From a virus: a DNA stretch of 64,000 bases. Positions 1-64,000 of this stretch are shown here, in pieces. Numbering within the stretch: the first letter of the stretch is position 1; the number at the start of each line of letters is the position of its first letter. A program made the translations under genes and the position numbers. The notes beneath the pieces are model-generated. The model saw only the letters and a program-made list of their open reading frames with translations. It was not told the DNA's origin and searched no databases. The DNA is taken from positions 1 through 64,000 of the IMG/VR virus record IMGVR_UViG_3300044843_001040; one strand, written 5' to 3'.

Positions 1-315
1 CCATAAGGTTTTTAGCTTGACTACTCGCCAATATTCTACTTCGGAATATTCTTTATTTTGAAGAAACCATTTTTTAGCTCCATCAGCATATTCTATGGCC
101 GGACCATCTTCTCGATGGAGCTGATCATAAACCCAATATTGTTTTTCACCGTTAGCAAATTCTCTGGCTGGCCCATTTTCTCGGTGATATTTACCATGAA
201 GGTACCATTCTTTACTTCCAGAAGTATATATTATAGAGGGGCCATCTTCTCGATGGAGATTACCATTCCAATAATAATGTTTAGTGCCAAAATAATCTAT
301 CTTAATTTCTTGCAT
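1..315 (-). CDS. MORN-like repeat protein, stop codon outside the window
   Basis: The frame starts at an MQEIK-type ATG and holds three repeats with cores LHREDGPS, YHRENGPA and LHREDGPA. The conserved tail reaches its final Trp codon at the window edge, so only the stop is missing. About 105 residues, the three-repeat size class. It is a member of the family that fills much of 19-39 kb and 62-64 kb. Function unknown. Confidence 0.85.
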   Translation of the reverse strand, partial: MQEIKIDYFGTKHYYWNGNLHREDGPSIIYTSGSKEWYLHGKYHRENGPAREFANGEKQYWVYDQLHREDGPAIEYADGAKKWFLQNKEYSEVEYWRVVKLKTLW

Positions 316-329
316 CACTATTTTCGATT

Positions 330-644
330 CTAAGAAGAATTTGCATTTTGCACAGCAAATTTTGCCCTATTTAAAAGCTTTTTAGCCATAAAAGTTTCTT
401 TACCTCTCTGTAAATTACAAGGGCGACACGCCAACGCAATATTATCTGGCTCATTAGAGCCCCCTTCACTTAAGGGAATTAAATGCTCAATAGTTAATTG
501 CTCCTTTAAAAATACTTGGTAACAATAATAGCACGGCATAAATGCTATCTCTCCATATAATTTTTTCTTGAGCGCCGCATTGATTTTAGATTGTTTGAAT
601 TTAATTTTTTTTCGAGAAGCCCGCCGTCTCCAACCCTCAGACAT
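330..644 (-). CDS. HNH endonuclease-like protein
   Basis: A small HNH protein of about 104 residues. Visible features are a CYYC zinc knuckle, then EHLIPLSEGG (the first H of HNH), DNIALACRPCN with the second Cys pair, and the Asn. The N-terminus is very basic (GWRRRASRKK). The chosen ATG overlaps the stop of the upstream Thg1-like gene (ATGTCTGA), which suggests translational coupling; a TTG nine bases upstream is the alternative. The stop is TAG. HNH proteins of this size in phages are free-standing nucleases or homing enzymes; which one this is cannot be told. Confidence 0.75.
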   Translation of the reverse strand: MSEGWRRRASRKKIKFKQSKINAALKKKLYGEIAFMPCYYCYQVFLKEQLTIEHLIPLSEGGSNEPDNIALACRPCNLQRGKETFMAKKLLNRAKFAVQNANSS

Positions 645-1389
645 ATTGCTCAATATACTCCCGGTCTTGAGAAAAAATTGGAATATTATTATCTACCACC
701 CATTCCGAACGCTCAGCCACAATCATCTCTCCAGAAAGAGGATTAATAGCCTCCTTAATTACTTTATCTTTTACTAAACAACGCCCCCGTTTTTGCGAGA
801 CAGGACAATCATTCCAATTAATTCCCTTTTTAAAGCATAACTCTTGTAATTCAGAATTATTTTTACCGATTAATTCTTTGTGCAAATATAAAGTTCTAGC
901 TAACATTTGGACTGAATTGCGAGTCATATCTTGCTGACGCCAAATAAAATAATTGACTACTTCCATGGTAGGCAGAACGAAAGCCCTACTATCAAAAACA
1001 GCTAATTTACTGTTGCCTCTAAAAATATGATGGGATTGTAAACTAAAAAAAGCCGACGCCATACCAGCAGATACTGATACCATCTTTTGAAGATTATTAT
1101 CAAACCAAGGCTGAGTATTAAGGGATTGATAATTATTGATCAAAATTGAAATTTCATCTGATTGCACATAAGCGATTTGTGCGCCTTGAATATTTTCACA
1201 CAAATATTTAGCCGTTCTATCCATAACCTCAACTAGATTATTGTCGACTGGTCGCTGGCAACCTTTAGTGTAAGTGTGAAAGCTTTTACCATCTAAACGA
1301 AGTATAATAGGTAATCTATTAGGAATAGAATTCCTAAATACTCCTTCATATTCTTTCATCCTATTGCCTAATTGATCTCTATCTGACAT
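637..1389 (-). CDS. thg1: tRNA-His guanylyltransferase-like protein (Thg1/TLP)
   Basis: About 250 residues with Thg1 hallmarks: RLDGKSFHTYTKG near residues 31-43 with the metal-binding Asp, and QSDEISIL near 76-83 with the second catalytic Asp. Thg1 adds nucleotides 3'-to-5' to tRNA 5' ends; bacterial and phage Thg1-like proteins are known to repair 5'-truncated tRNAs. The start is set at MSDRDQ because AAGGA lies just before it; an upstream in-frame ATG overlaps the Pth2 stop (ATGA). It follows Pth2 in one transcription unit, which suggests a tRNA-maintenance module for the phage tRNA set. Confidence 0.92.
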   Translation of the reverse strand: MSDRDQLGNRMKEYEGVFRNSIPNRLPIILRLDGKSFHTYTKGCQRPVDNNLVEVMDRTAKYLCENIQGAQIAYVQSDEISILINNYQSLNTQPWFDNNLQKMVSVSAGMASAFFSLQSHHIFRGNSKLAVFDSRAFVLPTMEVVNYFIWRQQDMTRNSVQMLARTLYLHKELIGKNNSELQELCFKKGINWNDCPVSQKRGRCLVKDKVIKEAINPLSGEMIVAERSEWVVDNNIPIFSQDREYIEQYV

Positions 1390-1397
1390 ATTTTCCT

Positions 1398-1784
1398 TCA
1401 TAAGGCAGGTAGCCATTTTAAAATTTTAGTGCGTTGACTTTTATGCATCGGATATAACCCCAATACTGTTTCACTTCCGCTGGGAATCTCAGTTAAACCA
1501 GCATCTGTCACCACAATTCCTTGGGTTGGAACAAATTCTGCTCGTAATTTTAACCAATCTTTTTCAGTAGCCGATAAAACTACCTTTCGACAATTAGTTT
1601 GTAACCACTGAGTAAAAGTATCTTTCACTTTTAATTGATGATTAAAATAATTAACTAATAATATTTGAGTCGCATGGGAACATTGTGCGGCTAATTTACC
1701 GGGTGACATCCCCAATGATTCCCGAACAATTAAATACATAACAATTGGATCGTCTGTAATCTCTACGTTTGACTGATTTTTCAT
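1398..1784 (-). CDS. pth2: Peptidyl-tRNA hydrolase 2 family protein
   Basis: 128 residues matching Pth2, the archaeal/eukaryotic-type hydrolase that frees tRNA from stalled peptidyl-tRNA. Visible motifs are YLIVRESLGMSPGKLAAQCSHA at the N-terminus (the Lys and the AQ.SHA helix), TDAGLTEIPSGS and TVLGLYPM near the C-terminus. No Shine-Dalgarno is seen and the predicted promoter ends six bases before the ATG, so the mRNA may be leaderless. The stop overlaps a possible start of the Thg1-like gene. Confidence 0.9.
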   Translation of the reverse strand: MKNQSNVEITDDPIVMYLIVRESLGMSPGKLAAQCSHATQILLVNYFNHQLKVKDTFTQWLQTNCRKVVLSATEKDWLKLRAEFVPTQGIVVTDAGLTEIPSGSETVLGLYPMHKSQRTKILKWLPAL

Positions 1785-1790
1785 CGTAAT

Positions 1791-1819
1791 AAGTTAATCA
1801 CGATGCTGTCCCGTGTCAA
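1791..1819 (-). promoter_or_regulatory. Promoter of the pth2-thg1-HNH operon
   Basis: On the minus strand: TTGACA, a 17-base spacer beginning CGG, then TAACTT. The ATG of pth2 follows six bases after the -10 box, so the predicted start site falls on or next to the start codon. Confidence 0.6.
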
Positions 1820-1839
1820 CCCCAGTTGAATTTTTAAAA

Positions 1840-3039
1840 TTATTCCTGATAATCGGTGCGCCAAAAGGGAAAACCAATTACTTTAATTAAATCTAACTGA
1901 TTAACAGTATTTTGATATTGGGTTCGAGTAATATTTCCATAAATTTGTGATAAAGAACTAGGAGCAATAGAATACTTTAATATTTGGTCATGAGTAAAAA
2001 TTAAGGTACTCCCATTGCCTCCAAATAAGAAGATACGATCGTAGATAATAGCTAATTGAGATTGTATGGCTTGTCCTCTAATATTACTAAAATTAGTCCA
2101 AGTAGTAGGTGTCGCTACATTACATCGTAAAATAGTGGTCAGTGGTTCTTGATTGATATCATCAATCGGGGCTATAATAAAACCAAAATTACCATAGGTA
2201 AAAAATTGACCCCAATAACAACTAACAGGCAAAGTTCCTACTAAACTAAAAGTAGTAGGAGTAGTTAAGGGGGCTTGGTAAATAGTGTTAGTAGCTGATA
2301 ATTGAGTATCTGCTCCGCCTAATAAATAAAATGAATTATTGATTAAGGCTAAATGACCACCACAACGAGCTGCTGGCAAGGTGGAGCCGGTGATAGTCCA
2401 AGATAATGGATTAGTGGTGGGGGCTCGATAAATAGCATTGGTGACACCGCTAATAGTGCGACCCCCAAACAAATAAATATATCCATCAGCAATACCTAAA
2501 TGAGAATTACATAAACCTACAGGTAAATCAGAGCCAGAATCTGTCCACACTAATGGATTAGTCACCGAGGCTCGATAGATATTATTGGTAATATCATTAT
2601 TAATTCTGCCTCCAAAGAGATATAGATAGCCATCTATCCTGGCTAAGTGCGATCCAGATAAATTAACAGGCAAATCAGCACCAGTATCTTCCCAAGTAGC
2701 GGGAGTATTTAAGCCAGCGGAAAGAATGGTAGAACTATTCTCGCCTCCAAATAGATACACAGTATCACCAATCACAGCTAATTGACTATCACTAGCAACT
2801 TGAGGCAATGTTTTTTCAATAGCGTCCCAAGCAGTAAAGTTAGGTAAGCTAAAATCAGCAATGGTATATCCGTCTTGGAGTTCAAAAGCAGAAATATCAA
2901 CCAAATCACTAGTACCAGACTTTAATCCGGTATATAATTCACCTGTTAAATCTGGAGTGTTGTCTACTACCCAACTTCGATATTGAATGGGAAAAGAATT
3001 AACATCTCGACCTACCATTTTGTAGCGTACCATGTACAT
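1840..3039 (-). CDS. Kelch-repeat beta-propeller protein
   Basis: 399 residues, most of them in kelch repeats: several copies of YLFGGR/FLFGGN followed by IYRA..TNPLxWT and SHLxxIDGYIYLFGG. The N-terminal 60 residues (with YRSWVVDNTPDLTGEL) lie outside the propeller. In phages such propellers are often in tail or host-contact proteins, but nothing here proves it. No clear ribosome site precedes the two candidate ATGs, and the right end of an IS200/IS605 element lies only about 60 bases upstream, so the original 5' end or leader may have been displaced. Confidence 0.8.
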   Translation of the reverse strand: MYMVRYKMVGRDVNSFPIQYRSWVVDNTPDLTGELYTGLKSGTSDLVDISAFELQDGYTIADFSLPNFTAWDAIEKTLPQVASDSQLAVIGDTVYLFGGENSSTILSAGLNTPATWEDTGADLPVNLSGSHLARIDGYLYLFGGRINNDITNNIYRASVTNPLVWTDSGSDLPVGLCNSHLGIADGYIYLFGGRTISGVTNAIYRAPTTNPLSWTITGSTLPAARCGGHLALINNSFYLLGGADTQLSATNTIYQAPLTTPTTFSLVGTLPVSCYWGQFFTYGNFGFIIAPIDDINQEPLTTILRCNVATPTTWTNFSNIRGQAIQSQLAIIYDRIFLFGGNGSTLIFTHDQILKYSIAPSSLSQIYGNITRTQYQNTVNQLDLIKVIGFPFWRTDYQE

Positions 3040-3102
3040 TATGCTGCAATATGTCTATATATTGTGGCTTACCAACTGATATATAGAATGATAATGGGTG
3101 AA

Positions 3103-4230
3103 CTACTCTTGCCTTAAGGCAAGAGCTTCTTGGATTGTCATTGATCCAACATATGCAGGGTATGCCCGCATAGCCTGTCCCAGGCAAAAAACATTTTTAG
3201 CTGCATTCTCATCTCTATCATAGGTAACACCACAACTACAATTTATTATTCTATCGGAAAGTTTTAGATTAACATGAATCTTTCCGCAAGAATTACAAGT
3301 TTTAGAAGTATTACTTGGATTAACTAAAATCAAATTATTGACTTTATATGCTAGAAATGATATAAATTGTGCTAATTTAGCATTACGAATGCTTCTGTTT
3401 AAGTTCGTCCATTTACCTTCTGACATTGATTTGACAGATAGGTTTTCTGCATAGATCGTATCATATGTTGAACTTAGTCTTTTGGAGACTTTATGCTGGT
3501 AATCATTTATTTTTCTGACTTTAGCATCATACAATCTATTTTTTACTCTTTTCAAGAATTGATATTTTCTTGACTTTTTATTTAATTTGTCTGCCCTACT
3601 TTGAATTTTGGCAATCTGTTTATCAAAATATTTACTATCTGTTCTATTTTTTATTTTTTCACCATTAGTAGCTACTACTAAATTTTTTAGCCCTATATCA
3701 ATTCCAATACTTCCAGAAGCTGTTGTATTCTCTATATAGTCTGTTATGATATTTAAATAAAACTTATTATTTTTATTGGTGATAATAATTTGCTTTATTT
3801 GACCTTTTAATGGTCGATGTTTATTAAAGCATATAGCACCATAAACTTTTGTTATTAACTGATTATTTTTAATTTTAAATCCCGATTGAGGATAACAGAT
3901 ATTAAAAAACTTTTGACAACTACGAAATTTTGGAAACCCAGCAGTTTCTTTATTTTTAATACGACGAAAGAAAGCTTGGTAACTACGATCTAATCGTAGA
4001 GTTACTTGCTGTAAGACTTGACTATGCATCTCATTTAAAGTTTCATCTTTACTTTTTAAGGCTATAAGCTCTGTTTGTTGTTCTTTTTTACCTATTTTAA
4101 TAGAGTTTTTAAAATTTTCTATTCTTTGATTTAGAAAATAATTATACAACCAATTAAGCTTATTAGCATGTTGCCATAACTTTTTTTGTTGTTTTTTATT
4201 TGGGTATAATCGATACTTAAAAGTTATCAT
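3103..4230 (-). CDS. tnpB: TnpB RNA-guided nuclease (IS605 OrfB)
   Basis: 375 residues, full length for TnpB. The N-terminus has the OrfB helix-turn-helix start (TFKYRLYPN). RuvC residues are all present: Asp near 178 in GIDIGLKN, Glu near 263 in YAENLSV, and Asp near 341 in DRDENAA. Zinc-ribbon cysteines are CNSC and CSC. TnpB cuts DNA guided by an omegaRNA made from the element's right end, so the 3' part of this gene probably also encodes that RNA. The stop is TAG and sits inside the right-end structure. The start overlaps the tnpA stop (ATGA). Confidence 0.93.
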   Translation of the reverse strand: MITFKYRLYPNKKQQKKLWQHANKLNWLYNYFLNQRIENFKNSIKIGKKEQQTELIALKSKDETLNEMHSQVLQQVTLRLDRSYQAFFRRIKNKETAGFPKFRSCQKFFNICYPQSGFKIKNNQLITKVYGAICFNKHRPLKGQIKQIIITNKNNKFYLNIITDYIENTTASGSIGIDIGLKNLVVATNGEKIKNRTDSKYFDKQIAKIQSRADKLNKKSRKYQFLKRVKNRLYDAKVRKINDYQHKVSKRLSSTYDTIYAENLSVKSMSEGKWTNLNRSIRNAKLAQFISFLAYKVNNLILVNPSNTSKTCNSCGKIHVNLKLSDRIINCSCGVTYDRDENAAKNVFCLGQAMRAYPAYVGSMTIQEALALRQE

Positions 4231-4640
4231 TCTTGTTCTAACCTTTGGTCAGAAACATACTTTTTAAGTATGTCAATAGTTACATTTCCGCTAGTTGCAA
4301 GAAAATAAGAAGGAGACCAAAAACTATCTCCCCATAATTTATCTTTAAGAAAATCTTTATATTTATCTCGTAGCATTCTACTGGAGCGACCTTTTAGAAT
4401 ATTGATAAATTTACAAATATCTAAAGTGGGTTTGGCTTTAAATAATAAATGTAGGTGGTCATCGCCACATTGCTGTTCAATTATTTCTACCTCAAAATCT
4501 TTAGCAATAGTATTTATAATAGTTTTTAAATCAGAAATCATAAGATCATCCTGAAAAACTTTTTTACGATATTTCACAACAGTTATAAAGTGGTAGTATA
4601 GAGAAAAAACTGCGTTGTTTGTTTTAGTAGTTCGATACAT
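4227..4640 (-). CDS. tnpA: IS200-type Y1 transposase TnpA
   Basis: 137 residues, the usual size of the IS200/IS605 HUH transposase. The HUH motif is DHLHLLF near residues 61-67 and the catalytic Tyr is in LKKYVSDQ near 128. It moves single-stranded DNA using the hairpins at the element ends. All key residues are intact, so the element could be active. Confidence 0.93.
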   Translation of the reverse strand: MYRTTKTNNAVFSLYYHFITVVKYRKKVFQDDLMISDLKTIINTIAKDFEVEIIEQQCGDDHLHLLFKAKPTLDICKFINILKGRSSRMLRDKYKDFLKDKLWGDSFWSPSYFLATSGNVTIDILKKYVSDQRLEQE

Positions 4641-4741
4641 TTTTCACCTACCAAAATATATAACGAACTATTAGCAGTTTAGTTAAACTTTTTTATCGCA
4701 TTCATCCTCTGCCTTAAGGCAGAGGATTTCTGCGTTTTTTT

Positions 4742-5563
4742 TTGGTTAAATATTATATTTATAAAATAACAAACAACATAAATAATAAAAGTTATATTGG
4801 GCAGAGTTTAGATTTTAAGAAGCGATGGAAAACGCATATAAGTGATGCTTTGAGAAAAACAGGCAAAACTCATATTACTAAAAAATTTGCGATCCATCAT
4901 GCTATTAATCATTATGGTGTAGAAAATTTTAATTTTGAAGTTATCCAAGAGTGCGATTCTTTAGAAGAAGCTAATTTGTTAGAAATTAGCTATATTGAAA
5001 AATTCAATACTCTAGCCCCTTTAGGGTACAATTTAACTACTGGAGGACATAATAGCTCTCCCTCTCCAGAAATTAAAGAGAAAATAAGAGAAAAATTAAA
5101 AATAGTTAGTTATTTTAACATAGCTAAACCTCACCCTAATTTAGGAAGACAGCTTCCGGAAGAAATTAAAACCAATTTGTCTAGAAAAAATTCTGGTGAT
5201 TTAGCCGGAGCTAAAAAAATTACTTCGGCCCAGGCTAAGGAAATATATCTCAAAGCTTTAGCAAATGTTTCTACTCAAGAATTAATGGCTTCTTATCAAT
5301 TAAGTCAAAATACAATTCTAAATATTTTAAATAAAAAATCTTGGAAAGAAATTTTGAATGATTTACCAGCCATAAATATGGCTAATAGAAATCGTGGTAG
5401 CAATCGTTTTAATGCCAAACTAAATAAAAATCAAATCCAAGAAATTATGAATCTTTATAAGAATGGCGTCAAACAAGTAGAGATTTGCAAAATTTACCAC
5501 ATAAAACCATCTCATTGTTCATTAATAGTTAATAATAAAATATGGAAATATATTGATAATTAA
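4742..5563 (+). CDS. GIY-YIG homing endonuclease
   Basis: About 273 residues. The N-terminus is a GIY-YIG domain (YYIYKITNNINNKSYIGQS, then the Arg in KKRWKTH, then Glu in ANLLEISYIEKFN). The middle has an EIKEKIREK (NUMOD3-type) stretch and the C-terminus has two helix-turn-helix-like repeats (QAKEIYLKALANVSTQEL and QIQEIMNLYKNGVKQVEI). The start is TTG and lies seven bases beyond the transposon left end. The true 5' end may have been replaced by the insertion. The 3' end meets the helicase gene tail to tail. Confidence 0.8.
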   Translation: MVKYYIYKITNNINNKSYIGQSLDFKKRWKTHISDALRKTGKTHITKKFAIHHAINHYGVENFNFEVIQECDSLEEANLLEISYIEKFNTLAPLGYNLTTGGHNSSPSPEIKEKIREKLKIVSYFNIAKPHPNLGRQLPEEIKTNLSRKNSGDLAGAKKITSAQAKEIYLKALANVSTQELMASYQLSQNTILNILNKKSWKEILNDLPAINMANRNRGSNRFNAKLNKNQIQEIMNLYKNGVKQVEICKIYHIKPSHCSLIVNNKIWKYIDN

Positions 5564-7929
5564 ACTCCATCATATTTAGCATATTTACTAGGTTTACTAA
5601 CTAGATATAATCTTTTTTTGGCTCGAGTAATAGCCACATAATATAAGTTAGCCTCTTCTCCAGTAATACCTGGACCATAACGATAAGTGTTGATAAGCAC
5701 GAAGACATTATCTCGCTCTAATCCCTTGGCTTTATGAGTAGTGCTGAAAATAACCTTCGCACTATCATCCACATCATTAAATAATTTTTCAATAGTTTCT
5801 TTCAGGTCTTGTAAGGTTAAAGTTCCCTCACATAAATTCAATAAACATTCTGCTTTATCGACACAAATATCGGTACTTTTCTTTTCTGATAATAATCTTT
5901 TGACTTCCTGATCTCTCCAAGAATTAACATAATCAATAAATCCATTGATAGTTTTAGCTTTCGATTTTTTAATAAAATATAAAAGATTTGCTCCAATATC
6001 ACGACCTTGAATATTGGCTGGAACACCTAACTTTAGCAGCGCTAAACAATATTTAATTAATGGAGCATTGGTACGAGAGAGTACGAAATCTCCCGGTTTT
6101 ACCTGTTTCAACATTTCAGAATAATCAATATCAACAATTTCACCCTCTTCTGATTTATCATAAGCCGTAATATCTGGGACAATTTCTTGGGCTAATTTAA
6201 CTACTTTTTTAGGGCAACGATAAGTCAGAGATAAGGGTAAAGTTTTAGCTTTTAATTTATTAATAAAATTAGGAATGGCATCACTATCGGCTCCCCGAAA
6301 TTGATAAATAGAATTATGACTTAAAATACCATTGCCAATGAAATTAGCCGCTTGCTCTACTTCAATATCATAGAAAACTCCTGGCTTATCTTTATTGACG
6401 ATAATTTTCACTGGCGCTAATTTTCCATCTTCAACTTGAAGAACTTGCATATCAGTTTGTAACTGACATGCTGGCATTAAAATAAATTGGTCGCCTAATG
6501 TTTCATTAATCTCTCCACCATAGATAGATTTTAGCTTATTAGCAAAAAAGCTAGCTTCCGTATAAGAGTTAAAAGTCTTAGTCGTTAACTTCGGTTGATC
6601 AGTAAAATATGAGACTACACTTCCAGACAATGTATGAGAATGTAAGTGTATCATATAGGGAATATTAAACCAATTTGGTTGGTGACAGGGGCCAAAAGTA
6701 TCTAATAATAGCTGGTCACCATTAAGGCCAGTAGCTGGAGAGTAATAAAGATAATTATAATTATTATTTAAATCGTAAACTTCTTCACTAGAAGGCACAA
6801 TATGGAGTATCCATATTTTCTGATCTGATAGAGATTGAAGGAAATTTTGCAGATTATCAATGCCAGTCATATTCTTAATTGAATACCCAGTCGAATCAGA
6901 ATAAGTTAAATACACCAGATGAGAACTAGGAAGAACATTAAATTTGGCCCAAATTTTATGATTGGGCGACATTAATAATTTATTTTTAGTGAAAGTGAAA
7001 TTAGCAACAATTTCAATCCCATGAGTCCAAGACGACTTCTGTTTAATAGTTATTTTTTGATGATCAATTTTCCCATTATTAAAACATTGAATCGGAGTAT
7101 TCACTGGGCAATCTTTTACTGATAGATCAGCGCCATAAGTAGATAATAATGTATTTTCATCCACACATTGGGCAGGGTCTCCCACGGCAATAATTCGCCC
7201 AGTCGGTTTAATAGCTGATAACACCATGGTAATTTGAGCCGTATTCAGATCCTGAGCCTCATCCACAAAAACGATATCCCATTTGCCTACATTTAATCGA
7301 TAGACAAAGGGAAACCAAATCATATCATCAAAATCAATTACTTGCTTTTGGGCCTTAGCTAAGGCTAAGGTTTTAATGACATACTCAGTAAACTTTTCTC
7401 GGGTTAGATCAAAAATCTCGATTCCAAATTTATCTATTAAATCTCCAATTCCGGCCGGAGTATCACATAAAAATCCTTTACATAAGGAAACACATTTACA
7501 GATACTTTGATTGAGCTCCCATAAATCTCGATCATCCCCGATTAAAGACGAGACTAAGTTTCTAGATTTATCGTTTTCTAAAGTAACTTGACCAAATGAT
7601 TGTTTAATGGCTCTAAAGCCCAACGAATGGAGCGTCATTATATCAATATATGAAGCTGCTCGTTGTTTCAATTCTTCGGCAATACTTTTATTAAAGGCTA
7701 CCATTAAGGTCTTTTTACCTTTAGGTATATATTTAAATCCTTCAACAATAACCGAAGTTTTGCCAGATCCTGCCCGAGCAATTACTACAGTATGGTCAGT
7801 GGCAGAATGAATATCTTTAAAGATATTCTTTTGCAGATCTGACCAATCTCTTTTAGGATTAGCTTTGATAATATGGGAATTATCATTCTTTTTGGGAGGA
7901 AATTTACTTTTTCTATTAGAAATAGCCAT
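5560..7929 (-). CDS. UvrD/Rep-like superfamily 1 DNA helicase with an intein
   Basis: 789 residues. Walker A is ARAGSGKT near 51-58, Walker B is VDEAQD near 222-227, and motif III is GDPAQ followed after the intein by SIYQFRGAD. C-terminal motifs are LTYRCP, STTHKAKGLERD and YVAITRAKKRL. With the intein removed the host protein is about 504 residues, compact for this family. The helicase would act in phage replication, recombination or repair. The intein splits motif III, so helicase activity should depend on splicing. Confidence 0.92.
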   Translation of the reverse strand: MAISNRKSKFPPKKNDNSHIIKANPKRDWSDLQKNIFKDIHSATDHTVVIARAGSGKTSVIVEGFKYIPKGKKTLMVAFNKSIAEELKQRAASYIDIMTLHSLGFRAIKQSFGQVTLENDKSRNLVSSLIGDDRDLWELNQSICKCVSLCKGFLCDTPAGIGDLIDKFGIEIFDLTREKFTEYVIKTLALAKAQKQVIDFDDMIWFPFVYRLNVGKWDIVFVDEAQDLNTAQITMVLSAIKPTGRIIAVGDPAQCVDENTLLSTYGADLSVKDCPVNTPIQCFNNGKIDHQKITIKQKSSWTHGIEIVANFTFTKNKLLMSPNHKIWAKFNVLPSSHLVYLTYSDSTGYSIKNMTGIDNLQNFLQSLSDQKIWILHIVPSSEEVYDLNNNYNYLYYSPATGLNGDQLLLDTFGPCHQPNWFNIPYMIHLHSHTLSGSVVSYFTDQPKLTTKTFNSYTEASFFANKLKSIYGGEINETLGDQFILMPACQLQTDMQVLQVEDGKLAPVKIIVNKDKPGVFYDIEVEQAANFIGNGILSHNSIYQFRGADSDAIPNFINKLKAKTLPLSLTYRCPKKVVKLAQEIVPDITAYDKSEEGEIVDIDYSEMLKQVKPGDFVLSRTNAPLIKYCLALLKLGVPANIQGRDIGANLLYFIKKSKAKTINGFIDYVNSWRDQEVKRLLSEKKSTDICVDKAECLLNLCEGTLTLQDLKETIEKLFNDVDDSAKVIFSTTHKAKGLERDNVFVLINTYRYGPGITGEEANLYYVAITRAKKRLYLVSKPSKYAKYDGV
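6313..7167 (-). other. Intein inside helicase motif III
   Basis: Residues 255-539 of the helicase form an intein of 285 residues. It begins with Cys (CVDENTLL), has a block B-like SPNHKIW, a block F-like VFYDIEVEQAANFIGN, and ends GILSHN before extein Ser540. The splice joins GDPAQ to SIYQFRG, a typical helicase insertion point. It is longer than a mini-intein, but I see no clear LAGLIDADG motif, so its endonuclease part may be divergent or decayed. Confidence 0.9.
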
Positions 7930-8008
7930 GAAATTTTGTTAACCTTTCAATCCATTCTTTGCTCCAAGAACTTTTCACAATATCTTTTATAGTTTCCTTT
8001 AAATTATT

Positions 8009-8386
8009 TTAGCATACTACTGGTCTATTCCACCAAATCAAAAGATTTTTTATATGCTCTTGTTCTTGTAGTGATAATGTATCATACCAAATTAAAGCTG
8101 CATTTGTTTCTGGTGATGGATTAATATTTAAATTGCAATTCTCTGGCTGATCAGATAAATCTTTTTCAAAAGATAGTTCTACAGCATCTTTAAGATTTTC
8201 AGCTAAGAAATTTGCATCATCTTCTGTTAAGTCTGAAATCTTATAAGGTAAATTAGTAATATATTTAATAGCATCCTTTAATGGAACTTCATCATTAGAT
8301 TTGGTTAAATACCAACGAGTAGTTGGGTCACGAAATGCCTTTATAAGTACCATTTTATTAATTACTTTATTGATTACTAACTTCAT
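8009..8386 (-). CDS. Probable ribosomal protein bL12 C-terminal-domain-like protein
   Basis: 125 residues. Residues 11-80 look like the L7/L12 C-terminal fold: KMVLIKAFRDPT resembles KVAVIKAVRxxTG, and LKDAIKYITNLPYKI..LTEDDANFLAENLKDA follows the family pattern of LKEA, then Lys-rich turn, then SKEDAEELKKxLEEA. The N-terminal dimerisation domain is absent and about 45 unrelated residues follow. In cells this domain recruits translation factors to the ribosome. Large phages are known to carry bL12 homologues. The match is by eye and the product could be another small alpha/beta protein. Confidence 0.5.
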   Translation of the reverse strand: MKLVINKVINKMVLIKAFRDPTTRWYLTKSNDEVPLKDAIKYITNLPYKISDLTEDDANFLAENLKDAVELSFEKDLSDQPENCNLNINPSPETNAALIWYDTLSLQEQEHIKNLLIWWNRPVVC

Positions 8387-8414
8387 AAATTTAACCGCTT
8401 GATCTCATGATCGC

Positions 8415-8432
8415 ATCCCATCATGATGGGAT
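8415..8432. repeat. Perfect palindrome in the intergenic region
   Basis: An 18-base perfect palindrome (ATCCCATCATGATGGGAT) lies between the 90-residue gene and the bL12-like gene. It could be an operator, a processing hairpin or a weak terminator; no U-run follows it on the minus strand. Confidence 0.5.
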
Positions 8433-8460
8433 CTTTTAACTGAGAAAGTTCTCGTTTAGA

Positions 8461-8733
8461 TTATCTATCTAATCTACCTGTAGTGGTTCTAATGATATTA
8501 TCTGCCATAAAAGCCCCATAACGAGAAGGCTCATTAACAGGTTTAGTGATATCTTCTTCTCCGTGATAGTGAAAACTGATAGCTGTGATCTGTCCTGTTT
8601 CTTCTTGTTCGCGACATTCCATCCAAGTCCAATAAGATTGCTCCCCTGAGTGGCATAACCAAGAAGCAAAATGATCAGCTTGAATTTTGTCATCAAACTC
8701 AATGGTTAATTTAACTTTTTCTTTTTTTGACAT
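8461..8733 (-). CDS. Hypothetical protein, 90 residues
   Basis: Not recognised with certainty. The sequence is acidic with a central WLCHSGEQSYWTWME stretch, and looks like small soluble phage proteins of the FxxWLxxxGEQxYW kind that I cannot name. A GAGG ribosome site lies about ten bases before the ATG. The left end of a TnpB element begins about 17 bases upstream, so its own promoter may have been separated from it. Confidence 0.6.
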   Translation of the reverse strand: MSKKEKVKLTIEFDDKIQADHFASWLCHSGEQSYWTWMECREQEETGQITAISFHYHGEEDITKPVNEPSRYGAFMADNIIRTTTGRLDR

Positions 8734-8749
8734 AAATTTATAACCTCTT

Positions 8750-10086
8750 CGCCAGAATACCCATAGCCTTGTGCTATGGGATGAATGGCGCTCATTACTA
8801 TAACTGTCAATAAATCAATTATTCTTAAGAATTTTAAAATAATTTAAAATAATTTTAAAACTATATGCATACTATATAATATAGTTATGCAGAAAGTTCT
8901 AAAGGCATTTAAATATCGCATCTATCCAGCTAAAGAGCAGAAAATATTTCTTGCTCAACAGTTTGGAGCGGTACGTTATGTCTATAACCACTTTCTATCT
9001 AAAAGAAAAGACGAATATTTAAATAACAAAAAATATCTTAACTATCATGATGATGCAAAAACTCTTACTGAGTTAAAATCATTAGACGGCTATGACTGGC
9101 TGTATAATGTTAATTCTCAAACACTTCAGTCTGCTTTGAAAAATTTAGATGCCGCTTATATTAAATTTTTTAAAAAGCAAAATGCCTTTCCAAAATTTCA
9201 TAAACGAAGTAATCGTCAGTGCATTAAAGTTCCGCAGAATTTTAAAGTCTCTTGTGGAAAACTTTCCATTCCAAAATTAAAAAGTAAAATAAAAATCAAA
9301 CTTCACCAAAAATTACCAGAAGACCAGGTTTGTTTGTTTATCTCTAAGAATCCTTCTGGAGAATATTATGCAACAATTTTATGTGAAATTGATGTTAAAG
9401 AGTTGCCAAAAAATAACTCCGCTATAGGCATAGATCTTGGATTAAAAGATTTAGCTATTACTTCAGAGGGCAAAACTTTTAAAAATCATAAATTCTATAG
9501 ATTAACAGAGAAAAAATTAAAATTTCAACAACGTAAACTTTCTAGAAAAAAGAAAGGCTCTAAAAACAAAAATAAACAACGAATCAAAGTAGCAAGATTA
9601 CATCAAAAAGTATCAAATCGAAGATTTGATCAGCTTCATAAAATAACTCATCAGCTAATTAATGAAAACCAAATTATCGTAGCAGAGAGCTTATCAGTGA
9701 AGAATATGATTAAAAACAGAAAACTTTCTAAAAGTATTCAAGATGCTTCTTGGGGAGAATTTACTAGACAATTAGAATATAAATCTAAATGGTATGGAAG
9801 AACTTTCTATCAAATAGATAGATTTTTTCCTAGTAGCAAAACCTGCAACAAATGTCAATTTGTTGTAGATTCACTGTCATTAGATATAAGAAATTGGAAG
9901 TGTCCTGTTTGTGGAACTAATCATGATCGAGATGTAAACGCCGCTATCAATATTCGAGATAAAGGTTTAAAAGATTTGTCTGTTTCTGGAACGGAATCGG
10001 ACGTTAAACAAAAACTTAGTAAGGCGTCGGCAAGAGCCGAGTCTATGATCTAAGAAGCCACTACCTTTATGGTAGTGGTAGTTCAC
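8750..10086 (+). mobile_element. IS605-type element with tnpB only
   Basis: A TnpB-only element. The left end has outer CGCC/GGCG pairs around hairpin CCCATAGC-CTTGT-GCTATGGG, then ATGAATG as in the element at 3.1-4.7 kb. The right end is hairpin CCACTACC-TTTAT-GGTAGTGG plus TAGTTCAC. With no tnpA it would depend on a transposase acting in trans, such as the one at 4.2-4.6 kb whose ends look alike. Confidence 0.75.
8887..10053 (+). CDS. tnpB: TnpB RNA-guided nuclease
   Basis: 388 residues. Starts KAFKYRIYPAKEQ (OrfB helix-turn-helix). RuvC residues are Asp near 183 (GIDLGLKD), Glu near 267 (VAESLSV) and Asp near 349 (DRDVNAA); the zinc ribbon is CNKC...CPVC. Nothing is missing, so nuclease activity is plausible. 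It is clearly different in sequence from the other three TnpB proteins here. The omegaRNA should span the gene's 3' end and the right-end hairpin. Confidence 0.93.
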   Translation: MQKVLKAFKYRIYPAKEQKIFLAQQFGAVRYVYNHFLSKRKDEYLNNKKYLNYHDDAKTLTELKSLDGYDWLYNVNSQTLQSALKNLDAAYIKFFKKQNAFPKFHKRSNRQCIKVPQNFKVSCGKLSIPKLKSKIKIKLHQKLPEDQVCLFISKNPSGEYYATILCEIDVKELPKNNSAIGIDLGLKDLAITSEGKTFKNHKFYRLTEKKLKFQQRKLSRKKKGSKNKNKQRIKVARLHQKVSNRRFDQLHKITHQLINENQIIVAESLSVKNMIKNRKLSKSIQDASWGEFTRQLEYKSKWYGRTFYQIDRFFPSSKTCNKCQFVVDSLSLDIRNWKCPVCGTNHDRDVNAAINIRDKGLKDLSVSGTESDVKQKLSKASARAESMI

Positions 10087-11003
10087 TGTTTAAGAGGAAA
10101 ATAATTAGTATTAGATCTATTATATAACTGACTATCTAGTTGTATGAGATAATCAGATTTTTCTACTTGAGAAATCAAATGCGCTTTGATGCCTTGTAAA
10201 CCGTCTTTAGCTCCAAAGAGCGCACCCACAATAGCAGCAGTAGTATCCGTATCTCCTCCAGCTTTAATGGCAGCCACTACCGCCGAATGATAATCTTTAA
10301 ATTTCATAAAACAATATAGGGCTGCTGGAACTGTTTCTCTGACATCAAATTTAGTGCCAATTAAACGTAAGGCTTGCTCGGCAGTAATATGTTCAGAATG
10401 AACCATGGCATCTAAACTGAAAATGCTCTTTTTAACTTGAGTATCAGGTAAGAATCTGATTATTTTTTTTAATAAATCCTCAATATCGTTATTAGCTGCA
10501 TACGCGGCAGTTAAGGCAATAGCTAGCGCTCCAGCTTCAGCCTCTTCGGAAGCATGAGTAATACTATTATCTATTTTAACTGATTGTATCAGCATGGGTA
10601 TATCATGTCGATAAAAAACGCCAAAAGGCGCCGCTCTCATTGCAGTGCCATTACCGATAGAGCCAACAATTCCGGAATGCTCCCAAGACTTGCCAGCTTT
10701 TAAATTTTCCATTGCTAATCGAGTAGTTCGGCCAGCTCCTTTAGACTGAGGAGAGAAAAACCAATTCATATAGCGAGAAGCTAAATCTTGTGGATTAAAA
10801 GTTGACTGTTGAATGAGTGACTCTGCGACTATTTGTTGCATGGCACTGTCATCAGTCCATTGACCCGGTTTCAATTGATGGGATTCAGAAGCTAAAAAAT
10901 TTTCTCCGGACCATTCCATTAATAATGGATCATTAATTAATTTTCTTTCAAAAGGCATGCCTAAGGCATCCCCGATGGCGCCGCCTAATAAGGTATTACT
11001 CAT
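10083..11003 (-). CDS. ADP-ribosylglycohydrolase (DraG/ARH-like)
   Basis: 306 residues with the family's metal-site motifs: GGAIGDALGMPFE at the N-terminus, WTDDSAM near 48-54, GNGTAMRAAP in the middle and GGDTDTTAAI near 248. Such enzymes remove ADP-ribose from proteins or nucleic acids; in a phage it could reverse ADP-ribosylation used in host defence or attack (inference). The TGA stop lies in the TAGTTCAC right end of the neighbouring TnpB element, so the insertion has replaced the original C-terminal end. Confidence 0.9.
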   Translation of the reverse strand: MSNTLLGGAIGDALGMPFERKLINDPLLMEWSGENFLASESHQLKPGQWTDDSAMQQIVAESLIQQSTFNPQDLASRYMNWFFSPQSKGAGRTTRLAMENLKAGKSWEHSGIVGSIGNGTAMRAAPFGVFYRHDIPMLIQSVKIDNSITHASEEAEAGALAIALTAAYAANNDIEDLLKKIIRFLPDTQVKKSIFSLDAMVHSEHITAEQALRLIGTKFDVRETVPAALYCFMKFKDYHSAVVAAIKAGGDTDTTAAIVGALFGAKDGLQGIKAHLISQVEKSDYLIQLDSQLYNRSNTNYFPLKQ

Positions 11004-11051
11004 TATGATTTATTCTTTCTTGTGCAAGATCGTTACATGTTCTAATTTTGT

Positions 11052-11300
11052 TTAGAATTTATCAACATCAATTTCCTGAGATAGTTTAAAACTCTCAGTC
11101 ATATTAAAAGGAGTGAGTCCGACATTTTTGCCGCGCAGAAAGTTTACGCATTGCCTAAACTCATCAACCGCGTATCCTAACCTGTTAAACTCAGGGTCAA
11201 AACGTAAGTAAATGGGATCATACCCGTTATTTTTTAATCTAAGATTAACATGATCTATAAATTTTAGTAATAGAGGTGAGTGTTTGAAATTTTTATCCAT
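11052..11300 (-). CDS. Hypothetical protein, 82 residues
   Basis: Not recognised. Mixed charge, no signal peptide or membrane segment. Separated by one base from the upstream 178-residue gene, so co-translated with it. Confidence 0.55.
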   Translation of the reverse strand: MDKNFKHSPLLLKFIDHVNLRLKNNGYDPIYLRFDPEFNRLGYAVDEFRQCVNFLRGKNVGLTPFNMTESFKLSQEIDVDKF

Positions 11301-11301
11301 A

Positions 11302-11838
11302 TTATAATCGTTGATAAATAAAATCAGAATCTACTTTTAAAGTATTAATGGATAAATTTATTTCTCCCATAAAAATTTTTTTATGGCATGAAATAATATC
11401 TAAAATACTCATAGATTTTTCATCCAGAAATTCATCCTTATCCAAATAATATTGTCTCAAATCTTCTAACATAATTTGAGCTGCTCTTTTTTTAGCATTT
11501 TCAAATGAATCAAAAATTCCTAATAGGTCGGCGGAGTTATTTGGCGAGGAATATTCGAGAGAATATACTGTTTTTGTTGATATCATCGGAAATTTCTTGA
11601 TCACATAGGATGTATCGGTATGTTTTTGATAGATTTTTAAAAGTTTTTTAATACTTAATTTTTTTAAGTTAGTTTTATTATTTACTTTAATGATTTGCGA
11701 GCCAAAGAAATTTTCTAATTCTAATAATATTGATTTTTTTATATATTGTTCGGCTTTTGCTTTAGTTGAATAGGCTCCACAATAATATTCCGGATCACAA
11801 TCATGAAACGTACCAGAAAAACTCACAGCATAAATCAT
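11302..11838 (-). CDS. Hypothetical protein with internal duplication
   Basis: 178 residues, not recognised. Two halves share a plan: a YAVSFSG/YSLEYSS strand, then a GAYSTKAKAEQYIKKSILLE or GIFDSFENAKKRAAQIMLE helix, each followed by a Tyr/Phe-rich stretch. This points to a duplicated small alpha/beta unit. Its ATG overlaps the stop of the upstream gene (ATGA). Confidence 0.6.
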   Translation of the reverse strand: MIYAVSFSGTFHDCDPEYYCGAYSTKAKAEQYIKKSILLELENFFGSQIIKVNNKTNLKKLSIKKLLKIYQKHTDTSYVIKKFPMISTKTVYSLEYSSPNNSADLLGIFDSFENAKKRAAQIMLEDLRQYYLDKDEFLDEKSMSILDIISCHKKIFMGEINLSINTLKVDSDFIYQRL

Positions 11839-12143
11839 ACTACCTCTTTACTTACGAGTAAAGTCTCGTAATCTAAACCATATTGATATTGATGTCTAAC
11901 TTGAACAAAACATAATAAGGCTTGATCTAGATCATCAAACTCTAAATAATCAGAACCATTCTGATCTTCCCAAGCCACTTCCCATTTAGTCGGAGGGCAA
12001 GCCTCATTAATGGGGCGAATAGATAACATCCCCTGAAGATCAAGGTCAAATCCCGCCGGATGCAATAATAAAGGCTTTAATAGCGCTACTTCTTGTTCAA
12101 TCGTCATCCAATATGGCAATAAATTTTCTGGTTCGCTAGTCAT
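11835..12143 (-). CDS. Hypothetical protein, 102 residues
   Basis: Not recognised. Acidic, with WEVAWEDQNGSDYLEFDDLDQALLC near the middle. First gene of the 12.1-11.0 kb operon. The promoter sits six bases before its ATG and no ribosome site is visible, so translation may start on a leaderless mRNA. Confidence 0.6.
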   Translation of the reverse strand: MTSEPENLLPYWMTIEQEVALLKPLLLHPAGFDLDLQGMLSIRPINEACPPTKWEVAWEDQNGSDYLEFDDLDQALLCFVQVRHQYQYGLDYETLLVSKEVV

Positions 12144-12149
12144 CGAGTA

Positions 12150-12177
12150 ATGATAATCTGCGTAAATACCGAGTCAA
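12150..12177 (-). promoter_or_regulatory. Promoter of the 12.1-11.0 kb operon
   Basis: TTGACT, a 16-base spacer beginning CGG, then TATCAT on the minus strand. Only six bases separate the -10 box from the ATG. Confidence 0.6.
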
Positions 12178-12196
12178 GGGCGCTAATTAATAAAAA

Positions 12197-13474
12197 TTAA
12201 CTCTCGAATAATTTAAGATATTGCGCCGCCACTTGCTCCCAAGAATTATCAATTAAATACTCATTTTGTTGAGCAATTTGTTGCTCTTTATAATTCTTAT
12301 CAAGAAAAACTCTTTCTAAAGCACTAGCAATCTCTTCTGGAGAATCAGCTTTGATAGTAGGCAAGTCACTAAAATGATTAACTGAAGACGTCACTACTGG
12401 TAATCCTTTAGACATCGCAATCCGAGCCGCCCCAGAAACCCCAAAGACTTCATGTTCTGGATGAGAAATATATGGAAATAAAGTAGCTTGATTGGTTCTT
12501 AAATAAGAATCTAATACTTCTTCAGAAAAATATCCTCTCAACAAGGCGACATTATCTTGTACTCCTAATTCGTAAATTAAGGCTAATAATTCATTAAAGT
12601 ATAATTCATGCTCCGCTTTATTATGAGGCGATTCCGAAAATAAACCAGTAAAAAAGACATCAGCATGTTTTTGTTTTAACACTGCGGTGGCTCGAATGGC
12701 ATTTTCCCAACCTTTATATCTTAATCCAAAACCAAATTGCATAAAGGTCTTATTGGATTTATAATAATTCCATAATTTATGACCTTGAGGAGCAAAACAT
12801 CCATGAGGAATCACATACACTTTACTAGGAACCTGTTTTTCTTGCAATAAAACTTGTTGTGCCCCCGCTAAATGCACTACAATCTCAGGCATAGCGGCTT
12901 CCACAATAGTTTTATCTCGATGATGAAAGACAGAATGCATAGTAACTATGACTCGATACTCAGATAATTGAGTCATCATCGATAACCAATGCATAGCATT
13001 GGGCCATAATCCAAATTCATGTTGAATCCAGACAATATCTGGGTCATATTCTTTAATTTGTGAAATTAAATCTGTTAAGGGTTCGCCTCGTTTCCAGCAA
13101 GGCACTACTTTATCTTCTGAATAACTCTCTCCACCAATTAAATTGGTGGGACCAGTAATTAACTCATTGTTTTCAATGAACAATTTGAAGTCGCCAACTT
13201 GTTTAACTACGTGTCCCCATAAGTTTTCGGCATAGGTAGCGATGCCACATCTCATTTTCCAATTACCAATTAAGGCAACTTTCAGTTGGGAGGCAGGTTT
13301 TTTGGATAATTTAGAAACTAAGCGGCCATTTTTAATTCGACAATTAGTAATTAATTGTAAAGAATCAATATGATTTAATTCGGGAGGAATAGCAATAACT
13401 TCTAACTCTTTATCATTAATGGATTCGTTAGAGATAACACAAATTTTATTGTTTTTAACTCCGACAAAGCGCAT
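12197..13474 (-). CDS. GT-B fold glycosyltransferase (family 4-like)
   Basis: 425 residues. After a 65-residue N-terminal extension the protein shows a GT-B pattern: VALIGNWKMRCGIATYAENL (N-domain loop), WIQHEFGLWP, VIPHGCF, then in the C-domain FGFGLRYKGWENAI, LLRGYFSEEVLDSYL and PEHEVFGVSGAARIAMSKG with the donor-binding Glu. It would move a sugar from an activated donor to an unknown acceptor. The start overlaps the end of the pyruvyl-transferase-like gene by 20 bases, so the two are probably one pathway modifying a host or virion glycan. Confidence 0.85.
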   Translation of the reverse strand: MRFVGVKNNKICVISNESINDKELEVIAIPPELNHIDSLQLITNCRIKNGRLVSKLSKKPASQLKVALIGNWKMRCGIATYAENLWGHVVKQVGDFKLFIENNELITGPTNLIGGESYSEDKVVPCWKRGEPLTDLISQIKEYDPDIVWIQHEFGLWPNAMHWLSMMTQLSEYRVIVTMHSVFHHRDKTIVEAAMPEIVVHLAGAQQVLLQEKQVPSKVYVIPHGCFAPQGHKLWNYYKSNKTFMQFGFGLRYKGWENAIRATAVLKQKHADVFFTGLFSESPHNKAEHELYFNELLALIYELGVQDNVALLRGYFSEEVLDSYLRTNQATLFPYISHPEHEVFGVSGAARIAMSKGLPVVTSSVNHFSDLPTIKADSPEEIASALERVFLDKNYKEQQIAQQNEYLIDNSWEQVAAQYLKLFES

Positions 13475-14414
13475 CTTCTACCCTCTCTCTTAAAGATTCA
13501 AATATATTACGGTCTATTGGTAGAATAGGGTTATTTTTTGTCGATAAAACATTTTTAATTTCATCTAATATGAGTTGTTTGTGACACCCATAATAAGGAA
13601 TTTTTGAACCTATAGAATTTTTTAATTTATCATGATGATGAATAGTTAAACATGGGACTTGCGCCATGTCAGATAAAACTGTGCCATGAAATCTTTGAGT
13701 AATAGTCATCGTATATGGAGAGATCATATCTATCGCTTCCTGTACAGTCAGCGGAACCTGTGATAAAATCATCTCATCCTTAGTATGACACATTCGATTA
13801 ATAATTTCTCCGGCCGTATAAACATCACTTAATTTATTATTAAGGCAAAAAGGTAAAAATTTAATCTCAAACTCTTTAGATAATAAATCTAAAGATTGAG
13901 CCATTTCACTTTTAAAGTATTCCCAGGCCGTATGTTTCCAATGCGGAGAATCCCATTTCGGGACTACTGAAACATTTGGAATATACAGAATAGACTTGGG
14001 TTTAGTAATATTTTTAATGGTAACAGGTAAAGAATATACCAAATCAGGAATAACTAGAGTATTAGAGTTGAGATTATTAACTGTTTCTAAATGAGAATCA
14101 CTCCTAATAGCAATGAGCTTAGCTATTGACATTAGCTGTCGATGTGTGTCATGAATATTAGTTTCTGCTCCAATACCTACATAACAGATAGGAAGAGATG
14201 TTAATTTAGACCAAGCTTCTGGCGCTACTTGACAGGGTTGGTTAATAAAAGAACCTCCGCCAATAAAGACAGCTTGAATATTATTCAATTGAGATAAGGT
14301 GATCTTGTCAGTAAAAGTAAATTGATGTTGAGGAAATAGATGCTGAAACGCTTCAATAAATAAATTATCGCCTAAATTTTGTTTAAAATACCAGCCTAGG
14401 ACTAAAATATTCAC
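13455..14414 (-). CDS. Polysaccharide pyruvyl transferase-like protein
   Basis: 319 residues starting with GTG. Family marks are LGWYFKQNLGDNLFIEAF at the N-terminus, VFIGGGSFIN, GIGAETN, IAIRSDSHLETV and ITQRFHGTVLSDMAQVP in the C-domain (the RFH motif). The CsaB/WcaK family adds pyruvyl ketals to sugars. It is the first of two genes with the glycosyltransferase. The leader carries element A, whose hairpin holds the only GGAG near the start. Confidence 0.85.
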   Translation of the reverse strand: MNILVLGWYFKQNLGDNLFIEAFQHLFPQHQFTFTDKITLSQLNNIQAVFIGGGSFINQPCQVAPEAWSKLTSLPICYVGIGAETNIHDTHRQLMSIAKLIAIRSDSHLETVNNLNSNTLVIPDLVYSLPVTIKNITKPKSILYIPNVSVVPKWDSPHWKHTAWEYFKSEMAQSLDLLSKEFEIKFLPFCLNNKLSDVYTAGEIINRMCHTKDEMILSQVPLTVQEAIDMISPYTMTITQRFHGTVLSDMAQVPCLTIHHHDKLKNSIGSKIPYYGCHKQLILDEIKNVLSTKNNPILPIDRNIFESLRERVEDALCRS

Positions 14415-14423
14415 TTGTTATCT

Positions 14424-14454
14424 GTCTCCAGGTATAGAGCAATTAGAACTTATG
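14424..14454 (-). promoter_or_regulatory. Element A, copy 1 (leader hairpin)
   Basis: Minus strand: ATAAGTTCTAATTGCTC followed by hairpin CTCTA-TACC-TGGAG and AC. It ends nine bases before the GTG of the pyruvyl-transferase-like gene. Five copies of element A exist in the window; 21 bases upstream of the hairpin are identical in copies 1 and 3. Confidence 0.6.
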
Positions 14455-14471
14455 TCATCCTCTTATTTGCA

Positions 14472-14753
14472 TCAGCAGTAATAAACATTCCAGGTAATTT
14501 CTCTAATATCTTTAACTTTCCATTCAATAAATAAAGTATAGGTGTGGCGACAATGACTTAAATAATGACGATATACTTTGTATACTAGTTTATCTTTTTT
14601 CTTAGGCCCAGGGTCACAGGGTAGTGGTACCGACTTTTTCTTAAAATAAACTTCGACTCGATGGGGAAAGTCTAACAATGGAATGACCACGCTAGCTTTG
14701 CCCACCACTACTAGGGTGCCGCTTTGTTCAAATCTTTTTTTGAGCTTGCGCAT
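14472..14753 (-). CDS. Small basic hypothetical protein, 93 residues
   Basis: Not recognised. Starts MRKLKKRFEQ, rich in Lys and Arg, with strands such as TLVVVGKASVVIPL and TYTLFIEWKVKD. The start is chosen because CGGAG lies seven bases upstream; a longer frame from a TTG would read through leader element A and is unlikely. Confidence 0.55.
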   Translation of the reverse strand: MRKLKKRFEQSGTLVVVGKASVVIPLLDFPHRVEVYFKKKSVPLPCDPGPKKKDKLVYKVYRHYLSHCRHTYTLFIEWKVKDIREITWNVYYC

Positions 14754-14779
14754 CTGACATCTCCGTTGTCTCCTGGTAT

Positions 14780-14810
14780 GTCTCCACGTATAGAGCAATT
14801 ATAACTTATG
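14780..14810 (-). promoter_or_regulatory. Element A, copy 2 (leader hairpin)
   Basis: ATAAGTTATAATTGCTC then CTCTA-TACG-TGGAG-AC on the minus strand, in the leader of the 93-residue gene. This copy contains a TATAAT-like string just before the hairpin. Confidence 0.6.
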
Positions 14811-14858
14811 GAGACATTAATTATCTTCTGTCAGTATGCGAAATTATTCGTCCCTCTG

Positions 14859-14889
14859 ATCTGGATATTTAAGGAGCCCAGCCTCCATT
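14859..14889 (-). ncRNA. Element B, copy 1 (hairpin / mini-ORF)
   Basis: Minus strand: AATGGAGGCTGGGCTCCTT then AAATATCCAGAT. CTGG pairs with CCAG around the conserved CCTTAAATA loop. The same bases read M-E-A-G-L-L-K-Y-P-D and stop five codons later. It lies just downstream of the 93-residue gene at 14901-15182 and upstream of element A copy 2. Confidence 0.55.
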
Positions 14890-14900
14890 GCTGGAAATAT

Positions 14901-15182
14901 TTACCTGGTTAATAATTTAGATAACTCCCCCATATAGAGATAATATTTTCCTGTAGATAATTTCCACTCTGGATTCCATTTTTCACTACTCATAATGAGT
15001 AGTCCCTCTATATAAATGATCCATCCAATAAACTCTCCAATAGGATCTTTTTGACGAGTAGGAGAAACATTAATGCCAGCTAATTTGGAATCCGGCCAAT
15101 GTTCTGCTTGTTGAGCAATTAATTCGGCCGAATCCCAAAATGCTTTGCCTTCCGGAGTAGACAAATTTCTTTTAATTTTCAT
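14901..15182 (-). CDS. Hypothetical protein, 93 residues
   Basis: Not recognised. Soluble, with Trp-rich C-terminal half (GWIIYIEGLLIMSSEKWNPEW). The ATG overlaps the groES stop (ATGA), so it is translated with GroES and may share its regulation. Confidence 0.6.
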   Translation of the reverse strand: MKIKRNLSTPEGKAFWDSAELIAQQAEHWPDSKLAGINVSPTRQKDPIGEFIGWIIYIEGLLIMSSEKWNPEWKLSTGKYYLYMGELSKLLTR

Positions 15183-15469
15183 TTCACTACTGCTAAAACT
15201 TGATCTTCTCTCAACAGAAAAACTGTTTGCGAACCATCTGCTAACTCAGTCGCATGGTGCTTATTAAAGAAAACTGTATCCCCTTCTTTGACTTCTAAAG
15301 GTACGACAGTTCCCGACATAGTTACTCTGCCAGAACCAGCGGCCAAGACTTTACTTTTGGACACTTTAGAATCGGCTGTGGCGGGTTTAAAAATTAAACC
15401 GCTTTCTGTTTTTTCTTCTTCTACTGGTTTAGCGACGACAATAAAATCTCTTAATGGCTGTAAACTCAT
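15179..15469 (-). CDS. groES: Co-chaperonin GroES (Cpn10)
   Basis: 96 residues, normal GroES length. PLRDFIVVAKP opens the barrel, EEEKTESGLIFKP is the mobile loop region that contacts GroEL, and GDTVFFNKHHATEL then LLREDQVLAVVK close it. AAGGAG lies eight bases before the ATG. No GroEL gene is in the window; phage GroES proteins such as T4 gp31 pair with the host GroEL to fold phage proteins. Confidence 0.95.
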   Translation of the reverse strand: MSLQPLRDFIVVAKPVEEEKTESGLIFKPATADSKVSKSKVLAAGSGRVTMSGTVVPLEVKEGDTVFFNKHHATELADGSQTVFLLREDQVLAVVK

Positions 15470-15493
15470 AATTAAACTCCTTGTGTTTTATTC

Positions 15494-15510
15494 TTACCTC
15501 TCAGAGGTAA
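15494..15510 (-). repeat. Short hairpin in the groES leader
   Basis: TTACCTC-TGA-GAGGTAA on the minus strand, followed by GAATAAAAC, between the 79-residue gene and groES. It may be a weak terminator or a 5' stabilising hairpin. Confidence 0.4.
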
Positions 15511-15539
15511 AAGTTGTTAATGGCAACATACAATATATC

Positions 15540-15779
15540 TCATTTAAGAACTTGTTCCCATCTTTCGAGATAGAAAGTCATATCTCGAATGACAGAAGGT
15601 GAAATATTAGCAAAATCTCCATGATAGGGGACTTGTTGGCCTCCTTTATTAGTTTTACTTTTAATAGCGGCCACAAAAGATTCTTGAATCATTTTCAATT
15701 CATAAGTTAATTTTTCGTTCACACAATAAGGACAATCAGATCCGACTGTGTTTTGGTGTTGATCGCAATAGTTATTCAC
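15540..15779 (-). CDS. Small zinc-finger-like hypothetical protein
   Basis: 79 residues. The N-terminus has Cys-x2-His followed after nine residues by CPYC, a possible zinc site; the rest is helical. The ATG overlaps the end of the upstream 2H-phosphoesterase-like gene by eight bases. Function unknown. Confidence 0.6.
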   Translation of the reverse strand: MNNYCDQHQNTVGSDCPYCVNEKLTYELKMIQESFVAAIKSKTNKGGQQVPYHGDFANISPSVIRDMTFYLERWEQVLK

Positions 15780-16164
15780 ATTTTCTTCCTATAGTGAGAT
15801 GAAATCCAAATTTTGGCTCTTTAGTCAAACCATAAGTTTCTCTAATTTCTGAGAGAAAAGGAGATTTTACTTTGAGCCAAAAGTATTCTCCATTATCTAA
15901 TACTCCAGGTTGGTATTGAAATTCCACAATTTTATTGGCCTGCAATCCCCATAAATGATAATTAGGAATTTTCTCTCCCCGAATAATAGAGATATGGGTG
16001 CCCCAGACCGGGCGAGTTAATTTTCCTTTCCATGGAAACTGCTGATAAAACATATGACGATAATATTTAGAAATTTCATCGTCACACATTAAGACTAGCC
16101 ATCTCTCATTGGAACCTAAATGACTCCGAGGGCTATAAATTAGTTTGCCAATGGAAGTAAACAT
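15772..16164 (-). CDS. 2H phosphoesterase-like protein
   Basis: 130 residues. Two His-x-Ser/Thr motifs in strands, GTHISIIRGE and FHLTIGR near the C-terminus, are the pattern of 2H phosphoesterases, which act on RNA 2',3'-cyclic ends or on cyclic nucleotides. The KYYRHMFYQQFPWKGKLTRP stretch before the first motif is also typical of phage members as far as I recall. A role in RNA end processing would fit the tRNA repair genes but is unproven. Confidence 0.65.
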   Translation of the reverse strand: MFTSIGKLIYSPRSHLGSNERWLVLMCDDEISKYYRHMFYQQFPWKGKLTRPVWGTHISIIRGEKIPNYHLWGLQANKIVEFQYQPGVLDNGEYFWLKVKSPFLSEIRETYGLTKEPKFGFHLTIGRKCE

Positions 16165-16165
16165 G

Positions 16166-16531
16166 TTATTTATAATCGATAAAGGGGTGCCAACCTAAGG
16201 TGTTTTCCCAGAATTGACAAAATTCTGGATAAGATTGTGTTACTTTATCTTCTGAATAGGCTTGTTTTAACTGAGCAATTTCAGAAGCATAAGTTTCTTT
16301 ATCTAAGGCTCGTAAATTATTGATTTCCTTAGCAATCATTATCAAGGCTAATTTAGGATCCCATTGAATGGAAAGGGCGGATTGATTTTTAATTTTTGAT
16401 AATTGTTGTTCTAATTCTTCTATTTTAGAAAATAGAAGGTCGAAAACATTTACCATCTGCGAAAAAAAGACGATTGGGTCTTTAGTACCAATACTCTCTT
16501 GCATTTCTTGCAATAATTGTTTTTTATTCAT
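16166..16531 (-). CDS. Hypothetical coiled-coil protein, 121 residues
   Basis: Not recognised. Residues about 25-48 (NVFDLLFSKIEELEQQLSKI) look like a short coiled coil. One base separates its stop from the next gene. It lies in the EF-Ts operon. Confidence 0.6.
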   Translation of the reverse strand: MNKKQLLQEMQESIGTKDPIVFFSQMVNVFDLLFSKIEELEQQLSKIKNQSALSIQWDPKLALIMIAKEINNLRALDKETYASEIAQLKQAYSEDKVTQSYPEFCQFWENTLGWHPFIDYK

Positions 16532-16572
16532 GATTTTGTGGCTTTAATTGTAAATTATAATCTTTTAAAGAA

Positions 16573-17439
16573 TCAGCATTCACCTACTTGACATCTGATA
16601 AAGTTAACAACAGTAATACCTGGTGCTATTGATTTCTCAGCTTTTTCTAAGACTTGAGCCACGCTGGTTTTAGGAAACACCACCGATTCTTGATTTAACA
16701 GACATACTTCTTGATGCCATTTATTAAATTTACCTGCTAAAATCTTAGGCCAAGCGGCTTCTGGCTTATTTAATTCTTGTAATTGAGCTTTAAAAATATG
16801 CTCTTGTCTCTCTACCGTGGCAGTGTCAAGTTGTTCAGGAGAGACGGCTAAAGGATTCATGGCGGCCACCTGCATCGCTAATTCTGCGCCTAATGATTCT
16901 AGTTGTAGACATTGTAATGCTAAAGCTGAACCTGTTACTAAGGAAGCAGATTGAAGAGTTAAGAGGACTCCAATTTTCTCATTGGAATGTAAATAAGAGC
17001 AAACAACGGCTGTCGGAGACAAACTTTCTTGTACCCACCATCGAGAAACTACAATATTTTCTTTAGTAATAGACATTAATGTCTTTCTAGCATCTTCGAC
17101 CAGTGATACTGAAAAGGGCATGTTTTTTACCACACAATCTTTAATTGTGTGCAAAGTTACTTGAGTAAAGTCTTTAAATTCTTTGGACCGAGCCACAAAA
17201 TCTGTTTGACAATTTATTTCGACCATAATTTTGGCGGTTGGTAAATCTAAAATAGAGACTACCCCTTCTCTAACTACATTAGTGTCTCGATTAGAGACTA
17301 CATTGAGTCCTTTAATTTTTACTATATCTACGGCTTGTGTTAGATCCCAATTAGCTTCTTGGAGCGCCGCTAAGCAATCTGACATGCCAGCCGAAGTTAA
17401 TCTTCGTAATTCTTTAATTAATTCTTGTTTATTGAGCAT
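16573..17439 (-). CDS. tsf: Translation elongation factor Ts
   Basis: About 288 residues. The N-terminal UBA-like domain (LIKELRRLTSAGMSDCLAAL, then AVDIVKIKGL) and the core motif VEINCQTDFVARSKEF are characteristic. EF-Ts recharges EF-Tu with GTP, so a phage copy would act on host EF-Tu; some phage replicases also use it. The start MLNKQELI is chosen because GAGGA lies just upstream. An in-frame ATG 45 bases earlier reads through element B and would add M-E-A-G-I-L-K-Y. The C-terminal dimerisation part is weakly conserved. Confidence 0.93.
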   Translation of the reverse strand: MLNKQELIKELRRLTSAGMSDCLAALQEANWDLTQAVDIVKIKGLNVVSNRDTNVVREGVVSILDLPTAKIMVEINCQTDFVARSKEFKDFTQVTLHTIKDCVVKNMPFSVSLVEDARKTLMSITKENIVVSRWWVQESLSPTAVVCSYLHSNEKIGVLLTLQSASLVTGSALALQCLQLESLGAELAMQVAAMNPLAVSPEQLDTATVERQEHIFKAQLQELNKPEAAWPKILAGKFNKWHQEVCLLNQESVVFPKTSVAQVLEKAEKSIAPGITVVNFIRCQVGEC

Positions 17440-17454
17440 TATGTCCTCGTAGGT

Positions 17455-17485
17455 GTCTGAATATTTAAGGATCCCAGCTTCCATT
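17455..17485 (-). ncRNA. Element B, copy 2, in the EF-Ts leader
   Basis: Minus strand: AATGGAAGCTGGGATCC then TTAAATATTCAGAC. CTGG pairs with TCAG (one G-U pair). Here the mini-ORF is in frame with tsf and has no stop before it. It lies between the promoter and the ribosome site, so it is transcribed as leader. Confidence 0.6.
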
Positions 17486-17497
17486 GTTGCCGGGTTA

Positions 17498-17525
17498 AAG
17501 TTAAATTTTACAAAATACTTGTCAA
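17498..17525 (-). promoter_or_regulatory. Promoter of the EF-Ts operon
   Basis: TTGACA, 16-base spacer, TAACTT on the minus strand. Predicted transcription starts just before element B. A second possible site (TTGACG ... TATATT near 17615-17640) overlaps a hairpin ACGGC/GCCGT and is less certain. The rest of the 17485-17663 gap shows nothing clear. Confidence 0.55.
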
Positions 17526-17663
17526 GAGACAGAAATTTTTAAAAATACTCAAATATTTGGTGGAGCGTAAGTTTTGATTCTATCAATTTCTATGTATTCT
17601 TTCACATAAAGTTAGGTTAATATAACGGCAGCTAGAAGCCGTCAATATCTAGATGGAGATAAA

Positions 17664-18593
17664 ATGCCAACTAATAATCCCCTTCGTTGTTCTTATGCCG
17701 GAATTGCTGCCACTACCGCTTTTGCTGGTAATAAAGTGGTGTTACTAAACACAGGAAATTACCCGGCTGATTCCAGCTTTTTAAACTTTACTGAGAAATG
17801 GTCAGGTACTGACTGGAGTCGACCAATTTCTGCGCTAGGTAGTGGTCCATTACCAACTAGAATTGATATGGCCATGTGTTATGATGGATATAACGCCTTA
17901 ATGTATGGTGGTAAGGGAGAAACTGGTGTCTTAGGAGATACCTGGACTGTTGGCAATGCTAGCGTTTCTTGGACAAAAGAAGCTCCACCAACATCACCCT
18001 TTGCTCGTTATAAAGCTAAATTAGCTTTATTAAACGTGGCGGCCCCAAAAGCAATTATGTTTGGTGGTTGCAATGAAAACAATGTATTAGATGAAACTTG
18101 GCAATGGGATGGTAATTTAAAAACCTGGACGTTATTAGCTCCCGCTGCTAAACCAGCCGCTCGCACTGACTTTATGTTTAGTGGTGGTAATAGCAATTGT
18201 GTATTGTTTGGTGGATTAGGAACGAATGAGATGTTTGGTGATACGTGGTCGTTTAACGGTACTACGTGGACCCAAAACACCCCCACCACTCCCCCTTCTG
18301 CTCGTTATGGTGGTTGTTTAACCTATGACCCTGCCAATAACTTATGGGTTTTATTTGGTGGTGCTAATAACTCTGACGTGTTACCCAGTGAGACTTGGAC
18401 ATTGAATGCTGGTCGTACGGCTTGGACTAAGAGAGCCCCGGCTAATAATCCTCCGGGTCGAGTAGGCGCCATGATGGTGTATGATATTCAATCCAGCCGA
18501 GTTATTCTAACAGGTGGTACTAATGGATACGATGTCGTCTATAATGATACTTGGTCCTTTAATACTACTACGTTTGAATGGACTCAACTATAA
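17664..18593 (+). CDS. Kelch-repeat beta-propeller protein
   Basis: 309 residues made almost wholly of kelch-type blades: repeated LMYGGKGE..LGDTW, IMFGGCNENNVLDETWQW, VLFGGLGTNEMFGDTWSF, VLFGGANNSDVLPSETW and ILTGGTNGYDVVYNDTWSF, each with an aromatic W and PPARxG turn. GGAG lies five bases before the ATG. It differs from the minus-strand kelch protein at 1.8-3.0 kb in blade sequence, so the two are not recent copies. Possible surface or tail role. Confidence 0.82.
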   Translation: MPTNNPLRCSYAGIAATTAFAGNKVVLLNTGNYPADSSFLNFTEKWSGTDWSRPISALGSGPLPTRIDMAMCYDGYNALMYGGKGETGVLGDTWTVGNASVSWTKEAPPTSPFARYKAKLALLNVAAPKAIMFGGCNENNVLDETWQWDGNLKTWTLLAPAAKPAARTDFMFSGGNSNCVLFGGLGTNEMFGDTWSFNGTTWTQNTPTTPPSARYGGCLTYDPANNLWVLFGGANNSDVLPSETWTLNAGRTAWTKRAPANNPPGRVGAMMVYDIQSSRVILTGGTNGYDVVYNDTWSFNTTTFEWTQL

Positions 18594-18600
18594 TTGATAT

Positions 18601-19266
18601 ATGGGAGATATGCAAAATATCTCCTATTATCTATATCGGATCATCAATCAAGTAAATAATAAAATTTATATTGGTCAAACAAAAAATCCGAAACAAAGGT
18701 GGCGCCGGCATAAAATTGATGCCCGTCACCTTTCTCCATTAATGTTAATTTCTAAAGCTATTAAGAAATATGGGGTAGAAAATTTTACTTTTGAAGTAAT
18801 TGCTACCACAACTAGTTTAAATTTAGCCAATGAGTCAGAAATTGAATTAATTGCTCAATATCAATCGCAAGCACCATTTGGATATAATGCGACTATTGGT
18901 GGTAATAATAAACCAGTGTGTTCTGCATGGAATAAGGGAACTAAAGGTATCATTAAACCTAATAGTGGAAGTTTTAAGCCGGGGCAACCCTCTTGGTTAA
19001 AAGGAAAAATAGGAATTACCCATGGATTTAAAAAAGGACATCAGATTAATGTCGGTAGAAAATTTCCTAATAGGAAAATTCCGGTAGGAGAAAAAACCAG
19101 TCAAGCTAAACTTAAGGGAGAGCAAGTGTTAAAAATAGTGGAATTATATAGAAAAAATTATAGTCAACAACAATTAGCTCAATTATTTAATGTGAGTCGA
19201 GCTGCCATTAAAAAAATTATTACTGGAAAAACTTGGAGTCATATTACGAATATTAATTTACCATAA
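18601..19266 (+). CDS. GIY-YIG homing endonuclease
   Basis: About 221 residues. GIY-YIG core: YYLYRIINQVNNKIYIGQT, Arg in KQRWRRHKID, Glu in LANESEIELIAQYQ. The C-terminus has a DNA-binding helix-turn-helix-like repeat (VLKIVELYRKNYSQQQLAQL). It starts seven bases after the kelch gene, and ends against the MORN array on the other strand. Two close ATGs (residues 1 and 4) are possible starts. Confidence 0.82.
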   Translation: MGDMQNISYYLYRIINQVNNKIYIGQTKNPKQRWRRHKIDARHLSPLMLISKAIKKYGVENFTFEVIATTTSLNLANESEIELIAQYQSQAPFGYNATIGGNNKPVCSAWNKGTKGIIKPNSGSFKPGQPSWLKGKIGITHGFKKGHQINVGRKFPNRKIPVGEKTSQAKLKGEQVLKIVELYRKNYSQQQLAQLFNVSRAAIKKIITGKTWSHITNINLP

Positions 19267-19713
19267 AGCTTTTAATTTAACTACTCTCCAATAATCTTCT
19301 TCTGTATATGGTGTACCGTGAAGATACCATTCTTTATACCCATTACTATATTCTATGGCCGGACCATCTTCTCGATGTCGTTGGCCTGATATATACCAAG
19401 CTTTATAGCCATCATCCCAGATGATGGCTGGACCACCTTCTCGATGTTTTTTACCATGAATCCACCATTCTTGACGGCCACTAATAAAGTCTATTGCTGG
19501 ACCATCTGCTCGATGTAATTTATCATAAATCCACCACTCTTGATCACCATTATTACATTCTATAGCTGGTTTATCTTCTCGATGACATTGTCCATGAAAA
19601 TACCAAAATTTGTCTCCATTAAAATATTCTATCGCTGGACCATCTTCTCGATGCAATTCATCATTCCAATAGTATCTTTTAGTCCCAAGTTCATCTATTA
19701 TAATTTCTTGCAT
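19258..19713 (-). CDS. MORN-like repeat protein, five repeats
   Basis: 151 residues (36 + 5 x 23). Leader MQEIIIDELGTKRYYWND, repeat cores LHREDGPA, CHREDKPA, LHRADGPA, KHREGGPA, RHREDGPA, and tail YTEEDYWRVVKLKALW. Last gene of the 21.4-19.3 kb array; its stop overlaps the end of the GIY-YIG gene. Confidence 0.88.
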   Translation of the reverse strand: MQEIIIDELGTKRYYWNDELHREDGPAIEYFNGDKFWYFHGQCHREDKPAIECNNGDQEWWIYDKLHRADGPAIDFISGRQEWWIHGKKHREGGPAIIWDDGYKAWYISGQRHREDGPAIEYSNGYKEWYLHGTPYTEEDYWRVVKLKALW

Positions 19714-19716
19714 ACT

Positions 19717-20034
19717 TTACCATAAAACTTTGAGCTTTACTACTCTCCAATAATTTTCTTCAGAATACTGAATATGTCTAATCCACCATTCTTTATGACC
19801 ATTAGCATATTCTACTGCTGGACCATCTTCTCGATGACGTTGACCATGAAACCACCAAGATTTATATCCAGAAATAAATTCTACCGCTGGACCATCTTCT
19901 CGATGATATCGGTCATTAAAATACCATTCTTTATCTCCATTAGCACATTCTACTGCGGGTCCATCTTCTCGATGTAATTCACCATTCCAATAGTATTCTT
20001 TATTGCCGAATTTATCTATCTTAATTTTTTGCAT
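19717..20034 (-). CDS. MORN-like repeat protein, three repeats
   Basis: 105 residues. Starts MQKIKIDKFGNK; an ATG 12 bases earlier inside the previous gene's last codons is less likely. Cores LHREDGPA, YHREDGPA, RHREDGPA; tail YSEENYWRVVKLKVLW. Three bases separate it from the next gene. Confidence 0.87.
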   Translation of the reverse strand: MQKIKIDKFGNKEYYWNGELHREDGPAVECANGDKEWYFNDRYHREDGPAVEFISGYKSWWFHGQRHREDGPAVEYANGHKEWWIRHIQYSEENYWRVVKLKVLW

Positions 20035-20039
20035 AAATT

Positions 20040-20426
20040 TTACCATAAAGCTTTCAATTTAACCACTCGCCAATATTCTTGCTCTGAATATTGTTTACCT
20101 TGAAGGTACCATTCTTTCATTTTATTAGAATATTCTAGAGCAGGGCCATCTTCTCGATGGCGTTTTCCATGAATCCAATATTCTTTACTACCATCAGCAT
20201 ATTCTATCGCCGGACCGTCTTCTCGATGACGTTGACTATGAAGATACCAATGTTTTCCATCAAGGGAACTATCTATCGCTGGGCCGTCTTCTCTATGCCA
20301 TCGCCCATGACAATACCAATATTTATCCCCATTAATATACTCTATTGCCGGACCGTCTTCTCGATGTATGATACCATTCCAATAATATCTTTTATTACCA
20401 AATTCATCTATTTTAATTTCTTGCAT
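20040..20426 (-). CDS. MORN-like repeat protein, four repeats
   Basis: 128 residues. Cores IHREDGPA, WHREDGPA, RHREDGPA, RHREDGPA; tail YSEQEYWRVVKLKALW. Its second repeat has a less typical DSSLDGKHWYLH spacer. Confidence 0.88.
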   Translation of the reverse strand: MQEIKIDEFGNKRYYWNGIIHREDGPAIEYINGDKYWYCHGRWHREDGPAIDSSLDGKHWYLHSQRHREDGPAIEYADGSKEYWIHGKRHREDGPALEYSNKMKEWYLQGKQYSEQEYWRVVKLKALW

Positions 20427-20429
20427 ACT

Positions 20430-20816
20430 TTACCACAAAGCTTGTAATTTAACCACTCTCCAATAGTCTTCTTCTGAATATGGCGTACCGTGAAGGTACC
20501 AAGATTTATCTCCATTAGCATATTCGATAGCCGGGCCATCTTCTCGATGGAAAAGACCATGAAGACACCATATTTTACTTCCATCAGCATATTCTCTGGC
20601 CGGGCCATCTTCTCGGTGGTACTTTCCATAAAAATACCACTCTTTAGATCCATTATTATATTCTAGGGCTGGACCATCTTTTCGATGGAGTTGATTATGA
20701 AAATACCACTCTTTAGTTCCATTAGGCCATTCTATGGCTGGACCATCTTCTCGATGCAGCTAACCATTCCAATAATATCTTTTAGTTCCATCTTTATCTA
20801 TCTTAATTTCTTGCAT
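20430..20816 (-). pseudogene. MORN-like gene with an in-frame TAG
   Basis: The frame is the right length for 128 residues and four repeats (LHREDGPA, LHRKDGPA, YHREDGPA, LHREDGPA) with an intact tail, but codon 19 is TAG where sister genes have CAG or CAA (NGQLHRED). No in-frame ATG follows. It is either a fresh nonsense mutation or a suppressed stop. No suppressor tRNA was found in the window. Confidence 0.8.
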
Positions 20817-20819
20817 ACT

Positions 20820-21134
20820 TCACCATAAAGCTTTTAATTTAACTAGCCGCCAATATTCTTCTTCTGTATATTGTTTACCTTGAAGGTACCACTCTTTATC
20901 TCCATTAGACCATTCTATGGCTGGTCCATCTTCTCGATGTCGTTGACCATGAAGATACCAATATTTAGTTCCATTAGCATATTCTACGGCTGGTCTATCT
21001 TCTCGATGACGAGAGCCATGAAGATACCAATGTTCATCGCCATTAAAAAATTTTATCGCAGGGCCATCTTCTCGATGGAGACGATCACTCCAATAATAAT
21101 ATTTTCCCCAGTGATCTTCTTTAATTTCTTGCAT
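20820..21134 (-). CDS. MORN-like repeat protein, three repeats
   Basis: 104 residues, one short of the ladder because the leader reads MQEIKEDHWGKYYYWSD. Cores LHREDGPA, RHREDRPA, RHREDGPA; tail YTEEEYWRLVKLKALW. Confidence 0.87.
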   Translation of the reverse strand: MQEIKEDHWGKYYYWSDRLHREDGPAIKFFNGDEHWYLHGSRHREDRPAVEYANGTKYWYLHGQRHREDGPAIEWSNGDKEWYLQGKQYTEEEYWRLVKLKALW

Positions 21135-21138
21135 AACT

Positions 21139-21456
21139 TCACCATAAAGTTTTTAATTTAACCACTCGCCAATAGTCTTCTTCTGAATATTGTTTATCAT
21201 TAATAAACCAAGCTTTAAAACCGCTAGAATATTCGGCTGCTGGCCCATCTTCTCGATGTCGTTGACCATGAAGATACCAAGCTTTACTGCCATCAGACCA
21301 TTCTATGGCGGGGCCTCCTTCTCGATGACGTTGATCGTTAAAATACCATTCTTGAGAACCATCTGCAAACTCGATGGCTGGACCATCTTCTCGATGGAGA
21401 TGGTCATCCTCGAAATAGAGAATCTTATTGCTAAATCGTATTATTTCTTTTGCCAT
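21139..21456 (-). CDS. MORN-like repeat protein, three repeats, unusual leader
   Basis: 105 residues. The leader MAKEIIRFSNKILYFEDD differs from the MQEIK type. Cores LHREDGPA, RHREGGPA, RHREDGPA; tail YSEEDYWRVVKLKTLW. First gene of this array; the right end of a TnpB element lies about 30 bases upstream and may have cut it from its promoter. Confidence 0.86.
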   Translation of the reverse strand: MAKEIIRFSNKILYFEDDHLHREDGPAIEFADGSQEWYFNDQRHREGGPAIEWSDGSKAWYLHGQRHREDGPAAEYSSGFKAWFINDKQYSEEDYWRVVKLKTLW

Positions 21457-21485
21457 AATTATGCCACTAAAATCACATTAATTTT

Positions 21486-22750
21486 GTCAATTATCACCAG
21501 CACAAGGCTGGTGGCTTGTAAGTAGCTTCGCTGCTCTTACCATAGGCTGATTGACTTCAGCCCCATTAAATAACATATAGTCATCTAATGCTCGTCTGCT
21601 AATATTTCTACTAGCATTTAAGTCTGCATTTAGTTTAAATCCACATTGTTGACAACAAAAACTAACCTGAGTCTTCCTGTTTTTCTTCTCAGTAAACCCG
21701 CATTTACTACATTGTTGACTGGTATAAGCAGGATTAACATGGACTACTTGTATGCCTTTTGCCTGACCTTTATAGGTTAGGAACTGCTCTAGTTGATAAT
21801 AATTCCAACTATTCAAGGCTGATCTTTGAGGTTTTCTCATACGTGATCTTCTAATACCAATTAACTTTTCTAGTACTACGGTATCACCTGGATTTAAACT
21901 ATTAATAATCTGTTTACTAATCTGATGGTTAATGTCTGCTTTAAACCGTTTTTCTTTACCTGAAAGGTTTCTAAGATGCCTTTTAGCAGATGGACTACCA
22001 ACTTTCTGTAATTTTCTCCTTAATGCTTTATACTTGTGACATATTGACTTAAGTTTACTTCCGCAATAAAACTTATTATCTGAAGTAACGGCTAACTTTT
22101 TGATACCTCGATCAACTCCTAAAAACTTACCATTAACCTTTACGTCTTCTCTTTCTTTCTCAAAAGAGATATGCAAATAGATAGTATTCTTCTTAATCAG
22201 AAGGTCAGCACTAGTATACTTCCAATCAGTAAAATAATGCTGATAATACTGAGGAATATCTAGCTTAATTTTCTTTCTACCAGCAATAGTCAGAATAGAC
22301 ACAACTCCAGATTTAGAGATAGAGTAGCTATTACAATCTAGTCGAATGGCAGCTAACTTTGACTGTGGACATTTGCTATACTTATTTTTAGCTTTAATGC
22401 TTTTAAGAGCTTCTGCGGCTTTAGTTCTAGCAGAAATTGCTAATTGAGATGGTAAGTTAAAGTTAGTTCGACAGTCTTGGTAAGTTAGCTTATGTAGTTT
22501 AATAGAATTAGTTATTTTGCTCTTGTAACCTATTTGACAGACAAGATTAAAAGCAGCAGTATAAGCTTGCAGTGAAGGTAGAATTTCTTCTGCCTTGACA
22601 TCAAGTTTTAGTTTGACCGTTCTATATAACCTCATATGTAGTGATATATCAATATATAGGAATTTTTGTGTAACCTAAAAATTTATTTAGATAGCAGAAA
22701 GGAGAGGCAATTCCTCCCTCAGCACAAGGCTGAGGGTGTCCTTGCCTAAA
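21486..22750 (-). mobile_element. TnpB-only transposon-like element
   Basis: Left end 22706-22746: outer GGCAA/TTGCC pairs around hairpin CCCTCAGC-CTTGT-GCTGAGGG, the same two-tier layout as the other IS605-type left ends. Right end about 21495-21513: hairpin CACCAGC-CTTGT-GCTGGTG. No transposase gene is inside. The outer limits are approximate. Confidence 0.65.
21487..22635 (-). CDS. tnpB: TnpB-family RuvC nuclease, divergent
   Basis: 382 residues. RuvC residues: Asp near 175 (LGVDRGIKK), Glu near 256 (VVLEKLIG), Asp near 338 (NADLNASRN). Zinc ribbon CSKCG...CCQQCG. The N-terminal half lacks the usual YKYRIYP start and instead has RTVKLKLDVKAEEI, so it belongs to a different branch from the two IS605 TnpBs here. 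All catalytic residues are kept. Confidence 0.88.
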   Translation of the reverse strand: MRLYRTVKLKLDVKAEEILPSLQAYTAAFNLVCQIGYKSKITNSIKLHKLTYQDCRTNFNLPSQLAISARTKAAEALKSIKAKNKYSKCPQSKLAAIRLDCNSYSISKSGVVSILTIAGRKKIKLDIPQYYQHYFTDWKYTSADLLIKKNTIYLHISFEKEREDVKVNGKFLGVDRGIKKLAVTSDNKFYCGSKLKSICHKYKALRRKLQKVGSPSAKRHLRNLSGKEKRFKADINHQISKQIINSLNPGDTVVLEKLIGIRRSRMRKPQRSALNSWNYYQLEQFLTYKGQAKGIQVVHVNPAYTSQQCSKCGFTEKKNRKTQVSFCCQQCGFKLNADLNASRNISRRALDDYMLFNGAEVNQPMVRAAKLLTSHQPCAGDN

Positions 22751-22754
22751 GATC

Positions 22755-23147
22755 ATGAAAAAAGCCACTCTTCAACTAGTTAAACAAGCTAATAAATTAT
22801 TAAAAAAATATGCTGATATTGATGCTAATGAAATGAAACAAGAAATAGCAGATTATATTAAGCAACAAGTAGCTAATGCTTCTACTAGTACCGAAACTAG
22901 TGGTGTTATGCCTTTTGTTAGTATGTTACAAGAGGATGGAGCCACATTGGCTATTAATGTAGTCAGAGACGGTAATAAAATTAAAGTTTCTTATCCAGCA
23001 GTAGCTCCTAGCCATTTAACAGATAAGTACTCTCCATTATCTAATCAAATTAGAAATTATCTGCAAAGAAATTTAGAATTATTTGGAACCGTTAAAAATG
23101 GCGAAGATATTGATTATGATGATTTTACGTTTACATTAAATTATTAA
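22755..23147 (+). CDS. Hypothetical protein, 130 residues
   Basis: Not recognised. Starts MKKATLQLVKQANKLLKKYAD, a basic helical N-terminus similar in style to the starts of the genes at 34.1 and 49.5 kb (virion-type proteins, inference). The rest is mixed and acidic at the end. The TnpB left end lies just upstream and the gene converges on the MORN array. The two stops overlap the junction. Confidence 0.6.
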   Translation: MKKATLQLVKQANKLLKKYADIDANEMKQEIADYIKQQVANASTSTETSGVMPFVSMLQEDGATLAINVVRDGNKIKVSYPAVAPSHLTDKYSPLSNQIRNYLQRNLELFGTVKNGEDIDYDDFTFTLNY

Positions 23148-23510
23148 TCACCATAAAGCTTGTAATTTTAGCGATCTATCAAATTCTTCTTGAGAAGAAG
23201 AAGTGACAAATTTGCCTTTAAACCACCATTCTTTCCGGCCAGAAACATGTTCTATGGCTGGTCCGTCTTCTCGATGAAGAAGATCATGACAATACCACTC
23301 TTGATTACCATTATCATAGATAATGGCTGGCCCATCCATACGATGGAGTTGACCGTAATTAAACCACATTTGAGAGCCATTAGCTCGCTCAATAGCTGGA
23401 CCATTTTCTCGATGAAGAGTACTATTGAATAGCCAATATTTATCTCCTTCGTTATCCATCAGCAAGAAATAAGATTTATTATCTTCTATAATAGTTTTCG
23501 TCTGATACAT
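23148..23510 (-). CDS. MORN-like repeat protein, three repeats, variant ends
   Basis: 120 residues. The leader is longer (MYQTKTIIEDNKSYFLLMDN) and the tail differs: FVTSSSQEEFDRSLKLQALW in place of YSEEEYWRVVKL. Cores LHRENGPA, LHRMDGPA, LHREDGPA. Last gene of the 25.8-23.1 kb array; stop is TGA. Confidence 0.85.
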   Translation of the reverse strand: MYQTKTIIEDNKSYFLLMDNEGDKYWLFNSTLHRENGPAIERANGSQMWFNYGQLHRMDGPAIIYDNGNQEWYCHDLLHREDGPAIEHVSGRKEWWFKGKFVTSSSQEEFDRSLKLQALW

Positions 23511-23513
23511 AAT

Positions 23514-24047
23514 TTACCAAAATAATTTTAATTTTAAATAGCGCTGAAAATCTAATTGACAAGAGACTGGTATTTTAACGTCGCAGTAAAACCATCTTTT
23601 ACTTCCATCAAAAGATTCTACTGCTGGACCATCTTCTCGATGAAGTTTTCCATGACGATACCATTCTTTATATCCATCAGCCAGTTCTACTGCTGGACCA
23701 TCTTCTCGATGAAGTTTTCCATGACGATACCATTCTTTACTTCCATCAAAAGATTCTACTGCTGGACCACCTTCTCGATGTCTTTTGCCATGAATCCACC
23801 ATTGTTTATCTCCATTAGAATATTCTATGGCTGGACCATCTTCTCGATGTAATTGCCCCTTAACCCACCATTCTTTAGCTCCACTAATACGATCTATGGC
23901 TGGACCATCTTCTCGATGTCGTTGACCATGAATCCACCATTCTTTACTACCATTAGCATATTCTAGGGCTGGACCATCTTCTCGATGTAGATCACCTTTC
24001 AAAAAATATTTTTTGGTCCCCAATTTGTCGATTTTAATTTTTTGCAT
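23514..24047 (-). CDS. MORN-like repeat protein, six repeats
   Basis: 177 residues. Six cores (LHREDGPA four times, RHREDGPA, RHREGGPA). Repeats five and six are nearly identical at the DNA level, sharing the string that codes for KEWYRHGKLHREDGPAVE, which suggests a recent unit duplication. The tail is divergent (IPVSCQLDFQRYLKLKLFW), like that of the next gene. Confidence 0.87.
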   Translation of the reverse strand: MQKIKIDKLGTKKYFLKGDLHREDGPALEYANGSKEWWIHGQRHREDGPAIDRISGAKEWWVKGQLHREDGPAIEYSNGDKQWWIHGKRHREGGPAVESFDGSKEWYRHGKLHREDGPAVELADGYKEWYRHGKLHREDGPAVESFDGSKRWFYCDVKIPVSCQLDFQRYLKLKLFW

Positions 24048-24050
24048 ACT

Positions 24051-24431
24051 TTACCATAAAGCTTGTAACTTTACTACTCTCCAATAATCTTCTTCTGAAT
24101 ATTTTTGACCGTTAAGATACCATTCTTTAGTTCCAGCAGATCCTTTAATTGAATTAACACCATATTCTATCGCATCGTGAAGATACCACTCTTTACCTCC
24201 ATTAAGATATTCTATTGCTGGACCATCTGTTCGATGTAATTTACCATGAAACCACCATTGTTTACAATCATTAGGATGTTCTATGGCAGGACCATCTTCT
24301 CGATGTCGTTGACCATGAAGATACCAATCTTTTCTACCATCTTTATATTCTATAGCAGGACCATCTTCTCTATGTAACTGACCATTATAAGAATAATATA
24401 TATTACCAAATTGATTTACAATTGTTTGCAT
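24051..24431 (-). CDS. MORN-like repeat protein with one scrambled repeat
   Basis: 126 residues from the ATG at MQTIVNQFGN; a GTG nine bases earlier is less likely. Cores LHREDGPA, RHREDGPA and LHRTDGPA, then a fourth unit in which the HREDGPA core is lost and replaced by DAIEYGVNSIKGSAG. The tail is normal (YSEEDYWRVVKLQALW). The change probably came from an unequal exchange inside the repeat. Confidence 0.83.
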   Translation of the reverse strand: MQTIVNQFGNIYYSYNGQLHREDGPAIEYKDGRKDWYLHGQRHREDGPAIEHPNDCKQWWFHGKLHRTDGPAIEYLNGGKEWYLHDAIEYGVNSIKGSAGTKEWYLNGQKYSEEDYWRVVKLQALW

Positions 24432-24433
24432 AA

Positions 24434-24679
24434 TTACCACAAAGCTTTGAGCTTAACTACTCGCCAATATTCTTTTTCTGAATATTGTTTACCTTGAAGC
24501 CACCACTCTTTAAGCCCACTAAAATGTTGTATAGCTGGACCATCTTCTCGATGACGCTGATCATGAAGATACCAAAATTTACTTCCATCAGTATATTCTA
24601 TGGCAGGACCATCTTCTCGATGTAATTGGCCATTCCAATAATAAGATTTACCCCAGCGGTCTGTTTTAATTTCCTGCAT
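24434..24679 (-). CDS. MORN-like repeat protein, two repeats
   Basis: 81 residues. Cores LHREDGPA and RHREDGPA; leader MQEIKTDRWGKSYYWNG; tail YSEKEYWRVVKLKALW. A TAA stop is followed two bases later by the next ATG. Confidence 0.87.
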   Translation of the reverse strand: MQEIKTDRWGKSYYWNGQLHREDGPAIEYTDGSKFWYLHDQRHREDGPAIQHFSGLKEWWLQGKQYSEKEYWRVVKLKALW

Positions 24680-24683
24680 AACT

Positions 24684-25001
24684 TTACCACAAAGCTTTCA
24701 ATTTAACTAATCTCCAATACTCTTCTTCTGTATATTCTTTGCCTTGAATATAGAATCCTGTGAAGCCACAAGGTGATTCAAATGCTGGGCCATCTATTCG
24801 ATGTCGTTGACCATGATAATACCAAACTTTAATTCCAGTGCTATGCTCCATCGCAGGAGCATTTTCTCGATGCAATTGACCATGCATCCACCACTCTTTA
24901 GAACCATTAGGCCATTCTATAGCTGGACCATCTTCTCGATGTATCTGACTATTCCAATAATATTTTTTAGTCCCATCTCCATCTATTTTAATTTCTTGCA
25001 T
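24684..25001 (-). CDS. MORN-like repeat protein, three repeats
   Basis: 105 residues. Cores IHREDGPA, LHRENAPA, RHRIDGPA; the last spacer has FESPCGFTGFYIQGKE, one of the few Cys in the family. Tail YTEEEYWRLVKLKALW. Confidence 0.86.
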   Translation of the reverse strand: MQEIKIDGDGTKKYYWNSQIHREDGPAIEWPNGSKEWWMHGQLHRENAPAMEHSTGIKVWYYHGQRHRIDGPAFESPCGFTGFYIQGKEYTEEEYWRLVKLKALW

Positions 25002-25002
25002 A

Positions 25003-25323
25003 CTATTGCCATAACGCTTTCAATTTAACCACTCGCCAATAGTCTTCTTCAGAGTATTCTTTATTTTGAAGAAACCACCATTTTACTCCATTGATATAAT
25101 CCATGGCCGGACCATCTTCTCGATGATGTCGACCATGAATAAGCCATTCTTTGGATCCATCAGACCATTCGATAGCTGGGCCATCTTCTCGATGAAGAAT
25201 ACCATTCCAATAATATTCTTTGGTTCCAGAAATAAACTCTACTGCTGGGCCATCTTCTCGATGTTTTTGACCATTATAGTAATAAAATTTATTATCCTCT
25301 TGATCTATTTTCACTTTTTGCAT
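25003..25323 (-). CDS. MORN-like repeat protein, three repeats
   Basis: 106 residues. Leader MQKVKIDQEDNKFYYYNG; cores KHREDGPA, LHREDGPA, HHREDGPA; tail YSEEDYWRVVKLKALWQ with an extra Gln. Confidence 0.86.
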   Translation of the reverse strand: MQKVKIDQEDNKFYYYNGQKHREDGPAVEFISGTKEYYWNGILHREDGPAIEWSDGSKEWLIHGRHHREDGPAMDYINGVKWWFLQNKEYSEEDYWRVVKLKALWQ

Positions 25324-25327
25324 AAAT

Positions 25328-25846
25328 TTACCATAAAGCTTTTAATTTCACCACTCTCCAATATTCTTCTCCTGAATAGATTTTATCTTGAAGATACCAC
25401 AATTTAATTCCATTAGCATATTCTATAGCCGGACCATCTTCTCGATGTAATTTGCCGTGATACCACCACTCTTTAGCTCCACTAGAATATTCAATAGCAG
25501 GGCCATCTTCTCGATGAAGACGTCCATTAAAATACCAGACTTTATTATCCGGGCTTTCTAAGGCTGGACCATCTATTCGATGGAGTTGACCATGAAGCCA
25601 CCATTGTTTATCCCCATTAGCTACTTCTACCGCTGGACCGCCCTCTCGATGGCATTGACTATAGAGATGCCATTCTTTGGATCCACTCTCCCACTCTATA
25701 GCTGGACCGTTTTCTCGATGTCGTTGACCATGAATCCACCATTGCTTATGGCCCTCAGACCATTCTGCCGCTGGACCATCTTCTCGATGGAGTTGACCAT
25801 TCCAATAATAGCATTTACTAAATTCATCTTCTTTAATTTCTTGCAT
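25328..25846 (-). CDS. MORN-like repeat protein, six repeats, first of its array
   Basis: 172 residues. Cores LHREDGPA, RHRENGPA, CHREGGPA, LHRIDGPA, LHREDGPA, LHREDGPA. The third-from-last spacer is two residues short (ALESPDNKVWYFNGR). Unlike genes inside the array it has a good ribosome site (GAGG, five bases before ATG), preceded by a small palindrome CGATAAATTATCG. Confidence 0.88.
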   Translation of the reverse strand: MQEIKEDEFSKCYYWNGQLHREDGPAAEWSEGHKQWWIHGQRHRENGPAIEWESGSKEWHLYSQCHREGGPAVEVANGDKQWWLHGQLHRIDGPALESPDNKVWYFNGRLHREDGPAIEYSSGAKEWWYHGKLHREDGPAIEYANGIKLWYLQDKIYSGEEYWRVVKLKALW

Positions 25847-25861
25847 ATTAACCTCGATAAA

Positions 25862-26041
25862 TTATCGAAACACAATTTTTCGTCTTTCAGTCCTAAAAGG
25901 AATGAATTCTGGAGATAAATAATTTGCCTGTCCCAATAATTTTTGTTCTCGCCTCACCAGACGCAAAGATTCATTTATTTTTTCTTCGATGATCTCGAAA
26001 GGTTCCAAATAATTTGTCGGCCCAAAAAGAGAAAATTCCAT
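25862..26041 (-). CDS. Possible small gene, 59 residues
   Basis: An open frame from MEFSLFGPTNYLEPFEI to FRTERRKIVFR that overlaps the last 71 bases of the hydroxylase-like gene. It is charged and helical in composition and fills the gap before the MORN array. No ribosome site is obvious, so it may instead be a chance frame. Confidence 0.4.
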   Translation of the reverse strand: MEFSLFGPTNYLEPFEIIEEKINESLRLVRREQKLLGQANYLSPEFIPFRTERRKIVFR

Positions 26042-26483
26042 AATTAATTTGCATATTTACATGATGTAAGTAATGTAAATAACTCCACTTTCTATATATA
26101 GTGTAGATTACGGGAATTTTCCCCAACCAATGATTTTTAATATGAAAAGCATCATGTAAGTAATTGTGAGCTAGTCCAGTCAGTATCTGTACGCTCCAAA
26201 TAATAAGTACTAAATAACATGAGATTAACCCTAAGAAATATAAAATAAGTGGCAAGATCACTAGCGGGAGGGCGGCAATAATAAAAAACTTGGGAGCCGC
26301 ATCTTTACCTGCATGACGATAGGTGCTAGAAACATAATCATGAGCTGGATATAACCTTTGATGATGAGTCATATGAGCCTGATGAGCTTCTTTCATCCAG
26401 GTTTGATGTAACGCCCAATGAAAACCATATCCAAAAAGTAAAGTGGTAATATATGATATAATTATAGTTAACACTATTAACAT
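25971..26483 (-). CDS. Fatty acid hydroxylase / sterol desaturase-like membrane protein
   Basis: 170 residues with the histidine pattern of the di-iron hydroxylase superfamily: HWALHQ, HMTHHQRLYP, HNYLHDAFH and YLHYLHHVN. Hydrophobic stretches at residues 1-20 and about 68-105 fit membrane helices. Members hydroxylate fatty acids, sterols or carotenoids. A phage copy might alter host membrane lipids; the substrate cannot be told. Closest in length and motif order to beta-carotene-hydroxylase-type proteins. Confidence 0.78.
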   Translation of the reverse strand: MLIVLTIIISYITTLLFGYGFHWALHQTWMKEAHQAHMTHHQRLYPAHDYVSSTYRHAGKDAAPKFFIIAALPLVILPLILYFLGLISCYLVLIIWSVQILTGLAHNYLHDAFHIKNHWLGKIPVIYTIYRKWSYLHYLHHVNMQINYGIFSFWADKLFGTFRDHRRKNK

Positions 26484-26500
26484 AATTATATGTTAAGATA

Positions 26501-26701
26501 TTAGATTAGAAATGGCCTGCCAGAAATTAAATCATCTAAAGAGATAGAAAATTTTACTAAATCTTTGGCCTGATCAGCTAAGCCTAGATCAGAAAATTCT
26601 GAGGCTTGCTCTAATGCTAATTGAGATAAAGAAACCATTATTTCCTGTGGAGAATAATTCTTAAATAAATCTCGTAACTTATCTTGATCTATAGGCGACA
26701 T
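26501..26701 (-). CDS. Hypothetical protein, 66 residues
   Basis: Not recognised. Acidic and helical (LSQLALEQASEFSDLGLADQ). GGAG lies seven bases before the ATG. It precedes the hydroxylase-like gene by 17 bases. Confidence 0.55.
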   Translation of the reverse strand: MSPIDQDKLRDLFKNYSPQEIMVSLSQLALEQASEFSDLGLADQAKDLVKFSISLDDLISGRPFLI

Positions 26702-26713
26702 CTTTTGGCTCCA

Positions 26714-26740
26714 ATAAAAAAGCGACCCGCAGGTCGCTTA
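26714..26740 (-). terminator. Rho-independent terminator
   Basis: Minus strand: AAGCGACC-TGCG-GGTCGCTT followed by TTTTATT. A textbook stem with U-run that ends the gene at 26763-27110 before the 66-residue gene. Confidence 0.85.
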
Positions 26741-26762
26741 GTGTTTAGTTAAGTGATAAGAT

Positions 26763-27110
26763 TCAGTTTAATTCTAACTGCGAATTATTTTCATATTCCG
26801 AAATCAAATGAATACATTCTTCAGCTTGCGCAACTGCATCACCGAAATACGCATTTTTAGAAACAGAGGATAAAAAACTCTTAATAAAAGGTAATGATTT
26901 TTGATTAACAATTCCGCTTTTAATTGACTCCTCTACTCCCAAATCTAGGATATTTTCAATTTGATTTTGAATTTGCCAACCAAGTTTATTAAACTCTTTG
27001 CAAATAGCAATAATATCGGAAATATCTAAAGGAATAGAAAACTCTTCATCTTGATCAGTGACAGCAACATTATTAATTAATGTTAAGTTATCTAAATTTT
27101 GAGCAGTCAT
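26763..27110 (-). CDS. Hypothetical protein, 115 residues
   Basis: Not recognised. Mostly helical and acidic. The start at MTAQNLDN is chosen because GGAG lies six bases upstream; an ATG four codons earlier overlaps that site. It is a single-gene unit ended by the terminator at 26714-26740. Confidence 0.6.
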   Translation of the reverse strand: MTAQNLDNLTLINNVAVTDQDEEFSIPLDISDIIAICKEFNKLGWQIQNQIENILDLGVEESIKSGIVNQKSLPFIKSFLSSVSKNAYFGDAVAQAEECIHLISEYENNSQLELN

Positions 27111-27134
27111 ATGCAACTCCATGTCTCTGGATAT

Positions 27135-27156
27135 GTTAGGTAGCCAACTACCTAAC
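27135..27156. repeat. Perfect hairpin in the leader of the 115-residue gene
   Basis: Nine-base stem GTTAGGTAG/CTACCTAAC with a four-base loop. A TATAAT box lies about 60 bases upstream on the minus strand. Between them is GGAGGTAATTAAC. No U-run follows, so a leader structure is more likely than a terminator. Confidence 0.5.
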
Positions 27157-27248
27157 TCCTACTAAAGCGGTTTTGTTAATTAAAAATTGTTAATTACCTC
27201 CTAGACGTATATATTATATGTGATTTTATTGGTTTTTAACCCAAAAAA

Positions 27249-27731
27249 TTATCCATCAATCTCTTCGTAAATAGCATCAAATCCATACGTATGATACAAT
27301 ACTTGTATGGCATTTTTTACTTCTGGAAATTTAGATCCATAATTGGTAACAGCATTTTTACCATCATGCACCTCATAAAAAATATCTTGCAAGAGATTAC
27401 TGCCGCAGATTTTTTCTAATCTGTCTAATTCTGAAAGAAGATAATGTAAATTAACCGTGGGAAAACTAATTTCTTCTACCACAGACACTTGAGAGGGTGT
27501 TAAATCTTTTTCTTGATGTATAAATTGCTCTTTATCTAACGCATAACTTTTAGCAAAGTGCACTAAAATTGGGTGATAATTAATAGAATTAGGAATATCA
27601 TGTAGGGTTTCATGACACATGTATTTAACATACATGACAATTCTATTAAATTCGTCAGTATCAATGGTAAAAAACCAATCTTTGGTGCCAAATTTATCAA
27701 ATAATGTGTCAATGCTGGAATTGATATCCAT
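27249..27731 (-). CDS. Hypothetical protein, 160 residues
   Basis: Not recognised. Soluble, His- and Tyr-rich (MCHETLHDIPNSINYHP). AAGGA lies seven bases before the ATG, and element A copy 4 is in the leader. Confidence 0.6.
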   Translation of the reverse strand: MDINSSIDTLFDKFGTKDWFFTIDTDEFNRIVMYVKYMCHETLHDIPNSINYHPILVHFAKSYALDKEQFIHQEKDLTPSQVSVVEEISFPTVNLHYLLSELDRLEKICGSNLLQDIFYEVHDGKNAVTNYGSKFPEVKNAIQVLYHTYGFDAIYEEIDG

Positions 27732-27744
27732 ATATTTATCCTTA

Positions 27745-27770
27745 GTCTCTACATATAGAGCAATAGAAAG
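27745..27770 (-). promoter_or_regulatory. Element A, copy 4 (leader hairpin)
   Basis: CTTTCTATTGCTC then CTCTA-TATG-TAGAG-AC on the minus strand. The stem keeps pairing although the right arm changed from TGGAG to TAGAG to match CTCTA, a compensatory change relative to copies 3 and 5. Confidence 0.6.
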
Positions 27771-27787
27771 TTTTTTAATAAGTTAAA

Positions 27788-28330
27788 TCACTTATTTTTC
27801 AGTGATAAGTGTAATTGTTTACTGGCTAACGCATAATTAGTATAATTACTATTATCCGTCACTTCTTGAACCAAAGTTAAGAATGGAGGGAAACGAATTG
27901 GGTCAGATTTATTAGATAATTCTATCTCTAAAATTGCTAGACCTTTTAATGGTACTTTAAAAATATCTAACTCAAATATCTGATCTTTATATCTAAAAAG
28001 AAACCTAGTTTTATCGATAGATACTTTTTCTGGATGGGCTTGAGTTAAATATTTCTGATATTGGGATAATGAAATCTCTTTTTCTAACTCTTGATGCACG
28101 CCAGTTGCAACTGGCTTTTTTTGATTAAAATGATAAACTGTTTTCTTGTTGTCAGCTAATCCAGCAACCGTTTTTCTGACTCGACCAGATTGTTCTTCGC
28201 CTTTTGGCTTTAAGTAAGTTTGGCAAATTCTTTTAATATCTATTAATCCTTCTAACATAGATGCCAAAGCAGTCCAAGAGGAAGGAAATTTCACTATAAA
28301 TCTTCTCTCTATTTCTAATTTTTTTGACAT
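27788..28330 (-). CDS. CYTH-domain triphosphate tunnel enzyme
   Basis: 180 residues. Opens with KLEIERRFIVK, the ExExR/K signature of CYTH proteins, then GRVRKTV, YHFNQKKP and KTRFLFRYKDQIFELDIF, and ends with AILEIELSN. The fold binds triphosphates in a tunnel (inorganic triphosphatase, thiamine triphosphatase, class IV adenylate cyclase). Which reaction occurs cannot be told from sequence. The long leader carries strong hairpins. Confidence 0.88.
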   Translation of the reverse strand: MSKKLEIERRFIVKFPSSWTALASMLEGLIDIKRICQTYLKPKGEEQSGRVRKTVAGLADNKKTVYHFNQKKPVATGVHQELEKEISLSQYQKYLTQAHPEKVSIDKTRFLFRYKDQIFELDIFKVPLKGLAILEIELSNKSDPIRFPPFLTLVQEVTDNSNYTNYALASKQLHLSLKNK

Positions 28331-28389
28331 ATTATATTGCTAATTAATTGATATCGCTAGCCAACTTTTCCAAGCCTAACCAGGTGCCA

Positions 28390-28463
28390 CCATCGTAATA
28401 AATACGATGGCCCATCTTAAAAAATACGCGAGCCGTGGCACGAGCCACGGACCGTTAACCGGT
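28390..28463 (-). promoter_or_regulatory. Cluster of three hairpins in the leader of the CYTH gene
   Basis: On the minus strand in order: ACCGG-TTAA-CGGT, then CCGTGGC-TCGT-GCCACGG followed eight bases on by TTTTTT (terminator-like), then CCATCGTA-TTTAT-TACGATGG. The middle hairpin shares the string TCGTGCCACGGC with element D copy 2. The layout could be a terminator plus new leader or an attenuator. Confidence 0.55.
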
Positions 28464-28486
28464 GGCGGTAATTTTATAAGTTACTG

Positions 28487-28822
28487 TTAGCTCTTGCCTT
28501 TATGATTAGTTGGACTAAAATTAGTAATAATCTCAAACTTAATAGAAGGGGTAGTGGATAAATGATTGCCTAATTGGCAGGATTTACCTTTATGTAAACC
28601 AGAATTATTCTGCCAAAAGTTTAAATATACGGATTTATCTTGTTCAGATTTGAACTTAAGAATAGTAGCTTGAGCCTGTTTGCCGTCGGCAGATTGAACT
28701 CCAGCATATTTAATGGTTGATTCGTTAGCACATTCGGGGCACTCATTAATTTTGCCTCCTGCTAATTTTTTGGCAGGTGAATGTAACTCAAATTCATCGT
28801 GACAGTGAATACAGATTTGCAT
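28487..28822 (-). CDS. Zinc-ribbon hypothetical protein, 111 residues
   Basis: The N-terminus has CIHCH and CPECA spaced for one zinc ribbon; the rest is basic and polar. Function unknown. Its start is 21 bases from the start of the cupin gene on the other strand. The nearest good minus-strand promoter is beyond the cupin gene. Confidence 0.65.
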   Translation of the reverse strand: MQICIHCHDEFELHSPAKKLAGGKINECPECANESTIKYAGVQSADGKQAQATILKFKSEQDKSVYLNFWQNNSGLHKGKSCQLGNHLSTTPSIKFEIITNFSPTNHKGKS

Positions 28823-28843
28823 AAATTTTACCTGGAAATAAAA

Positions 28844-29182
28844 ATGAAATTATTTAAATTAAATAATATGACTCGTGGATGGATGGTGGGGCAATTTGAG
28901 CCCCATGTATATCAAAAGGATTATGAATTAGGATTCAAATATTATCAACAAGGGGATTATGAACAATCCCATTGCCATTTAAAAAGCGAAGAAGTGACTA
29001 TTATCTTATTAGGATCCGTCAAGATGAATGACAATATTTACCAGGAGGGCGATATTGTCGTTCAAGAACAAGGCGAATATACTGATTTTGAATGCCTATC
29101 TGAGAGAGCAATTACTGCGGTGTATCGACCTGATGGTTCTTTTCCTCAAGACAAATATGTTAGAGATAACTCCACCGCTTAA
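28844..29182 (+). CDS. Cupin-fold protein
   Basis: About 112 residues. Cupin motif 1 is seen as SHCHLKSEEVTIILLG and motif 2 as IYQEGDIVVQEQGEYTDF. The two His and the Glu could bind a metal. The ATG at MKLFKLNN is preferred; a GTG 45 bases earlier would read into the divergent gene. Single plus-strand gene among minus-strand neighbours, so perhaps acquired separately. Substrate unknown. Confidence 0.72.
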   Translation: MKLFKLNNMTRGWMVGQFEPHVYQKDYELGFKYYQQGDYEQSHCHLKSEEVTIILLGSVKMNDNIYQEGDIVVQEQGEYTDFECLSERAITAVYRPDGSFPQDKYVRDNSTA

Positions 29183-29185
29183 AAT

Positions 29186-29213
29186 ATAATAACACCGATC
29201 TGGCCCGTGTCAA
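29186..29213 (-). promoter_or_regulatory. Minus-strand promoter reading into the cupin gene
   Basis: TTGACA, a 16-base spacer beginning CGG, then TATTAT. It faces left, antisense to the cupin gene, towards the zinc-ribbon and CYTH genes. The same bases also form a plus-strand hairpin CCGATCT/AGGTCGG before a T-rich stretch, which could end cupin transcription. Confidence 0.6.
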
Positions 29214-29245
29214 GGTCGGCTATTTTATAAAATAAATTTTAAAAA

Positions 29246-29563
29246 TTACCATAAAGCTTTTAGCTTAACTACTCTCAAATATTCTTCTTCTGAATATTCT
29301 TTATTTTGAAGGTACCATCTTTTAGTACCATTAGCTAATTCTACCGCTGGACCATTTTCTCGATGACATCGATCATGAAGATACCAATATTTATCTCCAT
29401 TAGAACATTCTATTGCGGGACCATTCTCTCGATGGCGTTGACCATGAAGCAACCAAAATTTATCTCCATTATAGAATTCTATCGCTGGACCATCTTCTCG
29501 ATGAAGATTTCCATTACAATAATATTTTTTCTTGCCATTGTTATCTGTTTTAATTTCTTGCAT
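29246..29563 (-). CDS. MORN-like repeat protein, three repeats
   Basis: 105 residues. Cores LHREDGPA, RHRENGPA, CHRENGPA; tail YSEEEYLRVVKLKALW, with Leu for the usual Trp. Last gene of the 32.3-29.2 kb array. Confidence 0.87.
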   Translation of the reverse strand: MQEIKTDNNGKKKYYCNGNLHREDGPAIEFYNGDKFWLLHGQRHRENGPAIECSNGDKYWYLHDRCHRENGPAVELANGTKRWYLQNKEYSEEEYLRVVKLKALW

Positions 29564-29566
29564 ATT

Positions 29567-29884
29567 TCACCACAAAGCTTTCAACTTAACTAATCGCCAA
29601 TATTCTTCTTCTGTATATTTTTTACCTTGAAGGAACCACGCTTTATAGCCATCAACATGATCTGCTGCTGGGCCATCTTCTCGATGACATTTGCCATGAA
29701 ACCACCATTCTTTACTACCATTACCATATTCTACTGCCGGGCCATCGTCTCGATGAAGACGACCATGACGATACCAATATTTATTTCCATTAGCATATTC
29801 TACGGCTGGACCAGCTTCTCGATGGAGTTGACCATTATAAGAATAAAATTTATTACCATATTTATCTGTTGTAATTTTTTCCAT
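29567..29884 (-). CDS. MORN-like repeat protein, three repeats
   Basis: 105 residues. Leader MEKITTDKYGNKFYSYNG; cores LHREAGPA, LHRDDGPA, CHREDGPA; tail YTEEEYWRLVKLKALW. Confidence 0.87.
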   Translation of the reverse strand: MEKITTDKYGNKFYSYNGQLHREAGPAVEYANGNKYWYRHGRLHRDDGPAVEYGNGSKEWWFHGKCHREDGPAADHVDGYKAWFLQGKKYTEEEYWRLVKLKALW

Positions 29885-29887
29885 ACT

Positions 29888-29922
29888 TCACCATAAAAAT
29901 TTAAGCTTTACTGTTCGCCAAT
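29888..29922 (-). pseudogene. Stranded MORN tail
   Basis: After the stop of the next gene upstream, the bases code for DWRTVKLKFLW and a TGA, the family tail, in a different frame. It is the lost C-terminal end of the MORN gene interrupted at 29926-30897. Confidence 0.75.
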
Positions 29923-29925
29923 CTA

Positions 29926-30897
29926 TCAACCGGGCCAAGGATACGAAAGAATAACTTCTAATTTAGCCAGCATATCACTATTCAAATCTTTTGGCAATTC
30001 AGCATAATAAATGCCCGGCCAACAACCCGTCGTTTTCTCTAAAAGATTTGCCATATGACGTAAAGAATCAATAGTTCTTTTTCTCAATTCATCATGTCCT
30101 AAAGTTTGAACTAAATTCCTAAATTTATCTTCCTTATTTGCATGAGCTAATTTTTGTGATTTACACAATTGTAGCCAAAAAACTAATTCTTTATCATTAG
30201 AAAGCTCTGCTTTCTCTATCAGAAAATTTAATTGATTAAATCCAGACTCTTCTTTAGAGACATATGGAGTCTCCGAACTTTCCTTTACCTCTTGAAAGTG
30301 ATCAAGTAATTTTGATATGTCTTGTGACGAGCGTCCTCGTCTAGCATATTCTTCTCTAATTTTTAGATAAAAATTTTGATAAGTAGATATTTTAGATCGA
30401 TAAGGAGCGGTTAAATTAATCATCATATACATGGTACCAGTATCTACTAGAGATAGATCTAAGTCTGAGAAAAGAGAATTAATAGCTGAAAAATTCTTTT
30501 GCTCCAACAATTTGGAGATAAAAAAATATGCTTGGTCAGCGCCTCCTTCTTTTAAATTAAGACATTGATAATATAAATTATTTAAAAATTCTTTTGACAT
30601 GTTATTACCTAATTTGCCATATTCTTCTTCTGTATATTCTTTACCATGAAGAAAAAATTTACCTTCATGATCTATAGCCGGACCATTTGTTCGATGTAAT
30701 TTTCCATGAAAATACCACCATTCTTTATGGCCACTGGCTAACTCTATTGCTGGCCCATCCACTCGATGATATTTACCATGAAAAAACCACTCTTTATCTC
30801 CATTAACAAATTCTATCGCAGGGCCATCTTCTCGATGTAACTTATCATTCCAATAATAATATTTATTTCCACCTTGATCTATCTTAATTTCTTGCAT
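29926..30897 (-). CDS. MORN-like gene interrupted by or fused to an unknown 224-residue domain
   Basis: Residues 1-94 are a normal MORN member (cores LHREDGPA, YHRVDGPA, LHRTNGPA, up to YTEEEY). The tail is then replaced by GKLGNNMSKEFLNNLYYQ and 220 more residues with no MORN features, largely helical. The ATG at 30600 has AGGT six bases upstream, so the second part may be a separate inserted gene (29926-30600) that the truncated MORN frame happens to enter. The missing tail is found downstream. Function of the inserted part unknown. Confidence 0.75.
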   Translation of the reverse strand: MQEIKIDQGGNKYYYWNDKLHREDGPAIEFVNGDKEWFFHGKYHRVDGPAIELASGHKEWWYFHGKLHRTNGPAIDHEGKFFLHGKEYTEEEYGKLGNNMSKEFLNNLYYQCLNLKEGGADQAYFFISKLLEQKNFSAINSLFSDLDLSLVDTGTMYMMINLTAPYRSKISTYQNFYLKIREEYARRGRSSQDISKLLDHFQEVKESSETPYVSKEESGFNQLNFLIEKAELSNDKELVFWLQLCKSQKLAHANKEDKFRNLVQTLGHDELRKRTIDSLRHMANLLEKTTGCWPGIYYAELPKDLNSDMLAKLEVILSYPWPG

Positions 30898-30900
30898 ATT

Positions 30901-31284
30901 TCACCACAAAGCTTGTAATTTAACTACTCGCCAAAACTCTTCTTTAGAATATTGTTTACCTTGAAGATACCACCTTTTAGTGCCATTAGCTAATTCTACA
31001 GCTGAGCCATCTTCTCGATGATAAATACCATTAATAAGCCATATTTTAGTTCCACCAATATTATCTACGGCTGGACCGTCTTCTCGATGACGTTGGTCAT
31101 GAATCCACCACTCTGTATCTCCATTAATTCGCTCTATGGCTGGACCATCTGTTCGATGTAGTTGACCATGAAGATACCAAGATTTATCTCCATTAGCCCA
31201 TTCTACTGCAGGCCCGTCTTCTCGATGATAAACTCCATCGACCATCCAAAAAATATCTCCCTCATCATTTGTATACTTTACCAT
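30901..31284 (-). CDS. MORN-like repeat protein, four repeats, altered start
   Basis: 127 residues. The usual start ATGCAAGAA has become ATACAAATG, and the frame now begins at ATGGTAAAG, which overlaps the last Trp codon and stop of the upstream gene. Cores YHREDGPA, LHRTDGPA, RHREDGPA, YHREDGSA; tail YSKEEFWRVVKLQALW. Confidence 0.84.
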   Translation of the reverse strand: MVKYTNDEGDIFWMVDGVYHREDGPAVEWANGDKSWYLHGQLHRTDGPAIERINGDTEWWIHDQRHREDGPAVDNIGGTKIWLINGIYHREDGSAVELANGTKRWYLQGKQYSKEEFWRVVKLQALW

Positions 31285-31664
31285 AAAGCTTTTAACTTAA
31301 CTACTCGCCAATAGTCTTCTTCTGAATATTTCTTTTCTTGCAACCAATATTCTTTAATTCCATCAGCATATTCTATGGCCGGGCCATCTTCTCGATGGAT
31401 TTCACCATGAAGAAACCAATATTTCGTTCCATTAGCGCGCTCTACTGCCGGTCCATCTTCCCGATGGAGTTTACCGTAAACCCACCATTCTTTAATAGAA
31501 TTATAAGTAAATTTTACTGCGGGACCATCTGTTCGATGCAGTTTGCCATGAAGATACCATTCTGTACTTCCGTCATTATTCTCTATAGCTGGACCATCTT
31601 CTCGATGTAATCGACCATTAAAGAAATAATGTTTACCATATTTATTTGTTTTTATTTCTTGCAT
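31278..31664 (-). CDS. MORN-like repeat protein, four repeats
   Basis: 128 residues. Cores LHREDGPA, LHRTDGPA, LHREDGPA, IHREDGPA. The second spacer has one extra residue (VKFTYNSIKEWW) and the leader one fewer. Tail YSEEDYWRVVKLKALW. Confidence 0.87.
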   Translation of the reverse strand: MQEIKTNKYGKHYFFNGRLHREDGPAIENNDGSTEWYLHGKLHRTDGPAVKFTYNSIKEWWVYGKLHREDGPAVERANGTKYWFLHGEIHREDGPAIEYADGIKEYWLQEKKYSEEDYWRVVKLKALW

Positions 31665-31667
31665 ACT

Positions 31668-31982
31668 TTACCATAAAGCTTTTAATTTAACTATTCTCCA
31701 ATAGTCTTTTTCGGTATATTCTTTACCTTGAAGAAACCAATATTTGTTTCCAACAACCCATTCTATGGCAGGACCATCTTCTCGATGTAATTGACCGTGA
31801 AGATACCATTCTTTATTTCCATTAACCCATTCTAATGCTGGACCATTTGTTCGATGTAGTTTACCATGTAAACGCCATTCTTTATATCCACTAGGTTCTT
31901 CTAACGCCGGCCCATCTTCTCGATGTAAGTTCCCATTATAACAATAATATTTACCCCATTTATTTTCTTTAATTTCTTGCAT
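31668..31982 (-). CDS. MORN-like repeat protein, three repeats
   Basis: 104 residues. Leader MQEIKENKWGKYYCYNG; cores LHREDGPA, LHRTNGPA, LHREDGPA; tail YTEKDYWRIVKLKALW. Confidence 0.87.
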   Translation of the reverse strand: MQEIKENKWGKYYCYNGNLHREDGPALEEPSGYKEWRLHGKLHRTNGPALEWVNGNKEWYLHGQLHREDGPAIEWVVGNKYWFLQGKEYTEKDYWRIVKLKALW

Positions 31983-31986
31983 AACT

Positions 31987-32337
31987 TTACCATAAAGTTT
32001 TCAACTTAACTAGTCTCCAATATTTTTTTTCTGAAGAAATTTTATTATCTTGTATAAACCATGATTTTCCGCCATCAGGCCATTCAATAGCGGGGCCATC
32101 TGATCGATGAAGTTGACCATAAAGATACCAACATTTAACTCCATTAGCGTATACTACTGCAGGTCCATCTTCTCGATGAAGATGGCCATGAAGACACCAA
32201 TGTTTTTCTCCACTGCTAAATTCTCTCGCCGGACCATCTTCTCGATGAACAAGATTATTCGCATAATATTCTTTAATTAGAATACCATTATAAAGGCTCC
32301 ACCTATATATTCTGATCCATTTATTGTTCATGGTCAA
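31987..32337 (-). CDS. MORN-like repeat protein, three repeats, long leader
   Basis: 116 residues. The leader MTMNNKWIRIYRWSLYNG is unlike the rest. Cores VHREDGPA, LHREDGPA, LHRSDGPA; tail ISSEKKYWRLVKLKTLW. First gene of this array; its start overlaps the stop of the LAGLIDADG gene by 17 bases. Confidence 0.84.
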   Translation of the reverse strand: MTMNNKWIRIYRWSLYNGILIKEYYANNLVHREDGPAREFSSGEKHWCLHGHLHREDGPAVVYANGVKCWYLYGQLHRSDGPAIEWPDGGKSWFIQDNKISSEKKYWRLVKLKTLW

Positions 32338-33373
32338 TTACATTTCTTTTATTACTATCTCTTTTCAAAAAAGCCACATAACTCTCTTTAAGAGAGAATT
32401 TCTCCGCAATTTGCCGATGAGTTAAATGCTCAAACAAAGAGTCAATCTCTTGAATCAAGGATTCGCTAACCATTTTAGGCTTCCTAAACCCGTTAAAATT
32501 TTTAGCCCTCTCTACGGGATACAGGGTTTTTAATTGTTGATAATAACCAATTTTTCTTAATCTAGAAACTAATCCCCAAGCCGACACATTCAAATGCTGA
32601 GCCGTCAACTTAAACGATCCGTGATAAGAACAAACTAAATTAAATAATTCCTGATCACCTGGCCAATCTTTAATAGGCAACTTATTAAAACTTAATAACT
32701 TGTCTGGCGACCAACGAGACTCATAATGGTTAATAATTTCAAAAGCTTGAGCCTTCTTTCTATCTAAACTAAAACAATCTGGTTGATAATAAATATGTTT
32801 TAATAATTTATATGCATTCAAATTTACGATAGATAGCCTATACATTTGAGTAGTAGAACTAGCTGCTTGACCATTAATAGTGGTAGTAATCCAAGGCGTT
32901 TCCTTGAGAGAAAGAGTAAAACCTAAAGTTGAATTAAGATAATCTTTGACTCCATTAATTAAATGGAAGGATGCCGAGTCAAATCTAATCATCGGAGATT
33001 TGTAAAATCCAATGCTTCCATCTCCATCTAATAACCCTCGAATCAAATCTGGATAATATTTTTCTGGTATAGTTGGAAACTTGACTATTTTAGTTTTATT
33101 CGGGACGCAACCATAAGAGACTAACCACTCAGCAATCGCTTGGCAATTAAAACTTAATTTAAAACAATTAGAATTTTTAATTTTGACTAGCGATTTAGTA
33201 GGGCATACTAACTTAGCAATAGCGTGCAATAAGGACACATCAATTGATTTGATGGAAACCTCATATCCATGCTTCAGATATACATTACCATCCGTAATGT
33301 ACAATCCCAAAAAATAAAAGGATAAAGCTGTTTCATCGGTAAAAATATTAGGATAATAGGTATATCTCATCAT
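32321..33373 (-). CDS. LAGLIDADG homing endonuclease
   Basis: 350 residues with two LAGLIDADG helices, FLGLYITDGNVY near residues 22-33 and LIRGLLDGDGSIGF near 112-125, as expected of a single-chain enzyme. The C-terminal 120 residues add helix-turn-helix-like segments (QELFNLVCSYHGSFKLTAQHL; HRQIAEKFSLKESYV) that may bind DNA. It stands free between an HNH gene and a MORN array, with no sign of a surrounding intron. Confidence 0.88.
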   Translation of the reverse strand: MMRYTYYPNIFTDETALSFYFLGLYITDGNVYLKHGYEVSIKSIDVSLLHAIAKLVCPTKSLVKIKNSNCFKLSFNCQAIAEWLVSYGCVPNKTKIVKFPTIPEKYYPDLIRGLLDGDGSIGFYKSPMIRFDSASFHLINGVKDYLNSTLGFTLSLKETPWITTTINGQAASSTTQMYRLSIVNLNAYKLLKHIYYQPDCFSLDRKKAQAFEIINHYESRWSPDKLLSFNKLPIKDWPGDQELFNLVCSYHGSFKLTAQHLNVSAWGLVSRLRKIGYYQQLKTLYPVERAKNFNGFRKPKMVSESLIQEIDSLFEHLTHRQIAEKFSLKESYVAFLKRDSNKRNVIDHEQ

Positions 33374-33384
33374 GAGATGCTATA

Positions 33385-33909
33385 TCACTGATATTTTTTC
33401 TTATAATATTCAGATGAGAGGAAAGGTTGTTGGGGAAGTTTGCGGATGAGTCGGAGCTGGAGCTGTCTGCTATAACGCCCCGCACACAGCCTGCTACAAA
33501 ATGGCCCAGCTCGCTTCTTCTTCGCCTTATCCCTCAACAACCTGGGACTTCTCTCAAATTCCTTATCACACAAGGCGCACTTCAATTTAACCAATTTCAC
33601 CCGACGAGTATCATCTGCCGAATGCTGATCCCGAGGAACCAATCTTAAATTCGATAAATCATTATTTAAATAATTGGAATCCCAATGATCTACGGTTTCT
33701 AAATCGGGGTCTAAAGTTCGACCTAAATGTTCTTCCATTAAGAATTTAGGATAGCTAACAGTTCTCCGAGAACCGTCTTCTTCTACGACAATGACAATTT
33801 GTCGACCATCTAAACGATGGTACGGGCCATACACTTTACTAGCTTGGGCTAATAAATAATAGCTATCAATCTCTTCTAGCAGGGCTCCATATTTAGATAA
33901 ATTGCTCAT
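33385..33909 (-). CDS. HNH homing endonuclease with zinc ribbon
   Basis: About 174 residues from MSNLSKYG. HNH core: ETVDHWDSNYLNNDLSNLRL then PRDQHSADD. A C-terminal zinc ribbon (CALCDKEF ... FCSRLCAGRYS) resembles those of T4-like HNH enzymes. Longer starts would translate leader element A, so the internal ATG is chosen. Its promoter and leader are a decayed copy of the tRNA-Tyr region. Confidence 0.82.
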   Translation of the reverse strand: MSNLSKYGALLEEIDSYYLLAQASKVYGPYHRLDGRQIVIVVEEDGSRRTVSYPKFLMEEHLGRTLDPDLETVDHWDSNYLNNDLSNLRLVPRDQHSADDTRRVKLVKLKCALCDKEFERSPRLLRDKAKKKRAGPFCSRLCAGRYSRQLQLRLIRKLPQQPFLSSEYYKKKYQ

Positions 33910-33945
33910 GCCTATATATGGCAAACTATTAGTTAGTCGGCGCCC

Positions 33946-33976
33946 GTCTCCACGTATGGAGCAATTAGAACTTATG
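33946..33976 (-). promoter_or_regulatory. Element A, copy 3 (leader hairpin)
   Basis: ATAAGTTCTAATTGCTC then CTCCA-TACG-TGGAG-AC: a perfect five-pair stem with a UACG (UNCG-type) loop. It follows directly on the tRNA-Tyr remnant in the leader of the HNH gene. Confidence 0.65.
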
Positions 33977-33978
33977 TC

Positions 33979-34014
33979 AGACAACGGGTCCTCTCAGAGA
34001 TCTAGTCAGACAGG
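33979..34014 (-). pseudogene. 5' half of a tRNA-Tyr gene
   Basis: The bases match the first 36 positions of the intact tRNA-Tyr (44276-44311), with five differences, and stop within the anticodon arm where element A begins. The similarity goes on upstream through AATTTCCCAGAGTGG and the promoter. It cannot make a tRNA but may fold as a leader. Confidence 0.8.
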
Positions 34015-34034
34015 ATAATTTCCCAGAGTGGTAT

Positions 34035-34062
34035 AATATAACCTCAAAGTAAAGATTGTCAA
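34035..34062 (-). promoter_or_regulatory. Promoter of the HNH gene, duplicate of the tRNA-cluster promoter
   Basis: TTGACA, 16-base spacer, TATATT; the 16-base spacer differs by one base from that at 44373-44388. Confidence 0.75.
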
Positions 34063-34081
34063 GGGCTAAACTAATCCCCAA

Positions 34082-34783
34082 TTATTTAGATTTTTTATCT
34101 GCTGCATCCATTTGCTTGCAAATTTTGTTGGCCCAAGATCTCCCCGGATCACCTCCCCAGATCAGCCAAGCAATATAACCTTTATCTTGAGTTAAAGGTT
34201 TTCCATCGCTGGCGCCTTTATTCTTTTCGTGTCGATCAAAAAAAGATTTCATTCGACGAACGGTGGAAGGACTTAAAGTTTGTCTATTTTTCAGCGACAC
34301 TGCTCTAGCTACACCAGAACCAATTCCTTGGGCTCCAGCTTGCTGGGTACTTAAACCGCCTTTTCCTTTATTTTTCTTACGTAATTCTAAACCACGAGCA
34401 GCGGCATTAGCCACGGCTTCAGAGGGTTTGAAATCAATATGGTCATATTTCCCGGCGGCATATTTAACTAAATCATGCAATTGATAAGCATTCTTTTCTG
34501 TTTCTCCATGGGAGGACTTTTCTGCTCTGACATAATTTAGAATTTTAGTCACATTAAATTTAGCTAATGCAATAAATTCATCGGCCCATTGAGGTAAATC
34601 ATCTTGATCATTTAATAATTCTAATAATTCATTTGCGTCTTTAACGATATTTTTTAAATTATTAAAAGCCATATAAGAGACCGGAGAAACTCCTTCATGC
34701 TCTTCTAAGACGGTATCTGGATTAATTTTGGCTAATTTATCTTCAATGTGTTGGGCTAACTTAAATAATTTACTGGTACTCAT
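34082..34783 (-). CDS. Conserved phage-type protein of unknown function, 233 residues
   Basis: Starts STSKLFKLAQHIEDKLAK, a helical start also seen in other proteins here. The middle DLPQWADEFIALAKFNVTKI is like stretches I associate with phage structural proteins. The C-terminal part (LSPSTVRRMKSFFDRHEKNK, then IAWLIWGGDPGRSWANKI) is a conserved unit found in phage proteins whose job I cannot name. It starts 29 bases after tRNA-Gln, so both may share a transcript. Confidence 0.65.
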   Translation of the reverse strand: MSTSKLFKLAQHIEDKLAKINPDTVLEEHEGVSPVSYMAFNNLKNIVKDANELLELLNDQDDLPQWADEFIALAKFNVTKILNYVRAEKSSHGETEKNAYQLHDLVKYAAGKYDHIDFKPSEAVANAAARGLELRKKNKGKGGLSTQQAGAQGIGSGVARAVSLKNRQTLSPSTVRRMKSFFDRHEKNKGASDGKPLTQDKGYIAWLIWGGDPGRSWANKICKQMDAADKKSK

Positions 34784-34812
34784 GTAAAATATGAGTAACT
34801 ATTAATAGATAG

Positions 34813-34886
34813 TGGTTCGGGTTTAGAGAATCGAACTCCAATTCGAGGATTCAAAGTCCTCTGTCCTACCGTTGAACGAAACCCGA
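34813..34886 (-). tRNA. tRNA-Gln (anticodon TTG)
   Basis: 74 bases with encoded CCA. Acceptor TCGGGTT/AACCCGA is perfect; anticodon arm GAGGA-CTTTGAA-TCCTC; T loop TTCGATT. It stands alone, away from the main cluster, between a MORN array and the 233-residue gene. The rest of 34887-34938 holds an AT-rich spacer with a TATATT box but no clear -35. Confidence 0.93.
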
Positions 34887-34938
34887 ATAAAGTAACAATC
34901 TTAATATAACACGCGACTAATGTTAATATTTCAAAAAA

Positions 34939-35394
34939 TTACCATAAAGCTTTAAGTTTAATCATTTGCCAATATTCTTGTTCTGAATATCTTTTATCTT
35001 GAAGAAACCAATACTTATTTCCATTAGTGCCTTCTACTGCTGGTCCATCTTCTCGATGGAATTTACCATGACGGTACCACTCTTTATGGCCATTAGCATT
35101 TTCTAATGCTGGACCATCAACTCGATGTAGTTTGTCATGAAGATACCAATGTTTAGATCCATGAGCATATTCTACTGCCGGACCATCTTCTCGATGACGT
35201 TGACCATGAAGATACCATTCTTTACTTCCATCAGAATATTCTACCGCTGGACCGTCTTCTCGATGTTGTTGGTCATTAATAAACCAATATTTTTCCCCAT
35301 TAATAGACTCTATTGCCGGACCGTCTTCTCGATGCAATTTACCATTGCAATAATATCTTTTAGTTCCGTCTTTATCAACCTTAATTTCTTGCAT
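34939..35394 (-). CDS. MORN-like repeat protein, five repeats
   Basis: 151 residues. Cores LHREDGPA, QHREDGPA, RHREDGPA, LHRVDGPA, FHREDGPA; tail YSEQEYWQMIKLKALW. Confidence 0.88.
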   Translation of the reverse strand: MQEIKVDKDGTKRYYCNGKLHREDGPAIESINGEKYWFINDQQHREDGPAVEYSDGSKEWYLHGQRHREDGPAVEYAHGSKHWYLHDKLHRVDGPALENANGHKEWYRHGKFHREDGPAVEGTNGNKYWFLQDKRYSEQEYWQMIKLKALW

Positions 35395-35397
35395 ACT

Positions 35398-35712
35398 TTA
35401 CCACAAAGCTTTCAACTTAACTAATCGCCAATAAGATTCTTCTAAGTAGAATTTCCCATGCAGATAAAATGCTTTGGCGCCATTTTGTTGTTCAATCGCT
35501 GGCCCATCTTCTCGATGGAGCTGCCCCTGATAATACCATAATTTATGTGTTTTTTTAACAATTGCCGGCCCGTCCTCTCTATGAGGTAGACCATACATCC
35601 AATATTCTTGTTCTCCATTGTAATATTCTACCGCTGGACCATCTTCTCGGTGTGGCTGATTATTCCAATAATAATATTGGGATCCATTTTTCTCTGTTAT
35701 AATTTTTTGCAT
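35398..35712 (-). CDS. MORN-like repeat protein, three repeats
   Basis: 104 residues. Cores PHREDGPA (twice) and LHREDGPA. The second spacer is short (IVKKTHKLWYYQGQ). Tail YLEESYWRLVKLKALW. Confidence 0.86.
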   Translation of the reverse strand: MQKIITEKNGSQYYYWNNQPHREDGPAVEYYNGEQEYWMYGLPHREDGPAIVKKTHKLWYYQGQLHREDGPAIEQQNGAKAFYLHGKFYLEESYWRLVKLKALW

Positions 35713-35716
35713 TATG

Positions 35717-35879
35717 TTACCAGAAAGCTTTTAATTTAACTAAACGCCAATATATTTTTTCAGAATAATTTTTACCTTGAAGGTACCAATATTTACGATC
35801 TTTATAGCAGAAAGCCAACCACTTTAGTGGTTGGACCATTAGCAAATTCTATGGCAGATCCATTCTCTCGATGGAGTTA
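35717..35879 (-). pseudogene. Broken MORN-like gene with an inserted palindrome
   Basis: Only one repeat core (LHRENGSAIEFANG) and the tail (YSEKIYWRLVKLKAFW) remain. Between ANG and DRKYWYLQG about 34 bases have been inserted, which shift the frame, and the 5' part is missing. The insert is a palindrome like a transposon end. Confidence 0.8.
35815..35834. repeat. Inserted palindrome, transposon-end-like
   Basis: CCAACCACT-TT-AGTGGTTGG, preceded on the plus strand by GAAAG. It resembles the right end of the TnpB element at 10.06 kb (GAAG, then CCACTACC stem, CTTTA loop). It may be a solo end left by excision or a tiny non-autonomous copy. Confidence 0.5.
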
Positions 35880-35880
35880 T

Positions 35881-36294
35881 TCAATTGACAGTAGCAAAAG
35901 CATATTTTATTTTGCCAGTAAAGGTAACATATACGCATCCTTTTAAGGATGCTCCGTCATCTACCGCAGTATTCATAAAAGTAAAGACCAATAAATTATC
36001 TATTTTATCACTGGCTTTTATTTCTCGAAGATCCCAATACTCTGACTTATGAGCTTCCGTTTGTAAGAAATTAGCTTTATCAACATCTGTTTCTAACAAT
36101 TTAGCATAATTGTTATGTGGAGCAATATTAATAATTTGCTCGGCTAATTTAGCCGCATTAGCTGCTACATTGGCAGATAATTTATTAGTTAAATCCTCAA
36201 TGGTAATTCCTAATACTTCTTGTATAATAGAAGAGATATCTTCCTTTTTTGTTTCCGCCCCTAATCCTAAATCTGAAAAATTTTCAATAGCCAT
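35881..36294 (-). CDS. Hypothetical protein, 137 residues
   Basis: Not recognised. Helical first half rich in Ala and Asn (NKLSANVAANAAKLAEQI), strand-rich second half. It lies 23 bases after the PD-(D/E)XK-like gene. Confidence 0.6.
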   Translation of the reverse strand: MAIENFSDLGLGAETKKEDISSIIQEVLGITIEDLTNKLSANVAANAAKLAEQIINIAPHNNYAKLLETDVDKANFLQTEAHKSEYWDLREIKASDKIDNLLVFTFMNTAVDDGASLKGCVYVTFTGKIKYAFATVN

Positions 36295-36317
36295 ACTTAC
36301 CTGTTAATTATCCTTAA

Positions 36318-36908
36318 TTATTTAACTAAATCTTTATTGAGAGACCACATCGGGAATAACCATTGCTTGCTAAATGTGCATGCCTCGTGCGGCTGCATAT
36401 TATGCAAAAAACCATCTCCTAATTTTTCTCGACCCAAATTAATTCGATAAATATATTGCTTCGCATAAGCCGGAATAGTCCAGCCCATAAGAAAATATTC
36501 TGGCATTTTACCAGTCACTAATACTAATGGAACTTTATTTTGGTCCTTTTTCATAATCATTAATCCATCTTCTGGATCATTGATATGACGAACATTGACT
36601 TGACCTACATCGGGATAAGAATGAAATTCATTAGGTTGAGTTACCCGAGCAGTACCACCGCCCCATTCTTGAACGGCAAATTCTGCGCCTTTGGATTCCG
36701 TCGTACAGAACAAACTTTGTTCTCTAGAATTTTGAAAAGCATGATCATATAATTCATTATCTCGAGAGTCATCTTCTTGAATTTTAGCTAAACGGAAAGA
36801 TTCTTGTTGCTTCTTGTCTGGAATAATAACTTTAATCCAATCACTTTCTTGGGTGAGAATTAATTCTTTGATTCCTAAACGAGAAAATAATTCTTTATTT
36901 ATATTCAT
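36318..36908 (-). CDS. PD-(D/E)XK nuclease-like protein
   Basis: 196 residues. The core has GAEFAVQEW, then YPDVGQVNVRHIND (Asp and the E/Q-x-R strand), then LMIMKKDQNKVPLVLVTG, PEYFLMGW and YRINL. This order matches a phage family I know as restriction-endonuclease-like, with GE.AVA, PDVG..EVR and VLV.G..P.F...GW. Expected to be a DNA-binding or -cutting enzyme. The target is unknown. Confidence 0.6.
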   Translation of the reverse strand: MNINKELFSRLGIKELILTQESDWIKVIIPDKKQQESFRLAKIQEDDSRDNELYDHAFQNSREQSLFCTTESKGAEFAVQEWGGGTARVTQPNEFHSYPDVGQVNVRHINDPEDGLMIMKKDQNKVPLVLVTGKMPEYFLMGWTIPAYAKQYIYRINLGREKLGDGFLHNMQPHEACTFSKQWLFPMWSLNKDLVK

Positions 36909-36909
36909 A

Positions 36910-37365
36910 TTAATACCACAAAGCTTTTAATTTAACTACTCGCCAATATTCTTTCTCTGAATATTTTTTACCTTGAAGGTACCACGCTTTATATCCATCA
37001 GTATGATCTGCTGCAGGTCCATCTTCTCGATGCCGTTTTCCCTGAAGCCACCAATCTTTACTTCCATCGGCATATTCTATAGCTGGTCCGTTTTCTCGAT
37101 GACATCGACCGTGGATCCACCACCCTTTATATCCATTAACCTTTTCTACTGCTGAACCATCTTCTCGATGAAGAAGGCTATGACGATACCAAAATTTACT
37201 TCCATTAGAAAATTCTACTGCTGGACCATCTTCTCGATGACGCTGACCATGAAGCCACCATTCTTTATCTCCCTCATAATCTTCTACTGCCGGACCATCT
37301 TCTCGGTGCAACTGATTATTCCAGTAATAATATATACCAAATTGATCTGTTTCTATTTCTTGCAT
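36910..37365 (-). CDS. MORN-like repeat protein, five repeats
   Basis: 151 residues. Cores LHREDGPA, RHREDGPA, LHREDGSA, CHRENGPA, RHREDGPA; tail YSEKEYWRVVKLKALWY. Last gene of the 39.2-36.9 kb array. Confidence 0.88.
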   Translation of the reverse strand: MQEIETDQFGIYYYWNNQLHREDGPAVEDYEGDKEWWLHGQRHREDGPAVEFSNGSKFWYRHSLLHREDGSAVEKVNGYKGWWIHGRCHRENGPAIEYADGSKDWWLQGKRHREDGPAADHTDGYKAWYLQGKKYSEKEYWRVVKLKALWY

Positions 37366-37368
37366 ACT

Positions 37369-37620
37369 TTACCACAAAGTTTTTAATTTAAGTACTCGAA
37401 AATATTCTTCTTCTGAATATTCTTCGCCTTGAAGATACCAGAATTTCCGCCCATCATTATATTCCTTGGCAGGACCATCTTCTCGATGTCTTTTGCCATG
37501 AATCCACCACTCTTTATCTCCATTAACATACTCTATGGCGGGACTATTTTCTCGATGGTATTTATGACCCAAATAATAATATGTAGCATGTTCAGTGATA
37601 ATTTTTAGATGTTTTACCAT
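37369..37620 (-). CDS. MORN-like repeat protein, two repeats, altered start
   Basis: 83 residues. The frame starts at ATGGTAAAACATC, overlapping the previous stop, and the usual MQEIK start is gone. Cores YHRENSPA and RHREDGPA; tail YSEEEYFRVLKLKTLW. Confidence 0.85.
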   Translation of the reverse strand: MVKHLKIITEHATYYYLGHKYHRENSPAIEYVNGDKEWWIHGKRHREDGPAKEYNDGRKFWYLQGEEYSEEEYFRVLKLKTLW

Positions 37621-37856
37621 AAAGATTTTAATTTAAGTGCTCTCCAATATTCTTCTTCGGAATATCGTTTGCCTTGAAGGTACCAATATTTAGTTCCATC
37701 ATTATTTTCTATGGCGGCACCATCTTCTCGATGTAACTGACCATGAAGATACCAATATTTATCTCCATTAGTATTTTCTAGGGCTGGTCCATCTTCTCGA
37801 TGAAGTTTGCCATTACAAAAATAATGTTTATTATTAAACATATCTGTATATATCAT
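37614..37856 (-). CDS. MORN-like repeat protein, two repeats
   Basis: 80 residues, the smallest intact member. Leader MIYTDMFNNKHYFCNG; cores LHREDGPA and LHREDGAA; tail YSEEEYWRALKLKSLW. Confidence 0.86.
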   Translation of the reverse strand: MIYTDMFNNKHYFCNGKLHREDGPALENTNGDKYWYLHGQLHREDGAAIENNDGTKYWYLQGKRYSEEEYWRALKLKSLW

Positions 37857-37857
37857 A

Positions 37858-38451
37858 TTACCATAAAGCTTGCAATTTAACTAATCGCCAATATTTTTCT
37901 GGCGAATATTTTTTACCTTCTAGGTAAAAAGTTTTACTTCCATTAGAATGTTCTATAGCCGGGCCATCTACTCGATGGCGCAAATCATAACGCCACCATT
38001 CTTTAGTTCCATTAGCATGGATAATGGCTGGTCCATCTTCTCGATGTCGTTGATCATAACGATACCAATATTTATCTCCATTAGCCAATTCTATGGCAGG
38101 ACCATTTTCTCGATGTAATTCATCATGATGATACCAGTGTTTATCTCCATTGGCCTTTTCTACTGCTGGACCATCTTCTCGATGGAGTTGATCATGAAGA
38201 TACCATTCTTTACTGCCATCAGACCATTCTATGGCTGGACCATCTTCTCGATGTCGTCGATCATTAACCCACCACTCTTTAGTTCCATCAGCCTCTTCTA
38301 CTGCAGGGCCATCTTCCCGATGGTATTTATCATAAACCCACCAAGATTTATCTCCATTAGGATATTCTACTGCTGGACCATCTTCTCGATGAAGCTGGTT
38401 ATTCCAGCGATATCTTTTAACGCCATGTTCATCTATCTCAATTTTTTGCAT
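37858..38451 (-). CDS. MORN-like repeat protein, seven repeats
   Basis: 197 residues (36 + 7 x 23), the largest uninterrupted member. Cores LHREDGPA, YHREDGPA, RHREDGPA, LHREDGPA, LHRENGPA, RHREDGPA, RHRVDGPA; tail YSPEKYWRLVKLQALW. Confidence 0.89.
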   Translation of the reverse strand: MQKIEIDEHGVKRYRWNNQLHREDGPAVEYPNGDKSWWVYDKYHREDGPAVEEADGTKEWWVNDRRHREDGPAIEWSDGSKEWYLHDQLHREDGPAVEKANGDKHWYHHDELHRENGPAIELANGDKYWYRYDQRHREDGPAIIHANGTKEWWRYDLRHRVDGPAIEHSNGSKTFYLEGKKYSPEKYWRLVKLQALW

Positions 38452-38455
38452 ATTG

Positions 38456-38842
38456 CTACCATAAAGCTTTTAGTTTAACTACTCGCCAATATTCTTCTTC
38501 TGAATAGCTTTTACCTTGAAGGTGCCAATATTTATGGCCATGAGTATTTTCTATAGCTGGGCCATCTTCTCGATGTAAATTTCCATAATAATACCACTGC
38601 TTAAATCCATTAGCATAATCTATGGCCGGACCACCTTCTCGATGAAGGTGATCATAAATAAACCATTCTTTGTCTCCATTAACCTTCTCTACAGCCGGAC
38701 CATTTTCCCGATGTCTTTGACCATTAAAAAACCAATGCTTATCTCCATCATACCATTCAATAGCTGGACCATCTTCTCGATGGAATTTGCCATTCCAATA
38801 GTATTTTTTAGTTCCACGTTCATCTATTATAATTTCTTGCAT
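38456..38842 (-). CDS. MORN-like repeat protein, four repeats
   Basis: 128 residues. Cores FHREDGPA, RHRENGPA, LHREGGPA, LHREDGPA; tail YSEEEYWRVVKLKALW. Confidence 0.88.
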   Translation of the reverse strand: MQEIIIDERGTKKYYWNGKFHREDGPAIEWYDGDKHWFFNGQRHRENGPAVEKVNGDKEWFIYDHLHREGGPAIDYANGFKQWYYYGNLHREDGPAIENTHGHKYWHLQGKSYSEEEYWRVVKLKALW

Positions 38843-38845
38843 ACT

Positions 38846-39229
38846 TTACCATAAAGTTTTTAACTTGACTACTCGCCAATATTCTTCTTCAGAGTATTCT
38901 TTATCTTGAAGAAACCATCGTTTCTCTCCATCAGCATATTCTACTGCTGGACCATCTTCTCGATGGAGTTGACCATAAATCCACCAAGATTTATCTCCAT
39001 TATAAACCTCTACGGCTGGCCCACCTTCTCGATGGTACTGGCCATAAAAATACCAACATTTATCTCCATTAACATATTCTACTGCGGGACCATCTTCTCG
39101 GTGGCGTTGACCGCGAATCCACCAAGCTTTATCGCCATTTATATATTCTATAGCCGGACCATCTTCCCGATGAAGATCTCCATTACAATAATAAAATTTA
39201 GTACCAATTATATCTATAATTTCTTGCAT
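38846..39229 (-). CDS. MORN-like repeat protein, four repeats
   Basis: 127 residues. Cores LHREDGPA, RHREDGPA, YHREGGPA, LHREDGPA; leader MQEIIDIIGTKFYYCNG; tail YSEEEYWRVVKLKTLW. Confidence 0.88.
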   Translation of the reverse strand: MQEIIDIIGTKFYYCNGDLHREDGPAIEYINGDKAWWIRGQRHREDGPAVEYVNGDKCWYFYGQYHREGGPAVEVYNGDKSWWIYGQLHREDGPAVEYADGEKRWFLQDKEYSEEEYWRVVKLKTLW

Positions 39230-39232
39230 ACT

Positions 39233-39460
39233 TTACCATAAAGCTTTTAGCTTAACTATTCGCCAATACTCTTCTTCAGAATAGTGATCGCCTGCTAGGT
39301 AAAAACTTTTTCTACCATCAGCATGTTCTATGGCCGGCCCATCTATTCGATGCCGTTGATCATTACGATACCAAGCCTTATATCCATTGGCTCCTTCTAA
39401 TGCTGGACCATCTTCTCGATGAAGAGCGCCATAAATATCTTATGTGCCATAATCTTGCTT
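39233..39460 (-). pseudogene. MORN-like gene broken beside the IS607 element
   Basis: Two repeats (LHREDGPA, RHRIDGPA) and the tail YSEEEYWRIVKLKALW are intact, but upstream the frame meets TAA at QDYGT-stop-DIYGALHRED and no start follows. The leader end meets the left flank of the IS607-type element, which probably cut the gene. Confidence 0.8.
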
Positions 39461-39569
39461 TCTGAAAAGTGTGGTCGGCCATGATGGTAACGCTCCATCG
39501 TCTATAGACATTTTATTTAAAATGTATAATTTTATGTAAATTTATACTAATATAATTTCATATAAATGA

Positions 39570-40151
39570 ATGAAACTATCTCAATGGGCAAAAAAGAATG
39601 GATTAACTTATCAGACAGCATTTAACCTTTTTAAAAAAGGTCAGTTGCCAGGAAAAGTTATCCAGCTGTCATCTGGAACTATTTTAGTAGAAGAAGATTC
39701 AGTAGTTAAAAATAATCAATCATTAAAAACCTATGTTTATTGCAGAGTATCTTCTTCCAATAAGAAAGATGATTTAAATAGACAAATAGAAAGATGTTTA
39801 CAATTTTGTACTGCCAACGGCTGGGAAGTAGAGAAAGTTTATAAAGAAATTGCTTCTGGAATGAATGATAATAGAAAGCAATTAAATCTTTTATTAAATT
39901 CCGAGCCTAAAAGAATTGTAGTAGAACATAAAGATAGATTAACAAGATTTGGATTTAATTACCTAGATAGACTGTTAAATATTCTGGGATATCATCTAGT
40001 TGTTATCAACAGAGATAAAGAAGATGAAAACGATCTAATTAAAGATTTAATTGCAATAATTACTTCCTTTTGTTGTCGACTATATGGATTACGAAGAGGC
40101 GCTAAAAAAGTAAAAGCAATTAAAAAAACATTAGAGGAATCTAGTGATTAG
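39570..40151 (+). CDS. tnpA: IS607-type serine recombinase
   Basis: 193 residues. The N-terminus is a MerR-like helix-turn-helix (LSQWAKKNGLTYQTAFNLFK), followed by the small resolvase domain: YVYCRVSSSNKKDDLNRQ with the active Ser near 61, then ASGMNDNRKQL and VEHKDRLTRFGF. This arrangement is typical of IS607 TnpA. Stop is TAG. Confidence 0.92.
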   Translation: MKLSQWAKKNGLTYQTAFNLFKKGQLPGKVIQLSSGTILVEEDSVVKNNQSLKTYVYCRVSSSNKKDDLNRQIERCLQFCTANGWEVEKVYKEIASGMNDNRKQLNLLLNSEPKRIVVEHKDRLTRFGFNYLDRLLNILGYHLVVINRDKEDENDLIKDLIAIITSFCCRLYGLRRGAKKVKAIKKTLEESSD

Positions 40152-41403
40152 ATCTACGAAACACTATCTGCAAGATTGTAATTCTGGAAAAAAAGAAATA
40201 ATTTCTTCTTTCTTGAAAGAATATCGATTTGCAGTTCAGTCTTATATTGATTACATTTGGTCAAACAAATTATTAGATCATAATGGAAGAATCATTTGGA
40301 GCATTAATGACGATTTATTATTTCTTCCAAAATTTTTAGATTATAAAATAATAAGTCATGATAAATTATCTGCCAGGGCTCTTTCTGCGGCCTTATCCCA
40401 AGCAATTGGAATCGTTAAAGGCAGGGTATCGATTAGAAATAAAATATTATATATTATTAAAAAAAGAAAAGAAGAGAATAAGTCTTCCAATTATTGGGAA
40501 TCAAAACTTGAAAAATTAAAACTTACAAAACCAATTATTGGATCAAATTTTCAAGCAGAGCTGTCTCAAAAACAAATAGAAATACGAGAAAGTTCAAATC
40601 ACTTTAACTTGTTTATTAAGTTGTATGGAACTGGTTTTGATATTGTTAAAATTCCTATAAAATATCACAAACAAGACCAGAAATGGATTTCTTCATCTGG
40701 AAAAAGATTGGCAGGAGTTTTAATCAAAGAAAATTGTATTCAATTAAGATATGAAGTTCCAGTTCCCACTAAAAAGGTCGGAAAAACTGTTGGAGGAGAT
40801 ACTGGATTAAAAACAGCTCTTACTTTATCTAATGGGCATAAAACTCCAGAGAAAGATAATCATGGTCATTCTTTAGATTCTATTTGCAATAAAATTGCCA
40901 AAAAGAAAAAAGGATCAAAAGCTTTTAATAAAGCTCAGGATCATAGAATGAATTTTATTAATTGGTCCATTAACCAATTAAATTGGAAAGATATTGGTCA
41001 AGTCAATCTTGAACATGTGTATGATATTAAACGAGGAAAAAGAACTAGCAGAAAAATGTCTGCTTGGAGCAATCTTTTAATTCATAATAAAATAACAAAA
41101 GTTTTAGAAGAGGTTGGGGTCCAACTGAATCTACAATCCAGTCCATATCGGTCTCAGAGATGTTCTGGATGCGGAATAGTACGAAAAGCAAATCGCAAAG
41201 GTAAGGAATATAAATGTAAAGAGTGCAAGTTGCATATAGATGCAGATTTAAATGCGGCACTTAATCATGAAATAGATCTTCCTGAAATACGATTTTATTT
41301 TCGGCAGTATTTATCGAAACTATCTAGTTTCTATTGGAAATCAGAAGGTTTATTTGATAATACTGGTCAGGAGCTTAGAGTCCCTGGCACAAACAAAAAC
41401 TAA
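40144..41403 (+). CDS. tnpB: TnpB nuclease of the IS607-type element
   Basis: 419 residues from a GTG that overlaps the recombinase gene. RuvC residues: Asp near 219 (VGGDTGLKT), Glu near 290 (VNLEHVYD), Asp near 368 (IDADLNAAL). Zinc ribbon CSGCG...CKECK. Longer and of a different branch than the IS605 TnpBs. All key residues kept. Confidence 0.9.
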   Translation: MIRSTKHYLQDCNSGKKEIISSFLKEYRFAVQSYIDYIWSNKLLDHNGRIIWSINDDLLFLPKFLDYKIISHDKLSARALSAALSQAIGIVKGRVSIRNKILYIIKKRKEENKSSNYWESKLEKLKLTKPIIGSNFQAELSQKQIEIRESSNHFNLFIKLYGTGFDIVKIPIKYHKQDQKWISSSGKRLAGVLIKENCIQLRYEVPVPTKKVGKTVGGDTGLKTALTLSNGHKTPEKDNHGHSLDSICNKIAKKKKGSKAFNKAQDHRMNFINWSINQLNWKDIGQVNLEHVYDIKRGKRTSRKMSAWSNLLIHNKITKVLEEVGVQLNLQSSPYRSQRCSGCGIVRKANRKGKEYKCKECKLHIDADLNAALNHEIDLPEIRFYFRQYLSKLSSFYWKSEGLFDNTGQELRVPGTNKN

Positions 41404-41495
41404 ATATATTTTTATATATTTATGTTAACTCTACTGCTTATCAGACAGTGACACTTAACTTTTGTACGAATGGCCGATTAAAAATATTTAATATC

Positions 41496-41569
41496 TGGAG
41501 CTAACGAACGGACTCGAACCGCCAACCGCCTGTTTACAAAACAGGGCTCTACCATTGAGCTACGTTAGC
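41496..41569 (-). tRNA. tRNA-Thr (anticodon TGT)
   Basis: 74 bases with encoded CCA. Acceptor GCTAACG/CGTTAGC; anticodon arm CCTGT-TTTGTAA-ACAGG; T loop TTCGAGT. Discriminator is T. Last tRNA of the cluster. Confidence 0.92.
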
Positions 41570-41605
41570 TTATGATAAGCTATATTTTCAAATATAGTTA
41601 ATAAC

Positions 41606-41670
41606 TATAATGACAAAAATTGTAATTGATATAATTTAATCCGATGTAATCAATTACGGCATTCATTATA
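41606..41670 (-). ncRNA. Element C, copy 1 (two-stem RNA)
   Basis: Outer stem TATAATGA/TCATTATA, conserved internal loop GAATGCC opposite AATTTTTG, inner stem GTAATTGAT/ATCAATTAC, and a loop with ACATCGGATTAAA. Located 36 bases upstream of tRNA-Thr. Confidence 0.65.
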
Positions 41671-41682
41671 TTTAATTTTAAA

Positions 41683-41769
41683 ATGGCGCCAACTAGCCGT
41701 TACGATCGGCTTTAGTCTTCTTTTAAGAGATTAAAAATCTATCTCTATTGGCAAGACAGCTGCCTGTCT
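41683..41769 (-). ncRNA. Structured spacer between tRNA-Asn and tRNA-Thr
   Basis: Three hairpins in 87 bases on the minus strand: AGACAG-GCAG-CTGTCT (which competes with element B copy 3 for TCTAGAC), AGAGAT/ATCTCT, and AGCCG with a seven-base loop and CGGCT. No T-arm is present, so it is not a tRNA. With elements C and B around it the whole 41606-41868 stretch looks like one structured transcript. Confidence 0.5.
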
Positions 41770-41796
41770 AGATATTTAGGGATTCTAGCTTCCATT
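41766..41796 (-). ncRNA. Element B, copy 3
   Basis: AATGGAAGCTAGAATCCC then TAAATATCTAGAC; stem CTAGA/TCTAG. It follows element C copy 2 after four bases. The mini-ORF reads M-E-A-R-I-P-K-Y-L-D and stops after six more codons. Confidence 0.6.
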
Positions 41797-41800
41797 AATA

Positions 41801-41868
41801 TATAATGACAAAAATTGTAATTGATGTTTTTATCCAATTAAATGTAATCAATTACGGCATTCACTATA
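41801..41868 (-). ncRNA. Element C, copy 2 (two-stem RNA)
   Basis: Outer stem TATAGTGA/TCATTATA (a G-U pair relative to copy 1), inner stem GTAATTGAT/ATCAATTAC, same internal loop, terminal loop with ACATTTAATTGGATAAAA. It starts six bases after the 3' end of tRNA-Asn. Confidence 0.65.
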
Positions 41869-41874
41869 TACTTG

Positions 41875-41947
41875 CTCTACTTCCAGGATTTGAACCTGGG
41901 ACCCACGGCTTAACAGGCCGCTGCTACTACCGCTGAGCTAAAGTAGA
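41875..41947 (-). tRNA. tRNA-Asn (anticodon GTT)
   Basis: 73 bases. Acceptor TCTACTT/AAGTAGA; anticodon arm GCGGC-CTGTTAA-GCCGT; T loop TTCAAAT. CCA is not encoded: the discriminator G is followed by CAAG, then element C. Confidence 0.92.
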
Positions 41948-41977
41948 ATAATCTATTCAATAGATATCGTGTAGTCT

Positions 41978-42005
41978 GTCTCCACTAATGGAGCAATAAA
42001 GGCTT
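41978..42005 (-). promoter_or_regulatory. Element A, copy 5
   Basis: CTTTATTGCTC then CTCCA-TTAG-TGGAG-AC on the minus strand, between element B copy 4 and tRNA-Asn. This is the only copy that precedes a tRNA instead of a protein gene. Confidence 0.55.
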
Positions 42006-42023
42006 TCATCGCACTTAGTAGTC

Positions 42024-42054
42024 GTCTAGATATTTAAGGATTCTAGCTTCCATT
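42024..42054 (-). ncRNA. Element B, copy 4
   Basis: AATGGAAGCTAGAATCC then TTAAATATCTAGAC. Directly upstream is a perfect hairpin ATCATCCA-TCT-TGGATGAT (42059-42077) that touches the tRNA-Leu CCA end. The mini-ORF reads M-E-A-R-I-L-K-Y-L-D-D-Y and stops. Confidence 0.6.
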
Positions 42055-42076
42055 ATTTATCATCCAAGATGGATGA

Positions 42077-42162
42077 TGGTAGCCCAGGAGGGACTTGAAC
42101 CCCCACACCCGAAAAGGTACCTAATCTTGAGTTAGGTGCGTCTGCCATTCCGCCACTAGGCC
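42077..42162 (-). tRNA. tRNA-Leu (anticodon CAA)
   Basis: 86 bases, class II with long variable arm (TACCTTTTCGGGTGT region) and encoded CCA. Anticodon arm CCTAA-CTCAAGA-TTAGG. Acceptor GGCCTAG/CTGGGCT. Nearly identical outside the anticodon arm to tRNA-Leu(TAA), so one is a copy of the other. Confidence 0.93.
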
Positions 42163-42175
42163 ATATTTTACTGTT

Positions 42176-42649
42176 CTAGATATTTAACATCTGTTTTTTA
42201 ACACAATAAGTTGGAGTTTGCGAATGACAATTAGGACACAATATTCTTAAATTAGAGAGAGAGTGATTGGTATTATTACCATCAATATGATCTAAATGTA
42301 AAGAAATTGGTTTACCTTGCCAATCAACAATCCCACACTGACTACAACGATAATTGAGTATTTTCTCCTTCAATAATCTATTTTTGAGATGATAGGTATT
42401 AAAGTTACTATTTTCTACTAAGATTTCTGACAGTGGAATCTTAGCATTCCAAGAATGCGTCTTCCCTTGTAAATGACCTTGACCAGTAAAATGGTCAAGG
42501 GATACTTGTAATCGTTTGATTCTAGCATAGAAGGATTTATAATTTCCTCCAGCCGGAGTTAAGTTTTGTGCTAGTAATACCTCTGCAATAGAGGTAGAGC
42601 GATTAACTAACTCGATAAACTCGAGATCTGATATTTTCGATTTAGCCAT
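42176..42649 (-). CDS. HNH homing endonuclease within the tRNA cluster
   Basis: 157 residues. N-terminal DNA-contact region (AEVLLAQNLTPAGGNYKSF, LQVSLDHFTGQGHL) and C-terminal HNH with two Cys pairs: YRCSQCGIVDW, LHLDHIDGNNTNH, NLRILCPNCH. The last codons and TAG stop (MLNI-stop) lie inside the 3' half of an element B copy, and the ATG follows element C copy 3, so the gene seems to have split a C-B pair. Confidence 0.88.
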   Translation of the reverse strand: MAKSKISDLEFIELVNRSTSIAEVLLAQNLTPAGGNYKSFYARIKRLQVSLDHFTGQGHLQGKTHSWNAKIPLSEILVENSNFNTYHLKNRLLKEKILNYRCSQCGIVDWQGKPISLHLDHIDGNNTNHSLSNLRILCPNCHSQTPTYCVKKQMLNI

Positions 42650-42660
42650 TTAAAAATAAA

Positions 42661-42722
42661 TGTGATGACTAAAATTTTTATAGATTTTTATCCTAATGTA
42701 ATCCATAAATGCATTCATCACA
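42661..42722 (-). ncRNA. Element C, copy 3 (two-stem RNA)
   Basis: Outer stem TGTGATGA/TCATCACA differs in sequence from copies 1 and 2 yet still pairs over eight bases. Inner stem TTTATGGATT/AATCTATAAA is also new but paired (one G-U). Internal loop GAATGC opposite AATTTTAG and loop ACATTAGGATAAA are kept. Starts five bases after tRNA-Leu(TAA). Confidence 0.68.
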
Positions 42723-42727
42723 TTTAG

Positions 42728-42810
42728 TAGCCCAGGAGGGACTTGAACCCCCACACCCGAAAGGGTACCTGATCTTAAGTCAGGCGCGTCTGCCATTCCG
42801 CCACTAGGCC
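42728..42810 (-). tRNA. tRNA-Leu (anticodon TAA)
   Basis: 83 bases, class II. Anticodon arm CCTGA-CTTAAGA-TCAGG. CCA is not encoded (discriminator A then CTAAA). Element C copy 3 follows at once. Confidence 0.93.
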
Positions 42811-42853
42811 ATATTTACTTCTTTAAGTATTTGTTTTATTATTTACCCGCTTT

Positions 42854-42884
42854 GTCTAGATATTTAAGGATTCTAGCTTCCATT
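42854..42884 (-). ncRNA. Element B, copy 5
   Basis: AATGGAAGCTAGAATCC then TTAAATATCTAGAC. A hairpin TGTCAT-CTCAA-ATGACA between it and tRNA-Ile occupies the place that the ATCATCCA hairpin has before copy 4. The mini-ORF reads M-E-A-R-I-L-K-Y-L-D-K-A-G-K and stops. Confidence 0.6.
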
Positions 42885-42904
42885 ATTTGTCATTTGAGAT
42901 GACA

Positions 42905-42981
42905 TGGTCGGGACATCGGGACTTGAACCCGTTTTAGAGCTTTATAAGAACTCCGAGGAACACCCTTCCTCCCTGCTCCCG
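42905..42981 (-). tRNA. Probable tRNA-Ile (anticodon TAT), irregular acceptor
   Basis: D stem GAGG/CCTC, anticodon arm GAGTT-CTTATAA-AGCTC, T arm CGGG-TTCAAGT-CCCG and encoded CCA are clear. The acceptor is irregular: 5' CGGGAGCA against 3' TGTCCCG leaves a bulged G, and positions 8-9 are GG. The TAT anticodon would read ATA directly, unlike the usual bacterial CAT with lysidine. It may be a real but odd phage tRNA or a decaying one. Confidence 0.7.
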
Positions 42982-42996
42982 ATAATATTTAAAATT

Positions 42997-43072
42997 TGGA
43001 GCAACTAGTGGGATTCAAACCCACACCCTCTGAGTGGAAGTCAGGAATGCTATCATTAAACACTATAGTTGC
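42997..43072 (-). tRNA. tRNA-Gly (anticodon TCC)
   Basis: 76 bases with CCA. Acceptor GCAACTA/TAGTTGC; anticodon loop CTTCCAC; T arm GTGGG-TTTGAAT-CCCAC. The outermost anticodon-stem pair (C-A) does not match. Confidence 0.9.
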
Positions 43073-43076
43073 TTAT

Positions 43077-43152
43077 TGGCGATCCTAGTGAGAATCGAAC
43101 TCGACATTAAAAGATTGAAAGTCTTTCATCTTAACCATTAGAAGATAGGACC
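43077..43152 (-). tRNA. tRNA-Glu (anticodon TTC)
   Basis: 76 bases with CCA. Acceptor GGTCCTA/TAGGATC (one G-U), anticodon arm AAAGA-CTTTCAA-TCTTT, T loop TTCGATT. Four bases separate it from tRNA-Gly. Confidence 0.92.
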
Positions 43153-43179
43153 ATATTTATTAGATTATAATTAGACATT

Positions 43180-44082
43180 CTAGTTTCCAGTATTTAATGG
43201 AATTAAGGATTTTATTTGATTCAATAACTTTTCTCTATCTTCTAGATTTCTAATCCCAGTCCAGGGAATTCGATGCACTTGCCATCCTACTTGAGATAGG
43301 TAGGTATCTTTATTGAAATCAGACTTTTTTCTTTCTGGAAGATTATGTTGCTTGCCATCTACCTCTAATGCAATTTTAGAATCAGGAATTGTAAAATCAA
43401 TAAACCATTTATTCACCTTTAATTCCCTAATATAATTAACATTCAATTCATCTAAAATGGAGGCTACATATTTTTCTGGATATGACGGAATCAATTTATT
43501 CCGAGTGGCCCAGCCAGGATGAATACCTAACGCTACTCTTTTCTTAATAGCTTGAGAAATTTTTTGCCTAGTCAATGGAGACGGATTATTTTTTAAATAA
43601 CACAAACAATCTGGAGAACAAGTTTTAGTAATTGATTTGCCTGAAAAGAATTCTTTGTTACATACTTGACAATTTAAGGTATACTGTACTTCACCATTAA
43701 GTATGGTTGTACGTTTAGTGGAACCATGTAACTTTAATAAAGTATGAGATTTTTTTAATCTACTAGAAATAGTAGAGACTCGTTTCTTAAAGAAACGATT
43801 AGCACAAGAATAAGAACAGGTTATCTTTCTATTTTTAGAAAGAGTAGAAAAACTATTAAAACAAATCGGACAAGATTTTGTCGTCCGATCGTGAGTTCTT
43901 TGAGAACGACGAGTTGCTGTTGCATCAAAATGTTGTGTAGAAACTTGTAGTCGATCAATTATTTGCTGAATCGATTTCCAAACTTTACCATTAAAGTAAG
44001 TAAATCCTAATTTTCTAGCTAGATCGGATTTGCAAGTAGCTGCATGTATGATATTTATCAATTCATCGTCAGATAGTTCCAT
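43180..44082 (-). CDS. Vsr-like (EDxHD-type) homing endonuclease
   Basis: 300 residues. N-terminal helix-turn-helix (DDELINIIHAATCKSDLARKL), two zinc knuckles (CPICFNSF ... CSYSCANRFF; CQVCNKEFF ... CSPDCL), then a C-terminal Vsr/DUF559-like nuclease: YPEKYVASILDE, FIDFTIPDSKIALEVDGKQH and GWQVHRIPW. This type is known for phage homing enzymes. It sits between tRNA-Pro and tRNA-Glu, and its TAG stop falls in ACTGGAAACTAGAAT, which resembles the 5' half of element B. Confidence 0.85.
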   Translation of the reverse strand: MELSDDELINIIHAATCKSDLARKLGFTYFNGKVWKSIQQIIDRLQVSTQHFDATATRRSQRTHDRTTKSCPICFNSFSTLSKNRKITCSYSCANRFFKKRVSTISSRLKKSHTLLKLHGSTKRTTILNGEVQYTLNCQVCNKEFFSGKSITKTCSPDCLCYLKNNPSPLTRQKISQAIKKRVALGIHPGWATRNKLIPSYPEKYVASILDELNVNYIRELKVNKWFIDFTIPDSKIALEVDGKQHNLPERKKSDFNKDTYLSQVGWQVHRIPWTGIRNLEDREKLLNQIKSLIPLNTGN

Positions 44083-44103
44083 GTTGGAACATATATCAGA
44101 TGT

Positions 44104-44179
44104 TGGTCGAGGATGTACGATTTGAACGTCTCTACGTCGGTCCAGACGACGGGTGCTACCAGGTTACACTTCATCCTCG
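44104..44179 (-). tRNA. tRNA-Pro (anticodon TGG)
   Basis: 76 bases with CCA. Acceptor CGAGGAT/ATCCTCG, anticodon arm CGTCG-TCTGGAC-CGACG, T loop TTCAAAT. Confidence 0.92.
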
Positions 44180-44224
44180 ATGAATTATTATATTATAAAG
44201 GAACAACAACCTTAATTTGTTGTA

Positions 44225-44311
44225 TGGTCCCGTCTGGGGGAATCGAACCACTTAGCTCATTGGCAACTGTTTTACAGACAGCGGATCCTCCCAGGGATCT
44301 AGTCAGACGGG
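44225..44311 (-). tRNA. tRNA-Tyr (anticodon GTA)
   Basis: 87 bases, class II with long variable arm as in bacteria, CCA encoded. Acceptor CCCGTCT/AGACGGG, anticodon arm GCTGT-CTGTAAA-ACAGT. First gene after the cluster promoter; its 5' half was copied to 33.98 kb. Confidence 0.93.
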
Positions 44312-44366
44312 ATAATTTCCCAGAGTGGGAAAATAAGCAATATTAATATGACTTATTATGCCCTAT

Positions 44367-44394
44367 AATATAACCTCAAAGTGAAGATTGTCAA
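44367..44394 (-). promoter_or_regulatory. Promoter of the tRNA cluster
   Basis: TTGACA, 16-base spacer, TATATT (within TTATATTATAGGG) about 55 bases before tRNA-Tyr. The region between contains CCACTCTGGGAAATT, also present in the copy at 34.0 kb. Confidence 0.78.
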
Positions 44395-44435
44395 GGGCTG
44401 TTTATTTTTTTTAATACTGACAAGTTGCATACTTA

Positions 44436-44480
44436 GGGGTGTGTGAAAAAATTTAGTCGCTGGGATTCCAGCCACACTAG
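44436..44480 (-). ncRNA. Element D, copy 1
   Basis: GTGTGGCTGGAAT then CCCAGCGACTAAATTTTTTCACAC on the minus strand: outer GTGTG/CACAC, inner GCTGG/CCAGC. It follows the lysin stop and may be its 3' end structure. Copy 2 at 61.5 kb shares 16 bases of the core. Confidence 0.5.
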
Positions 44481-44490
44481 AATCGAGATA

Positions 44491-45189
44491 TTAGGGTTCA
44501 CTGAAAAGATCCCAGAAATCGCTGGCATCTAAACCTTGACCAGTATCTTCTAGTGGAGCTAAGTCTTGAATATTAACTTGGTCCCATGGAGTATTAACAG
44601 GAAGGGAGATCGCTGGTATAACTGACGAATACTCTCCAAATCCTAGTAAAGCTGGTTGATGATAATGATGATGAGTAATTCTCCATTTACCCAAACTATT
44701 TCCAGAAATACAAGTAAATTTAGCAGCATCTCCTGAGCCAGGATCTAAGACAAAACCAATATGACGAAACCAAGCGGTATGTGGCTCATTGGGGCGACTA
44801 CGATCAAAAAAAACAGGGTCTCCTACTTTTATCTGATAATTTCCATTTTTAACTTCGCTAAGTGGCCGATAAGTATCAAGTTTTTGCATATCAGCTATTA
44901 TTTCTACTACCCCTAAACGAAAGCCATGAGGAGGAGTTTCGTGAGGCAAAAGTGATTGTGATAAGGTAAAAGAGACTGCGGCACTACACCAATTACCCAC
45001 CCTAAATGTTTTTCCAATAGGAAATTCTTTTCCATTAACTAATCGGGTGCAAATAGAAAAGTATTCTCTAATACGAGGAGAAGTAAAAGAATTAGGTTTA
45101 TCTTCTGCTACTTTATTAGCTAATTCTTGTTGGGCGAAAGTTATACAACGTTCGCCCAACGTTAATTTAGGATTCTGCCATGGTTCCAT
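44491..45189 (-). CDS. CHAP/NlpC-type cysteine peptidase, possible lysin
   Basis: 232 residues. GNWCSAAVSF near 66-75 supplies the catalytic Cys with the following Ala-Ala/Val, VGDPVFFDR near 122-130 is the strand before the active site, and WFRHIGFV near 140-147 supplies the His. FTCISGN follows. Such domains cut peptidoglycan cross-links. There is no signal peptide. It is the last gene of the TROVE-vWA operon, which is unusual for a lysis enzyme, so a virion or other amidase role is also possible. Confidence 0.68.
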   Translation of the reverse strand: MEPWQNPKLTLGERCITFAQQELANKVAEDKPNSFTSPRIREYFSICTRLVNGKEFPIGKTFRVGNWCSAAVSFTLSQSLLPHETPPHGFRLGVVEIIADMQKLDTYRPLSEVKNGNYQIKVGDPVFFDRSRPNEPHTAWFRHIGFVLDPGSGDAAKFTCISGNSLGKWRITHHHYHQPALLGFGEYSSVIPAISLPVNTPWDQVNIQDLAPLEDTGQGLDASDFWDLFSEP

Positions 45190-45214
45190 GGCAGAATATT
45201 TAATAATTAGTAGA

Positions 45215-45928
45215 TTAGTTTGTTACTTTAACAAATCTGCCCCGACTATCTCTAGCAAGAACAGTATTTTTTTGCTGAGAATTTGTCTTACTAGAGGTAG
45301 TAGTAGCGGTAAAGTTACTTGTAAACGTACTAGACCCTGAACCTGATCGGAAACTTTGAGTAGTGGCACTAATACCTTTATAGACGTTACGAATTCCGAT
45401 CGAATCGGAACTATAATTAAAAGAATTATTCGCCGCCACTCCTAAAGAAGATCCCACTGAGACGGCATCAATATTAGCTCCTAAGAAAATAAACTCCCAA
45501 GAATATACTTGACGTTGATGCTCAATCATGTCTTTTATTTTAGACAAAGTATATTTTCTAGAAGAGTTCTCTTCTCCATCAGTAATAATGACAAACAATA
45601 CTTTAGAGGGTCGATCTGGTTCGGCCATCGCGGCTAGCTTTTGGCCTAAAGTATCCATGGTTAATCCAATGGCATCGAGCAAAGCGGTACCACCAGACGG
45701 TTGGTAGGTTTCTGGGGTAAGATCTGGAACTTCGGTTAAGTTAACAAAATCATGAAGGGTATGAGGAGTATAATTAAAAGTGGTAACAGTTAACGCCGCT
45801 TCACCCGGAACAAGTTTTTGTTCCGCTAAAAAGTTATTAAAGCTTCCAATGGTATCTTTAGATAGATGAGCCATCGAGCCGCTTTGGTCAATAATCATAT
45901 TGATGGAAGAAAAATTTGGTTTAGTCAT
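45215..45928 (-). CDS. von Willebrand factor A domain protein
   Basis: 237 residues. MIDAS residues: DQSGSMA at 14-20, Thr in GGTALLDA, and Asp in IITDGEENSS near 113. The C-terminal 50 residues are Ser/Thr-rich and end ARDSRGRFVKVTN. AGGA lies six bases before the ATG. Its place two genes after the TROVE protein suggests a joint task. Confidence 0.87.
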   Translation of the reverse strand: MTKPNFSSINMIIDQSGSMAHLSKDTIGSFNNFLAEQKLVPGEAALTVTTFNYTPHTLHDFVNLTEVPDLTPETYQPSGGTALLDAIGLTMDTLGQKLAAMAEPDRPSKVLFVIITDGEENSSRKYTLSKIKDMIEHQRQVYSWEFIFLGANIDAVSVGSSLGVAANNSFNYSSDSIGIRNVYKGISATTQSFRSGSGSSTFTSNFTATTTSSKTNSQQKNTVLARDSRGRFVKVTN

Positions 45929-45943
45929 ACTTGTTCCTATTGT

Positions 45944-46183
45944 TTAATAAATTTCTGTATCTGGCGGTCCAACTGATAGTTCGTTTTCAATTTCTACTCC
46001 TAGAACAGGAGTAAGATTTTGTATCTGTTGTAGAGTATTGTCAAAATTGATTTCAGAAACAGATCCTAAGACAATCCCTAACTCTTCTAAAGAACTAGAA
46101 ACTGTGACGCCAAGATGTTGAAGTTCAGTTAATAAGGCCGCATCAACCTTCTCTTTGGCAGTAATAATTAAATGTATAGCCAT
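45944..46183 (-). CDS. Hypothetical small alpha/beta protein, 79 residues
   Basis: Not firmly recognised. The pattern of HLIITAKEKV, then ELQHLGVTV, LGIVLGSV and TPVLGVEIENEL resembles a small ferredoxin-like fold such as inhibitor I9/propeptide domains. It lies between the TROVE and vWA genes. Confidence 0.55.
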   Translation of the reverse strand: MAIHLIITAKEKVDAALLTELQHLGVTVSSSLEELGIVLGSVSEINFDNTLQQIQNLTPVLGVEIENELSVGPPDTEIY

Positions 46184-46188
46184 CTATT

Positions 46189-47742
46189 TTATATCTCCAC
46201 TGATTCTATGGTATTAATCCACAGATCTTTGTGATTTCCTAATTCCGTAAATTTAGCAATTACTTCAAAGACCGAATCAGAAAACCCGCCAATATTTAAA
46301 ATGGCATTGCCATCACTAGCTTGCACAGTACCATTAGGAGTAACATCAATACAGACCAGTTTAGCATTTTTATTACGCGACTTAAATTTAACCCATTCAG
46401 CCATGGTTGCGGTACTCCGATAACGAGTCGGATCTACCCAAGATTCATTATCGGAGACATAGATAACTAGGTCTCCGGAAGCCTGTGTATTATTAAGATG
46501 ACGCAAAGCAATTGAACAATCCGTTCCACCTCCACCAAAATTAGATAATTTCTGAGCATTAGTCATGACAGAATCCCATGGATTCAATCGATGGGAATGA
46601 ACTTGAGTATCAAAAGGAATAATTTCGGCATTAGGATTCTTTCGCATAATGGCTGCTGCGACTAAAGCTGCGACATCAATACATCGCATTTTACTAGTAA
46701 CACTGCCTCGATGACCTGTCACCGGAGAACTCATAGAGCCAGAAGTATCAACCATAACATATACTTGACCTGGAAAGGTAGGGATATTTTCCATCGAAAT
46801 CTCGGCTGCTTGTTGCAAAGCGATAGAGACCGAAGAAGGAATCGTTGAGTTCATATTTTTGAAAGCAGTAAATAACTGATACGGGAACACTTTCGCTTTC
46901 TCAACTTGGTGTGCATCTTGCAATTTATTGGCCAGAAGTTGCGTCAGTTTGGCATCTTTAAAAACGCCATGACGCTCAAAAGTATTGAGATTCAATCGAG
47001 TTTGGGTCCAAGTGGCATTAGCTGCAATTTGCTTCCAATGACTGTCAGTCAATGGCAACTGTGTTAACATTTGAAATGGAACGTCTGGTATTTCTGATCC
47101 CATTTCCTTTTTAAAAAGTTCAAACTGCTTTGCTAGTTGACATAAGTGCTGAGGATTATATTTCTTATCTAGAAGATATCCATATAAAGCTGAACGAGAT
47201 TCGCTATTTGGTTTAGGATGCACCATCTTAATGATGTCTTTTAATGATGGATCTTGGCCCACATCGGCGTTAAACAGCTGCTCATCTGTTAAGGATGCTA
47301 AATATTGTTGGATTAATTTCTTCGGGCGGGTACCTAAGGATTTACGACCAGTCACTCCGGAACGGAGTACTTGAACAAAGTTCCGCAACATTTTGGGACT
47401 ATCAATAACTTGAGGAAAGATTCGTGATAAAAGCGCTGAATCTTTACCAGCCACTACCGCTGCTAAGACAGCTGGCATATCTTTCATTAAACCTTGTTGA
47501 CGAGAATACACTGCTAACTTGGCTACATACTTGGGGCTCAATTTATTAGCCAACTCGATAACTTTTTCTAATTGATGTTCGGCTGATACATAATAGGTGC
47601 CATTAAAACAGCCGGTCATGGCTAATTGAGCCAGGGCTGCCTTATCTGACATGGCATAAGCTGATCCTCCGGCATTATTAGTAGTATTGGTGACAGGTGC
47701 TGCGACAGTAGATTTAGAGTTGAATAATTTCTTGGAAGCCAT
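46189..47742 (-). CDS. Ro60-like TROVE-domain RNA-binding protein
   Basis: 517 residues. The TROVE domain has KLAVYSRQQGLMKDMPAVL, RPKKLIQQYL and KDIIKMVHPKP (near 168-178), then a C-terminal vWA-like domain with MIDAS DTSGSM near 332-337 and GGGGTDCSIAL. Ro60 is a ring that binds Y RNAs and misfolded RNAs and works with exonucleases; phage homologues are known. AAGGA lies before the ATG. No Y RNA was identified nearby. Confidence 0.93.
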   Translation of the reverse strand: MASKKLFNSKSTVAAPVTNTTNNAGGSAYAMSDKAALAQLAMTGCFNGTYYVSAEHQLEKVIELANKLSPKYVAKLAVYSRQQGLMKDMPAVLAAVVAGKDSALLSRIFPQVIDSPKMLRNFVQVLRSGVTGRKSLGTRPKKLIQQYLASLTDEQLFNADVGQDPSLKDIIKMVHPKPNSESRSALYGYLLDKKYNPQHLCQLAKQFELFKKEMGSEIPDVPFQMLTQLPLTDSHWKQIAANATWTQTRLNLNTFERHGVFKDAKLTQLLANKLQDAHQVEKAKVFPYQLFTAFKNMNSTIPSSVSIALQQAAEISMENIPTFPGQVYVMVDTSGSMSSPVTGHRGSVTSKMRCIDVAALVAAAIMRKNPNAEIIPFDTQVHSHRLNPWDSVMTNAQKLSNFGGGGTDCSIALRHLNNTQASGDLVIYVSDNESWVDPTRYRSTATMAEWVKFKSRNKNAKLVCIDVTPNGTVQASDGNAILNIGGFSDSVFEVIAKFTELGNHKDLWINTIESVEI

Positions 47743-47775
47743 AAAAATCCTTTATTTGTAAATAAATACAACAAT

Positions 47776-48306
47776 TTAAGATTGAAGAGTTAATCGTTTG
47801 CCTTGCACGGCAATTGTATTGAGATGTTGTGGGGTTAAGGTAAACTGTCTAATTTTACTAATCGGTAACATTTTACGAAAATGTTCTTTAGTTTGTGCCA
47901 GGCCACAACGCTGACGATTTGAATAAGTCCCAGGCACAATGACACGCTTACTATTAATAAGCCCAGATAGATAAAGAACACCAGTCTGATGATGCTTTTT
48001 AATTCCCGAAATGATTTGACCATTGGGACCTGTAACTTGGGTATATATCGCATGTGGAGATTTTTTAGACAGAGAATTATTTAATTCTCTCATTAATTGT
48101 TGCTTGGCTTGTGCCTCTATATCAAAGGAGGTTTCTATTTTAGAAAGAATAGAAATAGATCGTAATAGTGCATTACGATAATTGATATTGAAAATAATAT
48201 TGTAATCCGCTAACTCTTGATTATTATTTCGATAACCTAACAGGGTTATAAACGTTGATCCTTGACGGATCGTTGACAATTCCGATAATAGCTTTTCTTG
48301 ATCCAA
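47776..48306 (-). CDS. Hypothetical protein in the TROVE operon, 176 residues
   Basis: Not recognised. It starts with TTG, supported by GGGAG eight bases upstream. Basic C-terminus (SKIRQFTLTPQHLNTIAVQG), GVLYLSGLINSKRVIVPGTY in the middle. First gene after the operon promoter, so it is probably tied to TROVE function. Confidence 0.62.
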   Translation of the reverse strand: MDQEKLLSELSTIRQGSTFITLLGYRNNNQELADYNIIFNINYRNALLRSISILSKIETSFDIEAQAKQQLMRELNNSLSKKSPHAIYTQVTGPNGQIISGIKKHHQTGVLYLSGLINSKRVIVPGTYSNRQRCGLAQTKEHFRKMLPISKIRQFTLTPQHLNTIAVQGKRLTLQS

Positions 48307-48330
48307 GGTGCGACTCCCTTTCGTCCACCT

Positions 48331-48358
48331 AAGGTAAAAACTATAAATTGGCTGTCAA
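48331..48358 (-). promoter_or_regulatory. Promoter of the TROVE operon
   Basis: TTGACA, 16-base spacer, TACCTT on the minus strand, about 25 bases before the TTG start. The -10 box is weak, but the -35 and spacing match the other promoters here. Confidence 0.45.
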
Positions 48359-48379
48359 GGCCGGGCGCATTTTTAAAAA

Positions 48380-48544
48380 TTAGTCTCGAAGCACGGTGCA
48401 GCGACCCTCGCAAGTACATTCCAATACCATGGTATCTTCTTGAACTTTTTCAAGGTCTTCTTCTTCGTCAAAGGTGACGCTAATAATCATATGACAGGAG
48501 TCACATTTAAATAAAAATTTTCGAGACGGAAAACTGTAGTCCAT
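48380..48544 (-). CDS. Small zinc-ribbon protein, 54 residues
   Basis: A 54-residue frame MDYSFPSRKFLFKCDSC to GRCTVLRD. Four to five Cys (CDSC ... CTCEGRC) form a likely zinc site, with an acidic EEEDLEKVQED loop between. It fills the gap between Dam and the TROVE operon promoter. Function unknown. Confidence 0.65.
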   Translation of the reverse strand: MDYSFPSRKFLFKCDSCHMIISVTFDEEEDLEKVQEDTMVLECTCEGRCTVLRD

Positions 48545-48563
48545 AATTATAATGTTTCAAAAA

Positions 48564-49454
48564 TCATATTTTCAAACAATGAGGGCTAAACCAAATTCTT
48601 TCTTTATCTGAGTTAGCTCTACCACGAGTATTAGAAGCATTAGCAAAACCCCCATTAGTTTTCCATGCCACCGTTTCCCAAGTATCTGGGAAAGTTAACT
48701 CGCTGTCATAACCGCATAAAGCAATTCTTACATTCGGTAAATCTCCATGGTCTAATGCCCATTGATAAACTTGAGGAAAAATATTAGACTCCTCTAAATA
48801 AACCTTATCTCGACCTGAGGTCAGGTAAGGTGGGTCTAAAAAAATAGCGGTCACATCATTGTGAGACAAGCCTTTATTTTTAAAAGTAATCGAGGGGGAC
48901 ATGACACGTTCCCAATCACCACAGGCTACTCTTACTCGTCTCAATCTAGTTTGTAAAGCAGTAAACCAATCAAAAATATTATGAGTTAATCCGTGAATGC
49001 CTGAACCGGCGGAAGAGAGTAAGGGTAAAGAATTTACACCATATGGGTTCATCCAACTGGATCCAATCGAGGCGCTGATTCCCCAGACCCACCATCCGGC
49101 AATTTTTAGATCATAAAAATCTGGATTATGATCCATTTGATATTTAAAGTCATCAGTAGCATCAGATACTAACCAATGATGACGGGCATGCAAATCAGCC
49201 TCATTGACTGGATGGTCGGCAAATTTAGCAACTCCTGCTGGGTCGATGGTGATAGCTCGCCAAAAATTAGCAATAAAATGATTTTTATCATTAATAGTTT
49301 CAATTTTGGCTGGATGAGGATTAGCTAACAAGACAGCTAATGAACCGGCAAAAGGTTCGATATAATTGGAAACATGACCCAATCTTGACCAAATCAAATC
49401 AGCGACCTTGCTTTTTCCTCCAAAAAAGGGAAAAGGAGATTTTATTTTACTCAT
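48564..49454 (-). CDS. dam: DNA adenine N6-methyltransferase (D12 class)
   Basis: 296 residues. SAM-binding motif PFPFFGGKSKV at residues 7-17 with NYIEPFAGSLAVLLA, and catalytic motif IFLDPPYLTSGR (DPPY). Dam-type enzymes often methylate GATC and protect phage DNA from restriction. The start is 32 bases from the divergent 513-residue gene. Confidence 0.93.
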   Translation of the reverse strand: MSKIKSPFPFFGGKSKVADLIWSRLGHVSNYIEPFAGSLAVLLANPHPAKIETINDKNHFIANFWRAITIDPAGVAKFADHPVNEADLHARHHWLVSDATDDFKYQMDHNPDFYDLKIAGWWVWGISASIGSSWMNPYGVNSLPLLSSAGSGIHGLTHNIFDWFTALQTRLRRVRVACGDWERVMSPSITFKNKGLSHNDVTAIFLDPPYLTSGRDKVYLEESNIFPQVYQWALDHGDLPNVRIALCGYDSELTFPDTWETVAWKTNGGFANASNTRGRANSDKERIWFSPHCLKI

Positions 49455-49486
49455 AAAACTATATATACCATAAAGACAAGGTACAC

Positions 49487-51028
49487 ATGAGCCAACTATC
49501 TACAATCTTAAAATTAGCTGATTTATTTTATCGAAGGGTCTTGCGGTCTCTCGGTCAAACTACATATTATACTATGCCAGATGATGACACGGGAGAGGAT
49601 GACTTTTCTTTAACTGGAAATATTGAAGCTGATTATGACTCCATTGATATTAAAAATCCAGAATTATTTTCTTTATTAGAAGCATTCTATAATCAATATA
49701 ATGTATTTATGGATACTTTAGAAGAGGAAGATGAGGATGTAGGTAATTCTATTGAAGTGTATGATACCTTTAAAAGGTTGTATGAAAAGTTACTGAATAA
49801 TGCGTATATTGGAAGTTCGTCATTTTTAGAGAATGAGGATATAGATCCTGCTTCATTAAATAAATTTATTGAAAATGTTTTTAACGATGTGTACCAGCAT
49901 ATTAAAAAACATGAAGAAGACGGTGTGTCTGAAGCAGAAATGATGGCTTTGGTATTACCGGAAGAATTTGGTTATTCGACTGAAATGGAAGGTAATCCTA
50001 ATGCTGAGGGTTATCGGGCTAAAAGAATGCACGATGCCTCTGAAAAAGCCAAAGAAACACTTGAATTGTATAAGACTAATCCTCTATTTAAAAAGAAATA
50101 CGAAGCATTACAAGCGGCAGCTAGAAAAAGATATTTAAAAATGAAAGCCGACCCAGAAAAATGGAAATTGCATCAAGCTAAAAGACAAGCATGGTATCAA
50201 GAGACGCAAAAAGATAAAGATAAATATGATTCAATATTAGCTAGAGAAAAATCTAGACAAACAGAATTACGTAAAAAAATGAAAGAAGATCCTGAACTTT
50301 ATGTTCAATATCGAGATAAAATAAGAAGTGCTGTTCAAGAAACTAGAAAAAAACGAGTGGTAGACATTGAACAACTAGCTATTGTATATAAAGCTAATGC
50401 TGCTAAAATTGGCTTATTACCAGATAACGACCCAGAAAAGTCGAAACTAATAAATGAAAATAAAAAATTACAGCAAAAAATGACTGCTATTGCTAAAGTT
50501 TTAGCAGCTACAGAGCAAAGTAGCTTTCATGTATCACGTGAAAAAGAAATAGAAGATAGAAAAGTTCGTCGAGATTCTGGCACTTTGGATGGTGTCAATT
50601 TGAGTTTAAAACAAAAAACTCAAAGCGCAAAAAGTGAAATTAAAAAGAAATTGCTAAAAAGCGTAGATAAACATCCAGAAATTATTGAGATACGTTTAAA
50701 AATAACAGCGGCCTTTGCGTTATTCAAAGAATCCCCAACTGAGGAGAATAAAGAGAATTTAAAGAGATTAGAAGCAATAGCTAAAAATATGGCTGATACA
50801 TTAGTGAATGTAAACCCTATTTTTATCAAGGCTAGTGAAGATATTAATCAAATTGAAAATTTTAGAAAAATGGTAGAGAAAGTAGTTAAACAAGAATCTT
50901 TACCATTCTCAATAGAAGAATTGATATCTATGGGAGAAAAGTTAATAGTTAACTTTAATAAAGAGAAAGAATATAAATCTCCACTTAATGCTTTGCAAGT
51001 AGTCTTAGACTCCTTAAGGAACCAATGA
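49487..51028 (+). CDS. Long coiled-coil protein of unknown function, 513 residues
   Basis: Not recognised. Starts SQLSTILKLADLFYRRVLRS, then an acidic region (DDDTGEDD; EEEDEDVGN), then long Lys/Glu-rich helical stretches (about residues 180-300 and 330-440). Such composition fits a scaffold or virion structural protein, but that is inference. AAGG lies five bases before the ATG. Followed by an overlapping 65-residue gene. Confidence 0.65.
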   Translation: MSQLSTILKLADLFYRRVLRSLGQTTYYTMPDDDTGEDDFSLTGNIEADYDSIDIKNPELFSLLEAFYNQYNVFMDTLEEEDEDVGNSIEVYDTFKRLYEKLLNNAYIGSSSFLENEDIDPASLNKFIENVFNDVYQHIKKHEEDGVSEAEMMALVLPEEFGYSTEMEGNPNAEGYRAKRMHDASEKAKETLELYKTNPLFKKKYEALQAAARKRYLKMKADPEKWKLHQAKRQAWYQETQKDKDKYDSILAREKSRQTELRKKMKEDPELYVQYRDKIRSAVQETRKKRVVDIEQLAIVYKANAAKIGLLPDNDPEKSKLINENKKLQQKMTAIAKVLAATEQSSFHVSREKEIEDRKVRRDSGTLDGVNLSLKQKTQSAKSEIKKKLLKSVDKHPEIIEIRLKITAAFALFKESPTEENKENLKRLEAIAKNMADTLVNVNPIFIKASEDINQIENFRKMVEKVVKQESLPFSIEELISMGEKLIVNFNKEKEYKSPLNALQVVLDSLRNQ

Positions 51029-51222
51029 AAAATAAAAAAATAGCTTTCTTAGATGATAGAAACCTCAAACTAACTGCTGAAGAAGAAGCCGCATTAAGAA
51101 GAGCCTCTCCAGAAGTATTAGCCGAAGCAGAAGCATATAGTTCTGCAGTTATTGATAAGGTTATTCAAGAATTAATTGATGAAGAGGATAAAAAATTAGC
51201 TGCTATTTTAGCTCAAGAATAA
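51025..51222 (+). CDS. Hypothetical acidic protein, 65 residues
   Basis: Not recognised. Helical and acidic (AEEEAALRRASPEVLAEAEA). The ATG overlaps the previous stop (ATGA) with AAGGA upstream, so it is coupled to the coiled-coil gene. Its 3' end converges on the P-loop gene. Confidence 0.6.
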   Translation: MKNKKIAFLDDRNLKLTAEEEAALRRASPEVLAEAEAYSSAVIDKVIQELIDEEDKKLAAILAQE

Positions 51223-51815
51223 GGTTGTTGAGATAATAACCCAGTTAAAATTTCATTTACTTTATTTAAATTCTTCACTAAAAAGATAGAGTTCTTACTA
51301 CCAATTTGTCTCATGTAATTATTATTTTCTCCTGGAATAGAGAAATTAAATTCTATCCATCTTTCTTTTGGTAAGCAATCAGCGGAAGACAACCAAAAAC
51401 AATAATCTCTAATAACTGAGGCGCCAATGTTTTCATAATCTTGATAATCGGCTGGATTATTAAGACGGTTAACAAAGATTACCATATCTTGATGGTAATC
51501 AAATAACTCAGTAAAATCTTTGGGAGAAAAGAGACCATCGATTACAAACTGATGTGTCTGATAATTTTTTTTATTAATTGAAATAATATCTTGAATATTG
51601 CTAACAATTAGTTTGGGATTTTCTTTTATTCTTTCTAACAGCCAAGTATGTTTAGCGTCTTGATATTGACTTATCGTTTCTGATTCTAATGGCTCTCTAA
51701 AAGAGGAGAGAATCCAAGACGTAGCATCAATATATCCATAATTATGATGGGACGCAATATATTTGGCCACGGTGGTTCTTCCACTTTGGGGCATACCTAT
51801 CAGAAAAATTTGCAT
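51213..51815 (-). CDS. P-loop NTPase / nucleotide kinase-like protein
   Basis: 200 residues. The N-terminus is a P-loop, FLIGMPQSGRTTVAKYIA, of the adenylate-kinase or gluconate-kinase style, followed by GYIDATSWI. There is FVIDGLFSPKDF and VIFVNRLNNPAD in the second half, which fit a kinase lid and core. Substrate unknown. Confidence 0.68.
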   Translation of the reverse strand: MQIFLIGMPQSGRTTVAKYIASHHNYGYIDATSWILSSFREPLESETISQYQDAKHTWLLERIKENPKLIVSNIQDIISINKKNYQTHQFVIDGLFSPKDFTELFDYHQDMVIFVNRLNNPADYQDYENIGASVIRDYCFWLSSADCLPKERWIEFNFSIPGENNNYMRQIGSKNSIFLVKNLNKVNEILTGLLSQQPYS

Positions 51816-51822
51816 AATAATC

Positions 51823-52650
51823 CTAATATTTTAGGCAATTAAAAGTTGTCACATACTTATGCCAAGACTTATCATTAGTAATGGATTCAAATTTCATTTC
51901 TTGAAATGCTTGATGCAAAGCATCAAAATTAGCATGACCATCCAGCAAAATAATTTCTTCTTCAGGAACGTGTCTAAATTCAATTAATTGTCGATTAATA
52001 TTGAAATTGGCACGATTTTCTTCGATCGAAAGAAAAGATTGAAATAGTTGAGGATGACTAATAGTGTCTAAAGCTTTTTTAGGTTTTAAGATGCCAGGAA
52101 TATTATCTGACTTATCTCCTACTAAACATTTATGAGCGACATAAGGATAAGGTGGCGCTTCGACAAATATTTTTTTAATGGGATTATAAATTTGAATATG
52201 AGGATAATTTCTTTGTAATAACTGAGTAAAATCAGAATCGCTACTGATAATAGTTAATGACTCTAACTGCATATTATCACACAGAGTGGCAATCACATCA
52301 TCGGCTTCATAAGCTTCCGCTCGACATAAAGTGATGGGAAGAAATTGCATTAATTGCAATATTTTTTCTTTAGTGGCGTAAAACTTATCTCGAGTTTCTT
52401 GTTTAGAAGCTTGTTTGATAATTCTGTTGGCTTTATAATCGGCGAATAGATCGTATCTAAATTGAGGATGACCTTCTAAGACGAAGAAGCATTTATGTGG
52501 TTTAAAATCTTCAATGATTGGCCTGAGATTTCTAAAGAAGTTAAAAGTAAAGATAGTAGTATCATCCACATCGGCTACTGGTGGTACTCCAAATTTGATA
52601 CAGGCTCTCCAGATAAAATTTAAACCATCAATTAATAAAATATTGTCCAT
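51823..52650 (-). CDS. 5'-3' exonuclease (FEN/PIN family)
   Basis: 275 residues. Motifs: ILLIDGLNFIWRA, EAYEADDVIAT near 113-123, ISSDSDFTQLL near 138-148, and CLVGDKSDNIPGI near 170-182 (helix-hairpin region). This is the T4 RNase H/T5 exonuclease family that removes primers and flaps. The stop is TAG, seven bases before the next gene. Confidence 0.92.
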   Translation of the reverse strand: MDNILLIDGLNFIWRACIKFGVPPVADVDDTTIFTFNFFRNLRPIIEDFKPHKCFFVLEGHPQFRYDLFADYKANRIIKQASKQETRDKFYATKEKILQLMQFLPITLCRAEAYEADDVIATLCDNMQLESLTIISSDSDFTQLLQRNYPHIQIYNPIKKIFVEAPPYPYVAHKCLVGDKSDNIPGILKPKKALDTISHPQLFQSFLSIEENRANFNINRQLIEFRHVPEEEIILLDGHANFDALHQAFQEMKFESITNDKSWHKYVTTFNCLKY

Positions 52651-52651
52651 C

Positions 52652-52963
52652 TTATTGGAGAACTTTCAAACGCAATAATCTAAAATTGTACAGGCTCATT
52701 TGGTTAAGTAACCAATCTGATCCTACTTCAATACGACGAGTAGAATTAATATAAACTGGTTTGCCCCAAGCTTTTCGATAAGCATTGGGATATTGAATCT
52801 TATCCCCTGATTTATTTTGATAATGATAGGACTCACCTACTAATATAGGTGGGCTATCTCCATCAATAATAGAGATGGGGCAATTGGATTCGGCATTTAC
52901 CGATTTCCTAATTTCTCTCTTAATTAGTCGTGATAGATTTTTTTTTTCTGTTAATTTTAACAT
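52652..52963 (-). CDS. Hypothetical basic protein, 103 residues
   Basis: Not recognised. Starts MLKLTEKKNLSRLIKREIRK with AGGTG upstream; an upstream GTG is less likely. Directly before the exonuclease gene, one base apart. Confidence 0.58.
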   Translation of the reverse strand: MLKLTEKKNLSRLIKREIRKSVNAESNCPISIIDGDSPPILVGESYHYQNKSGDKIQYPNAYRKAWGKPVYINSTRRIEVGSDWLLNQMSLYNFRLLRLKVLQ

Positions 52964-53003
52964 TAGTTGCACCTAAGGCTGTCAATTTAAACGCATTGAT
53001 AAT

Positions 53004-53345
53004 ATGAATAAAACGGGATACATGTTAAGATGGGCTTGGCTTTATCAACAAAAGCAAGCCGCTAAACCTGAGATTAATTTAGTTAAAAAAATAGTCAGAA
53101 ACTCTATTGAAGATCTCTTCAAAAAGTTTCCATTAGTTATGGATGGTTTAGTCTATGTATCTCATGTTACTATGCCAGCTGAACAGACGATAGCTTTTAC
53201 TCTTAATCTAGACAAGAATAAACAAGAGACTATTAATAAACATAAAGAAAAAAGAGATAAGTTAATTAACTTAGCAGTTAAAAGTTCTTTGAAAGAAAAC
53301 TTTCAAAAGGATTTTGATTTAGGATTTCAAGAAATTTTGGTTTAA
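53004..53345 (+). CDS. Hypothetical protein, 113 residues
   Basis: Not recognised. Helical, basic, starting MNKTGYMLRWAWLYQQKQ. Divergent from the 103-residue gene and overlapping the stop of the 70-residue gene on the other strand by four bases. Confidence 0.55.
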   Translation: MNKTGYMLRWAWLYQQKQAAKPEINLVKKIVRNSIEDLFKKFPLVMDGLVYVSHVTMPAEQTIAFTLNLDKNKQETINKHKEKRDKLINLAVKSSLKENFQKDFDLGFQEILV

Positions 53346-53554
53346 TTTTTAATTATATCCGGCTCGGTAATATGTCGGGTTAATCTTTCAAACTCAGTAA
53401 AAATAATAACCGATATTAAATACATCCCTTTTCTTTCTTCATTTTGAGCATTGCGAACACATGAGGCAAATAAGTTCTGTCTAATTTGTAGTAGACGTTC
53501 CTTATTAGCCTCATTTATTTCTTCAATGTCTAGAAAGGTGTTTTTTATTGACAT
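53342..53554 (-). CDS. Hypothetical protein, 70 residues
   Basis: Not recognised. Helical throughout (EEINEANKERLLQIRQNLF). One base overlap with the stop of the lipoprotein gene, so probably in the same operon. Confidence 0.55.
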   Translation of the reverse strand: MSIKNTFLDIEEINEANKERLLQIRQNLFASCVRNAQNEERKGMYLISVIIFTEFERLTRHITEPDIIKN

Positions 53555-54120
53555 TACCTAATAATTAAACTAGCCGCTATCTGCGAACATAATTCAGCAT
53601 TATCTCCAAATCCGCCGCAAGATAAATTATATGCATTATTATTCTTGACAGTCACCCAATTATCTACAATTACCTCATTCTTGAGGGCTTTAATTAATAC
53701 AAAATTATGACCATTTATCATAACTGGATCGGCAGAAATTACTTCTGCATCAATTCCTTTGAGACTTCTCAGTGAAAGAATTACAAAAGTATCAAATGAT
53801 TCATTAAAAGTTTCCCTAATGAAAATTACCATGGCCTCACGATTGGGAGATCGTAAGACAACCCCACAATTTTGTGGAGTACATTCTCCTTGCTCTCCTT
53901 CTAGGGGCCATGGTTCTGGCAACGTAAACTCCCAATTTTCTTGGGAAAATGTAAATTTCTCTGGTGGTTTGGGTACTGGAACTTCAGTAGGTTCTGCAGA
54001 GGGAACAATGGTAGCAGGCAAATCTACCGTATTCCCTCCGTTAGAGGACGAATTTCCTGCACAAGCCGAGCAAGACATTAAACTAACTGCTAATAGAGAT
54101 GTTAAAAAAATACTTTTCAT
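53554..54120 (-). CDS. Predicted lipoprotein, 188 residues
   Basis: MKSIFLTSLLAVSLMSCSACAG is a signal peptide with a lipobox at LMSC or SAC. Then a Ser/Thr/Pro-rich linker and a globular domain starting FSQENWEFTLPEPWPLE with two Cys pairs. It would be anchored on the host membrane, where phage lipoproteins often block superinfection or aid lysis (inference). AAGG lies before the ATG. The leader holds CTAGATATCTAG, loosely like element B. Confidence 0.75.
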   Translation of the reverse strand: MKSIFLTSLLAVSLMSCSACAGNSSSNGGNTVDLPATIVPSAEPTEVPVPKPPEKFTFSQENWEFTLPEPWPLEGEQGECTPQNCGVVLRSPNREAMVIFIRETFNESFDTFVILSLRSLKGIDAEVISADPVMINGHNFVLIKALKNEVIVDNWVTVKNNNAYNLSCGGFGDNAELCSQIAASLIIR

Positions 54121-54191
54121 ATGAACCTTTCTATGCCTTGTCGGCGTCTTTAGACATCTAGATATCTAGATTCTATTATCTAAGAATAATG

Positions 54192-54215
54192 GCCCCTTCG
54201 TATCTCGTAAGGGGC
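54192..54215 (-). terminator. Strong hairpin, possible terminator
   Basis: GCCCCTTACGAG and CGAAGGGGC pair over seven or more bases just after the 135-residue gene's stop. No long U-run follows. Confidence 0.5.
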
Positions 54216-54227
54216 ATGATTCCTATA

Positions 54228-54635
54228 TCACTCGTTTTCTGCCGAATCATCCTCGGATACATCTGAGGTAACCTGTGAGGTTACTTTGCTTTCCATCGCA
54301 GCTACCTTAGCCTCTAAATCACTTTTCATTTGTTTTTTAGTCAACTCTTTAGACAGTTTAGCTTGTTCTTTTTTATTTTTATCAGCTGCCCTCATAATGC
54401 CGCCATGAGCACCACGAGTGACATACCATTCAGGATGGTTCCGAATATATTCTCGGACAAAAGGATCGGCCCGTCGTACCTGTTTCTCATCCCAGTTATT
54501 ACGAACAGCAATCATTCCTAATAAAACAGGGAATTGTAGATTGGTATCTCCAGACCAGCTATTGAGAACTTCATCTGTCGAATCAATTAATTGATTGATA
54601 TCTTGTAGTAATTTATCCTTAGTAGGGTTATTCAT
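54228..54635 (-). CDS. Hypothetical protein, 135 residues
   Basis: Not recognised. The middle (NNWDEKQVRRADPFVREYIRN, HPEWYVTRGAHGG) looks like a small DNA-binding or structural unit; the C-terminus is a charged helix with an acidic end. The start MNNPTK overlaps the stop of the membrane-protein gene. Confidence 0.58.
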   Translation of the reverse strand: MNNPTKDKLLQDINQLIDSTDEVLNSWSGDTNLQFPVLLGMIAVRNNWDEKQVRRADPFVREYIRNHPEWYVTRGAHGGIMRAADKNKKEQAKLSKELTKKQMKSDLEAKVAAMESKVTSQVTSDVSEDDSAENE

Positions 54636-54882
54636 GTTTTTCTTCCTTATCTGTGTTAATGTAATTAACAATTTTATGGTTGTATGCTATCCAGGCCCAG
54701 ACAACCAGGGCAATTAAAATCCCAATTACCAATGGCCATTTAGAAGTAGGATACGCTTGAGTCAGTTCTAACATCACCACTAGAGCAATGGTAGAGCAAA
54801 TAATAGTATTCATCATTGAGACTAATACTAACAGTGGCGCTTTCCTACTTAACAAGTGTAGATTGGTCTTAAATCTTTTCAT
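54628..54882 (-). CDS. Small membrane protein, 84 residues
   Basis: Two hydrophobic helices, about residues 13-38 (APLLVLVSMMNTIICSTIAL) and 50-70 (WPLVIGILIALVVWAWIAY), with basic start and charged C-terminus. Two-helix phage proteins can be holins, but no lysis enzyme is adjacent, so the role is open. Confidence 0.65.
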   Translation of the reverse strand: MKRFKTNLHLLSRKAPLLVLVSMMNTIICSTIALVVMLELTQAYPTSKWPLVIGILIALVVWAWIAYNHKIVNYINTDKEEKHE

Positions 54883-54905
54883 AAGATGAGTGTCTTAGTC
54901 AGAAA

Positions 54906-55178
54906 TTAGACTGACTTAACGAATCTGCCTCGCAAGTCACGTACATTATAGTACGTCTTGTTTCCAGCTGTGGCTAGGGCTCCGTTATTTTTTTTATTTT
55001 TGGACTGCTGGAGCGCATAAAATTCGCCCAACGTGAAAACAAAAGTCAAATTATTACGAACTAACTCGTTCGCAACAGGCAAGAAATCAGTCTCAGAATC
55101 TACTTGCTTTTGAACATCACGAGCCAAATTCTCAATTTTGGCAGCTAACACCTTAACATCATTTAACTTATTTGACAT
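54906..55178 (-). CDS. Hypothetical protein, 90 residues
   Basis: Not recognised. Helical, ending RDLRGRFVKSV, a C-terminal motif like that of the vWA protein at 45.2 kb. AAGGA lies six bases before the chosen ATG (MSNKLNDV). Confidence 0.6.
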   Translation of the reverse strand: MSNKLNDVKVLAAKIENLARDVQKQVDSETDFLPVANELVRNNLTFVFTLGEFYALQQSKNKKNNGALATAGNKTYYNVRDLRGRFVKSV

Positions 55179-55192
55179 AATCAATCCTTTTA

Positions 55193-55474
55193 TCAATTAG
55201 TTTCTGGTAAACCATTGGGATTAGCTAACACACTAATAATTTTAGCTAAAGCATCTTCTTTACCCGGAATAGAAGATTGAGCAATAACACTCTTCATGTC
55301 AGCAATGAGTGCGGTAGACTCATTTGCGATACTAACCGCAAGGCCCATACATTTAGACATGTTAAGTACATACTGATGCTTTTCCGCAGTTTTTTTATTC
55401 TCTTCTGTGGTTTTCATACTGGCTTCTAATTCTGCCACTAGTGACTTGAGTAACGATAAATCAATATTTGCCAT
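55193..55474 (-). CDS. Hypothetical protein, 93 residues
   Basis: Not recognised. Helical (LKSLVAELEASMKTTEENKK). TAGGAG, whose TAG is the stop of the kinase-like gene, serves as its ribosome site. The two frames are the same, separated only by that TAG. Confidence 0.6.
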   Translation of the reverse strand: MANIDLSLLKSLVAELEASMKTTEENKKTAEKHQYVLNMSKCMGLAVSIANESTALIADMKSVIAQSSIPGKEDALAKIISVLANPNGLPETN

Positions 55475-55483
55475 AATTATCTC

Positions 55484-56104
55484 CTATTTTGTTCTATCAA
55501 AATCTATAAGTTTAAAGTTTCCATCACTATCCTTCATAAGATTTCTTGGATGAAGATCCGAATGTTGGATAGTTAATTTATTTAAATTTTTACAAAAAAA
55601 CATAACCTTGTGTAAGTCGAAGTCAAGCCCAATCGATAAGCCTTGTAATATTTTATTAATTTCTAATGAAGAATATTTCTTTATTTTATTTTGATCTTCA
55701 TGAGAGACTAAAGAATGAAAAACTTTAATTTCATCCTCTGACAGAGGATGGAGTTTTTCCATAATATAATAATAAAGTAAAAATCTTTGCGGCTGATTAT
55801 TTATCGTTCTAGTATGGACTCCTAATTTATCATAATAATAAACTTTAGCGAGCAAGTTATTATTTGATAATAATATTGAGTGTAATACTTTCGATAAGTG
55901 AATCCAAGTATGTTCGATATTTTTATCCGTAGAATATGGCGGCTCGTAATAAGCCCCCAATTTAATTACTTTATCTGGGCACTCAATGATATTAAATACT
56001 TGACCATCTGCGCCAGATCCCAATTCCTTTCCTAAGGAAAGGGTTTGATTGTTCTCATCAATGAAACAATAATTATACTGGTTAACTAAAGGTAAAACCT
56101 GCAT
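55484..56104 (-). CDS. Protein kinase-like / phosphotransferase
   Basis: 206 residues. Gly-rich loop LGSGADGQVFNI near 27-38, Lys in DKVIKLG, catalytic loop IQHSDLHPRNLM and the metal motif as LIDFDR in place of DFG. The protein ends right after it, so there is no C-lobe extension. The HxDxHPxN form is shared with aminoglycoside and choline kinases as well as some protein kinases. Substrate unknown. Confidence 0.78.
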   Translation of the reverse strand: MQVLPLVNQYNYCFIDENNQTLSLGKELGSGADGQVFNIIECPDKVIKLGAYYEPPYSTDKNIEHTWIHLSKVLHSILLSNNNLLAKVYYYDKLGVHTRTINNQPQRFLLYYYIMEKLHPLSEDEIKVFHSLVSHEDQNKIKKYSSLEINKILQGLSIGLDFDLHKVMFFCKNLNKLTIQHSDLHPRNLMKDSDGNFKLIDFDRTK

Positions 56105-56105
56105 T

Positions 56106-56831
56106 TCACTTTAAAACTATTAATCGACGTTTAAGATTATTTTGTTTAACTCCATGTGCGGCAAAAGAAATACCCATCTGGTCTCGATACAATCGATCAG
56201 CATTGAAGCATAATCGACAATCAGTACATCCAATTTCTTTGCCTCCCGGCTTTGTTTGAGCTGGGCAAGGAATCCACTTAACATCAGACCCTGGTAAAGA
56301 ATAAGCTTTAGTGGTGGTATGTTCTGGAACCACAATAGCCGGAGCATAACCTTGCTGTCTAGCCAACTCTACCTCTGCGGTAGAGGTAACTGAAGCTAAA
56401 ATAGATACTTGAGACCATTCATGTCGAGGAACTTTTTTCCAAGCGTGAGTATAAGACCAACAGTCTCCTCCTCCTCTTTTTTTCCAGCGAGCAATCGCTT
56501 TATTGATCAAACGAGTTCCAGTAATAGTCCGAGAATCTCCGGCGACATGCAATCTTAGATCTCGATGTGCTGGAACATCTCCTCCTTGATAAGCAGAATC
56601 AATAGCTTTGACTTCAGCCTGCGCCGCTTGCACGGGAGAAATGTGCTCTGACTTTTGATCGAGACGGGCATTAGTTATCCCAACATAAGATGTTTGGGCA
56701 TAGCATCCTTCTCCCATTAATGGGCAATCAGTCGGGCAAGACGCCTTAATAGAAACATAAGTAGCATCTGCTTTATGTGACCCCATAATTTTTTTATTGC
56801 CAGAATCTGAAACGTATATTGCTACGCTCAT
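56106..56831 (-). CDS. Cys-rich phage protein, possible Fe-S or radical-SAM-like
   Basis: 241 residues. N-terminal CPTDCPLMGEGCYAQ gives three or four Cys in a short span; a second group is GCTDCRLCF near 211-219. A core has RDLRLHVAGDSRTITG. This matches a family of phage proteins with a CP..C....CY start that I recall from actinophages; its activity is not established. The start is ATG after GGGTAAAAT. Confidence 0.6.
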   Translation of the reverse strand: MSVAIYVSDSGNKKIMGSHKADATYVSIKASCPTDCPLMGEGCYAQTSYVGITNARLDQKSEHISPVQAAQAEVKAIDSAYQGGDVPAHRDLRLHVAGDSRTITGTRLINKAIARWKKRGGGDCWSYTHAWKKVPRHEWSQVSILASVTSTAEVELARQQGYAPAIVVPEHTTTKAYSLPGSDVKWIPCPAQTKPGGKEIGCTDCRLCFNADRLYRDQMGISFAAHGVKQNNLKRRLIVLK

Positions 56832-56865
56832 ATTTTACCCGCTTTGCACTTAGCTCTGAGTGTTA

Positions 56866-57036
56866 TTATTTAGTGTCAGTAGATAGAGTTGAATCCTTCA
56901 CATCTACAAAAGGATCATTGGCTTTATAAGCCATATAAGCCTTTTTGAGACGCTCCCCATTAGCTTGATGAAGATGGAAAGCTACCCCACCTAATAAGGG
57001 GAAAAATGTAGCTAAGATACAAATTACAACTAACAT
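56866..57036 (-). CDS. Small membrane protein, 56 residues
   Basis: MLVVICILATFFPLLGGVAF is one membrane helix, followed by a polar tail ending KDSTLSTDTK. The ATG overlaps the stop of the upstream gene (TGATG). It was too short to stand out but fits the operon spacing exactly. Confidence 0.6.
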   Translation of the reverse strand: MLVVICILATFFPLLGGVAFHLHQANGERLKKAYMAYKANDPFVDVKDSTLSTDTK

Positions 57037-57275
57037 CACTTACCTTCTTTTTTATTTTTATTAGTGGTCTGCTCAGTAGCAGCTGATACTTTTTGTTCTT
57101 CTGCTAATTTAGCTAGCAAACGTTGCCTCTGACGAGTTGCTCCAGTAGGAGGCAAAGCGTTTAACTTATCTTGGGTAGTTGGATATTTTTGATGGTACTC
57201 TTCTAACATTTTTTCTGCCCGAAGACGACGCTCTGTACGAATAGCCTGAGTAACTGGTTTACCGCGTTTTGACAT
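57036..57275 (-). CDS. Hypothetical basic protein, 79 residues
   Basis: Not recognised. Very rich in Lys, Arg and Gln (ATRQRQRLLAKLAEEQ). AAGGA lies eight bases before the ATG, and the gene follows a clear promoter. Confidence 0.58.
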   Translation of the reverse strand: MSKRGKPVTQAIRTERRLRAEKMLEEYHQKYPTTQDKLNALPPTGATRQRQRLLAKLAEEQKVSAATEQTTNKNKKEGK

Positions 57276-57318
57276 ATTATTTTCCTTTGTGTTAATGTTG
57301 AATGGGGAATCTCTTATT

Positions 57319-57346
57319 ATTGTATTTTTTTTAAATACCGTGTCAA
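57319..57346 (-). promoter_or_regulatory. Promoter before the 79-residue gene
   Basis: TTGACA, a 16-base spacer beginning CGG, then TACAAT on the minus strand. Confidence 0.65.
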
Positions 57347-57368
57347 GTGCCAGCGCTTATTTTTAAAA

Positions 57369-57989
57369 TTAACTCTGATGAGTAGACTTCCACCAAGAAA
57401 CATATTGGTGCATTAAAATACCAGAAGCTACTCCGCAGTTAAGACTGCGAACAGATCCATACATTTCAATTTCTACAATATCTTGGCAGAAAGATTGCAT
57501 CTGGGGAGTTAATCCCACACCTTCCTCTCCAAAAATGAAGAGGGTATTAGGCACAAATTGATAGTTAGTAAGTGGAACAGACTTGCCTGTAATATTATCT
57601 ACTCCAACAATAGTATATTGGGATTGAAGAGTTGATATTTCTTCCACGGTAGAAAGCCACTGCAAATCTGTATAATTATGGGTGCCTAAAGCAGAACGCC
57701 GATCCCATTTCTTATCTCCCAGATAAAAAACTTTTTGAGCATTAAAAGCATTGGCATTACGAATCATTGTGCCAAAATTAAAATCACCCACCCAACGTTC
57801 CATGAGAACGGAAAATGGATGCGCAGTTGATCGTAAAACTTGTTTAATTTCTTCTACAGATTTTCCTTTAAGAGCATCTGTAACATTATATTGCCAGGTA
57901 CTAAAATGAGAAGTGCCCGCAGCCATAGCTTGTTGGTGTACTTCAGAAGTTAGAGAAAAATCAGGGGAGGTTCTATTTTTAACTTGCAT
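57369..57989 (-). CDS. SpoU/TrmH-type RNA 2'-O-methyltransferase
   Basis: 206 residues. The SPOUT motifs are all seen: FNFGTMIRNANAF (motif 1), FIFGEEGVGLTPQM (motif 2) and VEIEMYGSVRSLNCGVASGI (motif 3, knot). Such enzymes methylate riboses in tRNA or rRNA, for example tRNA G18. It fits the RNA-maintenance set of this phage. Confidence 0.9.
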   Translation of the reverse strand: MQVKNRTSPDFSLTSEVHQQAMAAGTSHFSTWQYNVTDALKGKSVEEIKQVLRSTAHPFSVLMERWVGDFNFGTMIRNANAFNAQKVFYLGDKKWDRRSALGTHNYTDLQWLSTVEEISTLQSQYTIVGVDNITGKSVPLTNYQFVPNTLFIFGEEGVGLTPQMQSFCQDIVEIEMYGSVRSLNCGVASGILMHQYVSWWKSTHQS

Positions 57990-57994
57990 ATGTT

Positions 57995-58195
57995 TTAATG
58001 TAAAGAATTAATATCTAATGACCAAGAATCATCAATCTGCCGTAAGAGCTCTTGATTAAACTCTTGATCGGTCCAGCCGCATTCGGCTAAGTAATTAAAA
58101 TACAATTTAAAATAATATTCTGAATCACCGGCAGCAGCCATCCTAATTAAATAGAGAGCAAAATCTTCAATAGTTTGAAAAGGAAGCTTGACCAT
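57995..58195 (-). CDS. Hypothetical protein, 66 residues
   Basis: Not recognised. Helical, acidic, with LYLIRMAAAGDSEYYFKLYF. It lies between the PLP-enzyme and methyltransferase genes with gaps of three to five bases. Confidence 0.58.
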   Translation of the reverse strand: MVKLPFQTIEDFALYLIRMAAAGDSEYYFKLYFNYLAECGWTDQEFNQELLRQIDDSWSLDINSLH

Positions 58196-58198
58196 AAT

Positions 58199-59218
58199 TT
58201 AAGTATTATTGAGACGAGTTACTACTTCTTGCATCAAAGAACGAGGAATGGCTAAGTTCATTCTAATGAATCCTGGCGCGCCAAAAGGTGCTCCCTGAAT
58301 TATTTTAATTTTTGCTTGCTCAAATGCTAAGACATTATGGCATTTAAAAAATCCAAACATTCCAAACTGTTGTTCAATATCTTCTGGAACTAACAAAATG
58401 TTAGGATTTATTTCTTTACATAGCTTTTTATTATGTAAAATATCGGCAGCACTAGTCCGCTCAAAATTGAGCGTAGTTTGAGGGTACAGGTCTAAATGTT
58501 TAGCTAAGATCTGAAAATAAAACTTCTGAGACAAAATAGACACGCCAACAGTCATAGCCTCCATATATTCTGTAATATATGAATGCATTAACTTATTTTT
58601 ACATACTACATATCCTAAACGAAGTCCAGACAGACCTAACATTTTAGAAACTGAATATATTTGAGCGTCACCAATAACTGGTAATGGATGTTCGGTAGGC
58701 AAGTAAATGTGATTATAATAAGCCGCATCATGAACTAACGGAACATGAAAAACGGAATATTTTTTTTCTAAATTTATTAGTTCCTCTACCTTTACAGAAT
58801 CACCATTTGGATTATTAGGATCTAATAAGAGAAACGGTAATTTTCCTTGATTGGCATAAAAAGAACATTCCATGTTATGGATGGATGATAGAGGTGGAAT
58901 CAAAGCCCAAAATGGTTTTTTCATGGTATATTGACTCCACCCCATTTTTTTCCAAGCATAGAAACAAGCACCTAAAGCTTGTTTAGCTCCATTAGTAATA
59001 ACCACTGGATAGTGGTACTTATCTTCTAGATATTTAACTAATGGTCCATATCCTGCTGGAGCAGGATAAATAAGATCTTCAGCGGATAAGGAATCTAAAA
59101 TTTTATCATCTAAATTAAAAGAATTTAATAGATTGTCTCGAACTACATGTGGTTCACCAATAGCACAATCAATAAAACCCGGAGGACATTTATTAGATGC
59201 TAAAATTAAATTATCCAT
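58199..59218 (-). CDS. PLP-dependent aminotransferase-like protein (class I/II)
   Basis: 339 residues. Fold-type I motifs: TNGAKQAL near 75-82, DPNNPNGD near 133-140, Asp/Tyr in VHDAAYYNH near 162-170, and the PLP lysine in SVSKMLGLSGLRLGY (Lys near 192). Aminotransferases exchange amino groups between amino and keto acids. It is one base from the LysRS gene, so it may act on lysine or on an amino acid used in a modification; that is inference. Confidence 0.8.
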   Translation of the reverse strand: MDNLILASNKCPPGFIDCAIGEPHVVRDNLLNSFNLDDKILDSLSAEDLIYPAPAGYGPLVKYLEDKYHYPVVITNGAKQALGACFYAWKKMGWSQYTMKKPFWALIPPLSSIHNMECSFYANQGKLPFLLLDPNNPNGDSVKVEELINLEKKYSVFHVPLVHDAAYYNHIYLPTEHPLPVIGDAQIYSVSKMLGLSGLRLGYVVCKNKLMHSYITEYMEAMTVGVSILSQKFYFQILAKHLDLYPQTTLNFERTSAADILHNKKLCKEINPNILLVPEDIEQQFGMFGFFKCHNVLAFEQAKIKIIQGAPFGAPGFIRMNLAIPRSLMQEVVTRLNNT

Positions 59219-59219
59219 A

Positions 59220-60764
59220 TTATTTTAATTCAATAGGCTTTAAGGTAGGGAAAAGTATTACATCTTTGATGTTAGAAGAATTAGTTAGAAAGGAAACTAA
59301 GCGATCGATACCTAGACCTAGACCGATAGCGGGAGGCATTCCATATTCTAATGCTTCAATATAATCTTGGTCAAAAGCCATTGGATCCTTTTCGGAGGAT
59401 GACAATTGCTGTTGAAATCTTAAAAATTGTTCTTGAGGGTCATTTAATTCTTGGAAAGCATTCGCTAATTCTTGACCATTAACAAAAAGCTCAAACCTAT
59501 CGCAAAAATTAGGGTCTTGATCTGAGGCTCTGGCTAACGGAGAAATATCTTTTGGATAATCAGTAATAAAGACTGGCACTGATTTAGTGCCATTTTCATT
59601 CCTATAATCTTCAGTTAGAAAAGGTTCAACTAGGTGCTCGAATAAAATTCCAATTTTGGAACCAGAAGAAACATTCTTGACTGCCTCTGAAAGATCTGGC
59701 AGAGAAATTTTCTGCAGTCTAGGATTATTTTCTTGTTGCACTTGCAGTGTTGATAAATCAATTCCAGACTTATGAGCAGCATATTCAATGGAATTGAGCA
59801 TGGAAACAGAATGAAATCTACTCCAATCAATAGGAGAATTAACCATCCAATTATTAAAATAATTTAATGCACTAGCAGGCAAATTATTTTCTAAATAAGA
59901 AATAATAAAATTCCAAAGATTAGAGGTATGCGAAATCAAATCTTTAAAGTTACCATATGCTTCATAACTTTCCAGCATAGTAAATTCTGGATTATGTCGA
60001 GGCGACAATCCTTCATTTCGATAATTTTTACCAATTTCAAATACCTTTTCATAGCCTCCCACTAATAATCTTTTTAGATAAAGTTCTGGAGCAATTCTTA
60101 ATTGCAAGGAACAATTTAGAGAGTTATGAAAAGTATTAAAAGGCTTAGCGTTAGCTCCTGAACTAATAGCAGATAGAGTTGGAGTTTCTACTTCCATAAA
60201 AGAGCGAGTCTCCATAAACTGTCTAATAGCCTTAATGACCATAGAACGAACAATAAATCGCGCTCTAGTTTCTTCGGAGGATAGAAGATCTAAATATCTT
60301 TGACGATACTTAACTTCTTCATCTGAAAGTCCAGAAAACTTCTCTGGCGGAGGAAGATGTGATTTAGTTAGCACTTTCCAAGTTTGGAGTAGAATAGAAA
60401 TTTCTCCCGTCTTAGATAGGCAAGATAATCCAGAAATCTCAATAATATCTCCTAGATCAAGAAGATAAAGGTCTTGATAATTTGAAAGAGATGACTTAGA
60501 AGCAATCAATTGAATTGACCCAGAAGCATCCGTCATCTTGATGAAAGTAATTCCTCCAGACTTACGAATATTAGTAATTCTGCCGTGTAGTTTCCACTCT
60601 TCAGATAACTCGTCTGGAGAAATAGAGGTGGGCGGATGATTATGACTGCTTTCTTTAAGAACAGAAGCAATAGAATGATGCTTCTCTGCCAAGGGATAAG
60701 TACCACCATTTAAGATGGTGTGCTTATTTAATCTTACTTCCTTTAAACTTTCTTGACTTGACAT
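59220..60764 (-). CDS. lysS: Lysyl-tRNA synthetase, class II
   Basis: 514 residues, full length. The OB-fold anticodon-binding domain (HGRITNIRKSGGITFIKMTD) is followed by class II motifs: motif 1 FMETRSFMEVETPTL, motif 2 KNYRNEGLSPRHNPEFTMLE and motif 3 GLGLGIDRLVSFL. It charges tRNA-Lys. No tRNA-Lys gene is in the window, so it may serve host or distant phage tRNAs. All motifs are intact. Confidence 0.95.
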   Translation of the reverse strand: MSSQESLKEVRLNKHTILNGGTYPLAEKHHSIASVLKESSHNHPPTSISPDELSEEWKLHGRITNIRKSGGITFIKMTDASGSIQLIASKSSLSNYQDLYLLDLGDIIEISGLSCLSKTGEISILLQTWKVLTKSHLPPPEKFSGLSDEEVKYRQRYLDLLSSEETRARFIVRSMVIKAIRQFMETRSFMEVETPTLSAISSGANAKPFNTFHNSLNCSLQLRIAPELYLKRLLVGGYEKVFEIGKNYRNEGLSPRHNPEFTMLESYEAYGNFKDLISHTSNLWNFIISYLENNLPASALNYFNNWMVNSPIDWSRFHSVSMLNSIEYAAHKSGIDLSTLQVQQENNPRLQKISLPDLSEAVKNVSSGSKIGILFEHLVEPFLTEDYRNENGTKSVPVFITDYPKDISPLARASDQDPNFCDRFELFVNGQELANAFQELNDPQEQFLRFQQQLSSSEKDPMAFDQDYIEALEYGMPPAIGLGLGIDRLVSFLTNSSNIKDVILFPTLKPIELK

Positions 60765-60765
60765 A

Positions 60766-61104
60766 TTAAGTATGGGTAGAATAATCTGGAGAGGTATTAA
60801 AATAATGTTCCATTATCTCCTCATCTTCATGAGGAAGAATTTCTTCTAAGGGATCTAGATGATATGGTAACTGAAAAGGATCGCACATAACGGGAACTTC
60901 TAAAGTAAATTTAGAGCCATCTACGTTAGTTTTAATGGTTTGAAACAAACCACAGGATAATCCCTCTTTATTTTCTTCATAAGAAGAAAATGGTAACTCT
61001 TCTTGAGTAGAAAATTCATTTTCACTAAAATTTTCAGAAGAATCTTCCTCTACGCAACCCAAGATAAACACAACTAGACCTAGTGAGATTAATTTTTGTA
61101 ACAT
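60766..61104 (-). CDS. Predicted lipoprotein, 112 residues
   Basis: Signal peptide MLQKLISLGLVVFILGC with a lipobox at ILGC, then a very acidic region (EEDSSENFSENEFSTQEELP). Rest unknown. One base from the LysRS gene. Confidence 0.7.
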   Translation of the reverse strand: MLQKLISLGLVVFILGCVEEDSSENFSENEFSTQEELPFSSYEENKEGLSCGLFQTIKTNVDGSKFTLEVPVMCDPFQLPYHLDPLEEILPHEDEEIMEHYFNTSPDYSTHT

Positions 61105-61126
61105 ACAACCCCGTTTAATTGAAAAT

Positions 61127-61456
61127 TTACCACATTAATAATGTGTGAAAAATAGCTCCTACCACAAAAATAATTGTGGCAAATAGCAAATCATAAAATA
61201 ATTTAAAAAACAAATAGGAAGAAGTGGCTTGTTTAGCTGCTAATTGAATAACCACAGAAGTTTGATTAAACAAATCAACTACCTCTTTAGTTTTAAAGAG
61301 CTGCAATAAAAGCAACACTCCAATAAAATGAGCAGGCCCTAATAAGGGAAAGTTAGTAAATTGTTTAACAACAAACCATTTCCAAAATATGGAAATATAA
61401 AATGCTCTCAACACAAAATTAAACAAATACCAAACTACATAAAGGGCATACATCAT
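61127..61456 (-). CDS. Membrane protein, 109 residues
   Basis: Three hydrophobic segments, about residues 3-25, 40-54 and 82-106, with ATIIFVVGAIFHTLLMW at the end. Two adjacent ATGs are possible starts. Function unknown. Confidence 0.62.
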   Translation of the reverse strand: MMYALYVVWYLFNFVLRAFYISIFWKWFVVKQFTNFPLLGPAHFIGVLLLLQLFKTKEVVDLFNQTSVVIQLAAKQATSSYLFFKLFYDLLFATIIFVVGAIFHTLLMW

Positions 61457-61487
61457 AACTATTCTTTCTGAGTGCCCTCACTATCTA

Positions 61488-61533
61488 GGGCGTGAGAATA
61501 AAATTTAGTCGCTGGGAGCTGGCCGTGGCACGA
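61488..61533 (-). ncRNA. Element D, copy 2
   Basis: TCGTGCCACGGCCAGCT then CCCAGCGACTAAATTTTATTCTCACG on the minus strand. Outer CGTG/CACG replaces GTGTG/CACAC of copy 1. It lies between the AAA gene and the membrane-protein gene. Confidence 0.5.
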
Positions 61534-61547
61534 AAATTGCATCCGGT

Positions 61548-62369
61548 TCAATCGGAATTCGCAATCATACTTTTAATTCTAGTGATAGAAGATCGATAAT
61601 CACTTCCAAATAAGAAAACAGATTTGAATAATTCTTCTAGATGTGCAAAAGAAAAACCAGCAGTATCTTTGACCCATTGGTCTAAGTTTTCAATTTTAGA
61701 TTTCCCTAACAGTAATTTTTGCAAATATTCTTTTCTAATTTTTGCTTGAGGAGGCTTAACTTCTAAAACTAGATCGAATCTATTGGGTCTATTTTTAATG
61801 TTATTTTGTAAATCTTTAATGTAATTAGTAGTTCCAAGATATACTGTAGAGTGTGAAAATTTTTCTAAACCATCTAACATGTTTAGAAAATCTGATTCAT
61901 CAATACTATCTAGTATATAATTTAAATCTTCTAATAGAACAATGATCGGTTTATCCGGATAAATTTCTCTAAATTTAGAGAGACACTCTTTATAAACGTC
62001 GATGTTAGTATTAAACTTAATTACGACGCCATCTTTAGAAGTGACATTAGATGTCAACAAAGAGATAATAGATGACTTACCACATCCGGGCGGTCCATAC
62101 ATTAAGATTCCTCTCTTAAATGGCATTTGATATGCTGCGTACTTATCTTTCAGGGTCCAAAATTTTTGGATGTCTTTAATGATAAAGTCACTCGTATCAT
62201 CTTGAAAAGCAAAGATTCTTCTTTGCTCAATATCTAATTTTTTAAAATAAAACCCATATTGACGGTCATAACAGGTTTCGTACAAACCTGGAGGAAAAAC
62301 ATCAGTACATTTACTGAGGTCAATCGGAACAAATATCTCGGGACTTGGGCAGGAAAAACCTTGTTTCAT
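61548..62369 (-). CDS. AAA-family ATPase, BCS1-like
   Basis: 273 residues. Walker A YGPPGCGKSS near 91-100, Walker B PIIVLLEDLN near 141-150, sensor 1 GTTNY and Arg-finger region NRPNRFD. The run of motifs and length match the AAA core of BCS1-type proteins, without the membrane part. AAGG lies seven bases before the ATG. The ATG also overlaps a mini-frame M-Q-E-I-E-R-Y-V, which looks like the start of a lost MORN gene. Confidence 0.85.
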   Translation of the reverse strand: MKQGFSCPSPEIFVPIDLSKCTDVFPPGLYETCYDRQYGFYFKKLDIEQRRIFAFQDDTSDFIIKDIQKFWTLKDKYAAYQMPFKRGILMYGPPGCGKSSIISLLTSNVTSKDGVVIKFNTNIDVYKECLSKFREIYPDKPIIVLLEDLNYILDSIDESDFLNMLDGLEKFSHSTVYLGTTNYIKDLQNNIKNRPNRFDLVLEVKPPQAKIRKEYLQKLLLGKSKIENLDQWVKDTAGFSFAHLEELFKSVFLFGSDYRSSITRIKSMIANSD

Positions 62370-62395
62370 ACGTACCTTTCAATTTCTTGCATACT

Positions 62396-62644
62396 TTACC
62401 ATAAAGTTTTTAATTTAAGTATTCGCCAATATTCTTCTTCTGTATATTGTTTATTTTGAAGATACCACTCTTTATATCCATCAGCATATTCTACCGCTGG
62501 CCCATCTTCTCGATGTAAGAGATCATGAAGATACCACCATTTATTTCCATTAGAAAATTCTATCGCTGGACCGTCTTCTCGATGATATCGATCATTCCAA
62601 TAATAAAATTTATTTCCATTTTTGTCTATATTAATTCCGTGCAT
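62396..62644 (-). CDS. MORN-like repeat protein, two repeats
   Basis: 82 residues (36 + 2 x 23). Cores YHREDGPA and LHREDGPA; leader MHGINIDKNGNKFYYWND; tail YTEEEYWRILKLKTLW. Last gene of the array that runs off the window. Confidence 0.88.
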   Translation of the reverse strand: MHGINIDKNGNKFYYWNDRYHREDGPAIEFSNGNKWWYLHDLLHREDGPAVEYADGYKEWYLQNKQYTEEEYWRILKLKTLW

Positions 62645-62648
62645 TACT

Positions 62649-63035
62649 TTACCATAAAGCTTTTAATTTAACCATTCGCCAATACTTTTTTTCTGTGTAT
62701 CTCTTATTTTTAAGATGCCAAAATTTAGTACCATCAACATATTCTACTGCCGGACCATCTTCTCGATGGAGTTGATTATGAAGCAACCATTCTTTAGATC
62801 CATTACTCCACTCTACGGCTGGACCATCTTCTCGATGTAGTTGATCATGACGATACCAATATTTATCTCCATTAACATACTCTACAGCCGGACCATCTTC
62901 TCGATGTCGTTGACCATGAAGATACCAATATTTATTTCCATCATACCATTCGATAGCTGGTCCATCTTCTCGATGGAGTTGGCCATTCCAATAGTATCTT
63001 TTAGTCCCACGTTCATCTATTTTAATTTCTTGCAT
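62649..63035 (-). CDS. MORN-like repeat protein, four repeats
   Basis: 128 residues. Cores LHREDGPA, RHREDGPA, LHREDGPA, LHREDGPA; tail YTEKKYWRMVKLKALW. Confidence 0.88.
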   Translation of the reverse strand: MQEIKIDERGTKRYYWNGQLHREDGPAIEWYDGNKYWYLHGQRHREDGPAVEYVNGDKYWYRHDQLHREDGPAVEWSNGSKEWLLHNQLHREDGPAVEYVDGTKFWHLKNKRYTEKKYWRMVKLKALW

Positions 63036-63038
63036 ACT

Positions 63039-63287
63039 TCACCATAATGCTTTTAATTTAACTAATCTCCAATACTCTTCTTCTGAATATGATTCACCTT
63101 GAAGATACCATTTTTTAAATCCATTAACATAATCTATGGCCGGACCACCTTCTCGATGCCGTTGACCATGATGATACCATTGTTTATATCCATTAATATA
63201 TTTTATTGCTGGTCCATCTTCTCGATGGAGTTTATTACTCCAAAAATATCTTTTAGTGCCAAATTTATCTATCGTAATTTCTTGCAT
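63039..63287 (-). CDS. MORN-like repeat protein, two repeats
   Basis: 82 residues. Cores LHREDGPA and RHREGGPA; tail YSEEEYWRLVKLKALW. Confidence 0.88.
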   Translation of the reverse strand: MQEITIDKFGTKRYFWSNKLHREDGPAIKYINGYKQWYHHGQRHREGGPAIDYVNGFKKWYLQGESYSEEEYWRLVKLKALW

Positions 63288-63290
63288 ATT

Positions 63291-63608
63291 TTACCACAAA
63301 GCTTTTAGCTTAACTAAACGCCAATATTTTTCTTCTGTATATTTTTTACCGTGAAGGAACCACTCTTTATCTCCATTAGCATATTCTGCGGCCGGACCAT
63401 CTTCTCGATGAAATTGATCATGCAAATACCAGAATTTGTCTCCATTAGAATATTCTAATGCCGGGCCATCTTCTCGATGATATTGACCATTAAGACACCA
63501 CTCTTTAGATCCATTAGCATATTCTATCGCAGGACCATCTTCTCGATGTAATTGGTTATTCCAATAATATCTTTTAGTCCCGTGTTCATCTATTGTAATT
63601 TCTTGCAT
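63291..63608 (-). CDS. MORN-like repeat protein, three repeats
   Basis: 105 residues. Cores LHREDGPA, YHREDGPA, FHREDGPA; tail YTEEKYWRLVKLKALW. Confidence 0.88.
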   Translation of the reverse strand: MQEITIDEHGTKRYYWNNQLHREDGPAIEYANGSKEWCLNGQYHREDGPALEYSNGDKFWYLHDQFHREDGPAAEYANGDKEWFLHGKKYTEEKYWRLVKLKALW

Positions 63609-63611
63609 ACT

Positions 63612-63998
63612 TTACCATAATGCTTTTAGCTTGACTAATCTCCAATATTCTTCTTCGGAATATCTTTTGCCTTGAAGGCACCAATATTTAGTACCATTAG
63701 CATCTTCTACGGCTGGTCCATCTTCTCGATGTAGATCGCCATGATGATACCATTCTTTATATCCACTAACATATTCTAGAGCAGGCCCATCTTCTCGATG
63801 TCTTTTACCATTAACATACCAAGCTTTATATTTATTAATATATTCTATTGCTGGCCCAGCTTCTCGATGCCAACGATCATAAAGCCTCCATTCGTTACTG
63901 CCATTAGTAAATTCTATGGCGGGTCCAGCTTCTCGATGAAGCTGACCGTTCCAATAATAAAATTTAGTACCATATTTATTTATCTTAATTTCTTGCAT
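63612..63998 (-). CDS. MORN-like repeat protein, four repeats
   Basis: 128 residues. Cores LHREAGPA, WHREAGPA, RHREDGPA, LHREDGPA; tail YSEEEYWRLVKLKALW. The ATG is at the window edge, so its leader is not visible. Confidence 0.88.
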   Translation of the reverse strand: MQEIKINKYGTKFYYWNGQLHREAGPAIEFTNGSNEWRLYDRWHREAGPAIEYINKYKAWYVNGKRHREDGPALEYVSGYKEWYHHGDLHREDGPAVEDANGTKYWCLQGKRYSEEEYWRLVKLKALW

Positions 63999-64000
63999 AT

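Follow-up and report, generated by a model that had tools for sequence, protein, structure and literature searches.

Introduction

Why does a virus devote a fifth of a long stretch of its DNA to one family of small repeat genes, how did that family grow and what might its products do? The question is raised by the window, the 64,000-nucleotide stretch of viral DNA analysed here, which is part of a 71.7-kb IMG/VR record. A family of ORFs with an HREDGPA core occupies about 12,930 of its 64,000 bases (20%, from a six-frame motif scan), in agreement with the 'about a fifth' given by a first-pass annotation of the same DNA, and all family members in the window lie on the minus strand.

The window overlaps two larger viral contigs, one of 128.5 kb at 99.985% identity and one of 121.9 kb at 99.991% identity. 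Placed end to end, the overlapping contigs yield a 140.7-kb composite, which is the known part of the phage. A 36.9-kb contig from the same sample carries eight further genes with the same tail as the window family and probably belongs to the same phage. Seven tRNAs, a tRNA synthetase, a Ro60 homologue and a UvrD-type helicase are found among the phage genes, as are ThyX and dUTPase, both recognized by eye. Kin contigs of 433–448 kb have Ro60 in common with the phage, at 67–70% identity. The gene content, the kin contigs and IMG/VR suggest that the 140.7-kb composite is a fragment of a very large phage. The neighbourhood of the arrays (tRNAs, tRNA synthetase, Ro60) is non-structural.

Organization of the repeat genes

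Repeat cores were located in six frames with the strict motif H[RM]xx[GARS][PASG]A, which gave 122 cores in the window and 35 ORFs with at least two units; ten mononucleotide shuffles of the window gave 0–1 cores and no pairs. The 36 family ORFs counted in the first-pass annotation are recovered, in that 36 start inside the window with single-unit remnants included. The same annotation had drawn a single span of arrays from 19258 to 39460. Repeat genes do lie there, in two arrays at 19.26–25.85 and 29.25–39.44 kb, with about 3.4 kb of unrelated genes between them and non-family genes also inside each. The features are as follows.

1..366, minus strand: isolated repeat gene at the window edge
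16165..45214, no strand assigned: lineage-specific expansion, from border-gene spacing in kin
19258..21456, minus strand: array 1a, six adjacent repeat genes, from ORFs and motif scan
19258-19713, 19717-20046, 20040-20426, 20433-20816, 20820-21134, 21139-21456, minus strand: genes of array 1a
20433-20816, minus strand: broken gene of array 1a, with an in-frame TAG
23148..25846, minus strand: array 1b, seven repeat genes
23148-23510, 23514-24047, 24051-24440, 24434-24679, 24684-25001, 25003-25323, 25328-25846, minus strand: genes of array 1b, the first two with the kin-type tail SSQEEFxR..KLK
29246..32337, minus strand: array 2a, seven repeat genes
29926-30897, minus strand: fused gene of array 2a, with an unrelated C-terminus of ~200 residues
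34939..35876, minus strand: array 2b, two genes (34939-35394 and 35398-35712) followed by a decayed remnant (35720-35876)
36910..39439, minus strand: array 2c
36910-37365, 37369-37620, 37614-37856, 37858-38451, 38456-38842, 38846-39229, 39236-39439, minus strand: genes of array 2c
37858-38451, minus strand: seven-unit gene of array 2c
38459..38842, minus strand: representative four-unit gene (in array 2c as 38456-38842), structure predicted
39236-39439, minus strand: leaderless gene of array 2c
62396..64000, minus strand: array 3, with five repeat genes inside the window and four more up to 66555 of the record

Each protein comprises an N-terminal cap (MQEIK..), two to seven 23-residue units with the consensus HREDGPAIEYANGDKEWYLHGKL and a C-terminal helix, YSEEEYWRVVKLKALW, that is almost invariant. 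The 23-residue spacing is exact in 81 of the 86 neighbouring core pairs of the window. In the 140.7-kb composite, 190 neighbouring core pairs are exactly 23 residues apart, and 75 ORFs with at least two units and about 293 cores take up ~33.2 kb, or 24% of the DNA. The ORFs in the window measure 80–83 residues with two units, 104–109 with three (plus 116 and 120 with longer leaders), 127–129 with four, 151 with five (three genes) and 197 with seven. The length rule of 36 + 23n residues put forward earlier therefore holds to within 1–2 residues for n = 2, 3, 4, 5 and 7; 'exactly' was slightly too strong, as the two six-unit genes (177 and 172 residues), which owe their lengths to a different tail or to one unit of 22 residues, fall off the rule.

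Family genes are indeed only a few bases apart or overlapping, the gaps from stop to ATG being mostly 3 or 4 bases. In four overlaps of −7, the ATG of the next gene lies within the preceding TTATGGTAA tail, and the translation of adjacent repeat genes is likely to be coupled. A promoter scan of the arrays found 77 against 82 expected. Three or four window members are broken or fused and most ORFs are intact. In the flank (G001), several long ORFs chain at least two modules of leader, units and tail and reach 762 residues. Four or five of these multi-module ORFs have a common helical C-terminal domain, which gave a poor structure model (pLDDT 59), matched nothing in Pfam, PHROGs or phage records and occurred only in this phage in the collections searched.

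Two observations concern the coding DNA itself. ORFs antisense to the repeat genes were considered and set aside; they seem to be by-products of the repeat codons and are interrupted by TTA/CTA at column 23. The HRED codons contain a potential RNA hairpin, CATC-GAGAA-GATG, and folding of the genes is slightly more stable than that of their codon shuffles (mean z of −0.96, with shared column ancestry uncontrolled).

Growth of the family in one phage lineage

A single profile gave 102 hits in 128.5 kb of this phage versus 13, 0, 0 and 1 in kin contigs of 448, 447, 268 and 433 kb, respectively. Gene order at 43–56 kb of the window is conserved in kin. The homologues of the two border genes (15772-16164 and 45215-45928) are 3.7–5.7 kb apart in four kin and 29 kb apart here; both main arrays sit in an insertion of ~24 kb between the border genes, which is absent from kin. 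In G026, a related record, the hits number 44 in 91 kb, so that the phage is not the sole expanded genome of its group.

The tails carry a further record of this growth. Kin members (G005, L012, L041) end in SSQEEFxR..KLKAFW, a tail that about six genes of the phage keep, and 55 of the 65 regular genes here have the derived tail YSEEEYWRVVKLKALW. The rarity of the kin-type tail and the prevalence of the derived one are as expected for growth from one founder subtype. One recent tandem pair is present at 136370 and 136826 of the composite (84%). Growth of the family by duplication in this lineage, as the first-pass annotation had proposed, is thus supported by the scarcity or absence of members in kin, by the derived tail and by this one clear tandem duplicate.

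Predicted fold and family assignment

The structure of the four-unit protein encoded at 38459..38842 was predicted using AlphaFold2 with 31 family sequences. The model (pLDDT 96.3) is a β-solenoid with short strands every 23 residues and a C-terminal helix cap at residues 115–127. All five Foldseek matches in the PDB at E ≤ 0.001 were MORN proteins (MORN1, MORN4; 6t69, 6t68, 6jle), with a probability of 1.00 and moderate TM-scores of 0.31–0.49. The family thus shows the 23-residue tandem repeats and, on the predicted model, the stacked β-hairpin fold of MORN proteins. The published MORN repeat consensus has GxG at the start, G10 and YEGEW at positions 13–17 (PMC7725318); in HREDGPAIEYANGDKEWYLHGKL, GPA replaces GxG and KxWYLxG replaces YEGEW. 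hmmscan of six family proteins matched no Pfam MORN model, including MORN_2 (PF07661), even at E ≤ 1. The earlier label 'MORN-like' is therefore appropriate at the level of the predicted fold and finds no counterpart among the Pfam MORN models. On the strength of the model, the family is MORN-type in fold, and it is not filed as a MORN member because it departs from the published consensus.

Stretches of ~16–46 residues around the HREDGPA core score against DUF6745 (PF20530), and two tested proteins exceed its cutoff (32.5 and 30.5 versus 27 bits) while most members fall below it; only positions ~63–107 of the 206 in this domain are matched, short of full-domain membership. The BFVD contains close structural matches in phages and giant viruses. 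PADLOC, NCBIfam and PHROGs gave no known-function match for the family, and no description of arrays of such genes was found in the literature, subscription papers lying outside the search.

Selection and codon usage along the unit

Between close unit pairs, pN is 0.04 and pS is 0.27 at the structural columns; these columns and the tail are under purifying selection while their codons vary. Approximately nine positions in each unit vary freely or are diversified. The counts of change per column in the phage and in independent viruses are closely correlated (rho = 0.92). Positive selection across the whole family was considered and not upheld: an excess seen at hand-picked columns dropped to a pN/pS of 0.74–0.94 in the phage, with intervals that include 1 or fall just below it, when the columns were picked independently in eleven further sets of loci, all viral except for one bacterial-bin contig. 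At columns picked in the phage, pN/pS in other viruses is 1.07–1.22, with an interval that includes 1. The variable columns are free or diversifying, with positive selection unproven, and relaxed constraint explains them too, since pN/pS above 1 is undemonstrated on independent columns.

Codon usage is strongly dependent on the column. CGA encodes Arg2 in 94% (24% in other genes) and CTT encodes Leu19 in 86% (10%). Ala11 is GCT in 94% and Ala7 uses all four codons, and codon preference alone is insufficient because both positions are alanines of one unit. At the variable columns 11, 14 and 19 the third base T is kept while the first two bases vary, and at column 8 the third base A is kept. The first-pass annotation had judged the family to take up far more of the window than dispensable DNA would. 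That judgement stands as an argument: kin dispense with the arrays, yet the repeat ORFs of the phage are kept open by purifying selection on the structural columns.

Turnover of the 69-bp units

The first-pass annotation had attributed the length steps to gain and loss of 69-bp units, and had named a unit tree and a comparison of length variants among close relatives as checks. Within the phage, the nucleotide identity of units is 0.713 within a gene (first versus internal) and 0.709 between genes, and the best partner lies in the same gene for only two of 226 units. On the unit tree, which is weakly resolved, gene membership takes 211 changes versus 205.5 when shuffled and so shows no clustering of the units; clustering is seen for position in the gene (67 versus 103 changes) and hardly at all for array membership. 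Taken together, the identities and the tree argue against recent duplication of units within genes as their principal origin. The pattern fits old shuffling or saturation, which would look alike here. Across gene pairs, neighbouring regions still show a weak correlation (r values for adjacent units include 0.25 and 0.39), which indicates that linkage has been incompletely erased. Recent unit exchange between the genes of the phage cannot be dated, as the units are so diverged and mixed.

Three near-identical assemblies of the phage have identical unit numbers and no length variants. In a relative, the step itself is captured. The contig pairs L013/L014 and L050/L053 have 99.4–99.96% identical DNA over stretches of ~10 kb, and an orthologous gene encodes 262 residues in the former pair and 193 in the latter, so that the two forms are exactly three units (207 bp) apart. 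In the 262-residue form, units 7 and 2 are identical, units 8 and 5 are 99% identical, and unit 9 corresponds to unit 6 of the short form. Assembly error is unlikely, if still possible, because each length occurs in two separate contigs, and the difference is most simply read as units having been gained or lost through unequal recombination. The turnover of whole units is hence seen directly in near-identical relatives, whereas unit numbers are invariant across the three assemblies of the phage itself.

Possible function of the arrays

Other viruses possess long arrays of their own with their own uniform tails, namely a run of 18 genes in L030 and seven or eight genes in L063, L056 and L017. 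This recurrence in several viruses is the strongest hint of a shared function. In Duganella, relatives are flanked by mobC and a relaxase-like gene; on a Frigidibacter plasmid they neighbour a relaxase and mobC; and in Celeribacter phage P12053L they belong to the early region, with ThyX two genes upstream. Such settings are what one would expect if the genes benefit mobile elements. From the small solenoids with constant ends and variable units, the non-structural neighbourhood and the mobile-element relatives, we infer putative intracellular binding proteins that may aid mobile DNA in the host, with counter-defence as the simplest version; we offer this as a possibility and with some reserve.

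The interpretation that we favour, still tentatively, is that of an expanded MORN-type solenoid family with exchangeable units serving as a putative diversified repertoire of intracellular binders. On this view, lineage-specific growth proceeded by tandem gene duplication together with in-frame gain and loss of whole 69-bp units; purifying selection holds the structural positions, and the nine or so others vary freely or are diversified. The units would present variable surfaces for binding, all on one shared scaffold, and the constant helix would serve as a cap or common docking site. In the infected cell, the repertoire would act as decoys or inhibitors of varied host proteins, in counter-defence or host takeover. 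A more elaborate version, which we think unlikely, would have large phages carry an adaptor repertoire of dozens of solenoids, each with a unit-shuffled recognition part and a genome-specific tail docking on one common machine; such repertoires would have arisen independently in several viral lineages and been reassorted by unequal crossover, in a logic like that of variable receptors.

Several other explanations were weighed. The solenoids could be structural or scaffolding proteins that oligomerize or form part of the virion or of an intracellular phage compartment, with the copies providing dosage and assembly. MORN1 proteins are protein–protein interaction modules that dimerize and oligomerize (PMC7725318), the constant C-terminal helix could be an interface, and the fused multi-module ORFs of up to 762 residues share a helical C-terminal domain. 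Dosage, however, needs no diversity, yet the paralogues have only ~71% of their unit bases in common, and the columns at which they vary are the same ones in independent viruses. No virion gene was recognized beside the arrays in an unsystematic look and several kin phages are devoid of these genes, and we find a structural role doubtful.

Mostly selfish or neutral growth, in which unequal recombination multiplies both the 69-bp unit and the coupled gene unit and a huge phage tolerates the surplus, would accord with the unit indel between near-identical relatives, with the kin that do without arrays and with the transposon-type genes in or beside the arrays. It is made improbable by the purifying selection on structural columns and tail while codons vary, by the intact state of most ORFs and by the lack of an excess of recent identical copies. 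A single common ligand (lipid, nucleic acid or one protein), with variation merely tuning affinity, is harder still to credit: MORN repeats are often assumed to bind lipids, but the study that states this re-evaluates the claim and presents the repeats as protein–protein interaction modules (PMC7725318), and nothing here points to membrane or nucleic acid. Programmed hypervariation by a diversity-generating retroelement, evoked by the resemblance of columns 11, 14 and 19 with their fixed third base T to NNY codons, is close to refuted and the family was rejected as such a target, as no reverse transcriptase (PF00078) was detected in nine records (the contigs of the phage, whose genome is incomplete, plus five other array or kin records) although positive controls worked, and adenine-specific variation is lacking, in that the conserved adenines of Lys15 (AAA) and Glu3 (GAA) should have mutated and column 8 keeps A as its third base.

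If the family is a repertoire of binders, phages would have a means of producing numerous recognition surfaces on a single scaffold and of reshuffling them with no retroelement involved, and the arrays would offer a genetic handle on the large accessory genomes of huge phages and a source of compact binding scaffolds. Even with function left aside, they represent an unusually clear expansion of a viral gene family at the level of both genes and units, with a close virus pair catching the step.

Comparison with known systems

Large expansion of a single family in a jumbo phage has a precedent in Bacillus phage G, in which lineage-specific paralogue expansion has produced ~35 zinc-ribbon copies (PMC7824862). 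The protein family there is a different one, and here about twice as many genes are found in a partial genome, with lengths that vary by internal units. MORN1 and MORN4 share the 23-residue repeats and the elongated β-hairpin solenoid with the present family and differ from it in having the GxG and YEGEW motifs in place of HREDGPA and KxWYLxG. The unit and fold described here recur in the Harvfovirus protein A0A3G5A1G2, already annotated as 'MORN repeat-containing' (TM-score 0.92, r.m.s.d. 1.1, 34% identity), and in several copies in Agrobacterium phage Atu_ph07; the HREDGPA-type proteins of both viruses have tails other than those seen here. Atu_ph07 gives six profile hits in 490 kb, compared with 102 in 128.5 kb here, the profiles being different and the family the same. 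LRR and ankyrin proteins likewise combine constant caps with exchangeable units and with both conserved structural and variable columns. The likeness of the present family to them is one of working and not of homology: with its putative binding surfaces, it may operate as they do.

Codon use and fusions of the repeat genes

Across all repeat units (for example, those of the gene at window 38459-38842), Arg2 is encoded by CGA in 94% of cases and a third base T is kept at the variable columns 11, 14 and 19 of the 23-residue unit. Synonymous codon use differs by column: the third bases of Gly5-Pro6-Ala7, by contrast, are randomised. A CATC-GAGAA-GATG hairpin is possibly formed by the HRED codons.

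At window 29926-30897 an unrelated C-terminus of about 200 residues is joined in frame to a repeat gene, perhaps through loss of the stop codon ahead of a downstream gene. The flank contig G001 carries long repeat ORFs (289-762 amino acids), most of them fusing several modules, with a common helical C-terminal domain of about 110 residues. The searched collections contain no homologue of this domain except in this phage.

Long repeat ORFs in contig G001 (coordinates in L092 and L093)
L092:14394-15917, long repeat ORF
L093:710-2224, long repeat ORF
L093:10471-12759, long repeat ORF
L093:13975-14844, long repeat ORF

The window record and both larger contigs are nearly identical apart from four substitutions within 12 bases (window 22938-22949).

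Mobile-type genes, possible inteins and other genes

TnpB/OrfB-type genes, four in the window, lie within and alongside the arrays.

Transposon-type and homing-type genes in the window
3103-4230, TnpB/OrfB-type (Pfam and PHROGs)
8887-10053, TnpB/OrfB-type (by eye)
18601-19266, homing-type nuclease (by eye)
21487-22635, TnpB/OrfB-type (by eye)
32321-33373, homing-type nuclease (by eye)
33385-33984, homing-type nuclease (by eye)
40144-41403, TnpB/OrfB-type (Pfam and PHROGs)

The UvrD-type helicase (window 5560-7929) contains a mid-gene intein-splicing match (PF14890), and the flank ThyX gene (composite 133590-135335) appears, by eye, to be intein-split.

A Ro60/TROVE RNA-binding protein (window 46189-47742), also kept in the kin contigs of 268-448 kb, shares 50% identity with a Ro60/TROVE protein of Myxococcus phage Mx1. 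In Duganella qianjiadongensis (L109:5870-8806), a run of HREDGPA genes with start/stop overlaps of 4 bases is flanked by mobC and a relaxase-like gene.
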